From NCBI GenBank assembly GCA_016946835.1, contig JACVTC010000077.1:309501-373500 (forward strand): a stretch of DNA of 64,000 nucleotides, given 5' to 3'. This DNA comes from Neocallimastix lanati (nom. inval.). Its lineage: Eukaryota > Neocallimastigomycota > Neocallimastigomycetes > Neocallimastigales > Neocallimastigaceae. The notes below the pieces were generated by a model. It had not been told where the DNA came from. It made no database searches and saw only the letters and a list, made by a program, of their open reading frames with translations. This document shows, piece after piece, positions 1-64,000 of the stretch (the first letter of the stretch is position 1; every line of letters begins with the position of its first letter). The translations under genes and the position numbers were made by a program.

Positions 1-3000
1 TCGGATTGTCCATATACTTTCAAACAATTGGCTGAGATGGAAGAAAAGGGGTTATTACAAAAACCTTTAAACCACTAAATGGGAGAAGGATAACTTCCAT
101 TAAACAAACCAATCAAGGCCCTGTTACATTACCAAATTTGTATACAGTTGAAAATGTGAATAATAATAATTTGTATAACAATAATAACAATAAAATTATG
201 GTAACACAAAATGACTCACCAGAAGTTATTGCAGCGGCCATCAGAAAATCCAAAACAAAATATATTAAAGACACACCTTACAATAAGAAGAAGTCACATG
301 AATCATTAAAAAGCCAGCCAGTCGCATTTAGTACCACAGCAATGAACCATAATAATAAATTAGTAGAACAACCTCAGAATATCCCACCAGAAGAAATGAA
401 CATTATGAAAGAGAGTCCTCTTTCAAAGAATGCAAGTGATAATGTTGAAAAGACTGAAGAAGACATGAGTCTTTCAGAAGAAAAGGAAATTCCTGTAAAT
501 ATCAATGATAAGAAAATTAATGAAGAATCGAAGAAATATAAATGTAACAATAGTAATATAGTTAAAAAACCTGCTAATCCTACCACCGAAAAATTAGAGT
601 TATTGGATCCATCCTTTATTGCCGGGAAAAACATTAGAAATGTAAAAAAAGCTGGAAAAAGGAAGAAATTAGAAGAAATTAAAGAGAATATTAAAACTAA
701 TAATACAATGACAAAAGAAGAAACATCTACTGATATTATAAATCCAAATACAAAGGAGCGTCATATTAAATTAATGGAATATCTAGATGATAACCTTCTT
801 CAGGATCTCGTTAAAGAAATAGCCTCCACAGAAGTTGTTACTAAATTAGGGTACTTATTGTATCTCTTTCGGAAACTTAGAGCTCATTTCAATAAATCTT
901 TAAAATTAACACCTAAAAGTTCCTTAAATAATGTATTGATGTTAGTGAATAAATTTAAAATAAAAATATTAGGAAAAATAGAAGGTGTTAATTGTAAAAT
1001 ATTTTTAGATACTTCTGCTAGTGTGAATGCTATCACAAGATCAGCATTAAAAAAATTCAAAATTACCAAACAAGCCATAGGAAAAATTGAGGAAACCATT
1101 TTCCAAGCTTACTCTAATTCCTCAATTGAATCTGAAATTTACGAGTTAGAAGTTACCATTGGAACTCGTACGTTAAAAGATCATTTCCCAGTAATAGAAA
1201 AGGACGACATCTTTGATATTCTAATAGGAGTTGATTCCCTAAAAAAAATAGATTTGACATTAATTTGGTAAACGATACATTATATTATATTGATAATGAT
1301 TATACTTCACACAAATTAGCTGACCTTTTTTATGACCTGAATTTTAATAACACTTTTGCTCCTTTGGAAGAAGATGAACAAAAAGAAGAAGACGAATAAA
1401 GATCTGAATCATTATTACTTACCATAACTATACAAAAGGAAAGAGAAATATCTACGGATATTAAAGAAAATAAAAATGAAATTATTAATAGGATTATTAA
1501 TGAATTGAATAATGAAGACAAAATTAAGGCAAGAAATCTTTTTACTACCAATGAGGACGTACTTGCACTAAAGACTGACGACTTGGGACATTCTAAATTG
1601 CTACCTCACCGGATTGTACTAGTAGAAGGTGCTAAACCCATAAAACAAAAGCATATAAATTATCTAAGGCACGAATAAAAGCTTTAAAAAACCAATTAAT
1701 AAAATTAATAAATAATAATTTAATTGAACCATCCTACTCACCTTGGTCCTCACCGATTGTTTTGGTATTAAAAAAAAATGGAGATTGGAGGTTATGTGTC
1801 GATTATCGTAAATTAAATAACCTGACAATCAAAGATTCCTATGCATTACCTTTAATTGATGATATTTTGACCTTTATTGGGAATGCTAAAATTTTATCCA
1901 CTATTGATTTATTCTCGGGCTACCACCAAATTCCAATGGCCACTGAAGACAAGGACAAGACAGTGTTTACTACCATGTTCGGAAACTTCAACTTCAATTT
2001 ATGACCGTTTAGTCTGTGCAATGCACCGGCAACCTTTCAGAGGGAGATAAACCGAATTTTTTTTGATTTAATCGGTGTCTGCCACTTTGTTTATATCGAC
2101 GATTTGATAATTTTTTCCCACTCGATGGAATCACATTTAGAACACCAATCTAAAGTATTTGCAATATTACAAGAAAATAATTTAAAAATTAATTAAGAAA
2201 AATGTGATTTCTTTAAAACTGAAGTTACCATTTTGGGTCACCGTCTGTCTGTTAACATTCTCTCACCAATCCCTGAAAAAGTTAAAATTATAGCTAACTG
2301 GACCCCTCCTAAAACTATTACGCAATTAAAATCCTTTTTGGGCGCTGTCGGGTATTATAGAAAATTTATAAAAAATTTTTCAATGATATCGAAACCTTTA
2401 TATAATCTTTTAAAAAAAGACGTACCTTTTGTCTGGAACAACAATTGTACTATTGCATTTGAATCCTTTAAAGAGAAACTAATTACAGCCCCCATTCTTT
2501 CTTCCCCAGATTTCTCCAAACCTTTTATTATACGAACCGATGCTTCCTTAGATGGAGTAGGAGGAGTCCTTTTACAAATGTCAGACCAAAATATAGAGGT
2601 TCCTATATATTTTGAAAGTCGTACTCTCAAGCCTGCTGAATTAAATTACAGAGTTACTGATCTTGAAGGAACAGCAGTGTATTATTGTGTACAAAAATTT
2701 AAAGTATATATAACTAGTAGTCCACTTACCACAATTGTATATACTGATCACAAACCTCTTATTGGTGTACTCCATAACAGAGAACCAACAAACCATAGAC
2801 ACCTTAAGTGGGTTAGTATGATTTCTTCGTTAAACCTTAATATCCAATATCAAGAGGGGAGGAAGAATGTCCTAGCAGATGCACTATCGAGAATTCCCAC
2901 AAGTTTTGAAACTATAAATATAATCAATAATAGTATTAATAATGTTACTGATGCTAATATTAATAATAATATTTCTAGTACCAATAGTATAAATAATTTA

Positions 3001-3030
3001 ATGAATGAGTATATTTGTAACAAATCTTAA
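1..3030 (+). mobile_element. Element A: decayed Ty3/gypsy retrotransposon, left part outside window
   Basis: The window opens inside the end of a gag gene (CPYTFKQLAEMEEKG, the residues that follow the zinc knuckle in elements C and D). A pol region follows with, in order, an Asn/Lys-rich linker, an aspartic-protease region (FLDTSAS), reverse transcriptase (LCVDYRKLNNLTIKDSYALP) and RNase H (IRTDASLDGVGGVLLQ, YTDHKPL). It ends near 3030 after the ADALSRIP segment. No integrase and no 3' LTR can be seen, so the 3' third is missing. The copy is broken in about five places or more and is clearly older than B, C and J. By protein it belongs with the C/D lineage. It is a fossil and is not expected to be active. 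Confidence 0.9.
66..98 (+). promoter_or_regulatory. -1 ribosomal frameshift signal of element A
   Basis: Slippery heptamer TTTAAAC (66-72), in phase T-TTA-AAC with the gag end, followed after 8 nt by a short stem GGGAG (81-85) / CTTCC (94-98) with one G-T pair. The same arrangement occurs at the gag end of B, C, D and J. Confidence 0.7.
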
Positions 3031-3500
3031 TGTTACTTAAGATTGTTATAAGGTTTTTTACACAAAAGGTTCTCGACACTAAAGTAATTCAAAATATGTT
3101 TTATTAAAATAAGTTTTTTTTTTTATTAGTAAAAATATAAATTATTATTTTATTAATTAATCATTGTAATATTTTAAATTACTTTAAAATTAATTAATAA
3201 AAGCACAAGTAAAAATATTTTATTATGAAATTTTACACCTATTTATAGTTTTTCAGGAAAATTAATTATTTTAAGTTATCAGTTGTTATTAGTAATTATT
3301 AGAAATAAAAGAAAATTAAAGAAAATTAAAGAAAATTAAAGAAAACAAGTTTTCTTTCTAGAAAATGAATCTTAGATAAAAAAATGATAAAAAATATTAA
3401 TAAAATAGATTTTTCTAGTTTTATCGGTTCAATTGTTTAACCGATAAACACTAGTAATTTCTTTAATATTCTAGTTATAATAAATAAAAAGTTATTAAAA
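3031..3500. other. AT-rich gap between element A and the tRNA-like sequence
   Basis: No gene is seen. It holds a short tandem repeat of about four units of AGAAAATTAA (about 3309-3348) and a perfect 9-bp inverted repeat, TTATCGGTT / AACCGATAA, with a 9-nt loop (3421-3447). The inverted repeat could fold as a hairpin; its role is unknown. T-runs just left of 3500 would serve as Pol III terminators for the minus-strand tRNA-like sequence. Confidence 0.6.
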
Positions 3501-3575
3501 TTTGGAAAGAGTGGGTGTCGAACCCTAAGGATTCAGCCCGATGGTTATGGTGACTTACCATTGAACCATAGTTAC
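3500..3575 (-). other. tRNA-like sequence with Pol III A and B boxes (degenerate tRNA or SINE head)
   Basis: Read on the minus strand, it has an A box TGGTTCAATGG (plus-strand 3558-3568) that fits TRGYNNARNNG. About 34 bp downstream is a B box GGTTCGACACC (3514-3524) that fits GGTTCRANNCC. Runs of four and five T follow, as at Pol III terminators. The spacing is tRNA-like, but I could not pair the acceptor arm, the outer T-stem pairs or a convincing anticodon arm, so it is not a normal tRNA gene. It may be a decayed tRNA, the head of a tRNA-derived SINE, or another Pol III unit. Its predicted 5' end is near 3574, so the insertion point of element B (3590/3591) falls where a Pol III transcript would start. 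Confidence 0.55.
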
Positions 3576-3590
3576 TAATTTACTAATTAT

Positions 3591-4082
3591 TGATAAGAAT
3601 GTACTAAATAATGCATTCTTAATTAAATCTACGATTTATTTCTAATACATTATGTGTACATTATTATTTTTGTACTTTAATAAATTTTTAAATTCAAAGA
3701 TTAAAAATTAGATCAAAAATTATATTAAACTTTATAATTTTTATATTAAATCTTATATTAATAGTAATATTTTTATATATTTAAAACTTATATTAACAAT
3801 ATTAATAATAAATCTTATTTTTTTATTTTTATATTAATAATGAAAATTTGTATTAATAATATTTTTATATATTGATAATTAAAAATTTATATATTATATT
3901 TTAACTTTTATTATAAAATTTTATATCGAAATGTTTTATTTTATATTGAAAAATATTTTATTTTATTAAAAACCTTTATATTAGAATAGTATTTTTATTT
4001 TTATTTGAATATTTTAACAGATTGTAATAAAAATTTTAGCCAATTAAATAAATTCTTATTAGTAATATTTTAGATAGATTAG

Positions 4083-4137
<55 letters not shown>

Positions 4138-4461
4138 TATTAATATTATAAATGTATTTTATTTATATTGTTATAATTAAATTTTATATAATTGATTATA
4201 AAAATCAATTTAAATTTAATAGTTTTTATATATAAAAAGAAAAATAATAATAAAATGTAATTTAGTGGCAAGAACAACTTTTATGCCTTGAAAAAAAAGT
4301 ATAAATAGTTGTAAATTTTGCTACTAATTTTTAAATATCATCAAATAAAATAAAATAAAATAAAATAAAATAAAATAAATTTATAAATAAAAATAATAAA
4401 TAAAAAAATAAAATTTGTGTTTCCTTACTTTATTTTTATTTAATTCTCTAAAACCTTAACA
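3591..4461 (+). repeat. 5' LTR of element B
   Basis: Begins TGATAAGAATG and ends ACCTTAACA. It carries a TATA box (TATAAATA, 4300-4307) preceded by an A-run. A run of 51 A (4083-4133) is present at equal length in the 3' LTR. A short TAAAA array (about 4345-4380) lies downstream of the TATA box. Confidence 0.95.
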
Positions 4462-4470
4462 TTTATATGG

Positions 4471-4482
4471 TGGAGATATCGG
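4471..4482 (+). promoter_or_regulatory. Primer-binding site of element B
   Basis: TGGAGATATCGG starts 9 nt after the 5' LTR. It opens with TGG, as expected for pairing with a tRNA ending in CCA. Element J has the identical 12 bases in the same place. I cannot name the tRNA. Confidence 0.75.
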
Positions 4483-4725
4483 GGAATTAAATAGAAATAA
4501 TAGTAAATAACATAGATTTTTTTTTTTTTAATTTTTTTTTTATTTTATATTGATAAACAAGTAAGTCGTTAATCCTTTGATTAACCCATGGCGCTTGTTT
4601 GATATATATATATAAAAAAAAATTTTTTTTAAATAAGTAAAATTAAGATTCTAAAAAAACAAATTTTGTAAAATTATAACAAGGAGCGGATAGAGCTCAT
4701 ACACAGTGTATTCTCAGATAGCAAC

Positions 4726-4910
4726 AAATTAACTCTATTCATAGTAGGTTATTGAATAGTAGTTAATTTGGAGATTAATTGGAAAGTAGACGAAGGTATT
4801 TGGTTACCGACCCGGTAATAATAGTTCAACCTTCAACGTTTCAACACACGAAGGTGCGGGTACTTTCCAAGCACTGGCGAATAAGGAGCTTACGTCACCG
4901 AAGGCGTAAG
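4726..4910 (+). other. Structured leader segment of element B
   Basis: In an otherwise AT-only leader this stretch is richer in G and C and full of inverted repeats. There is a long hairpin (arms 4726-4741 and 4753-4769, 16 pairs with one bulge). A 10-bp stem, TTGGAAAGTA (4779-4788) / TACTTTCCAA (4861-4870), encloses a 6-bp hairpin TTACCG-ACC-CGGTAA (4804-4818). A 6-bp hairpin CTTACG / CGTAAG lies at 4889-4910. The position between primer-binding site and gag suggests packaging, dimerisation or translation control; that is inference. Confidence 0.6.
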
Positions 4911-5487
4911 ATTGTTTTTTTTATATAATTTTTTTTACTTTTCTTTGTGCTAGTTATAAGGCACTTTATTATATAAAGTATCAGACTTTGGCTAACTTCG
5001 CCATTTAAATTTTTTTTATTTTTTTTTATTACTGGTACTTTATTTGTTATATAATTCCTGTAATAGAATCTTAATTTACTTTGAAAATATTGTGTTTTTA
5101 GTTAATTTTTATTAGTTAATAAAAATATTATTGAATACTTTTAAAATTTTTTTATTCCGTACATAGATTATCGGATTAAGTTTATCCTACATAGTAATTG
5201 GGCTAGTGGGCTCTGAACTGCTATATTTTATATTGAATATAGTAATCGTGGCACACGCGTGGCATGACACCATTAGGTAAGCTGCACGTCAGACAGTGTG
5301 TACTATCAGATTGTACGACAATAAAGATTATTTTTTTGTATTTAATAATTATAATTAATTAATAATTTTATTAGCTATAACAATACAATATTTATCGTTT
5401 AAAAAGAAAAATTTTTGAAAGGTGAAAATAATAAATAAAACTTTGCTTCTAAATTTATTACTACAAATATACTAAATTACAAAATTC

Positions 5488-5676
5488 AAGTGGTCGATAA
5501 AGATTTCGAGCTTGAAAAATATTCTATTAAGTTGTCGATAAAGATTTCGAACTTAAAATTATTCTATTAAGTTGTCGATAAAGATTTCGAACTTAAAATT
5601 ATTCTTAAAAAAGTAGTCGGAAAGAACCTCGTGCTTTATAATTTCTACTAAGTTGTCGATAAGGATTTCGAGCTTA
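5488..5676 (+). repeat. Tandem hairpin repeat in the leader of element B
   Basis: About five imperfect units with a period near 42 bp, built on the core GTCGATAAAGATTTCGA. Several units are bounded by AAGTT and AACTT, so each can fold on itself. One unit (around 5615-5635) has diverged. The array lies about 180 bp before gag. Confidence 0.75.
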
Positions 5677-5857
5677 TACTTACTAAAGAAAGCAAATAAA
5701 ATTATTATTTTCAAAAATTACTAAGATATATTGTTTTAAAATTTGATTCGATATTAAATTACTTGTTAAATTATATTTTTAAAGTTGGACTTTCAAATTT
5801 ATTCGTATTTAATAACCTCGTTAATTTACAATAAAAAAATTATTAACTAAAAACGAA

Positions 5858-6769
5858 ATGTCTACTAAAAGTACTTTAAGTTTTAAAGAATTAAAGAAAG
5901 AATTACGAGACATAGTGAAGCTTAGCAAGGACAATTTAGATATAAAGTCCTGGGCTACTGAATTAAAACTTTGGATCAAGATACAAGGTATCACAGATCC
6001 GGAAACAATATTTAATGCTTGTTTACTTACCAGCTCTGGTGAAGTACAACGCGTTATTGAAGATTTGGGAGAAGATAGTGATGATGAAAGTGATGATTCA
6101 TCAGATGAAGAAGAAGATGATGATGAAGAAGAAAATGTTGATGATGATATTAAATTTCCTTCCCTTGAAAAAATTATTTCAAGTCTTGAAAATTTTTACG
6201 GTATTAAAGAAGACCAAAATTTACTTCTTAAAGAACTTCGTGCAATGCGAATTAAAAGAAACGAAAAGATTAAAGACTTTAATGTAAGATATAGAACTTT
6301 GTACACTAAACTTGATAAAAAGAGAAGAAAGCGCATTGGTGTACTAGATTATATTGATTCTATTCAAAATAATTATGAAGCCTGGAAGAAATTATCCCTT
6401 AAAGATGATATAAGTATGGATAAAGCTTTCAAAATTGCCGAGAAAGTAGATAGACTTTCTGTAAGGAACAATAATATTAATACCTATAATGTTAATAATT
6501 CCCAACATAATCAAAATAATCAAAACAGTACTACTTCAAGACTTTATCCTAAAAGAAGAAACGAAACTTTCCAAACAAATCAAACAAATAATAAACCGAA
6601 ACCTCAAGATATTATAGAAGAATCAACCCAGAAAATGAGAAATTTATCCGTTAAAACTTGCTTCTTCTGTAAGGAAGAAGGTCATTACTCATATTATTGC
6701 CCTCAATTAAATAAGATTATGGAAAAAAATAAAAAAGAAATATATTCCAAAAAGTCTTTAAACTTCTAA
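5858..6769 (+). CDS. gag: Gag of element B
   Basis: A 303-residue Gag-type structural protein. The N-terminal half has the retrotransposon-capsid pattern (IKSWATELKLWIKIQG, then a conserved segment with IKDFNVRYRTLY). An acidic Asp/Glu-rich loop lies at about residues 70-95 and an Asn/Gln-rich linker at about 205-255. One CCHC zinc knuckle (CFFCKEEGHYSYYC, near residue 268) would bind the RNA genome. The ATG is the first in frame after the long leader and is followed by open frame to the slippery site. The C terminus ends four codons after the knuckle region in KSLNF, which encodes the frameshift heptamer. The related Gag in J has the same order of parts. Confidence 0.9.
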   Translation: MSTKSTLSFKELKKELRDIVKLSKDNLDIKSWATELKLWIKIQGITDPETIFNACLLTSSGEVQRVIEDLGEDSDDESDDSSDEEEDDDEEENVDDDIKFPSLEKIISSLENFYGIKEDQNLLLKELRAMRIKRNEKIKDFNVRYRTLYTKLDKKRRKRIGVLDYIDSIQNNYEAWKKLSLKDDISMDKAFKIAEKVDRLSVRNNNINTYNVNNSQHNQNNQNSTTSRLYPKRRNETFQTNQTNNKPKPQDIIEESTQKMRNLSVKTCFFCKEEGHYSYYCPQLNKIMEKNKKEIYSKKSLNF

Positions 6770-6790
6770 ATGGGAGCAGAAGCACTCCCA
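6757..6790 (+). promoter_or_regulatory. -1 frameshift signal between gag and pol of element B
   Basis: TTTAAAC (6757-6763) lies in the gag phase T-TTA-AAC, two codons before the gag stop. Eight nt later comes a hairpin TGGGAG (6771-6776) / CTCCCA (6785-6790) with an 8-nt loop. Pol lies in the -1 frame, so Gag-Pol would be made by -1 slippage, as known for many retroelements. Confidence 0.85.
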
Positions 6791-6951
6791 ATGACAAAAC
6801 AATAGCTTCATTAAATAATTTACAAAATAATACTTTTACTAAGAATACTCCAATTGATAATAATTCCTTTAACGAAGAATCTGAAGAATCTGATTTTAGT
6901 GACACAACTGAAAGTGAGGATGATATCATTATAAATGCTGTAAAAAGAAAA

Positions 6952-9900
6952 ATGAATGATAATAACAGCGAAAAAGAAGAAAATAATTCCAAGAAAGTAC
7001 ATAAAAGTTTAAAAGATAATCCACGTCCTTTTGCAACTCCTGCTTTAAGAAAGAAGAAAGAAAATGAGCTGCATAATAAACCAAATAAAGTTTATAAAAA
7101 TCAAATACTTCCTTCAATTTTAACTCAACCAAATATTAACAAAGAAAAACAAAAAGAAAAGGAATTAAGAAATATGACAAGAGTAAGAGAAAGTAAAGAA
7201 GAAAACAACAATTATTCATCAAAAGGAAAGGAAAAAGTTGAATCTGAAGATATACTTGTAATCGATAATGAAATAGAAGATCTAGAAATGAATAAAGATA
7301 ATCAACAAAATAAAACTAATACTTTGGAAAAATTAATTTCAACAAAAACTAAGGAAACTAATAATGGAAATACTCAATTAGTAAAAAGGAATATCAAAAT
7401 GATGAATAATAAAGAACCTTACAATATTATGGATGATTTAAATAATCTTAAATCCAGTATTACGATAGGTCAACTCTTGAATGCATGTCCTAAAATTCGT
7501 TCACAATTAACTCAAGGTTTAAAGTTAGAAAAGTCTAAAATAATTGGAACTGTAGACAATGTAATAGCACGAACTTTATTAGTAAATAACTATGACCATA
7601 GCTACATAAGTAAAAGTAATGAAGTAGCCGAAGAAGACTTAGCAATGGTTGATGCAAGTGTTGACGGAGTACTAGGAAAACTTTTAATTGATTCTTGTAG
7701 TAACCTAAGCATCGTTACTAAGCAGTATTTTGATAAATTACCTGGTGAATATGAAATAGTTGGAAAAAGTCGTGGAAGAATCCAACTAGCAACACAAGAT
7801 GAAGAATACTCGGAAGGAATTATTGTTCGATTACCAGTAAAAATTAATAATTATGAATTTAATGCGGACTTTAGAATTATTGAGAAAGAAGACTCATTTT
7901 ATGATATGTTAATAAACTTTAAAACTCAAATCGATCATTGTTTATTTATTCATCCAACCTTAAACAGTCTATGTAAACTTTTGTCAGAAAGTGAATACGA
8001 AGAAATAGCTAAAATAAATAATCAATATTATGATGAAGAAAGTATAATCTGCACTATTAGAAAAGTTGAAGAAACGAATAATGAAAAGGAAATTATAAAG
8101 GAATTAACTCCAATGGAATTTATTGAGAGTGATGAATTTTTAAGTACCTTAAATAAAGATTATAAAGAACAAATTATTAAAATTCTCAAAGAAATGATTG
8201 ACATAGTTGCCACTTCAACAGAAGAACTAACTCCTTCTAAACTTTCACCACATAAGATCCGTTTGAAAGCAAATGCAAAGCCAGTAAAATTAAGAAGTTA
8301 TAGGTTAACTAAATTAAAATCAGATATCTTAAAAGAAGAACTTACAAAGCTTATTAAGAAAGGATTGATAGAACCATCCTGTTCAGAATGGTCATCTCCA
8401 GTAGTACTCATTCTAAAACACAATGGAAAGTGGCGCTTGTGCATTGACTACCGAAAAGTCAATGATATGACAGAAAAAGATTCTTATTCAGTTCCATATA
8501 TAGATGAAATTTTTGATAGTCTCGGAGGAGCTAAAATATTTACAACTCTTGATTTATTTTCTGGTTTTCACCAAATCTTAATGGATGAAGAAAGCGTTGA
8601 AGTAACCACTTTCACTACTAAGTTTGGAAATTATCAATTTAAGGTTATGCCTTTTGGACTTACTGGAGCTCCCTCAACCTTCCAAAGAGAAATGAATAAA
8701 ATTTTATTCCCTTTTATTGGTGAATTTGTTTACGTATTTATTGATGATGTTTTGATCTATTCAAAAAGTATCGAAGAACATTTAATTCATATTAAACAAG
8801 TATTAGAAGTATTTAAAGAAAACAAATTAAAAATTAATATTGAAAAGTGCCATTTTCTTCAAACTGAAGTTGATGTATTAGGTCACAAACTTACTACTAA
8901 AGGATTAAGTCCCATGGAAAGTAAAATAACAGCTATTAAGAAGTGGGAAGCCCCTTCATCAATTCATGAATTAAGATCATTTCTAGGAGCAATAGGGTAT
9001 TATCGTGACTTTATCCCTAAATATGCTCAAATTACCTCACCTTTATGTAAATTATTGAAAAAGAATACTAAATATGAATGGAATAAAGAACAACAAGAAA
9101 GCTTTGAACTCCTAAAAGAAAAATTAATCAATGCGCCTATTCTAAAATTTCCGTCATTTGACAAACCTTTTATCATTAGAACTGATGCTTCGTATAATGG
9201 AATTGGTGGAGTTCTTTTACAAAAAGAAGAAGAAACCGGTAAGGAGCATCCAATACACTTTATAAGTAGAAGTTTAAAGAAAGCTGAAAAGAATTATGGT
9301 ATTACCGATTTGGAAGGAACCGCTTTGTTTTACTGTATGACTAAATTTAAATCTTATATTGAAGGAAATCCACTACCTACAACTATTTACACAGATCATA
9401 AACCATTAGTTGGTTTATTTAAGAATAAAGAACCTTTGAATGCAAGGCAAACAAGATGGTGTCTAACCGCTAGTATGCTTGGAATTAATATAAAATATGA
9501 ATCAGGCAAAAAGAATGTGTTAGCTGATGCTCTTTCAAGAATGAAAAGTAAGGAAGAGAGAAAGATATTATTAACAAAAATTACTAATGGAAATAATGAA
9601 GAATTATTATCTAAAGTTATAAAGGAATTTATTAATGAAAAGTTTACTGTTATTGATGGTGAAGATTACCTTATCGACAATGGAAATTATAGAAAATTAA
9701 TAACGGACGAAAATGAAAGGTTTAAATTAATTTTAGAAGCTCATAATATTGGCCACGAAGGATATTACAAAACATATCAAAGACTTAAGAAAAACTTTTA
9801 TTGGAATCATATGATTAAAGATATCAAAAGAATTGTTAGTAATTGTGAAAAATGCCAGTTAAATCGTCCTCAACCATATCCAGAACCAACCGAAAACCAT

Positions 9901-10767
9901 CCAACTAAAGTGGAGGGTCCCTTTGTGCATTTAGGATTAGATATTATAGGACCGTTACCAAAAACAAGAAATAATAATCAATATATTATAGTAACTGTTG
10001 ATTACTTTACCAAATGGGTTGAAGCCGAACCCACTGAAAACATAACTTCCTCTGATATAATTAAATTTTTAATAAACGTTTTTGCAAGACATGGTGTGCC
10101 TCAAGTTATTACTACAGATAATGGAGTCCAATTCACTTCTGATATGACTAAAATCTTTCTTGATCTTTATGATGTTTATGTAAAATTCATAGCTACCTAT
10201 CACCCTGAATCCAATGGTCTCACTGAAAACCGAAATAAAGAAATTGGAAAATTACTTCGTTTATTAGGAAGGAAAAATCAAGATTGGGATGAAGTTTTAC
10301 CTTCTGCTTTATGGGCACTTCGAACTACCAAAAACACAGCTACCGGACATTCTAGTTTTGAATTAGTATATGGAAGAGAAGACCAACAGCCTTATGATAT
10401 AGCCATAAGAACAATTGAAAATGCAGGTAAATCGTATGATGAAATTTTAATGGAAAAATTTGTTCGTCATTATCAATGGACTAGAGAAGCATGCGAAAAT
10501 GTGAAGAATGCTAACAAGTATTGGGCAACAAGACGAGAAGAACAAATAAGTATGAAAAAAGGAAAAGAATTAAAAGCTGGTGATCTTGTTCTTGTTAGAA
10601 ACTTTAGCCGCACTAAGCTAGAACCATATTACAATGGACCATTTAAAATTTTAAAAATTCAATTCAACACGGCAACCTTAATCGATCAGAAAACTGGGAA
10701 ACAACTCGATAGGAATGTTCATTTTAAAAATTTAGTAAAGTTTAACTCCGCTTACAGAGAAGCTTGA
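6952..10767 (+). CDS. pol: Pol polyprotein of element B
   Basis: 1271 residues from the first ATG; the frame is open further upstream, so translation probably enters by frameshift from gag and this ATG is only a formal start. In order: a basic/Asn-rich linker, an aspartic protease (LLIDSCSN, about residue 241), reverse transcriptase (LCIDYRK near 500, FIDD near 595), RNase H (IRTDASYNGIGG near 741, YTDHKPL near 812), the integrase HHCC finger (HNIGHEGYY...CEKCQLN, about 930-970), the integrase core D-D-E (DIIGPLP, TTDNGVQF, HPESNGLTENRNKEIG, about 995-1090) and a GPF/Y-type C-terminal module (YNGPFKIL near 1225). RT-RNaseH-IN order identifies Ty3/gypsy. No chromodomain is visible. Confidence 0.95.
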   Translation: MNDNNSEKEENNSKKVHKSLKDNPRPFATPALRKKKENELHNKPNKVYKNQILPSILTQPNINKEKQKEKELRNMTRVRESKEENNNYSSKGKEKVESEDILVIDNEIEDLEMNKDNQQNKTNTLEKLISTKTKETNNGNTQLVKRNIKMMNNKEPYNIMDDLNNLKSSITIGQLLNACPKIRSQLTQGLKLEKSKIIGTVDNVIARTLLVNNYDHSYISKSNEVAEEDLAMVDASVDGVLGKLLIDSCSNLSIVTKQYFDKLPGEYEIVGKSRGRIQLATQDEEYSEGIIVRLPVKINNYEFNADFRIIEKEDSFYDMLINFKTQIDHCLFIHPTLNSLCKLLSESEYEEIAKINNQYYDEESIICTIRKVEETNNEKEIIKELTPMEFIESDEFLSTLNKDYKEQIIKILKEMIDIVATSTEELTPSKLSPHKIRLKANAKPVKLRSYRLTKLKSDILKEELTKLIKKGLIEPSCSEWSSPVVLILKHNGKWRLCIDYRKVNDMTEKDSYSVPYIDEIFDSLGGAKIFTTLDLFSGFHQILMDEESVEVTTFTTKFGNYQFKVMPFGLTGAPSTFQREMNKILFPFIGEFVYVFIDDVLIYSKSIEEHLIHIKQVLEVFKENKLKINIEKCHFLQTEVDVLGHKLTTKGLSPMESKITAIKKWEAPSSIHELRSFLGAIGYYRDFIPKYAQITSPLCKLLKKNTKYEWNKEQQESFELLKEKLINAPILKFPSFDKPFIIRTDASYNGIGGVLLQKEEETGKEHPIHFISRSLKKAEKNYGITDLEGTALFYCMTKFKSYIEGNPLPTTIYTDHKPLVGLFKNKEPLNARQTRWCLTASMLGINIKYESGKKNVLADALSRMKSKEERKILLTKITNGNNEELLSKVIKEFINEKFTVIDGEDYLIDNGNYRKLITDENERFKLILEAHNIGHEGYYKTYQRLKKNFYWNHMIKDIKRIVSNCEKCQLNRPQPYPEPTENHPTKVEGPFVHLGLDIIGPLPKTRNNNQYIIVTVDYFTKWVEAEPTENITSSDIIKFLINVFARHGVPQVITTDNGVQFTSDMTKIFLDLYDVYVKFIATYHPESNGLTENRNKEIGKLLRLLGRKNQDWDEVLPSALWALRTTKNTATGHSSFELVYGREDQQPYDIAIRTIENAGKSYDEILMEKFVRHYQWTREACENVKNANKYWATRREEQISMKKGKELKAGDLVLVRNFSRTKLEPYYNGPFKILKIQFNTATLIDQKTGKQLDRNVHFKNLVKFNSAYREA

Positions 10768-10785
10768 GTCTTCGTCGGGGCATCT

Positions 10786-11277
10786 TGATAAGAATGTACT
10801 AAATAATGCATTCTTAATTAAATCTACGATTTATTTCTAATACATTATGTGTACATTATTATTTTTGTACTTTAATAAATTTTTAAATTCAAAGATTAAA
10901 AATTAGATCAAAAATTATATTAAACTTTATAATTTTTATATTAAATCTTATATTAATAGTAATATTTTTATATATTTAAAACTTATATTAACAATATTAA
11001 TAATAAATCTTATTTTTTTATTTTTATATTAATAATGAAAATTTGTATTAATAATATTTTTATATATTGATAATTAAAAATTTATATATTATATTTTAAC
11101 TTTTATTATAAAATTTTATATCGAAATGTTTTATTTTATATTGAAAAATATTTTATTTTATTAAAAACCTTTATATTAGAATAGTATTTTTATTTTTATT
11201 TGAATATTTTAACAGATTGTAATAAAAATTTTAGCCAATTAAATAAATTCTTATTAGTAATATTTTAGATAGATTAG

Positions 11278-11332
<55 letters not shown>

Positions 11333-11655
11333 TATTAATATTATAAATGTATTTTATTTATATTGTTATAATTAAATTTTATATAATTGATTATAAAAAT
11401 CAATTTAAATTTAATAGTTTTTATATATAAAAAGAAAAATAATAATAAAATGTAATTTAGTGGCAAGAACAACTTTTATGCCTTGAAAAAAAAGTATAAA
11501 TAGTTGTAAATTTTGCTACTAATTTTTAAATATCATCAAATAAAATAAAATAAAATAAAATAAAATAAAATAAATTTATAAATAAAAATAATAAATAAAA
11601 AAATAAAATTTGTGTTTCTTACTTTATTTTTATTTAATTCTCTAAAACCTTAACA
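10786..11655 (+). repeat. 3' LTR of element B
   Basis: Same sequence as the 5' LTR apart from about one base, including the 51-A run and the TATA box (11495-11502). It is followed by TTAT and then directly by element C. Confidence 0.95.
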
Positions 11656-11659
11656 TTAT

Positions 11660-12260
11660 TGATACGGTATTTACCCAAATACCTTAAATTATAATAATTT
11701 TAATATTTCTCCATATAAATATGTTTTAAATCTATTTTATTAATTAATTATTATCTTTATTAACTTTATCAATATTTCCTTTATTATTATATAAATATAT
11801 ATATTATTAATTATTAATATTTTGCTATAAAATAAATATTTTATTATATTCTTATTATATTTTTATTATACATTTGATAAATTTTATTTTATATTATAAA
11901 TTTTTTATTATTTTTATTATTAATATTCATATCTAAAATTTTATTATTATTTTATTGTTACACAAAATTATTTTTAACTAATCAATGTATTACCAAAATT
12001 TATAAAATATTTTGTAATAATATTATTTTAAATCTCTCTCTTTTCTTTTTTTTATGTAATGGAGGAATAAATAAATAAATGAACAAATAAATAAATGGAT
12101 GAATAATATATAGTTAAATAAATTTTTAAATAAATAAATTAATAAATAATCAATAAATAAATAAATAAATATTGTATAAGTTTTTCGTAATTTTTATACG
12201 TCCACTATCTATTTACCAATATATTATTATACATCCATCAATTTCAAAAGTCCTGTACCA
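11660..12260 (+). repeat. 5' LTR of element C
   Basis: Begins TGATACGGTATTT and ends CCTGTACCA. Elements D and E begin with the same TGATACGG, and D ends with the same AAGTCCTGTACCA, so these LTR families are related. Confidence 0.95.
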
Positions 12261-12267
12261 TAATTTC

Positions 12268-12285
12268 TGGCGAGCTATGCAGGAC
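12268..12285 (+). promoter_or_regulatory. Primer-binding site of element C
   Basis: TGGCGAGCTATGCAGGAC, 7 nt after the LTR. Its complement, GTCCTGCATAGCTCGCCA, looks like a tRNA 3' end (T-stem CCTGC, acceptor strand, CCA). Element D has the same 18 bases at 22779-22796. Confidence 0.8.
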
Positions 12286-12417
12286 CAAAGTATAATAATA
12301 TGAAACATTAATAGATAGTAAAAAAGAAAGAAGATTAAATAAAATATTATAAACGAAATAATAATAATAATAATAAAGCAAATAAAATAAAACAGAAAAA
12401 AAAAAAAAACTAAAGAA

Positions 12418-13290
12418 ATGAAGATCAGGGAACTCGAAGAGATTCTACCTCGTCTAAACGAAACAGCAAGAGATGTGGATTCTTGGGGTGATGAATTTGC
12501 TAGGATCATGAGACTAGCAAACATCACTGAACCTATGAACATACATTCCTGGGCTATGGAATGTGTGGAAGGCAAACTAAGAGGTATACTACAAGACTTA
12601 GTAACTACCGACGAAGAAGGGGGAAAGAAGTATCCATCCATCGACCAGATGAAAAAGGCTATAGAAGATGCACTTGAAGTTACTCCCCAGGAAAAATGCA
12701 AGAGACTCCAGAAACTTAGAATCAGAAAGGGTGAAAGTATTCAAAACTTTAACTGGAGGTACAAAAAGCTTTATAATAGTCTTTCCAAACTATACCAATC
12801 TTTCATTACGGTAGACGATTACATTGAATCCATTGCTAGTAGACCTTATGCAAGGTCTCAAGTAATCACCCAAAGGTGTTATGATCTGGAGGATGCCTTC
12901 GAAGAAGCCGAACTAGCCGAAAGGGCTGAAGAAAACTTCCTACGTAAGCCTGAAACTGTTTTAGCAACATTTCAATCCAACCAACCTTATTATTATAAAG
13001 TCAACTACGGAGGTCATCCATTCAAGGGCTTTGGTAACCGAAAATACAACACAAGGGATAACGACCGAAGTGATTATAGGTATGTAAAAGAAAATAAACT
13101 GAAGTCAAATCAAGAACAGACTAGAAGACGCCAAGATAATTCAAACACACATCAACAAAATAATAGAAAATGCTATAAATGTGGTCAAGTGGGACACTAC
13201 TTAAACCAATGTCCTTACTCTTTCAGGGAATTAGCAGAGATGGAAGAAAAAGGCCAACTTCAAAAAGAAAATAAGTCTTTAAACTGGTAA
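12418..13290 (+). CDS. gag: Gag of element C
   Basis: A 290-residue Gag protein. It has an N-terminal capsid-like region (DSWGDEFARIMRLANI; conserved KCKRLQKLRIRKGESIQNFN and YDLEDAFEEAELAERAEE), a basic Asn/Arg-rich linker, and one CCHC knuckle CYKCGQVGHYLNQC near residue 258 for RNA binding. It is about 65% similar by eye to Gag of D, and its tail PYSFRELAEMEEKGQLQ matches the relic at the start of element A. It ends KSLNW across the slippery heptamer. The first in-frame ATG was taken as start; a poly-A stretch lies directly upstream. Confidence 0.9.
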   Translation: MKIRELEEILPRLNETARDVDSWGDEFARIMRLANITEPMNIHSWAMECVEGKLRGILQDLVTTDEEGGKKYPSIDQMKKAIEDALEVTPQEKCKRLQKLRIRKGESIQNFNWRYKKLYNSLSKLYQSFITVDDYIESIASRPYARSQVITQRCYDLEDAFEEAELAERAEENFLRKPETVLATFQSNQPYYYKVNYGGHPFKGFGNRKYNTRDNDRSDYRYVKENKLKSNQEQTRRRQDNSNTHQQNNRKCYKCGQVGHYLNQCPYSFRELAEMEEKGQLQKENKSLNW

Positions 13291-13312
13291 AAGGAAGAAG
13301 GGAAACTTCCTT
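13278..13312 (+). promoter_or_regulatory. -1 frameshift signal between gag and pol of element C
   Basis: TTTAAAC (13278-13284) in phase T-TTA-AAC. After a 6-nt spacer there is a perfect 7-bp hairpin, AAGGAAG (13291-13297) / CTTCCTT (13306-13312), with an 8-nt loop. Pol is in the -1 frame. Confidence 0.85.
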
Positions 13313-13403
13313 TAATCAAACCAACGAAAAGAACCATTTACCACTAGTTCCAAATAATGACATATTAGCAGCGGTAGTAAGAAGAAAGAAAAAGAATAAT
13401 AGT

Positions 13404-16400
13404 ATGGCAGAAACCCCATACTCTTCAAAAGAAAAATCTAGGAAAGGAAAAGCTGCAACAAATACTCAGGATACTACTATGGAGTTTGAATCACCAGTGT
13501 CTACACCTACTACTACAGAAAAGCTTGAAGAAATTGACCTTTCTGTGATAGCTCAGCCATCCATCAAGTCCGTGAAAAGAAAAACCAAATTAGATAAAGA
13601 AAAAGAAATAATAGAAGAAACTGAAACAAGTACTCATCCATCAAGAGATGATCAATCTAAAGAAGTAACAAAAGGAAAACTTCCTAGTGATAAAGCTGAA
13701 GAAGTCAAATCTAAAAGGACATCTACCGAAAAACATATAGCCTTGATGGAAGGAAAGAACAGTTATGATATCTCTGATGACTTAAACAACAAACTAGCTA
13801 ATATCTCCATCACACAGCTATTAGATATAAGTCCTAAGCTTAGATCGGAACTAGTTAAACTACTTAAGCTAAAGGACAGCAATACTCAAGGACAATCTCT
13901 AAACGAAATAGTTCTATCCACTATTTCAAGAAGTGATATCGCCAGTATAAAATGTTATGTTTATGGGATTGAAGGTATAGCTTTCTTGGATACCTGTGCT
14001 AGCTTAAACTTGGTGACAAAGAATTACTTAACAAGGATAAAAGAAAAACAAAACTTGGTACCAATGGGGTACACAAATAATAATATTGTACAAATTTTCT
14101 CTGAGAAGAAATTGGATTCAGAACTCTATCTATTGGATGTCAAAATTGGGGATACCACAATTAAAGATGTATTTAGAGTTGTTGAAAACGATAAAAATAT
14201 CTTCGATATACTTATAGGGTTCAATACATTAAAAGACAATAAATTATTCGTACATCCTATCGACAATCACTTATGCAAGATGCTCAGTGAAGAATCATGG
14301 GATCGTGTGTCTCCTTTAGGGACTGATGAGGAAGAATCGAAGGAGAGTGACGATAATGAGAATCACAATCTTACCAACAATAAAGATGCATCAAGCTCTT
14401 ATGCCTTCTGTCTTGTAAATAAGGTTAAAGATGAGAACTACCATGATGAAACAGATCAAATTGAAGAAGTTAAAGACGGATCCTTAAAGAAACAAGAGTT
14501 GTTGAACAAAGTATTGGATGAATTACCGAGAAAATACAGAAGAAAAGTTAACTCACTATTTCATGAATTCATCATCATCTTAGCAATCAAAATTGATGAA
14601 CTCCAGCCAACGAAACTGCTTCCACATACCATTCAATTAATAGAAAATGCAAAGCCGATCAAGCAGAAAGGATACCGGTTGTCCAAAGTTCAAATTCAAG
14701 CTCTAAAGCAAGAAATAACAAAACTTATAAAAAACAAGTTGATAGAGCCATCCAGCTCCCCTTGGTCGTCTCCAGTAGTACTCGTCCTCAAGAAAAATAA
14801 AAAGTGGAGGATGTGCGTGGACTACCGTAAGCTGAACAATGTTACCATCAAAGATTCCTACGCGTTACCAATTATCGATAGTATTTTATTTTCTATTGGA
14901 AGGAAGGTTATGGTCTTTACTACTATAGATTTATTCTCCGGCTTTCACCAAATTCCAATGAATAAAGAAGACATTCCCAAGACCACTTTTACCACTATGT
15001 TTGGGAACTACCAATTCCGGGTGATGCCGTTCGGACTATGCAATGCTCCTTGTACTTTTCAGAGGGAAATGAACAGAATTTTCTTCCCGCTAATTGGAGT
15101 ATGCATGTTCGTTTATATAGATGACTTGGTGATATTCTCACCATCAATTGAAGAACACATCCAAGATTTAAGAAAAGTCTTTATAATAATCAAGAACAAC
15201 GGATTGAAGATAAACTTAGAAAAATGTCACTTTTTCAAGAAAAAAGTAGAACTTCTTGGACATATTTTATCAGTTGAAGGAGTTGCTCCAATCCCAGGAA
15301 AAACTGAAATTATTCACAACTGGTTGCCTCCCAAGAATATAACTCAACTACGGTCCTTTTTAGGTGCTGTAGGCTACTACAGAAAATTTATATTCAACTT
15401 TGCGAAGATGGCTAGACCACTATATAAACTGCTGAAAAAGGGTACTGATTTCGAATGGAATACAGAACAAGAAAATAGCTTCCAAGAACTTAAAGATAGA
15501 CTTGTGAAGGCACCTATATTAATTATGCCTGACTTCGAAAAGCCTTTCATCATCCGTACAGACGCCTCTTATGATGGTATCGGTGGCGTTCTATTACAAA
15601 AAGAGGAAGATGGTAAGGAAAAACCCATCCATTTCATTAGCCGTTCATTAAAACCTTCCGAAAAGAATTACTCTATCACCGACTTAGAAGGAACAGCTGC
15701 ATTCTATAGCGTAAAGAAATTCAAACCTTACATCTCTAGCAATAACTGTTCCACTATCCTCTATACAGACCACAAACCACTAGTTAGTTTATTCACCTCC
15801 AAAGAACCCAACAACGCAAGGCAAACGCGCTGGGTATTACTCTTATCAATGTTGAAGGTTCGTGTTCAATATGAACCTGGTAAAAAGAATGTTATCGCAG
15901 ACGCTCTCTCGAGGATGCCATCCATCAAAAGCGATATATTAGCAACTACAACCGTGAGTGTAAATAGTGAAACAGATGAAAACAACTTATTAAATCTATT
16001 AAAAGACAAGTTTACTTTAATAAATGGAGAAAAATTTTATAAAGACAATGGAATGCTAAGAAAAGTTATAGATAACCCAGAGGAAAAAGTCAAACTTATT
16101 CTTAAGGCCCATGGTATCGGTCACGAAGGTACTTTCAAGACATACAACCGCTTGAAAAGAGATTACTATTGGACCAACATGATACAAGATGTTAAATACA
16201 TGGTCAGGACCTGTAAAACTTGTCAACTCTTTAAGCCACAAACATTTAACTATCAACCTGAAGATACAGCCACGAAACCCGGTCTTCCATTTACCAAGGT
16301 AGGTCTAGACATTGTAGGACCTTTACCAGTTACTCAGAAAGGTAATCAATACATTATAGTTTTAGTAGATTACCTGACTAAGTGGGTTGAAACTGAACCC

Positions 16401-17129
16401 ACTAAGAACATTGAATCAGATGACGTTATCCAATTTCTATCCAAAGTCTTTGCTCGACATGGAACGCCTGAGATTTTAATAACGGACAATGGACCCCAAT
16501 TCTGTTCGGACAAAACGAAAGCTTTTCTCGACTTGTATGGAGTTTACGTACACTATATTACAACATACCATCCAGAATCCAACGGCGAAGTCGAAAATAG
16601 AAATAAAGAAATTGGCAAGTACTTGAGAATTCTTTGTAATCGCAACACTACCATTTGGGATGAGATGCTACCAAGCGCTTTATGGGCTATTCGCACCTGT
16701 AAGAATGAAACTACTAAGTTTTCCAGTTTTGAGTTGTTATATGGACGTCGCGATTTACAACCCTTTGAATTAACACTGAACTTAGACAAGAAAGAAGAAT
16801 ACGAAAGTGAAGAAGAATTTTTAATAAGAAGATTTACTAAACATTATGCCTGGATTAAAGAAGCCATTAACAACATTAATACTGCTAACAAGTTATGGGA
16901 AGACAGGCGAAAACAAATGAAGAGAATGAAGGCTGAATATAACCCTGGTGATCTTGTCCTTGTCAAACTTATTAACCGAAGAAAATTAGACCCATTCTTC
17001 CTTGGCCCTATGAAAATAGTTAAGAAGAAATTTAACACGGTCACACTTTGCGATCCTGTAACTAATGAAATCGCTGAGAGAAATGTTCACTTAAAGAACA
17101 TTGTACCATACAGACTATGTGAAGTATAG
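13404..17129 (+). CDS. pol: Pol polyprotein of element C
   Basis: 1241 residues from the first ATG, though entry by frameshift from gag is more likely. In order: a Lys/Glu/Thr-rich linker, an aspartic protease with a DTC active-site triplet (FLDTCASLN, about residue 194), reverse transcriptase (MCVDYRKLN near 470, YIDD near 570), RNase H (IRTDASYDGIGG near 716, YTDHKPL near 786), the integrase HHCC finger (HGIGHEGTF...CKTCQLF, about 902-940), the D-D-E core (DIVGPLP, ITDNGPQF, HPESNGEVENRNKEIG, about 968-1070) and a GPM variant of the GPF/Y module near 1200 (DPFFLGPMKIVKKKF). The integrase is very close to that of D. The stop codon lies inside a hairpin just before the polypurine tract. Confidence 0.95.
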   Translation: MAETPYSSKEKSRKGKAATNTQDTTMEFESPVSTPTTTEKLEEIDLSVIAQPSIKSVKRKTKLDKEKEIIEETETSTHPSRDDQSKEVTKGKLPSDKAEEVKSKRTSTEKHIALMEGKNSYDISDDLNNKLANISITQLLDISPKLRSELVKLLKLKDSNTQGQSLNEIVLSTISRSDIASIKCYVYGIEGIAFLDTCASLNLVTKNYLTRIKEKQNLVPMGYTNNNIVQIFSEKKLDSELYLLDVKIGDTTIKDVFRVVENDKNIFDILIGFNTLKDNKLFVHPIDNHLCKMLSEESWDRVSPLGTDEEESKESDDNENHNLTNNKDASSSYAFCLVNKVKDENYHDETDQIEEVKDGSLKKQELLNKVLDELPRKYRRKVNSLFHEFIIILAIKIDELQPTKLLPHTIQLIENAKPIKQKGYRLSKVQIQALKQEITKLIKNKLIEPSSSPWSSPVVLVLKKNKKWRMCVDYRKLNNVTIKDSYALPIIDSILFSIGRKVMVFTTIDLFSGFHQIPMNKEDIPKTTFTTMFGNYQFRVMPFGLCNAPCTFQREMNRIFFPLIGVCMFVYIDDLVIFSPSIEEHIQDLRKVFIIIKNNGLKINLEKCHFFKKKVELLGHILSVEGVAPIPGKTEIIHNWLPPKNITQLRSFLGAVGYYRKFIFNFAKMARPLYKLLKKGTDFEWNTEQENSFQELKDRLVKAPILIMPDFEKPFIIRTDASYDGIGGVLLQKEEDGKEKPIHFISRSLKPSEKNYSITDLEGTAAFYSVKKFKPYISSNNCSTILYTDHKPLVSLFTSKEPNNARQTRWVLLLSMLKVRVQYEPGKKNVIADALSRMPSIKSDILATTTVSVNSETDENNLLNLLKDKFTLINGEKFYKDNGMLRKVIDNPEEKVKLILKAHGIGHEGTFKTYNRLKRDYYWTNMIQDVKYMVRTCKTCQLFKPQTFNYQPEDTATKPGLPFTKVGLDIVGPLPVTQKGNQYIIVLVDYLTKWVETEPTKNIESDDVIQFLSKVFARHGTPEILITDNGPQFCSDKTKAFLDLYGVYVHYITTYHPESNGEVENRNKEIGKYLRILCNRNTTIWDEMLPSALWAIRTCKNETTKFSSFELLYGRRDLQPFELTLNLDKKEEYESEEEFLIRRFTKHYAWIKEAINNINTANKLWEDRRKQMKRMKAEYNPGDLVLVKLINRRKLDPFFLGPMKIVKKKFNTVTLCDPVTNEIAERNVHLKNIVPYRLCEV

Positions 17130-17149
17130 ACTTCAAGGGACGAAGTCTA
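17127..17149 (+). other. Hairpin across the pol stop of element C
   Basis: TAGACTTC (17127-17134) pairs perfectly with GAAGTCTA (17142-17149) around a 7-nt loop. The first TAG is the pol stop codon, and the polypurine tract follows 8 nt later. Element D has the same hairpin with a 6-bp stem (28128-28145). Confidence 0.65.
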
Positions 17150-17167
17150 AACTTAACGGGGGCATCA

Positions 17168-17767
17168 TGATACGGTATTTACCCAAATACCTTAAATTAT
17201 AATAATTTTAATATTTCTCCATATAAATATGTTTTAAATCTATTTTATTAATTAATTATTATCTTTATTAACTTTATCAATATTTCCTTTATTATTATAT
17301 AAATATATATATTATTAATTATTAATATTTTGCTATAAAATAAATATTTTATTATATTCTTATTATATTTTTATTATACATTTGATAAATTTTATTTTAT
17401 ATTATAAATTTTTTATTATTTTTATTATTAATATTCATATCTAAAATTTTATTATTATTTTATTGTTACACAAAATTATTTTTAACTAATCAATGTATTA
17501 CCAAAATTTATAAAATATTTTGTAATAATATTATTTTAAATCTCTCTCTTTTCTTTTTTTATGTAATGGAGGAATAAATAAATAAATGAACAAATAAATA
17601 AATGGATGAATAATATATAGTTAAATAAATTTTTAAATAAATAAATTAATAAATAATCAATAAATAAATAAATAAATATTGTATAAGTTTTTCGTAATTT
17701 TTATACGTCCACTATCTATTTACCAATATATTATTATACATCCATCAATTTCAAAAGTCCTGTACCA
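17168..17767 (+). repeat. 3' LTR of element C
   Basis: 600 bp, identical to the 5' LTR apart from one T in a T-run. It is followed by TTAT and then the F solo LTR. Confidence 0.95.
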
Positions 17768-17771
17768 TTAT

Positions 17772-18756
17772 TGATAAATAACAAAATTATTAAATTAAAA
17801 TAAATAATAAAAAACAAATTCTTGTTAAAGTTTTCTAACTTAACCCAAAATTAATCCATTCTAAAAAAAAAAATTAAATCCATATTTAAGAAAAATTAAT
17901 TAAATAAAGATAATTAAAATAAAATAATAATAAATTAATTAATCATTAATAATTTTAATTAAAAACTAAAATAAATTAATAAATAATATTTTTCTAAGAC
18001 TACAAATAAACAAAATAATAAACAAATTTAATAAATTATAAATAACAAATAAACAAACTTATAAACATCTCAAAATTAAAATTAACTAGTTAAATAATTT
18101 TTTAAGTTACTTTTATTTAAAATAATGATTATTTTATTTATTTTATAACTCAACTTTTATAAACAAATTGTAATTAAAATAACATTTTAAAACTCATCTT
18201 TATCAACATTTTAATTGTAAATATTGTTTAATTTAATGATAAATTATTCTTTATTTCTCTTTTATTAATTTTATTATTTTTAATGTAAATAGTTTAAAAT
18301 CAAAGAAAAATATAAAAACATGTAAATATTTCTTATAAATTATTCTTTATTATTAATTATTTAATAAATTATTATAGATATTTTATTAGTTTTTAATAAT
18401 CAATTTTTATGATTATTAATTAGTTAATAAATTATTATAAATATTTTATTAGTTATTAATAATCAATTTTATTATTAAAATTTAAAATAAATTAGTATAA
18501 ATAATAAATATTTCATTTTATTATTTTATTAGTTTTTAACAATTATTTTATTAATTTAAACAAAATTAATTATTAAATAAATAAAGATTAATATTAAAAT
18601 AAAAATAAATTTTTTTAATAAAACATTTTTGTGTTTAATAATAAAACATATTTATTTTTTTTAAATTCCTTAAATCAATTTTTATTCAGTATTTATCCTT
18701 TTATTCACTTCTGCAAAATTTAATTTTTGTAGATTAAGAATATTAGGTATAAATCA
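17772..18756 (+). repeat. Solo LTR of family F
   Basis: Begins TGATAAATAAC and ends GGTATAAATCA, with TTAT on both sides. It holds a TATA-like box (near 18311) and no coding sequence. A partial copy of its right 60% lies at 29672-30193, just outside the stack, which supports its being a dispersed repeat. A solo LTR is what remains after LTR-LTR recombination of a full element. Confidence 0.75.
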
Positions 18757-18759
18757 TTA

Positions 18760-19440
18760 TGATACGGAACTAACTAATAATTCATATTATACTATTGGAA
18801 ATTATAATTAAGTTTAATAACTTTATGTATTAAATATTTTAAACTATTTTTATAATTCCAAAATTTTATTCTTAATTTAAAATAATTATATAGATTATCA
18901 AATTAAATCGATTAATGACTAATTATTAAAAAATTATTATTTAATTAAATTGATTAATGACTAATTATTAAAAAAATCATTATTTAATTAAATTGATTAA
19001 TGACTAATTATTAAATAATTATTATCTTATATTAATTAAATTGTTTTATTATTATATTTAATTATTATTAATATTAAATTGTTTCAAGAATTATATTATC
19101 AAAAATATTACCAATAATTTTATTATTAAATTTTTTAATTTTATCATTAATATTATTTGTCATTAAAGATAATATTAATTATATTAGTATTAATATTTTT
19201 ATTATTAAAATAACTCTTAAAAAATATTATTTAAAATCACATGTAATAATTATACTAATAAGAATTAAAATAATTTAAATTATTATAAAAATTCATGTAG
19301 TAAAAAAGTATAAAAGAAAAAGAAAATACTTAATAAAAAAGGAGGAGTTAAAAAAATAAAAAACGGAAAGTGAAATTAAATTATTAACTAATATATTATT
19401 TTCATTTTTTTTTTTTGAAGTTTATTGTGTACCTGCACCA
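18760..19440 (+). repeat. Solo LTR of family E
   Basis: Begins TGATACGGAACTAAC (start shared with C and D) and ends ACCTGCACCA. ATTA flanks both sides. A TATA-like box lies near 19309. Three tandem copies of a unit of about 50 bp around ATTAATGACTAATTATTAAA lie at about 18902-19015. Confidence 0.75.
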
Positions 19441-19446
19441 ATTATG

Positions 19447-20293
19447 TGTTACGGTACAATTAAATAAAGAAAAATTAAACTATTTAAAGAAAATATTAAA
19501 GTAAAAAATATCATTAACAATTATAAATAAATAATAAAAATTTGAATATTAAAATATTAGTTATAGAATATTATAAAGTTAAATAAAAATAATTAGATGT
19601 ATTAAAAAATCATGTATTAATTATATTATTTAATATTGTAAAATTTTTATATAATATTTTAATAATTTAGAAAATTTAAGTTTATTATATTTTTATTATT
19701 ATATTTTTATTATTAAATTTTTATTATTAAATTTTTATTATTAATTTTTTTTATTTTTATTTTTAATCCAATCAAATAAATATTTTATTAGTATAAAAAA
19801 GAACAAAGTAACACAATACTTTTGTTCTCTCCCTTTTTTTCTTACGACTTTATTATTATATTATTTTTTTAATATTTTCTAAAAGTTAAATAATAAATTA
19901 AATAGTTTAAAATAAATTAAAATTTATTAAATAGTTTTTTCTAAATTTAATGTTTTAAAAGTGTTTAATTAATAGTTTTTTGTGTTTAGTGTATAATATT
20001 AAGATAAGTATAGTATAAAATTAGTTTAGTAATAGATTAGTTGTATTAAACATTTTATAGAAATAGTAATAGATTTAGAGAAATTGTTTAGTTTAGATTA
20101 GAATAGTTTAGATTAAGATATTAGTTTAAGTTATTTTAACTTAGTTTAGATTCTTTTAGATTAGGATAGTTTAGACTAAAATTAGAGTAGTTTATTAATT
20201 AATTTAGGTTTAGAATTAGAGAATAATATTTTAAATTTTTCCTTATTATTAGAATATATTATTTTATTAATAAAATCTTCAGATCTTGAACCA
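19447..20293 (+). repeat. Solo LTR of family G
   Basis: Begins TGTTACGGTACAATT and ends GATCTTGAACCA, with TATG on both sides. The ACGG start and ACCA end resemble the C/D/E group. A TATA-like box (TATAAAAAA) lies at about 19792. No coding sequence. Confidence 0.7.
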
Positions 20294-20297
20294 TATG

Positions 20298-21262
20298 TGT
20301 GTAAGAATCTATAATTATTTTTAAATAAAATAATTATATTTTCTTAGTTAAGTTATAATTATAACTTTATTTAATTATATAATATTTATTCATTTAAATA
20401 TTATTAATAATTTATTAAACTCAATATTAAATAATCATTAATTTAATACAACAAATTTATTTAATTAATTATTATTTATACATTTATAAATAATTATAGT
20501 TTATTTAATTATATATTTAATTATTAAATTTATTAGTCTTAGTTTATTTATTTAATTAAATTGTAAACAAATATATTATGTATTCTAATATGAACTTAAT
20601 AATGTATTCTGTATTTTGTTTATTAATATCATTATTATGTTATTTTCCATATTTGTAAATTTATGATTTTATGGTCGAAATATCTTTTATTATTTTATTC
20701 TTTTATTTTCGATCAATTAAATTAGATTAGCTAATCGGTCAATTAGGGTTTTTCCCAATCACTTTTTAAAAGTAATTGGTTTTACCTAATTGATACGATG
20801 ATCGATATGGATAGAATATCGATCAAAAATCTTATCTAGGTTTTTCTCTCTAATCTTTTCCTAGATAAGAGATTTGTTAAGATTAGAAAACATTTTTTAA
20901 TTTAACCTTATTTTTCAAAAAAGTATAAATAAAGCTCTTGAATTCTCTTTGAGAAATCAAGAGTTATTATTATAACAATTATAATATAGTAATAACATTA
21001 ATAAATTTTTTATATTTCTATTTTAATAAAGTAAGTTTTAATAAAAAACAAATTTAAAAAAAATAAAATAAAATAATCTTTTCTCTTTGACTATTTTGTG
21101 TTATTAGTTTATTATAATTAGTTATAATAAACTCTCTCTTATAGAAGATAAGTATATTTATCTTTTTTTTGTTTTCTCAATTTAATAATAATTATTATTT
21201 AGTTATTATTAAGTTGTAGTTAATAATTTAATTCTAATTAATTTTATAATTAAATTATTACA
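20298..21262 (+). repeat. Probable solo LTR H
   Basis: Begins TGTGTAAGAATC straight after the TATG that closes G. It has a TATA box TATAAATA at 20924-20931 in the same AAAAGTATAAATA setting as the B and J LTRs. The right end is uncertain. I place it at TTATTACA because the bases that follow, ATG or AATG, may be a decayed TATG. The alternative is a single 1.8-kb unit running on to 22103. Confidence 0.45.
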
Positions 21263-21265
21263 ATG

Positions 21266-22103
21266 TGGTAAAGAACGAACATATAATGGATTATTAATTA
21301 GAATTTCAACTTACTTTAGAATCCATTATATTATTCTTTACTTAATATTACTTTACTATATTTTCTATACTAAAATATTTTCTAAATATATTTATTTTTT
21401 TTATATTTTTATTAAAAGTTTCTAAAATATTATCAATAATTCTATATTTTTATTATTAATATCAATATCTATAATTTAACCTTAAATTTTATTATTTTAT
21501 TAAAGTGTTTATTATCAATATTAATATTTTATTTTTATTTTCAAATATATTATTATATTATTATTATATTGTATCAATATTAAAATTGTATTCTTTTTAG
21601 TATTTTATTTTATTTTTAAATTGATTATTTTATATTTTTATTCCCCACAAATAAAATCAAATCTTAATTGATTAATAATAAATATTAAATATATTATAGT
21701 TTTTAAATTTATTTTATATAAAATATAAGAATATTATATTAACATTCTTGATTAAAATAACTTTATTTTTCTGTAAAATCTTTTTAAATTTTGTTTGTTA
21801 CTTTTCGTATATATTAAATAATTTAGTTTTAGTATATGAAAAATAATATAAAATTATGTAAACAAAATTTATTAAAATAAAAATACTTATGAATTAGTTA
21901 ATTTAAATTAATATAAAATTTTAAGTAATTAGTAATAGTAAATATTTTTTTTTAAATATGATAATAAAATGTAGAAAGGCTTTACATATTTATTTTTTCA
22001 AAAAGTATAAATAAGTGAAGTTTTTCAATAATTAAAATGTAGACAGAAAAAATATTAAAAATAAATAATTAAATAAAATTCTAATAAAACCCGAACCATA
22101 ACA
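21266..22103 (+). repeat. Probable solo LTR I
   Basis: Begins TGGTAAAGAACGAAC and ends GAACCATAACA, followed by TATG. A second TATA box (TATAAATA, 22006-22013) suggests an LTR distinct from H. The left boundary is inferred. Confidence 0.45.
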
Positions 22104-22844
22104 TATGTGATACGGAACAATCTAATATTGCTTATATTATTTAATTTATTATTTTATATTTGTTTTTATTTCTTTTATATTATTTTTATTTTATATCTTT
22201 ATTTTTATTTTAAATTTTTATTTGTATTTTTACTTTTACTTTATTTTTATTTTAATTTTTATTATATTATTTTTATCTTATATTTTATTTTTATTTTATA
22301 TTTTTATTTTTATTTTTACTTTTATTTTTACTTTAATTTTTATTATTTTTATATATTATTTTATTATTTTTTATATTTTATTTTAATTAATTAAAAATTT
22401 ATTTGAACCAATAAAAAAACTTCATTAAATTCTATAAATAACTTGTAAAATCAAAAAATATTAAAAACTCTCTCTCAAAATTTTATAAATTAAATTTTAG
22501 AATAAAATAAGGTAAAATAAATTAAGGGTGTTTTAATTTAGTGTTAAGCTGTGTTGTTAATATAATAGTTTTAAGTTTAAATAATAATTAAGTTAGTTAA
22601 GGGGTTTAAAATAAAATAAAAGAGAGCTTAGTTAATATTTAAAAACATTAGAATATTAATGTTGAGTTTAATTAGTTTAGATAATATTCGGAAATAAATA
22701 AATAAGTTTAATTAGAATTAATTAGAATATATTATTATTGAAAATAAATAAATGAAAAGTCCTGTACCATAAAAATTTTGGCGAGCTATGCAGGACAAGA
22801 CAATAATAATATGAAAATAATTAATTCAATAATTTAGAATAGAC

Positions 22845-22883
<39 letters not shown>

Positions 22884-23043
22884 AGTATAAATTAATAATA
22901 ACAATAATATAAGAAATTTTATAAATTGAAAGAATAAAATATAGTTAAAGTAATAAATAATTGAATAATAATTAATTTAGTGTGTAGAATTTTAATAAAT
23001 ATATTTATATATAATAGTGATAGTAGTAATAGTGAGTTATAAA

Positions 23044-23113
<70 letters not shown>

Positions 23114-23219
23114 TGATCCATCCATCAACCTTTGGATTGAAATATTGTTATTGTTGTTCAACTGGTAATAGAAGTTTTCCTTCTTTTGTTATTTAAACAA
23201 CAGTAATTTTAATTTCAGC

Positions 23220-23345
23220 ATTATACAAGCTGCTAATTTCGGTCAGCGTGGGGGATTAGGGCTGTGTAAAGATCTTCGAGTCGTTTGCAAGTGCGAGGAG
23301 AAGTGACGGAATGAACACAGGGGACGAAACGTCACAGAAATTAGC
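23220..23345 (+). other. GC-richer leader segment of element D
   Basis: Between the primer-binding site and gag, about 125 bp stand out from the AT-rich surroundings by their G and C content. They include inverted repeats such as GTGACG / CGTCAC around 23302-23333 and CTGTG / CACAG. A structured packaging or translation signal is possible, as proposed for the leader of B; the two leaders do not look alike in sequence. A long A-run precedes it (about 23076-23110). Confidence 0.4.
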
Positions 23346-23441
23346 GTATAATAATAAGATTACTGGTCGGGTTTTTATAACAAAATAACAGTTTAATTAG
23401 TTATATAAAATATTAAAATATTAACAATAGAAAGTAAGAGA

Positions 23442-24350
23442 ATGAAGATTTTAGAAATCCAAAAATTATTACCAAGAGTAACTGAATCAACAGGAGAATT
23501 GGACTCTTGGTTTGAAGAGTTTAATAGGTTGATGGCTCTAGCAGATATAGAATCTCCTAAGAGTATATTCATTTGGGCATTAGAATGTGTAAATGGAAGG
23601 TTAAGAGGTGTAGTACAAGAACTAGAAAAGGAAACTGAAGATGGTAAGATTTATCCATCCATAAAAGAGATAAAAGAAGCTTTGGAGGAAGCACTTAGGA
23701 TCACACCACAAGAAAAATGTAAAATGCTACAAAAATTGAAGATTCAAAGGGGTGAAACAATAGCCGACTTCAACTGGAGATATAAGAAACTCTACGATAG
23801 CTTACCAAAATTTTACCAAACATTTGTTACTGTAGATGATTATATTGAATCAATTAAGTATAGACCTTACATTAGATCTCAAGTAATTACCCAACGATCG
23901 GAAGATTTAGAAGACGCGTTTGAAGAAGCTGAATTGGCCGAGAGAGCGGAACAAATAAAGACGTCAAATAAAGTTACGGTAATGACAACACTATTTCATG
24001 GCCAGTCCAATAATCAATCTGAAAGATATCAACATGAATACAATAATAATAGAAGGAGTAATAATTACTTTAATACTAGAAGGAATAATTATAATAATAA
24101 CTATAATTATAATCAGAAGCAGAATCAAAGACGCACACTTCAAAATAATAATTATTTTAACCAAAGAAATGTAAATAATACTGAATTTGAAAATAAATCT
24201 CAAAATGAAACAAATCGCAATGAAAATATAGTTTGCTTCCGATGTGGAAAAATAGGTCACATCTTTAGAAGGTGTCCTTATACATTTAAGCAGTTAGCTG
24301 AAATAGAAGAGAGAGAAAATAAAGAAAAAGAAAATAATCATTTAAACTAA
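23442..24350 (+). CDS. gag: Gag of element D
   Basis: A 302-residue Gag protein, with a capsid-like N-terminal half (LDSWFEEFNRLMALADI; EKCKMLQKLKIQRGETIADFN; EDLEDAFEEAELAERAEQ), a long Asn/Arg/Tyr-rich linker (about residues 185-245) and one CCHC knuckle CFRCGKIGHIFRRC near residue 264. It is close to Gag of C. The frame ends at the slippery heptamer as in the sister elements. Confidence 0.9.
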   Translation: MKILEIQKLLPRVTESTGELDSWFEEFNRLMALADIESPKSIFIWALECVNGRLRGVVQELEKETEDGKIYPSIKEIKEALEEALRITPQEKCKMLQKLKIQRGETIADFNWRYKKLYDSLPKFYQTFVTVDDYIESIKYRPYIRSQVITQRSEDLEDAFEEAELAERAEQIKTSNKVTVMTTLFHGQSNNQSERYQHEYNNNRRSNNYFNTRRNNYNNNYNYNQKQNQRRTLQNNNYFNQRNVNNTEFENKSQNETNRNENIVCFRCGKIGHIFRRCPYTFKQLAEIEERENKEKENNHLN

Positions 24351-24373
24351 TAAATGGGAGAAGGGAAACTCCC
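24341..24373 (+). promoter_or_regulatory. -1 frameshift signal of element D
   Basis: TTTAAAC (24341-24347) in phase T-TTA-AAC, an 8-nt spacer, then hairpin GGGAG (24356-24360) / CTCCC (24369-24373) with an 8-nt loop. Confidence 0.8.
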
Positions 24374-24556
24374 GTATATCAAACCACAACCTATCAGAAC
24401 CCTACAGAGTCAAAAGAACCAATTTTAGCTGCGGTTATAAGAAGAAATAAAAATAATTCTGGTTCAAAACCTTATGAAAATAGAACTATAAGAACATTAA
24501 AAGAAAACCCAGTTAGTATACCAATCCCTAAAGGCCTTCAGTATGCTCAAGATAAC

Positions 24557-27500
24557 ATGGAAACTGAAAATAACAAAAGTTCCAACACAGAAAAACTTGA
24601 AGAAGTAGATGTTTCAATAATTGCACAACCATCAATAAATAAAGCGAAAAGCATGTCAAAAATAGAAAGAACTAAAGAAATACAGACCGAAACAGAAAAG
24701 AATAACAGCAATATCAATAAACCAAATAAGAATCAAAGTACATTACCAAGTGATACAATAAAAGAAAAAAGGAATAAGCAACTAGGTAATAACAATACTA
24801 AACATGTGTCTATGATGGAAGGAAGGAAAAGGTACAACATTACAGACGACCTAAACAAGCTAATGGAAAATATCTCAATATCCCAATTGATTGATGCGAG
24901 TCCTAAGCTAAGATCGGAACTCTCTAAGGCATTAAAATTGAAAGCCCCTGAGATGACTGAAGAAAACCCAGAAAAGGTGATGATGTCCGCATTAAGCAGA
25001 GAAGACGTTGCGACCGCAGAATGTATCGTAGAAAACACACCAGGAGTAGCGTTTCTAGATACTTGTGCTAGCATTAACTTAATTACAAGGAAATACTTTA
25101 ATAAATTAAAGAATATAACTCCATCTGGATACACTGATGATAACATTATTCAAGTTTTCTCCAATAAGAATATCGTTATGGAAACTTGTTATTTGAGACT
25201 AAAATTTGGAAATATAGAAATACAAGATAGCTTTAGGATAATTGATCATGATAAAAATATCTTTGACGTACTAATCGGATATAGAACACTTAAAGAAAAT
25301 CACCTTTTCATAAACCCAGTTGACAATTTCCTTTGTAGAATGAACAGAGATGAGACTTGGGAGAGAATAATACCTTTACACAAAAAGGATAAATGTATAA
25401 GCACTGAAGAATTGCCTACCAAACAAACATATGAAGAAGAAGACAGATTGTTGTTACTTTGTTTTACAAAAAAGGTAAAAGAAAAAGAGGATATTGACGA
25501 GAAAAAGGAAATAATTGATAAGTTAATATTGGAAATTCCGTGGAAATATAAAAAACAAGTTAAAAAATTATTTAATAAATATTATCATATTTTAGCTACC
25601 AAAATTGAGGAATTACAGTCAACTAAATTATTACCATATACCATTCAATTGAAAGATGGTGCTAAACCAATCAAACAAAAATGCTATCGCTTATCAAAGG
25701 TACAAGCTGATGCACTTAAGGAAGAAATCACCAAGTTAATTAATAATAAACTTATAGAACCATCCAATTCACCATGGTCTTTCCCTGTAATACTAGTTCT
25801 TAAAAAAAATAATAAATGGCGAATGTGCATAGACTTTCGAAAATTGAATGATTTAACTATAAAAGATGCATACTCATTACCCTTAATAGATGAAATCCTT
25901 TTCTCCATAGGGAAGAAAGTCAAATATTTTACAACCATAGACTTGTTTTCAGGATTCCATCAAATTCCAATGTCAAAGAATGATATTCCTAAAACCAGTT
26001 TCACTACTATCTTTGGAAACTATCAATTTCGTGTCATGCCTTTCGGTCTCTGTAATGCACCAGCAACCTTCCAGAGGGAAATGAACAGGATCTTTTTCCC
26101 ACTAATTGGAGTATGTATGTTCATCTACATCGACGACTTAGTTATTTTTTCCAATTCATTAGAAGAACATATTAAAGATATTATTAAAGTTTTTGAAATT
26201 ATATCCTAAATCGGTTAAAAGTAAATCTAGAAAAATGCAATTTCTTTAAGAAAAAGGTAGAGCTTCTGGGACATACACTCTCAGTTGAAGGAATTTCACC
26301 GATAATGTCTAAAGTCAACGCCATTGCTGGTTGGTCTGCTCCTACAACAGTAAAGCAACTCCAGTCCTTCTTGGGCGCAGTTGGATACTATCGTAAATTT
26401 ATTGCTAATTACTCAAGTATTGCTAAACCTCTCTATAAACTTTTAAAGAAAGAAACCCCATTTGTTTGGAACTCAGAACAAGAAGAAGGATTCGATAAGT
26501 TGAAAGATAGATTAATGAAAGCACCAATACTAACAATGCCAGATTTTGAAAAGCAATTTATTATACGTACGGATGCATCATATTCAGGAATAGGAGGTGT
26601 ATTATTACAGAAAGATGAAAAAAATAATGAAAAGCCAATACATTTTATTAGTCGAACTTTAAAACCAGGAGAACAAAACTACGGAATTACTGATCTTGAA
26701 GGTACTGCTGCTGCTTATTGTGTCAAAAAATTTAAATCATACTTTGCTGGAAATAAATTCGAAACTCTTCTCTACACGGATCACAAACCATTAGTAGGAC
26801 TCTTTAAGAATAAAGAACCAAATGATGCAAGACAGACAAGATGGGTAATATTATTTTCAATGCTTAAAATAAAAGTATTATACGAACCCGGAAAAAAGAA
26901 TGTCATAGCAGATGCACTGTCCAGAATGGAATCTAAAGACGAAATAGTTGCTCCTTTAATATTGGATTATGGTAATAACCCCGTTAATAATTTTAAAAAT
27001 AGCTTTGTAACAATTGACAATGTAGAATATTATGATGATAAAGATTCTAAAACCCTAAGAAAAGTTATAAAGGATAATGAAGAAAAGATAAATCTTGTTT
27101 TACAGGCCCATGGAATCGGGCATGAAGGAATATTCAAGACTTATAATCGGCTCAAACGCGACTACTACTGGAGAAACATGATATTGGATGTTAAGTACTT
27201 AGTTAGAACATGTAAAAGATGCCAACTCTTTCGTCCACAAACAGGAAATTATCAAACTGAAAATTTATCTACTAAACCTGGTTTACCATTTACGAAGGTT
27301 GGATTAGACATTGTTGGACCTTTACCCAAAACACAGAAGGGATACCAATATATCTTTGTATTAGTAGATTATCTTACCAAGTGGGTCGAAGCCGAACCCA
27401 GTATTAATATCGAATCTGATGATGTCATACATTTTCTTACAAGAGTATTTTCTAGGCACGGTACACCAGAGATACTTGTCACTGACAACGGTCCGCAGTT

Positions 27501-28149
27501 TCGATCAGATAAGACAAAGTCTTTCTTAGATCTCTATGGTGTCTATGTAAACTATACTAATGTTTATCACCCGGAATCCAATGGCGAGGTAGAGAATCGC
27601 AATAAAGAAATTGGGAAGTATTTAAGAATATTATGTAATAAAAATACTACTAATTGGGACGAAATCCTTCCAAGTGCATTATGGGCTATTAGAACATGTA
27701 AGCATGAAACAACTAAATTTTCAAGTTTTGAGCTTCTATATGGTCGTCGGGATTTGCAGCCATTTGAGCTAATGATTAACTTAGATAAAAAAGAGGAGTG
27801 GGAGTCTGACGAAGAATATTTAATTAGAAGATTCACAAAACATAATAAATGGATAAAAGAAGCTGTTAACAATATTGAAACAGCTAATAAGCTTTGGGAA
27901 GATCGGAGAAAACAAATGAAGAGACTTAAGGCAGATTACAATCCAGGGGATCTTGTATTAGTACGATTAATAAATCGAAGAAAACTTGACCCATTTTTCC
28001 TTGGACCAATGAAGATAGTTAAAAAACAATTTAATACTGTTACCTTGTGTGATCCGCTCACTAATGAAATTGCAGAACGTAATGTCCATTTAAAAAATAT
28101 TGTTCCGTATAAGTTATGTGAAATAGAGACTTCAGGGACGAAGTCCTAA
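24557..28149 (+). pseudogene. pol: Pol region of element D (broken)
   Basis: Contains, in order, the linker, protease (FLDTCASIN), reverse transcriptase (MCIDFRKLN, YIDD), RNase H (IRTDASYSGIGG, YTDHKPL), the integrase finger and D-D-E core (DIVGPLP, VTDNGPQF, HPESNGEVENRNKEIG) and the GPM-type end. About one break interrupts it. Otherwise it matches pol of C over its whole length. Confidence 0.9.
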
Positions 28150-28837
28150 CTCAACGGGGGCATCTTGATACGGAACAATCTAATATTGCTTATATTATTG
28201 AATTTATTATTTTATATTTGTTTTTATTTCTTTTATATTATTTTTATTTTATATCTTTATTTTTATTTTAAATTTTTATTTGTATTTTTACTTTTACTTT
28301 ATTTTTATTTTAATTTTTATTATATTATTTTTATCTTATATTTTATTTTTATTTTATATTTTTATTTTTATTTTTACTTTTACTTTTATTTTTACTTTAA
28401 TTTTTATTATTTTTATATATTATTTTATTATTTTTTATATTTTATTTTAATTAATTAAAAATTTATTTGAACCAATAAAAAAACTTCATTAAATTCTATA
28501 AATAACTTGTAAAATCAAAAAATATTAAAAACTCTCTCTCAAAATTTTATAAATTAAATTTTAGAATAAAATAAGGTAAAATAAATTAAGGGTGTTTTAA
28601 TTTAGTGTTAAGCTGTGTTGTTAATATAATAGTTTTAAGTTTAAATAATAATTAAGTTAGTTAAGGGGTTTAAAATAAAATAAAAGAGAGCTTAGTTAAT
28701 ATTTAAAAACATTAGAATATTAATGTTGAGTTTAATTAGTTTAGATAATATTCGGAAATAAATAAATAAGTTTAATTAGAATTAATTAGAATATATTATT
28801 ATTGAAAATAAATAAATGAAAAGTCCTGTACCATATG

Positions 28838-29654
28838 TGATAAGAATGTACTAAATAATGCATTCTTAATTAAATCTACGATTTATTTCTAATACATTAT
28901 GTGTACATTATTATTTTTGTACTTTAATAAATTTTTAAATCCAAAGATCAAAAATTAAATCAAAAATTATATTAAACTTTATATTTTTATATTAAATCTT
29001 ATATTAATAGTAATATTTTTATATATTTGAAACTAATATTAGCAATATTAATAATAAATCTTAATTTTTTATATTTTTATATTAATAATGAAAATTTGTA
29101 TTAATAATATTTTTTATATATTGATAATTAAAAATTTATATATTATATTTTAACTTTTATTATAAAATTTTATATCGAAATGTTTTATTTTATGTTGAAA
29201 AATATTTTATTTTATTAAAAACCTTTATATTAGAATAGTATTTTTATTTTTATTTGAATATTTTAACAGATTGTAATAAAAATTATAGCCAATTAAATAA
29301 ATTCTTATTAGTAATATTTTAGATATTTTTAAAAAAAAAATGTTTTATTAATATTATAAATGTATTTTATTTATATTGTTATAATTAAATTTTATATAAC
29401 TGATTATAAAATTCAATTTAAATTTAATAGTTTTTTTTAAAAAAAAAATATAAATAAAATGTAATTTAGTGGCAAGAACAACTTTTATGCCTTGAAAAAA
29501 GTATAAATAGTTGTAAATTTTGCTACCAATTTTTAAAAATCATGAAATAAAATCAAGTAAAATTAATAAAATAAATAAATAAAAAAATAATAAACAAATA
29601 AATAAAATTTGTGTTTCTTACTTTATTTTTATTTAATTCTCTAAAACCTTAACA
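28838..29654 (+). repeat. Solo LTR of the element B family
   Basis: 817 bp, beginning TGATAAGAATGTAC and ending ACCTTAACA, with TATG on both sides. It differs from the LTRs of B by scattered substitutions and lacks their long A-run (about 10 A here against 51). It is therefore an older relative, left after loss of its internal part. Confidence 0.9.
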
Positions 29655-29671
29655 TATGAGTTTCGTTACAA

Positions 29672-30193
29672 TAACTCAACTTTTATAAACAAATTATAAT
29701 TAAAACTTGTTTATTTTAATACTTTATTTGTAAATATTTATAACAATTATTTATTTTATTGTTTATAAAAATCAATAGTTTAAAATCATTGAAGAGTATA
29801 AAAACATGTAAATCTTTCTTATAAATTATTCTTTATAATTAATAATTTCAATAAATTATTTTATATATTTTATTAGTTTATTAATTGTTAATAATCAAAT
29901 TTTTATTATTAAAATTTAAATAAATTATGATAAATAATAAAAATTTTATTTTATTATTTTTTTAGTTTTAATAATCACTTTTCTGTTATTAATTTAAATA
30001 AAATTAATAATTAAATAAATAAAGATTAATATTAAAATAAAAACAATCTTTTTAATAAAACAATTTGTGGTTAATAATAAAACATATTTATTTTAAATTT
30101 CTTAAATTTTTCTTATTTTGTTCTAGTATTTATACTTTTATTCACTTCTACAAAATTTAGTTTTTGTTGATTAAGAATAATAGGTATAAATCA
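29672..30193 (+). repeat. Partial LTR of family F
   Basis: From AACTCAACTTTTATAAAC to GGTATAAATCA it follows the right-hand part of the F solo LTR (about 18146-18756) with many differences. The left part is missing. It lies immediately right of the stack, so it probably formed the original right flank. Confidence 0.65.
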
Positions 30194-30962
30194 AATGATC
30201 TGTTTTGTTTATTATCTTAATTTAGTATTTATACTAAAAGTGATAATTATCAAAGTTTTAAGATAATTTGATCTTAACGATTAGGTCAAGATGCCAAATT
30301 ATAGTAATTAATTAATAATTTAAATTTACTCTTATTTAAAACATATTGTTATTAGTAAATTTTATAATTAAGTTTTTATTTAAAATATAAATTTTATTTA
30401 ATCTTAATAATATTTTATTACATTATTATTTTATATAATTATTACTATAATTTAAATTACAATAATCCTACAAAGGATTAATCAAAAGATTTAAACATGT
30501 ATTTATATAAAATAATTAATTAATAAAATATTAATTATTAATATGAATATGTAAAAGTATTAATATAAGTTTGATATTGATAATATAAAAAAAGAAAATA
30601 ATATAAATATTTAATATAAATAAAATATAAGAATCTAATATAGCTAAATATTATATTTTATAATTAAAATATAATATGTAAAGATTTTGATAATAAATTA
30701 ATATAGAAATTAATTAAATATAACAATTACGTGTTTACATTATTAATGTGATTCTTTATGTTGTAGCTGGTTTAATAAATATATTTAGTTATTAATAATT
30801 TTTATTAATATTTTATTATTTTATAATTACAATATTATTTCTACTAAAGAAAAACAAAAACAAGAATTAAGAATTAATATAATTATACTGTAAAGTATTA
30901 ATAATAAAAGTAATTATTATAAATAAATATTAATTATTATAAATAAATAAATATATATCAAT
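30194..30962. other. AT-rich spacer
   Basis: No gene, LTR pair or tRNA was recognised. It ends in CAAT, the target duplication of element J. Confidence 0.5.
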
Positions 30963-32258
30963 TGATATGAAATGATAATAAAATAAGAAAATGTGTAAAA
31001 ATATCATAAAATAATTATAAAATATAAATGTAAATAATAATTACGTATTAAATGAAATTAATGAATACAAAATGTAAGAAATTAATGTAAAACAAATAGA
31101 TAAATAGTAAATATGAAAAATATATTAATTAGAGTTTAGGAAATATTTTATTATAGTTCATATAGAAAAATAGTAATTTTATAACATTTATTAAGAATAG
31201 GAATTTTATTAGAGAATATTATTATAACACCTGATATTTACTCCTTAATATAATTTATATATTTCATAGTAAAAATCATATGTTATAATAATATAAAATT
31301 TATAATTAAGATAAAGTATAAATAGTACAAAAAATGTTTAATTGCTCGAGGAGCTAAATAGTTCAAAAATATATAATAAATAAATAAAAAAGTTCTTAAA
31401 AGAAAACTATACTTAAAACCTCTCTTTAAGTGTATAAAGTTAATTTCTTAACTGAACCTTATCAAATTGATGGAGATATCGGTTCAGGGAGGAAGTATAT
31501 TAATTTTTACAAAATTTATTTTATTTTATATATAAATTTCTATTTACAATAACTTAAAGAATCCTTTATTTGAATTAATTCAATCTAAAAAGGTGATTTA
31601 ATTTATAATTAAAAGTTAAAGAAGAGTGTGGATGTAGAACTTTTAATTATAGAATTAAGGAAGATTGAAAATATTTTAAATTAGTATTACGAAGAGTTAT
31701 TAATATAGAAATTTTGGTCAAACTTATACAAAAAAAAAAAAAAAAAAAAATTTTTTTTCCATATATTATTTCTATATATTATTTTAAATTTTATATATAT
31801 TATTTCAATATATTATTTTATATAGTAAATTATTTTATTATATCTAATAATTATATTTAATAATATATTATAATATATTTTATTTTATAGTTGATAGTGA
31901 TTTTAATATTATTATATTCATATATATTATAATTTTAATAATTCATTTTATTATATTTAACTATATATGAATTTATATTTTATTTTTGTTGAAAGTATAT
32001 AATTTACAATTTTAAATTTAATTTATTTTCAAATAACAAATATTGAGTCATATTGATATAATATCTAATATAATTCAATATATTTATAATAGTTATTGTT
32101 ATTTATTTACTCTTATATTATATTGAATTGTAATTAATTTTATAATTCAATATATTTATATTTATTATTTTTAACACGTTTTATTCATTAAAAAAATTTT
32201 ATTAAAAGATATTTAATATAACAATATATATTGCTTTATATATTGTTACATCTAATAT

Positions 32259-33206
32259 ATGGAAAATTTCTTTATTCATAAGAAAAGTTATTCATCATCT
32301 AGTAGTTCTAGCCATTCAAACGCAAGCCTTGAAGATAGTAGTGTTAATAATTCTCCCTTTAACTCTGACAATTCAAGTACAATAGTTAGGTCCAAAATGA
32401 CATTTGATTCAAAGGATAAAATGTTAATGTTAAACGCTATCCAGAAGTTAGGTGCTGGTAATAAAAACGTAAAGTCCTGGATTAAGCAAATTACTTCCTG
32501 GATGAAATTGTTTGAAGAAACAGATATGAATGATGTAGTCCTTTGTATGAAATTAGCCTCCGCAGGAGACATTCCGGAATATATTGACGAATATGTTACA
32601 CAAAATCCTGATAATCTCTCCATGGAGGGGTTAGAAAGTTTTCTTCTCACTGAATGGTTACACGAGAAGAAACAAAGTCAGCTATTATCCGAGATTAAAA
32701 ACATGAGTATTGAAAGAAATGAAACAGTAGTCGAGTTTAACAAGAGATTTAAAGAAATATATAAGAAACTAAATGAAGAAAGTAAGAAATATATTTCTAT
32801 ATATGACTACGAGGGAACTCTGAAACCAAGAACTGTGGTTTGGTCAGGAGTTCATTCTTCCTGTTGTTCATCATTGGAGGAGGCTTATGAAAAAGCTGAA
32901 CTCTATGATGAAATCTATCATGAAACAAATAAAAGGAAGAATAATAATTTTAGATCCTTATATCAAGAAGGTGGAGACAATAGAAATAGGATAGTAATTA
33001 AACCTAAAACTCTTTCTCCACAAGTAAAGGGAAAGTCTCCCAAAGAAAATGACACCATGGAAGACCTAACCAATAAAATGAAGAATTTAAGGATAAAGAC
33101 TTGTTACATTTGTGAACAGGAGGGACACTTGAAATACGATTGTCCCAAACTGAAGAGATTAAATGCTCTCCTAGAAAAATTAGATAATCTTGAAGAAAAA
33201 AACTAA
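32259..33206 (+). CDS. gag: Gag of element J
   Basis: A 315-residue Gag protein. A Ser-rich N terminus (about residues 9-45) precedes the capsid-like region (NKNVKSWIKQITSWMKLFEE; NMSIERNETVVEFNKRFKEI), a basic linker and one CCHC knuckle CYICEQEGHLKYDC near residue 284. The C-terminal tail EKLDNLEEKN is encoded across the slippery heptamer AAAAAAC. The capsid region resembles Gag of B and the relic in K. Several in-frame ATG codons exist; the first was taken, and a start at MTFDSKDK (about residue 47) is also possible. Confidence 0.88.
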   Translation: MENFFIHKKSYSSSSSSSHSNASLEDSSVNNSPFNSDNSSTIVRSKMTFDSKDKMLMLNAIQKLGAGNKNVKSWIKQITSWMKLFEETDMNDVVLCMKLASAGDIPEYIDEYVTQNPDNLSMEGLESFLLTEWLHEKKQSQLLSEIKNMSIERNETVVEFNKRFKEIYKKLNEESKKYISIYDYEGTLKPRTVVWSGVHSSCCSSLEEAYEKAELYDEIYHETNKRKNNNFRSLYQEGGDNRNRIVIKPKTLSPQVKGKSPKENDTMEDLTNKMKNLRIKTCYICEQEGHLKYDCPKLKRLNALLEKLDNLEEKN

Positions 33207-33229
33207 ATAAAGGGAGTTTGCGGACTCCC
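33197..33229 (+). promoter_or_regulatory. -1 frameshift signal between gag and pol of element J
   Basis: AAAAAAC (33197-33203) in phase A-AAA-AAC, an 8-nt spacer, then a perfect 6-bp hairpin GGGAGT (33212-33217) / ACTCCC (33224-33229) with a 6-nt loop. Pol is in the -1 frame. A different but equally canonical heptamer replaces the TTTAAAC of the other four elements. Confidence 0.85.
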
Positions 33230-33541
33230 GAAAATAAAGTAACCGCCGCTTATTACACTCCTGAGAAACCAAATAAGCTATTTATCGCTGCGGCAAAGAG
33301 GAAGTCTAATTCTCAGGAGAATAATAATAATAAAAAGAAATACAATTTACGAGGTAATTCATCTCATGATGTTGAGGAAACATCAAGAGACAATATTACC
33401 CAAAATACTAATGTAGAGGATAATATATCTTTAAGGAATTTAATTATTCCTAAATCACAATTAAATAAATTAAAGAAGAAAGAATCATTAAATAAAACAC
33501 AAAATAATATTACAAATATTCAGAACAATAATAATAATAAT

Positions 33542-33590
<49 letters not shown>

Positions 33591-36500
33591 TTAATAATAT
33601 TAATAATAATAAAAATAATAATAATAATTATAATATTTATAATGATAATGATATTAATAATAATGCTTATAATAGTAATAATAATAATGATATTATAAGT
33701 AGTAACAATAATAGTAACAAGTATAATGATAACGACAATATTAATAATAGTAGTCACAATTATATCAACAATGTTAACAATAATAATTTTAGTAGTACAA
33801 ATTTATTAAATACCGAAAATATTAATTTATCACCTGATAGGGATACAAATTTGTCTACCAGTAATGCGCCACAAAACAGTTACTCTAACAATAATAATAT
33901 TAATAATTTTAATAATCCAAATATGATAATAGATAGTACGAATAACAATACCAATAACCAAAGTAATAAAGGTTCCAATGTCAATAAGAAATGTCCACGC
34001 AATCTACGTCTAATGAATAATGTGGAACCTTATGATATTATTAAGGATATTGCTAACTTAAAATGCAATATATCTTTATCACAATTGGTAAATGGTAGTC
34101 CTAGATATAGGGCTGACCTAATTAAGGGGCTAAAATTAGAAAAGAATACCAATATTGTAAGTGCCCTTAATAACTTAGATGTTCAAATGACTATGGTTAA
34201 TAATGTTGACCATGATTATATTAGTAAAAGTAGGGAAGTAAGGAAAGATGATATTGCTATTGTTCCAGCCACGGTGGATGATGTCACGTGTCGACTACTT
34301 GTAGACTCGGGTAGTAACCTTAATATTGTTTCCTCCAGATTCTTTAATTCTCTACCTGGAGAATATATTTCAGCCGGTATCAGTAGAGGTAGAATATTAC
34401 AAGCTCTCTCTACAGGAGAACCCTCTCAAGGTCAATTAGTATTCTTACCCGTAAAAATAGGATTTTTGGAATTCGAAACCGCCTTTAGAATTATAGAAAA
34501 CGATGATGCCTATTTTGATATTTTAGTTGGTTACTATACGCAAGCCCAATACAACTTCTTTGTTATACCTCCATTAAAAGCTTTATTTTTCATTAATGAA
34601 GACTCTTCTTGTCAATACGTGTGTGATACTATTTCTGATTTAGACTCAGAAAAGATTGCTTGTTTTGTAAAAAAAATTGATGATGTAAATGAAAATAATA
34701 ATTTACACGGCTACGCCACAAAAGTTAAGGATAAGATGACCCCAAGTGAATTTATTCATAGCGACCGTATGTTAGATCACGTGGATGGAAAATATGTAGA
34801 TTTAATCACATCTATTTTAGAAGACCATATAGTTATTATTGCTACCTCAACTAATGATTTGACCCCTTCTAGCTTGGGACCCCATCATATTAAAATTAAG
34901 GAGGGTGTTGCCCCTATTAAGCTACGATATTATCGTACTAATAATGTCAAATCAGCTATTATTAAAGACCATATTAAGGACATGATTAATAAAAGAATAA
35001 TAATACCTTCATCTTCTGAATGGTCATTTCCAGTAGTATTAGTCCCCAAAAACAATTCTAATGATTGGCGTTTTTGTGTGGACTATAGAAAACTTAATGA
35101 TATTACAGTTCCGGATTCTTATTCCCTGCCTTATATTGACGAAATATTTGATAACCTTGGAGGAGCGGAAATTTTTTCTACTTTGGATCTATTTTCTGGT
35201 TATCATCAAATTTTATTGGATGATGACAGTGTGGATAAAACCTGTTTCACCACTAAATATGGCAATTTTGTATTCAAGGTAATGCCATTTGGTCTGTGTA
35301 ACGCTCCTGCTACGTTCCAAAGGGAAATGAATAAAATTTTATTTGACTTAATAGGCGTTTGTGTATATGTTTTTATAGATGATGTATTAATTTTTTCTAA
35401 AACTCCTGAAGAACACGTGAAACATTTAATTTTAGTTCTGGATATTTTCGAAAAATTTAATTTAAAAATTAACATTGAAAAATGTCAATTTATGAGGGAG
35501 GAGGTACATGTGTTAGGTCACGTGATATCTAAGGAAGGACTTAAAACCGATGATAAAAAGGTTATGGCAATAAAAAATTGGGTAATTCCTAATAATGTTT
35601 CAGAACTTAAGTCGTTTTTGGGTGCAATTGGTTACTATCGTAAATTCATAAATCAATTTGCACAAGTTGCTGCACCACTTACTAAATTACTACGTAAAGG
35701 TATAACTTTTAATATTAGCAAAGAAGAAACTACTAGTTTTAATAAATTGAAAGAGTGTTTAATTAAAGCCCCAATATTAATGTTTCCAGACTATACTAAA
35801 CAATTCTTTATTAGAACAGATGCATCAAAAAAAGGTTTGGGTGGCGTTCTACTACAAGTGGCTGGTGAATTAGAACGTCCAATCCACTTTGTAAGTCGTT
35901 CATTATCTAGAGCTGAGAGAAACTATAGCATAACAGATTTGGAAGGTACAGCTGTTCATTACTGTGTTAAGCAATTCAAATTTTATATTGAAGGTAATCC
36001 TTATGAAACTATCGTATACACCGACCACAAACCTTTAGTCGGTTTATTTAATAATAAAGAACCAAACAATGCACGTCACGCTCGTTGGTGCATTGATTTA
36101 AGCATGTTAAAAGTTATCGTAAAATATGAACCAGGGAAAAAGAATGCTTTGGCTGATTCTCTTTCAAGATTACTTTCTATTATTGAAGAAAATAATAGTA
36201 AAGTCACTATGATATATAATGTTACAAGTGGCTTGACGGAGGAAACGTGCGCTTCAGATATGAATTGTATTAATAATTTATCGAATATTTTAGATAATAA
36301 TAAACCAAAATATACAAACCTTGATTTTAGTAATATCTTAGAAAGTTTAAATATCCATTCTGGAAGCAAACCGACACGTAAAGATGTAGTATATACAATG
36401 TGGTATGAAGTCGAGAACTATCATAATAAATGTCAAAACATAAAAAATTTAAATACATTAAATTATAAAAAAATTTTTGATTCTTTGAATGATCATGTGA

Positions 36501-37738
36501 CTCCTTTAGTATCTCATACAATTATTAATATAGATGATACAGTAATAAATTCATTAAATTTAGAAGAAAATGATGAAGAAAACACTGAATTCTTAAAGAA
36601 ATTTATCAAAGATAAAATATTTGAAATTGATAATAAGAAATATTTCAGAGATAATGGAACTTACCGAAGAATTGTAGAAGAATATGAAGAAAGAATAAAG
36701 CTTATCTGGGAAGCCCACAAGATTGGTCATGAGGGTTTTGACAAGACGTATCAACGATTAAAGAGACACTACTACTGGAAAGGTATGAGTAATGATGTTA
36801 AAGCAACCATTCAATTATGCTCTAAATGCCAATTATGTAAAAATAATAAATCTGTTGACGCCACAGAACGCTACGCCACTCCAGTCGAGGGTCCTTTCAT
36901 ACATTTAGGCATGGACATTATTGGCCCATTACCTATTACTGAAAGAAATAATCAATATATCATAGTGATAGTTGATTATTTCACTAAGTGGGTAGAAGCA
37001 GAGCCTTTGGCTACTGTCACTTCAAAAGATGTAATATATTTCTTAAGTAGAGTGTTTGCAAGACATGGCACGCCACAAGTAGTAACTACAGATAACGGTC
37101 CACAATTTAATTCAGAATTAACAAGAATATTTTTGGACTTATATGATGTATACATTCATTTTTCAACTACATATCATCCAGAAACTAATGGTATGACGGA
37201 AAATAGAAATAGGGAAATTGGGAAATATTTACGCCTTTTAGGTCAAAAGGAAAAAGATTGGGATATAGTGTTACCATCTGCTTTATGGGCTCTAAGAACT
37301 TCCAGGAATACAGCCACCAAACATTCCAGTTTTGAGTTGGTATATGGAAGAATTGACCAACAACCATTCGAATTAGCCACAACATTACCAACATCTAATG
37401 TACAAGCCACAAATGAAGAAAAATTATTGGAAAAATTTTGCAATCATTATAAATGGGTTTTAGAAGCAAGCCAAAATATGAAAAAAACTAATAAGAAATG
37501 GGAAGAAGAAAGGAATGAAAACTTTAGAAATAATAAACAAAATACTATTAGGAAAAATGATCTGGTAAAAGTACAAAATTTCAGTAGATTTAAATTAGAT
37601 CCATATTTTGTAGGCCCTTATAAGGTTATTGGAAAACATTTTAATGCGGTAAAACTAGCGGACCCAGATACAGGTTTAGTTCTTGAAAGACCTGTTCATC
37701 TTAAAAATGTTCAAAAATATAAGACAACTTTAGAGTAA
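33218..37738 (+). CDS. pol: Pol polyprotein of element J with long Asn-rich linker
   Basis: 1506 residues from the first ATG, which overlaps the frameshift hairpin; frameshift entry is likely. The extra length over B and C comes mainly from an Asn-rich linker (about residues 85-250, encoded by AAT/AAC repeats) and a longer spacer after RNase H. In order: protease with the classical DSG triplet (LLVDSGSN, about 360), reverse transcriptase (FCVDYRKLND near 618, FIDD near 719), RNase H (IRTDASKKGLGG near 864, YTDHKPL near 933), the integrase finger (HKIGHEGFD...CSKCQLC, about 1166-1207), the D-D-E core (DIIGPLP, TTDNGPQF, HPETNGMTENRNREIG, about 1231-1331) and a GPY module near 1466. Low-complexity codons in the linker probably grow by slippage. 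Confidence 0.95.
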
Positions 37739-38262
37739 GTTGTGTTATAGGAGGGAGAAATGATATGAAATGATAATAAAATAAGAAAATGTGTAAAAAT
37801 ATCATAAAATAATTATAAAATATAAATGTAAATAATAATTACGTATTAAATGAAATTAATGAATACAAAATGTAAGAAATTAATGTAAAACAAATAGATA
37901 AATAGTAAATATGAAAAATATATTAATTAGAGTTTAGGAAATATTTTATTATAGTTCATATAGAAAAATAGTAATTTTATAACATTTATTAAGAATAGGA
38001 ATTTTATTAGAGAATATTATTATAACACCTGATATTTACTCCTTAATATAATTTATATATTTCATAGTAAAAATCATATGTTATAATAATATAAAATTTA
38101 TAATTAAGATAAAGTATAAATAGTACAAAAAATGTTTAATTGCTCGAGGAGCTAAATAGTTCAAAAATATATAATAAATAAATAAAAAAGTTCTTAAAAG
38201 AAAACTATACTTAAAACCTCTCTTTAAGTGTATAAAGTTAATTTCTTAACTGAACCTTATCA

Positions 38263-38773
38263 CAATATAATATATATATATAAATAATAATATTTTAATA
38301 TGAATAATATATAAATAATATAAACTATTATATTAATTATATAAACTTTAATAATTATAAACTTTAATAATTTAAAATAAGAATTATAATTTAATATTTA
38401 AGAAATGTATATAAGAAATATAAATAATATATACAAAATATAAATAGTATAAAATATAAATAATAATATAAAATATATAATAATATAAATTATTATAAAT
38501 AATAAGATATAAATTTAATATCTGAATATACAAATATTCAAATATACAAATATGTTGCTATACATATTTGTTTTATATCAGAAATTTCCCTGCTAGAATT
38601 GAACTTAATTTCACAAGAAATTAGTGTAATTAAATTTATGATAATTTAAATTAAAAAATTTTATATTAATGTATATTAAATTTAATTATAAAAAAAGAAG
38701 AAATTTTGGAAAAGTTTTATTAATAAATTTTTTTTTTCTATAAAAAAAAAATAAATTTAAGATTTTTGAAATT
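38263..38773. other. AT-rich spacer between J and K
   Basis: Mostly TATA/AAT low-complexity sequence. It probably includes the 3' untranslated part or LTR of the minus-strand element K, but no LTR pair could be recognised. Confidence 0.45.
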
Positions 38774-41700
38774 TCATTCATTAAAAGGTAATATATTTTT
38801 AATATGGACTTTTCTTTCCAATTTTGTACCGTCCATAGCATTCTGTAATTGAACTGTATTCCAAGATATGTTCTTAATTATATATGAACCAAGGAAATAC
38901 GATTCAAGTTTAGTCCGTTGGTGATTTCTTATTTTTACTAAATCACCAATTTTAAATTTTTTCTTTTTTTCCATACTTTGTTGAGCTTGTCTTCGAGTTT
39001 TCCAATAATGTATTGTTCCAAGCATTTTTTTAGCTGCTTTTTCAACCCATTTAGCATGCTTAACGAACTTTTCCATTAATATTTCGTCCATAGTTCTACT
39101 ATTATCTTTTAAAATTGAATTTCTTAAATTTATATCTATAGGTAGTAATTCCTTACGTCCATATAAAAGTTCAAAACTTGAATAACCCGTTACAGCAGAT
39201 TTATTGGTTCTTAGTGCCCATAAAACCAGCGGTAACAAAATATCCCAATGTTTATTATCATTCGAGAAATTTCTTAATTACTTTCCTATTTCTCTATTTC
39301 TGTTTTCCACTAATCCATTTGATTCTGGATGATATGTACTAACAAAATGAACGTACACATCATATAGATCTAAAAATATTTTAGTATAATCAGCAGTAAA
39401 CTGTACACCATTATCTGTAATAATTAGTTCTGGTATACCATGTCTACTAAAAACTTCTACAAAGAAATTTGTTACGTCCTGTGAAGTAGTAGTACGAAGT
39501 GGTTTAGCTTCTACTCACTTTGTAAAATAATCTACGCAAACAATAATATATTTATTACCTTATTGTGTTTCTTTTAGGGGTCCAATGATATCTAAACCAA
39601 CTCTAACAAAAGGAGCTTCTACAGGAGTTCCATATTTTTCTGTTGGTTTCAGCAATGGCTCAAAACGATTTAGTTGGCATATTTTGCATAGCGAAATATA
39701 TATTTTTACATCTATTATTAAATTTTTCCAGTAATACTTTTCTTTTATTCTTTCGTAAGTTTTCTGAATACCTTCATGACCCACTCTATGTTCTTTAGTA
39801 ATAATTTTAATTTTTTCATAGGGATCATCAATAATTTTTCTTAATTTATTATCATCTCTAAAATATAATTTATTATCAATTTTAACTATTTTTTCGGTTA
39901 AAAATTTATACATAAATTCAGAAATGAATTTTTCGTTCTCTTGAGTGAGAATGGAGCTATCAATAGGTGAATTATTAACAACAGAGGAATCAATGGAACT
40001 ATTAGAATTGCTAACAGAAGTGAACAGAATATCGCTATTAAAAAGAGAATTAGAGCTAATACAAACATTAGTAATAGAAAAGTCTTTACGAACAACTCTA
40101 GACAATGCATCAGCAATCAAATTAGCTTTACCAGGGTGATAAACAATATAAACTTGAAGTTTACTAAATTTATCACATCAGCGTTGATGTTTAAGAGTAT
40201 TCGGCATACAACTTTCAATAATAAAAATTAATGGTTTGTGATCAGTATATAGAATAGTTTTGAAAGGATTACCTAAAATATAATGTTCAAATTGGACTAA
40301 GTAATAATAAGCAGTAGTGCCTTCAAGTTCTGTTGTAGTATAATTTTTCTCAGATTTTTTTAAACTTCTACTAACAAAATAAATTGGGTGTTCAATATTA
40401 TCATCATAAAGTTGTAAAAGAACACAACCAATACCAAAACCACAAACATCGGAACTAATAATAAAGAGAATATCAAATTTAGGGTAACAGAGGATAGGGA
40501 CACTAATTAAACAATTCTTTAAAAATTGAAAGCTATTGTTTTGAGAATCAGTCCAAACAAATAGAGTATTCTTCCTTAGCAAAGAACAAAGAGGTGCAGA
40601 TTTAGCAGAGTAATTGTTAATGAAATTTCTATAATAACCAGTCATGCCTATAAAAGAACGAAGTTCAGGCACATTAGTAGGAGCTGTCATATTCATAATG
40701 GAAAGAGTTTTCTTATATAGAGGAAGTAAACCATCAGTAGTAACTTTATGACCTAAAGCTTCAATTTCTGTTTGACAGAAATGACATTTTTCTATGTTTA
40801 ATTTCAAATTATAATTTCCTAAAATATTAAAAACTTTGGAAAGATGAATTAGATGATTTTCAAAACTATCGGAATAAATAATAATTTCATCTAGTATATT
40901 TGAACGCAATCATTAATTAAATCAAAGAAGATTCGATTCATTTCACGCTAAAAGGTAACAGGGGCGTTAGTTAAACCAAAGGGCATAACTTTTAAATAGT
41001 AATTACCAAATTTCGTTGTAAAAAAAGTCTTTTCCATATCTTCAGATCACATAGGAATTTGATGGTAACCACTAAATAAATCAATAGAAGAAAATATTTT
41101 TGCATCTTTCAAAGCATCAAAAATTTCACGAATTTTTGGATCTTTAATAGTAATATCATTTAACTTCCTAAAATCAACACAAAGACACCATTTACCATTT
41201 TTCTTTAAAACTAGGACAGCAGGAGAAGCCCATGGAGAATGAGAAGGTTCAATTAACTTTTTCTCCAATAATTTACGAAGTTCTTCCTTTAAAGCATTAG
41301 ATTGAACCTGAAAATTTTATACGCCTTTTGCTTAATTGGCATAGAGTTTTCTTCTAAAATAATATGATGAGGAAATAATTTAGAAGGTTCCAAATCATCA
41401 GAAGAAATGGCAATAATATCATCAAATATTTTTAATAATTTACAAAATTTTTTATAATTTTTTTTATTTTTAAATTTTATATGATAGAATTAATTACATC
41501 ATCTTTTTCCTTAGCACTAATATTGGAATTAGATTCATTAATTAATTAGTATTAACAAATAAAGTAGCCTCAACAATATCAATTTTTGGTTCAGGAGAAA
41601 CACATAATAAAGACCGAGAACGGAAAGTATTTATATCTTCTATATTACTAATAGGTACTAATTTATCGACCATATTCATATATGCAAGAGCTTTATGAAT

Positions 41701-44100
41701 TGTGTCAATAAGAATCCTGTTATCAGATTGTGTTTTAAGGGAAATAATCGCATTATAAAAAGGATCGTCTTTATGGGAAATTTTAAAATCAGTAATAAAT
41801 TCAATAGAACCCAGTTTAACAGCTAAGCGAACAATATCATAAACACGACTTATATCATCAACCATCGCTTGCCTAATAGTGCTTTTATCGTGGCCAATAA
41901 TTTGATAATTTTTAACAAATTTATTCAAAAATTTACGTGATATTAAATTTCCATTACTACACGTGCCTATGAAAATGGAAGCAGAATATATCCATGTACA
42001 ACTGCAACATCATATTCGTGTACAATATTATTATTATTATTTAAATTATTAGCTATTTTACTGTCATAATTAATATCACTATAATTTTCATTGTTACTAA
42101 TATTGGTACAACTATTATCGTTATTATAGTTATTATCTATAGAATTAGTAGCAATAATAATATTTTCATTATTTTGCTTTGAATTCTTAATACTTTTAAT
42201 TAATTCGTCTTTAGAAATTTTTGAAATGTTAAGGAGTTGTCCAATTGTAATATTTGCTGGAATATTTAATAAATCTTTGCAAATATTATATTGCTCATGG
42301 TTTCTCATTATCTGTATGGTAGGTTTTTGTTTCTTTTCTTTTTCTGTTAAATTTTCATTCTTCATTGTGTCCATATTATTAATTTTAACAATATTTACTG
42401 TCTTCATTTTATTAATTTTATTACTTGAATCATTATCATTAATTTTATTCTTAATGCTTTTTCTTTGCTATGCCTTATTATGATCTTCAGTTTTTCTATT
42501 TTTATTTTCATTATTATTATCAATTTTAATATTATTGGTAAGGACTTTTTTACTTATTTTTCTCGTAAGTTTAATAATTCGTTTGTTATTTGTAATTTTG
42601 TAATATTATCTGTTGAATTATTATTTTGAATAGGATTACATTAATATTATTTATATTATTAAATATTTTATTTTGAGGAATAGTTTGTGAATTATTAATG
42701 GAAGTTTTATCATAATTATTCGTTATATTGCGTAACTTCTTATTAGCGTTTGTTAATATATTATTATATTTTTCATCTCTTTCTCTTTTTGCAGCAGCTA
42801 TAATTTCTTCCAAATTGTTATGATTGTCGTAAGAAGATACTACAACATTGTCTCCATTATAATCATTATTTATATCATTTTCAAAATAGAATTGTTCATT
42901 ATTATTTATATTATTATAATCATTATTATAATCATTATTATCATAATTGTTAAAATTATTATCATAATCTTCATTATAATTATTATCATAAATATTATTG
43001 TAGTTATTGTTATAATTGTTATGGTTATTACTATAATCATTATTGAGACAAACATTATCAATATTGTTTTCACAATAATCATTATAGTTGACATTTTGAT
43101 CATTGGAAGTTAGCCTTCCGTAATCTAGTTTTTTGTATTTTGATAATTGTTTTGTTGGTATCTAAGTTGTGGGCAATACCTAATAATATGGCCAATTAGG
43201 CTCATGGCACCAATAACATATTTTTATATGTAGGTTCTCTAAACCCCTAGTAATATCATCAACACTATTTAAATCATTATTATTGTTAGGAGTATTATTG
43301 ATATTTCTTGGAACCTTTGTATTATTCATTCTATTTAATGTATTATTATTAATATTATTATAATTGTTATAATTATTGTTAAAATTATTACTCCTCTGTA
43401 ATTCATTATTTAAATTCTTATTTTTATTTTGTAAATTGGTATTTAAGAATGAGCTATAATTATTATTTAATTGATTAAAGTTTTGGTTAGATCTATATCT
43501 ACTAATAAAAGGATAATTATTTTGGATATTATTATTATTAAATTTTCTACCCTTTTGTATTGAGCGACTTCCGAGTTTTATTCTTTCTACTTTTTCTGCA
43601 ATTTTGCAAGCAGCTTCAATAGTCTTGGCTTCTTCATAGGCTACCTTTTCATAAATATCAGTTCGACTACGTATAGAATTCTCGTAATAGTAGACTGATA
43701 ATTTTGCTTTATTCTCTGTAGATAGCTGGTAGTAGTAATCCAAGTACCTATCGTTAAATTCCCTGACACTTTCATTTGGTATAATCAATAAAGTTTTTAA
43801 TTCCCTAAATCTTTCATCTTCGTTTAGATGATACCTTTCCAAGAGGATATCTCTACACTCTTCTAAATTTAAAATTTTATTTGCTTCCACGAATTTGTCG
43901 CTAACAATTTGGTTGGCTTCTTCTACAGTTCCTGCCAAAATGAACTGAAATTTTTCTTCGTCATCAGTAGCCCTTTCCATCTTTAACCAATTTTTCATAA
44001 GATTGTACCAAGCTTTTACATTCTTATTATTTCCACCTATAATTGGTAGTGGAATTTTTCTTCCTTCACGGTTGAAGCTTATCTTAGGGCTAGTATAAGT
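38774..44100 (-). mobile_element. Element K: decayed Ty3/gypsy retrotransposon, minus strand
   Basis: Reading right to left there is a gag relic (capsid region near NVKAWYNLMKNWLKMERATD, then an Asn-rich linker and the start of a CCHC knuckle, CYWC), an Asn-rich pol linker, a protease region, reverse transcriptase (LCVDFRKLNDITIKDP), RNase H (YTDHKPLI), the integrase finger (HRVGHEGIQ...CKICQLN) and the integrase C-terminal part ending near 38774. It is broken in many places, at least eight, so it is much older than J. The gag and pol linker are most like J. No LTRs were identified. K and J are convergent. Confidence 0.9.
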
Positions 44101-45034
44101 TACTTAATAGATCTTTTATGCTTATAATTTAAAAATCATATTTATTTTAGAAATGAATAAAAATAACCTAATAAAGAAAAATTAGCAGAAATTAGCCTAT
44201 AAGAAGAAATTTACTGAATTATTGAATCTTAATAAATTATGAAACAATTTATATAATTTACTAATAAGCTTAAATGGCTAAAATATAATTACTTATAAAT
44301 ATAATTCAATATTAATACCCAAGTTTATAATTTATCAAGCACACCAATATATAATAATAAACATCTTATTTTAATAGTTATCGCTAAAACTACAAAGATA
44401 AAATTATAAAAAGTTAACGCTAATCTATGAAGCAGATTATAATTGAAAATAATATAAATCTCAATATATAAGAAGTATTTAGTATTAACAAATTGAGGTG
44501 ATATAATATCACCTTCAAGAGAAAGGTTTCCATCATATAAATGGTATATGCAAATCATATATCATGAAAGATGTCTTGAATACATTCGATATTAATGGTG
44601 TTATAATATTAAATACATAATTTTATAAGGAAATCATTAGATTACAATTATATTTAAGAAATTTTTTTAGTGATATTTAGTCTAATTAAAGAATTAATAT
44701 AAAGTAATAATTATTTTATTTATGAAAAATTAGAGTTAGGTTTGAAAAGAAATAATTTTTCGCTTAATAATATTAATTATATAATATTATAGAATAAAAT
44801 AATTTTATATACTCATATTCACCAATAAACCAATTTATTCATTAGTGAATAAATATGAAATATATGAAATATGTGTAAAATACATTAAAATGTAAAAATG
44901 TAATATAACTCATGTATAAAACACAATGTATTAAATATATAAGCATTTAATTTAGAATAATTAAGTGCTGGTAATTCTTTATCATAAAATATATATAATT
45001 GATAAAATTAAATACTATAAAATGCCAACTCTTT

Positions 45035-45038
45035 TCAA

Positions 45039-45069
<31 letters not shown>

Positions 45070-45084
45070 AAAAAATTGTATTTC

Positions 45085-45122
<38 letters not shown>

Positions 45123-45167
45123 TGTATTTCTAATAATTATAATAATAATAATAAAAGATTATATTTC

Positions 45168-45199
<32 letters not shown>

Positions 45200-45270
45200 G
45201 ATTGTATTTCTAATAATAATTATAATAATAATAATAATAATAATAAATGATTGTATTTCTAATAATAATA
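45035..45270 (+). repeat. Compound AAT microsatellite with spaced TTGTATTTCTAAT cores
   Basis: About five units, each with a core like ATTGTATTTCTAAT followed by a variable number of AAT triplets. Period varies from about 40 to 55 bp with AAT number. Confidence 0.85.
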
Positions 45271-46507
45271 ATGACAATAGCAATAAAAATTACATCAATT
45301 ATTTTGGTATATTTATATTTTATTTCTATATTTAGTAGTTTATTATTAAACTATATTTGGTATTATGAATATTCTATTTTTTTTTTTTTTTTTTATTATT
45401 TTATTTTAAATATTTTCTGTATTCTAATGTTATTCTAATAAAGAAATATTAAATTACATATATATGAAAATTAATAAGATAACGAAATGATAAAATGATA
45501 AATTTATAATAAAACATTTATGAAAATAAGTTTATGATGATAATCTTTAAAAGTGAAATTATTTATTAACAGAATATCATAAATATTTATTAATAATAAA
45601 TGTAATACAATATAAAAGCATATTTATTTTTATATAATGGAACCATATGCGATTTTTTTCCATTACTCATTACCATTAAAATAAAATTTTATTAATATAT
45701 ATCTTAAAAAATATAGCAATTATATATAATAATTATGCTTTTCAATAGTTTTTTTTTTTTTTTTATTTTTTTTTTATTGTTTTTTCCATATTTTTCAATC
45801 AATTTAATATATATATTTTCTTAAAATTTAAACTTTAAATTTATTAATAATACCAAACTAGGGAATTTATTATAAGGATTTAACATTTTTAAAAATATGA
45901 AATTTAATGGAAATTTTTTTTTTGTTATGTTTTAGTTAAAATTTAATTATCTTTTATTTCATTTTTATTTCCATTTTGAATTTATTTTATTATATACATA
46001 AATATATATATATATAATATGTTTTTCAACATTCTCATACGTATACATATATATAAATCTGTTATTTTGTATAAAATAAATGACTATAATATTATAAATT
46101 ATATTTATATATTGTTTTATTATTATTATTATTATTATTTTTTAATATTATTCCTATTTGTTCCTATTTTATATATTATATTTTATTCTTTCCAATTATA
46201 CGTTTATCCACACTATTTTTAATATCTATTTTAGTTATTTATTTAAAACATATTTCATCATATATATATTGTATATTATTATATAATTTCAATTCTTATA
46301 AAATTTGTATTTATATATATTTTTACAAAAAAAAAAAATAGTGATTCATATTGAAACAAATTTTAAAATTAAAAAATCGAATTAGCTTTTATTAAAAATT
46401 TTCTATATAATAAAATTATTAAAAAAAATAATATACTTGAATAAATTAATTAAATATATATGAATCAATTACATATCAACTTTACTGTATTTACATTAAA
46501 TTTATAA

Positions 46508-46538
<31 letters not shown>

Positions 46539-48899
46539 CTTATAGTGGTATGCTATCTATTTGTTCATTTAATTTTTATTAAAATTTTATAATAAATAAG
46601 ATTAGATAAGAGTTAAATAAAAATAATAAATAAATAAATATATACAAGTTTGTGATAATTTTCTCGATCATTGTATGAGTAATTCATTTCTTTTTTTTTG
46701 TGTTGATTTCTTGTTTTAATAATTAACATGAAATAGAAATATAATTTTTATAATTAAAGTTTATATTATATAAAAATATTAGTAATAAATATCAATAATC
46801 CCATTACTAATTAACAAATATAAATTTATAAGTATATTGAAATGTAATTAATTACATTGAAGTTTATTATATCAAAAAAAAAAAAAAAAAAAAAAAAAAA
46901 AGATTCTTATTTTTTTTAGTTGATATAGTATAAGAATAGTTAGACTCATTAATTATTTTTTTTGTGTTTAAATTATGTATTAAAAATTAAAGCATATTTT
47001 AATTTCAAAGTTCTAAATCGAAATAATACCTTTAAAAATAATTATTTTTTGTATTAATATAAATAAATAAACAAATAATATTATATATATTTTATTTTTA
47101 ATATTAATAAATATATTTATCTTTTTTTTTTCTATTATTATTATTATTAATTAAATTTTATTTTAATTTTAATGATAATCATCTTAATATTTTTTTTCTT
47201 TCATTGAATATTTGTTATTATATAATAAAAATTTCTATTTGACTATCTTCCATTATAATTATGACTTGCAAAATATTTTCTCAGGACTAATTTAGTATTT
47301 ATAAAATTTCAATTTTATTTCAATTTTATTTTTTTTTATTAATTGTAATATAAATGCTATATTTATCAATATAAATGCTATATTTATTTCAGTTTCGTTA
47401 TAAAAATTATATATAAGACAATATTAATATATATTAGAATAAAATTTTTACTTTGGACATAATTTGATTATTTTATTACTAATAATTTCATTTTTTACTT
47501 CACTTATTTAAGATAAAAGATGATATTTTATTCAAAAATCCAAATGAATGAGTTGAAAAATGCCAAATTACAAATAGACCAACCAAATATAACTAATAAC
47601 ATTTTATTAATTAATGAATAAACATTAATATAATTAGAAATTAAGCTTAATATAATTAATAATTTAAAAATAAAAAACTGTATGAAATTAAAAAAAAAAT
47701 TATATTAAAACTTATTCTTAATTTTTGAAAATTAAATTGATAATATAAATTTATAAAAATAGATTTATAATGCTGTATGTATTAAGATTTAAAATAATAC
47801 ATAATTTATTGATTATAATAATTTTTATTTAACAATTATTGATAATAAATAATAAAAATTATAATATAACAGTATGTTAATAATTTTTTTATAAAATATT
47901 ATTCAATGAGAATGAAAATTTTTAAATACTTTTTTTATTTTTTATTTTTTATTAATTTGTAATGTATCATTTAATAAAACAATTAACTTCAAAATTTTAG
48001 AATTAAATTATATATATTTATTTGAATTAAAATATTATAATTATTTATTTATTTATTTTTTTTTTATTTTTATTTTTATTTTAAATTTTATTTTATATTT
48101 TTAATTATTTAATAAAAGAAATATAATGATATATATTTTCACATATATGAATACTGAGTAAAAACAAATTCTTACAAATAATTAAATTTAGTTTTATATT
48201 CTTGGTTTTTTTAATTTTTATTTTTTATATTCTTCCTCATGCTTATATTTAAAAAACTTAAACTTATTTATTTATATATATATTAATAATACCAATACCA
48301 CATTAATGAAATTTTAAATTACATATTTATTAAAAAATGAAACTAAAATTGTTTTACTATTGAATAATTGTTTATTCATTAAAGTATGAAAATTAAAGAT
48401 ATATATAACAAAGAATTATATAATGATATTACTTTTATATTAATAATATACAATTGGAAATAAATATGAATATATATATAAATATATAATTTCATTACAT
48501 ATCATTTTAATATTATTTAATTTTAACTAAAAAAGTTTTTTGTAATACAAATATAATTATATATAAAAAGTCCAATTGAAAATTTTATTTTCAGTTCACT
48601 TTTTTTTTTAATTATTTTAATATTTCATTAATTTTGTAAATATAAAAAACTATATATGAAGTTAATATTTTTTTTTTATTATGACAATATATTATATAAT
48701 TTTGTAATAGTTTTATTAATTTATTTTATAATTATTATTTAGTGTTATATATTGTTTTAATAAGATTTATTGTTTTTTATTTTTTTATTTTTTTTAATTA
48801 AGTTTTTTTAATTAATTTTTTAATTAAAAATATAATTTAATTTATTTTAATTAAAATTTTCAAGATTAATAGAAAGAAAGAAAATTAAATTTAAAAAAT

Positions 48900-49078
<179 letters not shown>

Positions 49079-49242
49079 TAATAATATTTTGATTATTTAT
49101 ATATTTAATAAAAATATTAAATATATTAAAAATACAAATTTTAGATTTAATAGAATAAAAAAATCGTTATTAAAAAGTTACATATAAATATTAATTTTTT
49201 TAATGTTGTACCACCAACTATATTTAACTATTATATAACATA

Positions 49243-49275
<33 letters not shown>

Positions 49276-49662
49276 AAAAAAATCATTTATTGTATAATTC
49301 TATTTTTATACATATGTCTTTTTACAATTTTTTATTTTTAATATAATTTAATGCATTCGTTATTCTAAAATGTTAGTGGCTTATAATAATTCTAATTCAT
49401 GAATATATGATAATAAATCAAAGTTACGAAGTGTTCATATGTATTATAACTGAAAAACTATGAGCATAACCTTTTTTTCTTCTTAATTATTTATTTAGTC
49501 AAAATTTAAACGTATAATTAAAATAAAACATAAAGTAACTACTTTATAAATAAAATAAATAAAATATTTAAAACAATTATTAATAATTATAACTCTATAC
49601 ATTTTTTTATATAGAATTTATTAACATTAATATTATTTGATTTCATTAATAAAGTTTTAATC

Positions 49663-49706
<44 letters not shown>

Positions 49707-50339
49707 ATAAAAATAATTTATATATAAATATAAAATTATATATTTCATCATTTTTTAAATTTTTAATTAATATGTTATATGACATGCGATCTAAGCCTTT
49801 TTTCTAAACTATATTTTTGGTCTTATAAAAATTTAATGTTATTTTATAATAAATAAAGATGATGATTATTATTTTTCATTTTAATCAAAATAATAATGAA
49901 ATTTAAAACATAGAGAAAATTAATAATACTAAATAGACATATAACATTTCATTTTTAATAAAAACCAGAAACGTAAGATTTTAATTTATTCATTTTATTG
50001 AATTTTTTAAATTTTTATTACAATATTATTTTATACATATAATATATATTCATTATAATAATATTAAAAAAAATTAAAGTTTGAAAATCATTAGAAGAAA
50101 TAGAAAATATAGTATTTAAATAATAAATATATATTTAGTTAATAATTAATTAAAAATTAATATATTACAATTGTATATATAATAGTGTAATTAAGATAAA
50201 TTAGAATTTTATTATATAAAAATATATAAAGATGATGAAAAAGATATTAAGAAACAAAAATTTTATATTTTTAATTAATAAAATTGAAATAATAAAGTGT
50301 AATTAATAAATGAAAAATTTTAATTATTAAAATAATAAA

Positions 50340-50662
50340 TGAAAATTAATAATCAATAATCAATAATCAATAAATAAATAAATAAATAAATAGATAAATA
50401 AATAAATAATAATAATAATTAAATAATCAATAATCAATAATAACAAATAAATAATAAATAAATAATAAATAAAAAGTGTTAGTAATAAATAATTAAATAA
50501 TAAATTATAAATAATAAATAATAAATAATAAATAATAAATAATAAAAAATAATAAATAATAAAAAATAATAAATAATAAAAAATAATAAATAATAAAAAA
50601 TAATAAATAATAAAAAATAATAAATAATAAAAAATAATAAATAATAAAAAATAATAAATAAT
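50340..50662 (+). repeat. AAT/AAAT compound repeat with higher-order unit
   Basis: Mixed AATAAT and AAAT units. From about 50545 a regular unit of about 17 bp (AATAATAAATAATAAAA) repeats seven times or so. Confidence 0.85.
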
Positions 50663-51719
50663 ATATTATATATATATTAATAATATAAAAAAATAAATTT
50701 ATTACATTTATTAATTCAGTATTGTTTATATAATATAAAAAAAAAATAAAATAAAAAAATTTTATATTATAATTATACTACTATATATAAAATTATTTTT
50801 TTGTATTAAATAATAATTATATTTCATTATATACGTTAATTTATTTATAATTGAATTTTTTTTTTTTTTTTTTTTTTTTTTTATTTTTAAATAAATTAAA
50901 ATACAAATTAAAGATTCTAATATTTTTAAAAAATATATAAAAATTTTATATAAATATATTTGAAATATTCTTCTATTTTTTGTTAAAATTTTTGTTTTCT
51001 ATTTTCCTTTTCTTTTCTTTATTTTATGTTTGAAAATAATAATATTATTGATATTTAAAAACTAATAAATGAATTAAAAAATACAAATATATAGTATAAA
51101 AAAAATAGTGAAACTAAAAAAATTTAGTTTTTTATTCTTTCTAATTTTTTTTGTTCATTATTTTTAATTTATATTTTTATACTTTTGAACTCTCTAGTGT
51201 AGTTCGTTTAAAATCATATTTTTAAATTAAATTGATATATAATGTTTGAACAATAATAAAAAAGTAAAATAAATAATAATTAAAGAAGAGAGTTAAAAAG
51301 TTTAAATTATTACTAATTGGTATATAGAAATTTTAATTTAAATATATTATAAAATTAAATTTTTCTTCATTTTAGTAATAATAAATTTTATAAAGGAAAT
51401 TAATAATATTAATATTAATAATTAAATAAAGAAAAATAAAATAAAATTATAAAGGTTAAAATTTAAACAAATTTTATTTGCATATTGTTAAATATTATAA
51501 TTAAATCAAATTACAAGTAAATGTAAAATATAAAGTTAAAAAAGTATTTCCTTTTTTCTATCAAAAATAAACTTAAAAAATAAAAATAAAAACATATTAT
51601 ATTTTTTTTTTAAATAGAAAGAAAAGAAATATAATGATATATGAAAATATATAATATCTGTTTTTGAATAATATTATAAAAATAATATAATAAAATTCTT
51701 AATTAAGAAATTTTCAACC

Positions 51720-51754
<35 letters not shown>

Positions 51755-51840
51755 TAACAATATAAATAACAAATATATAACAAATATAAATTTTTAAAAG
51801 AAATAATAAGAAATAAATTTGATATATTTAAAGAATAATA

Positions 51841-51871
<31 letters not shown>

Positions 51872-51988
51872 CAATAAAAAAGTGAGATAATTTCAAAATA
51901 AAGAAATAAAAAAAAGTAAAAATAATATAATATATATTATTATTATTAATTTTATTTAAAAATATTTTATTTTATTATTACTAGAATT

Positions 51989-52025
<37 letters not shown>

Positions 52026-53218
52026 CCTTTTTTATTTTTATTTTTATTTGATAGTACTTATTTATTTTAATATATTTAAATTATATATAAAATATATTTA
52101 ATTTAATATTAGTTTAAATTTGTCAAATTTTACTAATTTAAAAATCTTTTTATTTAAATATCTTTTTTATTTTTTTTATTTTTTATAAAAATATAGAACT
52201 ATTTATTAAATATATCAATTACATAGTATCAAAAAATAATATATATTAAGAAAAAAATAGTTACCTATTTATTTTGTATAATCTAAGTATTTACTAGTAG
52301 CCCATTTTTTTTATTTCTTTGTATTTTGGCAATATTTATTTTATATAATTACTAATATCAACAGGTAAAAATTTGTATAAAGGAAAGATAATCTAATATA
52401 TTTATATATATGAAGGTTATAAAATAATAATTTTTAATTCATTTTTTTATATATTTTAAATAATATGTTTTATTTATATATAAATATGTAAAAAGGACAA
52501 CAAACATATACTATATTCAATTAATATCATATTAACAAATAATAAGAAATATTGCATAATTTAATACTCATAAAAATAATTAACATTAAATTTAAACAAT
52601 CATAATAAAATTGTTGAATATAATTTTGCGAAATTCAATAATAAATTAATCCATTAAAAAAGAAGTTTTATTTTTTTAATATAATTAATTAAAAATTTAA
52701 AAATATTATCAAATTTTTATACTCACTAATATAAATTATTATAATTTTTGATAAATTATCTTTATTGTAAATATTTTTCTTGTAAATAATTATTTATTAA
52801 TAAAATTTAAGCAAAAACTAAGCTATAATAATAACAGTAATATTAATTAATTAAAAAATTCAACAATTATTAAAAAATAATCTTTCTGGACATAAAAAAT
52901 TTTTATTTAGAGATAACAATAATATATTAATTATAACGCAGAAATAACTCTAATTAATAAGAAATAATAGCAATAATTAAAAGTTAAAGGCAAAGTCAAG
53001 CAAAAAAAAAAAAAAAAATAAAACAAAATAAAATATAATTCTATATATATATATATAATATTATCCATAAAAAGTTTAAATATATTAATAAATAATTGAT
53101 AAATTTAATTATAAATTTTTTTATCAATTTCAAAAATTTTAAATTCTGCTTCTTTAAATAAGTTTAAAAATTATAAAAGAAAATTATAAAATAAATAAAT
53201 ATATAAAATTATAATAAA

Positions 53219-56008
53219 ATGGCACCATTAGATGTTGAAAAAGTAAAATATATTAATGGCACATTCCAAATTGATGGAGAAATAATACCTAAAAAAGAAT
53301 TTGTAAAGGAGGTAGCTAAATATTTAAAGACAACTAGTGAAGTTTACGGAGTAGCTCAAGCCCAAGCTGGTGTTGCATGGTGTTATAAGAAAGGTATTCT
53401 CCATGTCATACAAGATTATAAAGAAGAACTCCTCAAAAAAAGTATAGGGCGTTCTCTTTCTTCCCGTTCAAATTCTTCTCTTTCTACTTCAAACTCTATT
53501 ACTACTATGACTGAAGAACGTAATATTATACCTAATGAACAACAACGTCGTAATAGTCAACATTCAATATCTGTAAGATCCTCAAATTCTGATGCTACCA
53601 CATCTTCAACGAATACAATAACTAATCCAGTTAATATTAATGCCAATGTTGAGGACCATTTAGATGAGAGTGAACCTTTCCTAATGGATTCAAATCAACC
53701 AAATGAAGATATAGAAGAAATAAGAAGATTGTATAATTTATCCTTAATAGCTGATGAAGAATTACATGAACATTCTGTTATGGATGATGATAATGAAAAT
53801 AGATCAGTACATAATACAACTAATATTATTTTGTCTCCTCCTATTGTACCTTCTCAAGCTAATATGGATATTGATTATTCTACATATTCTAATCTTTCTT
53901 CTGAAAGTTTAGATAATAATGAAGAAGATAATAAATCTGTTGTACCAACACCTATTACTCCTGAATCTATTTCTCCTCAATCTTCAGCTCCTCCTTCTCC
54001 ATCTACACCTCCTAGAACTGTTTCTCTGATTCCTGAAAATGATGTATTAAATAATAATTCTAATATACCAGAGTTAGCTAGTACACATTATACCCAACAA
54101 GAAAGCTCAAATCTTTTACTTTCTAATTCTTTAAACATGTCTACTAATAACCCAGATAATGAATCTGATGATGATGATAATGAACCTAATATTGAATCAA
54201 TCATGAGTAGTATTAGTCAATCTTTGGACTCATTAAGTAATAATAATGCTGTTCAAAGAGAAATTACAGTTGATGAAAATCATAATACTATTATTACTCA
54301 TGCTACAGCAACACCCGTACTCACTGAAATCACCACAAGTGACAGTTCTTCAATAAATGAATATCGTAGTCAAATTAGAAAAATTTTGATTTATGCTTCA
54401 AAACTAAAAATTCCAGATCATCCAATACCAGGATTTAAATCTATCTATTCACCAATTGCTGGTTTAAATGAGGAAGCTGCATTTAGCTGGTACTTGAAGG
54501 CAGCTCATAATGGTAATTCTATTGCTCAATACAGAGTTGGTCTTTATTGTAGTAAAGGTATTAAAGTTGCCATTCCACATGGTAATGATACTTTTCATAT
54601 ATTTAATCTATTATTACCAAATGAACAAGAGAGTGCTACATGGTTTCGTAGATCCGCTTTACAAGGTTACTCAAAGGCTCAAAATAGATATGGTGTATGC
54701 TTAGAAGATGGTATTGGTGTTCCAGTCAATGAAAGAGAAGCTTTTCAATGGTATATGAAGGCTGGAAAACAAGGTCATGGTAGTGCCATGAACCATTTAG
54801 GATGGTGTTATCAAAAAGGTATTGGTGTTGAGGCAGATCAAAAGGAAGCGGCTTATTGGTATAAAAATTCTGCTTTTCATGGCTTTTCTAAAGGTCAATA
54901 TAACTTAGCATGGTGCTATGAAATGGGTAATGGTCTTCCAATGGATTATAAGATGGCTACTTTTTGGTATGAATGCGGTGCCGAAAGAGGTCATGCTGCC
55001 TCCCAGTACAATGTTGGTTTCTCTTATGAAGAGGGAGGTATATGGGGTGTAGAACGTGATGGTAAGAAGGCGGTTTATTGGTATAGACTAGCTGCTGAAC
55101 AAGATGACTTAAATGCTCAAAATAGTTTAGGACGTTGTTATATGGATGGTACTGGTGTAGAAAAGGATTATAAAGAAGGATTAAAGTGGTTCTTATCTGC
55201 TGCTGAACAAGGTCATGCTAATGCCCAAAATAATTTAGGTTGGTGGATTCATAGTAAGTCACAATCCTTCTTATGGTTTTTACGTGCTGCTCTTCAAGGT
55301 CTTTCATGTGCTCAAAATAATTTAGCCTGGTGTTTCCAAGAAGGTTATGGTGTTGAACCAGATCAAAAGCAAGCCATTAATTGGTTCCAAAGTGCAGTTA
55401 ATCAAAATAACTTATATTCAAAGACTCATTTAGCTTGGTGCTATCAAAATGCCATTGGGGTTCCAGAAAATGATAAGCAAGCCTTTGAATGGTATCAAGA
55501 TGCTAATGAACAAAACCATATTCCAGCTAGACGTATATTAGGTTGGTGTTATTGGTACGGTGTTTGTGTTCCAGAAGCAAATCGTGAAAAAGCTATTGAA
55601 TTATTTGAAGGTTTAACTGATCCAGTATTGAATTTAAGTGATGAAGAAAAGGAGCTTTTAATGTCAATGGATATCAGTTTTGAAGATGTTAGTAAAAAGA
55701 ATAAGAATAATGATGATGATGATGATTGGTGGTTTGGAAAGGAAGCAGAAGAACGTACTCTTTCTTCTACTTTCTATACTCAAGGCTTATTCTTGAAGCA
55801 TGGTATTCGTTCTGAAAAGAATCTTGAACAAGCGTTCAGGTATTTTATGGTTGCTGCCAAGAAAAATTATGAATTAGCTCAATTTGAAGTTGCAATGTGT
55901 TATTATGATGGTATAGGTATTGAACCAAATCCGGAAGAAGCTGAAAAATGGTTAAATTTAGCTGCTAAAAACCGTTTAAAGGCTGCTACTTCTTTTATTA
56001 GAAAATAA
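53219..56008 (+). CDS. Sel1-like repeat protein
   Basis: 929 residues, no intron apparent. No signal peptide or membrane helix is seen. A short N-terminal region (residues 1-75) contains one degenerate repeat (VYGVAQAQAGVAWCYKKGIL). Residues 80-380 are Ser/Asn/Thr-rich, with acidic patches, and probably disordered. From about 416 to 810 and again 845-929 there are about twelve Sel1-type repeats (for example EAFQWYMKAGKQGHGSAMNHLGWCYQKGIGV), a TPR-like helical fold that serves as a protein-binding scaffold. An Asp-rich insert (NNDDDDDWWFG, near 830) splits the array. Fungal relatives include Skt5/Chs4-type chitin-synthase activators and Hrd3, but nothing here assigns either role. The start follows an A/T-rich leader and is the first ATG in frame. 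AATAAA sequences follow the stop. Confidence 0.93.
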   Translation: MAPLDVEKVKYINGTFQIDGEIIPKKEFVKEVAKYLKTTSEVYGVAQAQAGVAWCYKKGILHVIQDYKEELLKKSIGRSLSSRSNSSLSTSNSITTMTEERNIIPNEQQRRNSQHSISVRSSNSDATTSSTNTITNPVNINANVEDHLDESEPFLMDSNQPNEDIEEIRRLYNLSLIADEELHEHSVMDDDNENRSVHNTTNIILSPPIVPSQANMDIDYSTYSNLSSESLDNNEEDNKSVVPTPITPESISPQSSAPPSPSTPPRTVSLIPENDVLNNNSNIPELASTHYTQQESSNLLLSNSLNMSTNNPDNESDDDDNEPNIESIMSSISQSLDSLSNNNAVQREITVDENHNTIITHATATPVLTEITTSDSSSINEYRSQIRKILIYASKLKIPDHPIPGFKSIYSPIAGLNEEAAFSWYLKAAHNGNSIAQYRVGLYCSKGIKVAIPHGNDTFHIFNLLLPNEQESATWFRRSALQGYSKAQNRYGVCLEDGIGVPVNEREAFQWYMKAGKQGHGSAMNHLGWCYQKGIGVEADQKEAAYWYKNSAFHGFSKGQYNLAWCYEMGNGLPMDYKMATFWYECGAERGHAASQYNVGFSYEEGGIWGVERDGKKAVYWYRLAAEQDDLNAQNSLGRCYMDGTGVEKDYKEGLKWFLSAAEQGHANAQNNLGWWIHSKSQSFLWFLRAALQGLSCAQNNLAWCFQEGYGVEPDQKQAINWFQSAVNQNNLYSKTHLAWCYQNAIGVPENDKQAFEWYQDANEQNHIPARRILGWCYWYGVCVPEANREKAIELFEGLTDPVLNLSDEEKELLMSMDISFEDVSKKNKNNDDDDDWWFGKEAEERTLSSTFYTQGLFLKHGIRSEKNLEQAFRYFMVAAKKNYELAQFEVAMCYYDGIGIEPNPEEAEKWLNLAAKNRLKAATSFIRK

Positions 56009-57525
56009 ATAAATAAATAAATAATGAAAAAAATTTTTTTTTTTTTCTTTTTTTGAATTTATATAATCATTTTATTATTTATTTTTTTATTTATTTTCAT
56101 ATTAATATATATATATATTAATATAATGGAATAAAAATATATATAAATTTATAAATTATTAATATTCAAAATCGAAATTTATACATATACCATAAACATA
56201 TATAAATATAATTACGTAATAAACACATTTAGCAGTACAAATTTTTAATTTTTACATATTATAAAAAAAATAGTATTATTATTAACAAAAATAATAATAT
56301 TATTATTAATAAATTAATAAATAACAACAACAACAAAAAAAAATAAAAATAAAAAATTAAAAAATAAAAAATAAAACAAAAAAGCAAAGAAAAATTAATA
56401 GCACAAAAACATTATTAACCCAATCATATATGAAAATATATATATATAAAAATTAAGGAATGACAATAAAGTTGATCTATTTTTATATAAATTTGGTATC
56501 CTGTTAAGAAATAACCAATATATTTATCTTTTTATTTTTAGTAACAATTTATTATTAAAATTATTAATTATAATGATATTATTATCAAAATGCTAACTTT
56601 TATTAAAAATATTAAAAAATTATAATAATAATTATAATAATAACTATTATTATTATTATTATTTTTATTATTTATTCTTAATAAGACAAAAAAATTAAAA
56701 AAAAAAAAAAATTAGCATGAAATTAAAGTATTATTATATCTTAATTATCTTATTTTAAAATGCTTTTAATTTTTTAATTTTTTTAATTTTTTTTCCTTTT
56801 TTTTTTTTTTTTGTTTAATATTTATTTTTTAATTATTAATTAAATATATAAGCATAAATTCATTTATGCTTATATATTTAATTTTACTGCTCTCTAATAA
56901 TTCTAATTTATTTATTATTGATCCATTATAAATATTGATTTATAATTAAAAAATAATAATAAAAAAAAAAAAAGGTTAAAGGATTTGTATTAATAACGAC
57001 CATCGTTTATATATTATAAATATAATAATATATATGAAAAACTTTTTTTTTATATATTTAAATATAACCATTTAATCATTTAACAATATGCAAATAAAAA
57101 ATTTTGAGAAATTTTATAATTATTATTTTTTTTTTTTAAAAAAAAAAAAAATAAAAAAAAAAAAAAACTAACTTTATAGTATTTTAGTTACTTAGTTAAT
57201 TTAAGAAATTTTAAAAAATACTCGATTTTAGTATTTTTCTTTTTTTTTTATTATTTTTTATTATTATTATTATTATTATTATTTTTTTTTATTTTCTCAT
57301 TTTATTTTTGTTTAAAAATAAAACCTAAAGAAAGGAAGTAAAGTTAAAAATATATGTAATAATAATAAACTGCTCAAAAAAATAAATAAAAAAAAAAAAA
57401 AGTATTTTCGTTTTAGATAATGAAAATTTTATGATAAAATTTATTAATATATAAATAATTAATATTAATTATTATAGGTATTAACATGTTTATCATTTTT
57501 TTTTTAAATTATTATATCTCTTTTT
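56009..57525. other. Intergenic AT-rich stretch
   Basis: Downstream of the Sel1 gene. It holds poly-T and poly-A runs, short AAT/TTA repeats and inverted A/T runs such as T-run/A-run at about 57127-57166. No gene is seen. Confidence 0.6.
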
Positions 57526-58990
57526 CATAATAAAAGAGATCCTACTTTTCATCTTGCTGGTCAACCAATCCCAATAACTAAATGTTATACCTATTTAGGT
57601 ATACCATTTAATAAAAGCTTATCGTTGAACCCTATTATTAAATTACTTAACTCTAATGTTACTAAAGTTCTCTTTTCTGTTAGTAAATTTCTTTCAAATT
57701 CCAAAATTCCTATTCCATTTAAGAAGATTATAATTAACTCATATGTACTTAGTAAAGTCTCTTTCTTTGCACCTTTACTTGGTTCAAATAAAGCGAGAAC
57801 AAATAATACTCAGAAATTAATTAATAAAGGATTTAGATGGATTGCGGGCATACAAAAAGCCAAATCTTTTATTAATGTATATTCTATTTCAAAAGATTTA
57901 AATATTCCTCCATTGTCGTCTAAGTGTGCTTTGTCTCAAGTCAAATGTTTTGATAAGTGGAAAGATACAAATTGTATTATTTCCTATTTAGTTAATAATA
58001 TTCCAAAATCTAGAAAATATACATGGACAAAAGAAAGTAGAACTCTTAAACGTAAACTAGAGAAAAGAGGTAATAACGATAATAAAATCAAGGATTTTTA
58101 TTGGAAAAGAGATATGAAAATCAATTCTATTTAAACTGAATTTTATGACAAAAACAAATTCGAAGAAACATCAAATTTTATAAAATTTTGTTATGAATAT
58201 CCTGATCTTTCATATGGTTTCTATTAGCTATTGAGAGCACGAAGTGGATATAGATTAAATGCTAGAATTGCTAAAGCTGCAAAAATAATAGATCAAATGT
58301 GTCCTAATTTTTGTCCCTGTTGTAAAAGTAATAAACAATGGATAAGGCATTGATTAATTGATTGTCCATTTTTCAATCATATTCATAGTAAAGTTAATGA
58401 TAAAATTTTATTTTTATATAATGCTTTTAACCGTGGCAACGATATTGTTAATAGTAATAATGATAATAGCAACAGTAATAATAGTGATAGTAATAATAGT
58501 ATTAGTAATAATAGTAATAGTAATAATAGTTATATAATATTAGTAATAGTATTATTAGTAATGTTAGTAATAGTATTGAAAATAATGTGTATGTTGATTC
58601 TAGTGTGTGTGAAAGAGTGTTTAATTTCCTTCTTGGAGGAAGAAGTATTAAAAACAGTACAAGGGAATGGAAGGATCTCTTTAAGTGCTAGATGAAATCA
58701 GGTGCTTATTCTGATACTCCATTCTTGGTGGTTGCTGCGGCTCTTCTTCAATCGATTATACCTATTGCTAATGGCCAGCAATGGTCTTTGTTCAATAAGT
58801 TCAAATCGAATCGTACTACTACTACCAAGAGCGTCAATGCTGAAGAAACAGTAAGACAGGCCAGCAGGACTAGCGCAACCAATGAAAATCATAATTTTGT
58901 ATCTTAAAATTATGACTAACATTGTGAAGTCAAAAATTATTATTATACTTCAGTATAATAATGCCCTTGTGAAGTCTTACAGATATTAAT
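57526..58990 (+). mobile_element. 5'-truncated, decayed LINE (non-LTR retrotransposon) 3' end
   Basis: The frame starting near 57526 encodes the region after the reverse-transcriptase palm (FHLAGQPIPITKCYTYLGIP is the usual hydrophobic YLGI segment), continuing to 58131. The same frame goes on past stops at 58132, 58225 and 58351 through a zinc-binding segment of the zf-RVT type (CPCCKSNKQWIRH, then LIDCPFF). A TAATAG/AGTAAT microsatellite (about 58445-58575) follows. The coding frame then shifts (FNFLLGGRSIKNSTREW) and continues past a stop at 58689 to 58907 (FLVVAAALLQSIIPIANGQQ). Endonuclease and the RT core are absent. This is typical of a dead, 5'-truncated LINE. The clade cannot be told from this part. 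Confidence 0.85.
58922..58976 (+). other. Hairpin bracketed by direct repeats in the LINE 3' tail
   Basis: Perfect 10-bp stem ATTATTATAC (58939-58948), loop TTCA, GTATAATAAT (58953-58962), flanked by TTGTGAAGTC at 58922-58931 and 58967-58976. It lies just after the last LINE stop codon, so it may be the 3' structure that the LINE enzyme recognises; that is inference. Confidence 0.6.
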
Positions 58991-59154
58991 TAAATGAAAC
59001 TAGAATATTTTATACCATTATTTTATTTTATTTTATTTTGTGTTTTTTTTGTTTTGTTTATTTTTTTATCTTTTTTTTCCCTTTATTACATGTATTTTTT
59101 CAAATATTTAATTAATAAAGATGAAACAAGTTTGCTGCCGTTAAAAAAAAAAAA

Positions 59155-59317
59155 ATTATACCTAAATGTATTATTTTCTAAACTATATAAAAGTATATAT
59201 ATATAAATGGAATAAAATTAATTGATATCTTTTTTTTAAAAATATTATACCTGGAATGTATTATTTTCTAAACAATATAAAAGTATATATATGTAAAAAG
59301 AGTAAAATTAATTGATA
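59155..59317 (+). repeat. Two-copy tandem duplication
   Basis: Copies of about 74 bp at 59155-59227 and 59244-59317, both running from ATTATACCT to TTAATTGATA with a few differences; offset 89 bp. Noncoding. Confidence 0.8.
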
Positions 59318-59978
59318 ACTATGACTAATAAATATATATATATATATATATATGAATTTATATGTTAAAATTTTTTCTATAAAAAGAGAATTTTTCAAAA
59401 CATAAAAATTTTTTGAAGTAGGAAAATATGTGAACTGTAATTTATAAAATTTTTGTATATATACTTATAAATTATTTCTAATTAAGTGGATTTGATGTTA
59501 ATAATGTTTGATATAGAAAATATATAACTATTAAGAGTTTTATTTAGAGTTGTAATTTTTTTTTTTTTATATGGGAAATAAAATAATAGTATAAATCTTG
59601 ATATAAAATCTTTTTAATAATTATTATTAAACTGGAAATAAGATTTATTATAAATTAAAGTTTATACAGATTTTCATATTAATTGGTTTAAAATGATTTA
59701 TTATTAATATATATATATATATATTTTTTTTAAATTAATAATTAATACATGTATTAATTAAAGTTTAAAGAAACGTTAATTAAATTTTTATTATTCTTAT
59801 TATTTTTTTTTTAAAGAAAAAAGGTCAATCAAAAAATTATAACAACATAATAAAAATAAATTATTTTTACCATTTAAGAAAAAATATATATATATTATTA
59901 AATAAATAAATAAATAAGTAAGAAAATTAAAAATTAAAAAATAATTTATAAATTTATTTTTTTATTATAAAAAAAAAT
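59318..59978. other. AT-rich upstream region of the mannosidase gene
   Basis: No gene is seen. TA dinucleotide runs (59333-59352, 59708-59725) and T-runs are present. The core promoter of the mannosidase should lie near the right end, but no distinct motif stands out. Confidence 0.5.
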
Positions 59979-63468
<3,490 letters not shown>

Positions 63469-63554
63469 GTAATATTAAAAATTTTATTAATTTTTTATTT
63501 ATTTATTTTATTTTATTATATTTTATTTTACTTTATTTTATTAAATTTTTACTT

Positions 63555-64000
63555 TCGTTTTTAATATTCTACTATTTATCATATTTTATTTTATTTTATT
63601 AAATCTGTACTTTCTTTTTTAATATTCTACTATTTATTTTATTTTTTTTAATAAATCTGTACTTTCTTTTTTAATATTCTACTTTTTATTTTATTTTATT
63701 TTATTTTATTAAATCTGTACTTTCTTTTTTAATATTCTACTATTTATTTTATTTTATTTTATTTTATTAAATCTGTACTTTCTTTTTTAATATTCTACAT
63801 TTTATTTTATTTTATTTTATTTTATTAAATCTGTACTTTCTTTTTTAATATTCTACTTTTTATTTTATTTTATTAAATCTGTACTTTCTTTTTTAATATT
63901 CTACTATTTATTTTATTTTATTTTATTTTATTAAATCTGTACTTTCTTTTTTAATATTCTACATTTTATTTTATTTTATTTTATTTTATTAAATCTGTAC
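63555..64000 (+). repeat. Minisatellite in mannosidase intron 14
   Basis: About eight complete units plus a partial one at the window edge. Each has a conserved core with ATCTGTACTTTCTTTTTTAA and ATATTCTAC, joined by a variable number of TTTTA pentamers, so the period ranges from about 50 to 58 bp. The first unit (near 63545) has diverged. The array probably runs on past the window. Confidence 0.9.

Follow-up and report, generated by a model that had tools for sequence, protein, structure and literature searches.

Nine LTR retrotransposon insertions stacked upstream of a tRNA-like unit suggest a Pol III start-site landing pad in an anaerobic fungus

Nine LTR insertions stand head to tail at one short target site in the genome of Neocallimastix lanati, and we consider it highly probable that this stack represents a Pol III start-site landing pad that has been used at least nine times, with likely recruitment through the Pol III initiation factor TFIIIB. 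The window analysed here is a stretch of 64,000 nucleotides (GenBank assembly GCA_016946835.1, contig JACVTC010000077.1, positions 309,501 to 373,500), and all coordinates are those of the window. The positions of the insertions, the LTR that carries their target site, a consistent insertion history and the distribution of distances to Pol III-type units for families B and C and for the units of LTR family A are established at the level of sequence.

Results

Nine insertions share one target site

The inserts B, C, F, E, J, G1, G2, D and B′ lie in this order between positions 3591 and 29654 (Table 1). They are separated by spacers of 3–6 bp, each taken from ATTATG(TG), and the two halves of one target site bracket all nine, with landing positions that agree to about 3 bp. 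The sequence at the far end, TATGAGTTTCGTTACA, supplies the terminus that is lacking from the LTR carrying the A/B-box unit. The original prediction, made from the letters of the window, had proposed serial LTR insertion into one short site, and this was borne out, with nine insertions and with all ten boundaries reproduced by a single history. The 4-bp duplications that it had drawn from one ATTATG (TTAT, ATTA or TATG) were recovered for eight of the nine insertions but not for G1, which has a 5-bp duplication, ATGTG. From its list of inserts, B, C, F, D and the solo B were retained, its E was found to consist of two elements (E and J), and its G likewise of two (G1 and G2). The insert H, which it had named as a probable member of the stack, was ruled out by position: since TATGAGTTTCGTTACA completes the A LTR, H lies beyond the remaining A LTR end and thus outside the carrier LTR, where it forms an F-like remnant (similarity at 29673–30193).

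Further copies of the solo LTRs were found elsewhere in the genome. The F LTR recurs with a closed site at locus L076, both LTR ends of G2 are present at L066, and both ends of G1 are present, in the opposite orientation, at L078. As to the setting of the stack, the G+C content of the window is 22%, the assembly comprises 199 Mb in 762 contigs, and a conserved neighbour gene at 53219–56008 encodes a protein 80% identical to one from Anaeromyces robustus and 79% identical to one from Piromyces finnis, which places the host among the anaerobic gut fungi (Neocallimastigomycota).

Table 1. Features of the carrier LTR and of the insertion stack (window coordinates)
Feature	Position	Strand	Basis or remark
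A LTR, larger part	3016..3590	-	Unit-end copies in the genome (86 examined); sense strand is minus
tRNA-like Pol III-type unit, U3 start of A LTR	3500..3575	-	Box coordinates; inferred RNA 5′ end 3575
A box TGGTTCAATGG	3568 down to 3558	-	Box search
B box GGTTCGACACC	3524 down to 3514	-	Box search
Left target duplication TTAT, unit-proximal stack edge	3587..3590	.	Boundary reconstruction
Element B, full length	3591..11655	+	LTRs 99.9% identical
Element B, gag; pol	5858-6769; 6952-10767	+	
Element C, full length	11660..17767	+	LTRs 99.7% identical; TTAT just before
Element C, gag; pol	12418-13290; 13404-17129	+	
Solo LTR F	17772..18756	+	Right duplication TTAT takes in first base of E
Solo LTR E	18760..19440	+	Duplication ATTA
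Solo LTR J	19447..20293	+	Duplication TATG
Solo LTR G1	20300..21262	+	5-bp duplication ATGTG takes in first two bases of G2
Solo LTR G2	21266..22103	+	Duplication TATG
Element D	22108..28833	+	LTRs 99.0% identical
Element D, gag; pol (two open stretches)	23442-24350; 24557-26209 + 26305-28149	+	
Solo LTR B′	28838..29654	+	90% identical to B
Right duplication TATG and remaining A LTR end AGTTTCGTTACA (29659-29670)	29655..29670	-	Closes the target site

The target site lies at the start of a family A LTR

The unit at which the stack is anchored carries an A box and a B box. They are 44 bp apart, a tRNA-gene-like spacing. The unit was not called a tRNA by ARAGORN (in the window) or by Rfam (in the window and in another copy), and its fold is unremarkable (z = −1.56). 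It occurs in at least 40 places of the genome, often in pairs 5–7 kb apart, and belongs to an LTR, family A, of about 0.58 kb when intact (extent taken from the pair in L011/L012). Among 20 A element pairs, the units were 5.3–6.7 kb apart in 17 and further apart in the other three. The coding content of the family was read from the last ~1.5 kb of one copy (L015), in which a single ORF beside the A LTR encodes an integrase core (Pfam rve, 48.7 bits) together with an SH3 domain and a chromodomain (Pfam Chromo, 63.8 bits); the C-terminal integrase chromodomain that defines chromoviruses is thus present in this copy of family A.

Because the ORF runs in the same sense as the unit, the latter lies in sense orientation at the U3 start of a chromovirus-type LTR, and the sequence identifies the anchor as the U3 start of a chromodomain-element LTR. 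A tRNA or SINE standing on its own was also considered for the anchor and was rejected in view of the many copies paired 5–7 kb apart and of the integrase–chromodomain ORF beside the LTR (one copy). The tRNA-like unit that the original prediction had described does possess the two boxes, but it is part of a family A LTR; the edge of the stack, which had been placed 17 bp upstream, measured 15 bp upstream of the inferred 5′ end at 3575. A second family, A2, has a similar unit and LTR end and is likewise found in pairs, mostly about 5.2 kb apart.

One insertion history reproduces every junction

The history of the stack was modelled as nine steps in the order B′, D, G2, G1, J, E, F, C and B, each of which inserts the new element at the site copy nearest to the unit and duplicates 4 bp (5 bp for G1). 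The results showed that this history yields the left flank, the right flank and the eight inner junctions letter for letter, with cut positions confined to 10–13 bp from the 5′ motif of the unit. Two orderings are forced: F is younger than E, since its duplication contains the first base of E, and G1 is younger than G2, since its duplication contains the first two bases of G2; the other steps can be swapped without altering the junctions. In the three two-LTR elements, the divergence between LTRs grows with distance from the unit (B, 0.1%; C, 0.3%; D, 1.0%), so that the youngest of the three lies nearest to the unit, which lends the history independent support. The 90% identity between B′ and B may reflect either age or a subfamily.

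Family A LTRs are an insertion hot spot

The end of the anchor unit was found at 101 genome places by pattern (≤2 mismatches), and 86 distinct units were examined, of which 53 were interrupted at the site and 33 read straight through. At least five of the 53 resemble duplicated contigs, which leaves no more than 48 independent occupied units. A tagged LTR start was present in 51 of the 53 and lay 12–20 bp upstream of the inferred 5′ end, with a mode of 15–16 bp, and the interruption fell inside one 9-bp window; the remaining two had no recognised LTR tag. The LTR starts formed 14 loose sequence clusters. One of these corresponds to the other end of B and another probably contains the other end of G1, so that about a dozen LTR types land at A units. 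Among 66 A LTRs for which the body was available, 38 were interrupted at the site and at most five lacked an intact body of ~525 bp. At seven A units, the far end of the insert was also seen, followed by the rest of the A LTR.

These sites bear on the possibility that the stack is an artefact of assembly or recombination, in which different LTRs were joined at short common words. The words at the junctions are indeed short and rich in A and T, and some of the small contigs appear to be duplicates. Against this, the junctions follow the duplication rules, including the overlaps of F with E and of G1 with G2, and closed sites surround short inserts at the seven other A units, which makes an artefact of this kind exceedingly improbable.

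We also compared the two LTRs of paired A elements. The 5′ LTR was occupied and the 3′ LTR empty in 13 pairs, and the reverse was seen in one (C7); both LTRs were occupied in two pairs and neither in four. The excess of 5′ over 3′ occupancy (13 vs 1) was significant (p = 0.0018), with the caveat that a long insert in a 3′ LTR separates a pair and that 35 of the 53 occupied units belong to no such pair. One pair of the set (C387) is probably a duplicate of another (C187), and a same-strand pair 11.9 kb apart (C741) was left out, as its members are unlike the two ends of one element. In A2, the 5′ LTR was occupied in 2 of 10 cases and the 3′ LTR in 0 of 10. The asymmetry may stem from occlusion of the promoter in the 3′ LTR, or from the higher G+C content of the sequence immediately upstream of that LTR.

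Families B and C lie at a near-fixed distance from Pol III-type genes

Genome-wide flanks were sampled for families B and C, and the assignment of D, E, F, J, G1 and G2 rests on the stack and on the A-unit matches. For B, 777 starts were found (≤1 mismatch), the first 100 of which were taken; 32 of these were internal by pairing, 60 of the 68 candidates were examined, and six proved internal, leaving 54 external starts. For C, 40 places were listed; after the window copies and the 3′ LTRs had been set aside, five loci and 19 of 22 further candidates (all but the three lowest-scoring) were analysed, and with two internal copies and one locus lacking a C tag start (L182) removed, 21 external starts were obtained.

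The 54 external starts of B comprised 12 at tRNA genes (10 by ARAGORN and two more by Rfam), 14 at tRNA-like units belonging to A, A2 and further families (a class sorted by eye with a box search), two downstream of a GC-rich unit, 21 at sequence that matches, to within a few bases, the end of another LTR (by a loose rule that also matched 6 of 45 control flanks) and five others. The GC-rich unit is followed by a T-run and gave no match in Rfam. Among the five others, one start (L122) lay in an A LTR entered from its other side, in three (L112, L141 and L143) visual inspection revealed no more than an LTR-like CA end, and one (L109) had no recognisable feature in its flank. The 21 external starts of C comprised four at tRNA genes, one at a 5S rRNA gene (Rfam, 80.7 bits), nine at tRNA-like units (one of which, L183, had no Rfam match), six at LTR ends by the same loose rule and one other (L173), whose terminus is common with that of L141. 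With tRNA targets of several isotypes and one 5S rRNA gene, the insertions are not confined to a single class of Pol III gene. Under a strict LTR-end rule (24 bases, ≤1 edit), 12 B and 2 C flanks matched, compared with 1 of 45 control flanks.

Enrichment of Pol III units was assessed with one B-box rule for all families (GGTTCGA with ≤1 mismatch, starting 55–73 bp upstream). The rule matched 24 of 54 B flanks and 11 of 21 C flanks, compared with 0 of 45 flanks of the control family A, which were taken on its true 3′ side only; the means after mononucleotide shuffling were 0.7, 0.3 and 0.3, respectively. In 13 of the 14 tRNA cases called by ARAGORN (B and C together), the LTR start lay 13–16 bp from the mature 5′ end, and in the remaining case 4 bp. 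Both the peak of insertion distances upstream of Pol III units and the enrichment near them, which the original prediction had called for, were therefore found in these samples of B and C, and its reading of the site as a Pol III start-site-targeted landing pad gains sequence support from the B and C flanks and from the inserts at A units.

Two other explanations can be weighed against these distances. According to the first, the integrases favour a short word rich in A and T (for example TTAT/TATG) or existing LTR ends, and the presence of the Pol III unit is incidental. It would account for the overlap of all nine stack duplications with one ATTATG(TG) and for the 21 of 54 B starts that match the end of another LTR under the loose rule. 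Yet the bases beside B at tRNA genes vary (AAAA, GAAA, TTTC, CTTG, GTGA and TGTT), whereas the distance is constant at 13–16 bp in all but one of the ARAGORN cases, and A LTRs are interrupted at the site far more often (38 of 66) than they lose the intact body (at most five). We consider such a local preference very improbable. The second holds that insertion is wide and that only copies beside Pol III genes survive. This is a general concern for any set of resident copies, with nothing specific in its favour here, and we assign it equally little probability: copies of family A reside in DNA that carries no such unit (0 of 45 flanks, taken on one side), so that this 199-Mb genome tolerates other sites, and survival would not produce the 3-bp spread in the stack or the 9-bp hot spot in A LTRs. 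The flanks of B and C instead establish, for these putative Pol III-type targets, a near-fixed upstream distance whatever the local word.

Integrases of the incoming elements end shortly after the last invariant motif

The pol products of B and C contain RVT_1, RNase H, H2C2 and rve in the domain order of Ty3/gypsy elements. The best solved relative of B pol is Ty3 (7q5b, E = 2.9e-106), by virtue of the RT/RNase H part; the B integrase alone gave a stronger match to prototype foamy virus integrase (E = 1.3e-31) than to Ty3 (E = 1.2e-22). Its alignment with Ty3 (7q5b) covered 1111–1444 of 1547, and B ended 7 residues later. In an alignment of B with 34 of the 120 homologues listed, each of the 35 sequences ended 5–21 residues after the last invariant motif, which leaves no room for a chromodomain, and no chromodomain was found in B pol. 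In the window, C, D and K ended 9–16 residues after the same motif of the integrase. These results indicate that the integrases of B, C and D lack the TFIIIB-contacting C-terminal chromodomain of Ty3.

Discussion

The mechanism that we propose is of a known type. Several Ty3/gypsy families without a chromodomain would integrate about 15 bp upstream of the 5′ ends of Pol III-type genes, the integrase complex most likely being recruited by bound TFIIIB. The landing site in the window would be the U3 start of a family A LTR with its sense tRNA-like A/B-box unit, and each new copy would enter on the side facing the unit, at an almost unchanged distance from it, displacing the older copies outward. 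Recruitment by TFIIIB and occupancy of the A unit in cells are what we infer from this arrangement. The case is new in that the pad is borne by an LTR, in how deep the stack is and in its lack of the guiding domain of Ty3.

The incoming elements share with Ty3 the pol order (RT, RNase H, integrase) and the habit of integrating a few base pairs before the start of genes transcribed by Pol III. The target duplication of Ty3 is 5 bp, whereas the duplications here are 4 bp in eight of the nine insertions and 5 bp only for G1. As described in structural work on Ty3, the intasome is positioned by TFIIIB that sits upstream of the start, the SH3 domain of the integrase touches TBP, and a vestigial C-terminal chromodomain beyond SH3 contacts Brf1 and DNA (PMC8632968). 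The B-family integrases have no counterpart of the TFIIIB-contacting chromodomain described there (PMC8632968). As B, C and D lack it, the molecular contact is not simply that of Ty3, and the SH3 domain is the obvious candidate contact for B-type integrases.

Targeting of the Ty3 type is known, from the accessible parts of the sources, in budding yeasts, fission yeast, Candida, Yarrowia and Dictyostelium (PMC5911963, PMC4600332, PMC5006619). Tj1 of Schizosaccharomyces japonicus, Tyl3, Ylt1 and Tyl6 of Yarrowia, Beta and Tca8 of Candida and DGLT-A of Dictyostelium are described there as Ty3/gypsy elements that lie ~1–33 bp upstream of tRNA starts or of the mature tRNA sequence; Tj1 is also found at 5S genes, with a target duplication of 5 bp, and the 13–33 bp given for DGLT-A come close to the 13–16 bp seen here (PMC5911963, PMC4600332, PMC5006619). 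The present case differs from these in its host lineage, in having several targeting families in one large genome, in targets that also lie inside the LTR of another retrotransposon, and in a nine-deep stack, for which those parts of the sources describe no parallel.

LTRs with a tRNA-like Pol III promoter are described for Helenus/TRIMp3, short (311–1263 bp) and non-autonomous elements, in the part of the report available, whose author considers autonomous (coding) partners unlikely to share such LTR sequence (PMC10886601). The A and A2 LTRs resemble them in carrying an A box and a B box spaced as in a tRNA gene, in a unit that the models do not recognise as a tRNA. In contrast, A copies are mostly longer than 5 kb and one (L015) encodes an integrase with a chromodomain, so that the short, non-coding, non-autonomous character of Helenus/TRIMp3 was not found in family A. 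That part of the report does not discuss such LTRs as integration targets (PMC10886601). The plant TRIM Cassandra, as treated in the same part, shares the Pol III promoter inside the LTR but differs in its 5S-derived promoter, its plant hosts and its non-autonomous nature (PMC10886601). In the open-access literature, covered by titles and abstract openings and with most subscription journals outside it, no Pol III targeting in anaerobic fungi and no LTR-borne Pol III units serving as integration targets were found.

A further and rather doubtful reading concerns family A itself: a coding chromodomain LTR lineage may have built a working Pol III site into its LTR that acts as a decoy for other retrotransposons, mostly in the 5′ LTR copy, with the incoming integrases, which lack the chromodomain of Ty3, using a second TFIIIB contact. 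An insertion in the 5′ LTR should stay out of the RNA of the element.

The flanks and junctions support a targeting of Pol III genes in the manner of Ty3 in Neocallimastigomycota, for which retrotransposon LTRs are likely landing pads. Pol III targeting is usually explained as harmlessness in compact genomes. Here it would operate in a genome of 199 Mb, in the two families sampled and, judged by the A-unit matches, in perhaps a dozen, and the LTR of another retrotransposon would serve as a Pol III-type target. The absence of the chromodomain makes the guidance of such integrases directly testable, and, given their exact positions, resident insertions could be used to map where Pol III probably initiates, also at sites that lack annotation.

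Occupancy of paired LTRs in families A and A2

The tRNA-like A/B-box unit at the LTR start of family A (a chromodomain element) was scored as occupied when the site just upstream of it was interrupted. Among the discordant A-family LTR pairs resolved in the assembly, the 5' LTR unit was occupied in 13, compared with 1 in which the 3' LTR unit was occupied, a comparison that leaves out 35 of the 53 occupied A units, which belong to no resolved pair. In A2, a second family with a similar unit, the 5' unit was occupied in 2/10 pairs and the 3' unit in 0/10. In five contig pairs (C187/C387, C179/C477, C3/C517, C749/C303 and C357/C374), both members carried A units that shared their sequence variants as well as their inserts, so these pairs appear to be duplicate (allelic) contigs in the assembly.

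Features around the nine-LTR stack

No target duplication matching on both sides of the window's A LTR was seen by eye, and part of this LTR's own insertion site was probably lost by deletion or recombination. Within the stack, the pol frame of element D was broken at 26209-26305. Pfam found no chromodomain in the pol ORF of element K. Elsewhere, in L121, a copy of B, a full-length element of the stack, adjoined an inverted LTR whose start weakly resembled that of K.

Features flanking the stack in the window
Feature	Position	Location	Remarks
Decayed Ty3-type pol	Within 1-3015	Left of A LTR	By eye
H, F-like LTR remnant	Within 29671-30193	Right of A LTR	By eye
K, Ty3/gypsy element	30960-38262		LTRs 99.8% identical; long pol ORF, 1506 aa

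Further units and tRNA genes

Sorting by eye gave at least four more tRNA-like unit families, each with insertions of both B and the full-length element C beside it (L117/L179, L132/L180, L163/L178 and L119/L159/L002/L003). Of the 63 tRNA matches that were scored, 34 fell on the single contig C555, at about 170-399 kb, with several spaced about 540 bp apart; these represent a locally amplified tRNA gene. Two B copies were inserted immediately upstream of an almost identical GC-rich unit of ~100 nt (L131, L154 and L188, the last at C31:519780-520275). The unit was followed by a T-run in L188, and it had no match in Rfam. This GC-rich unit could represent a Pol III RNA gene not yet recognised as such.
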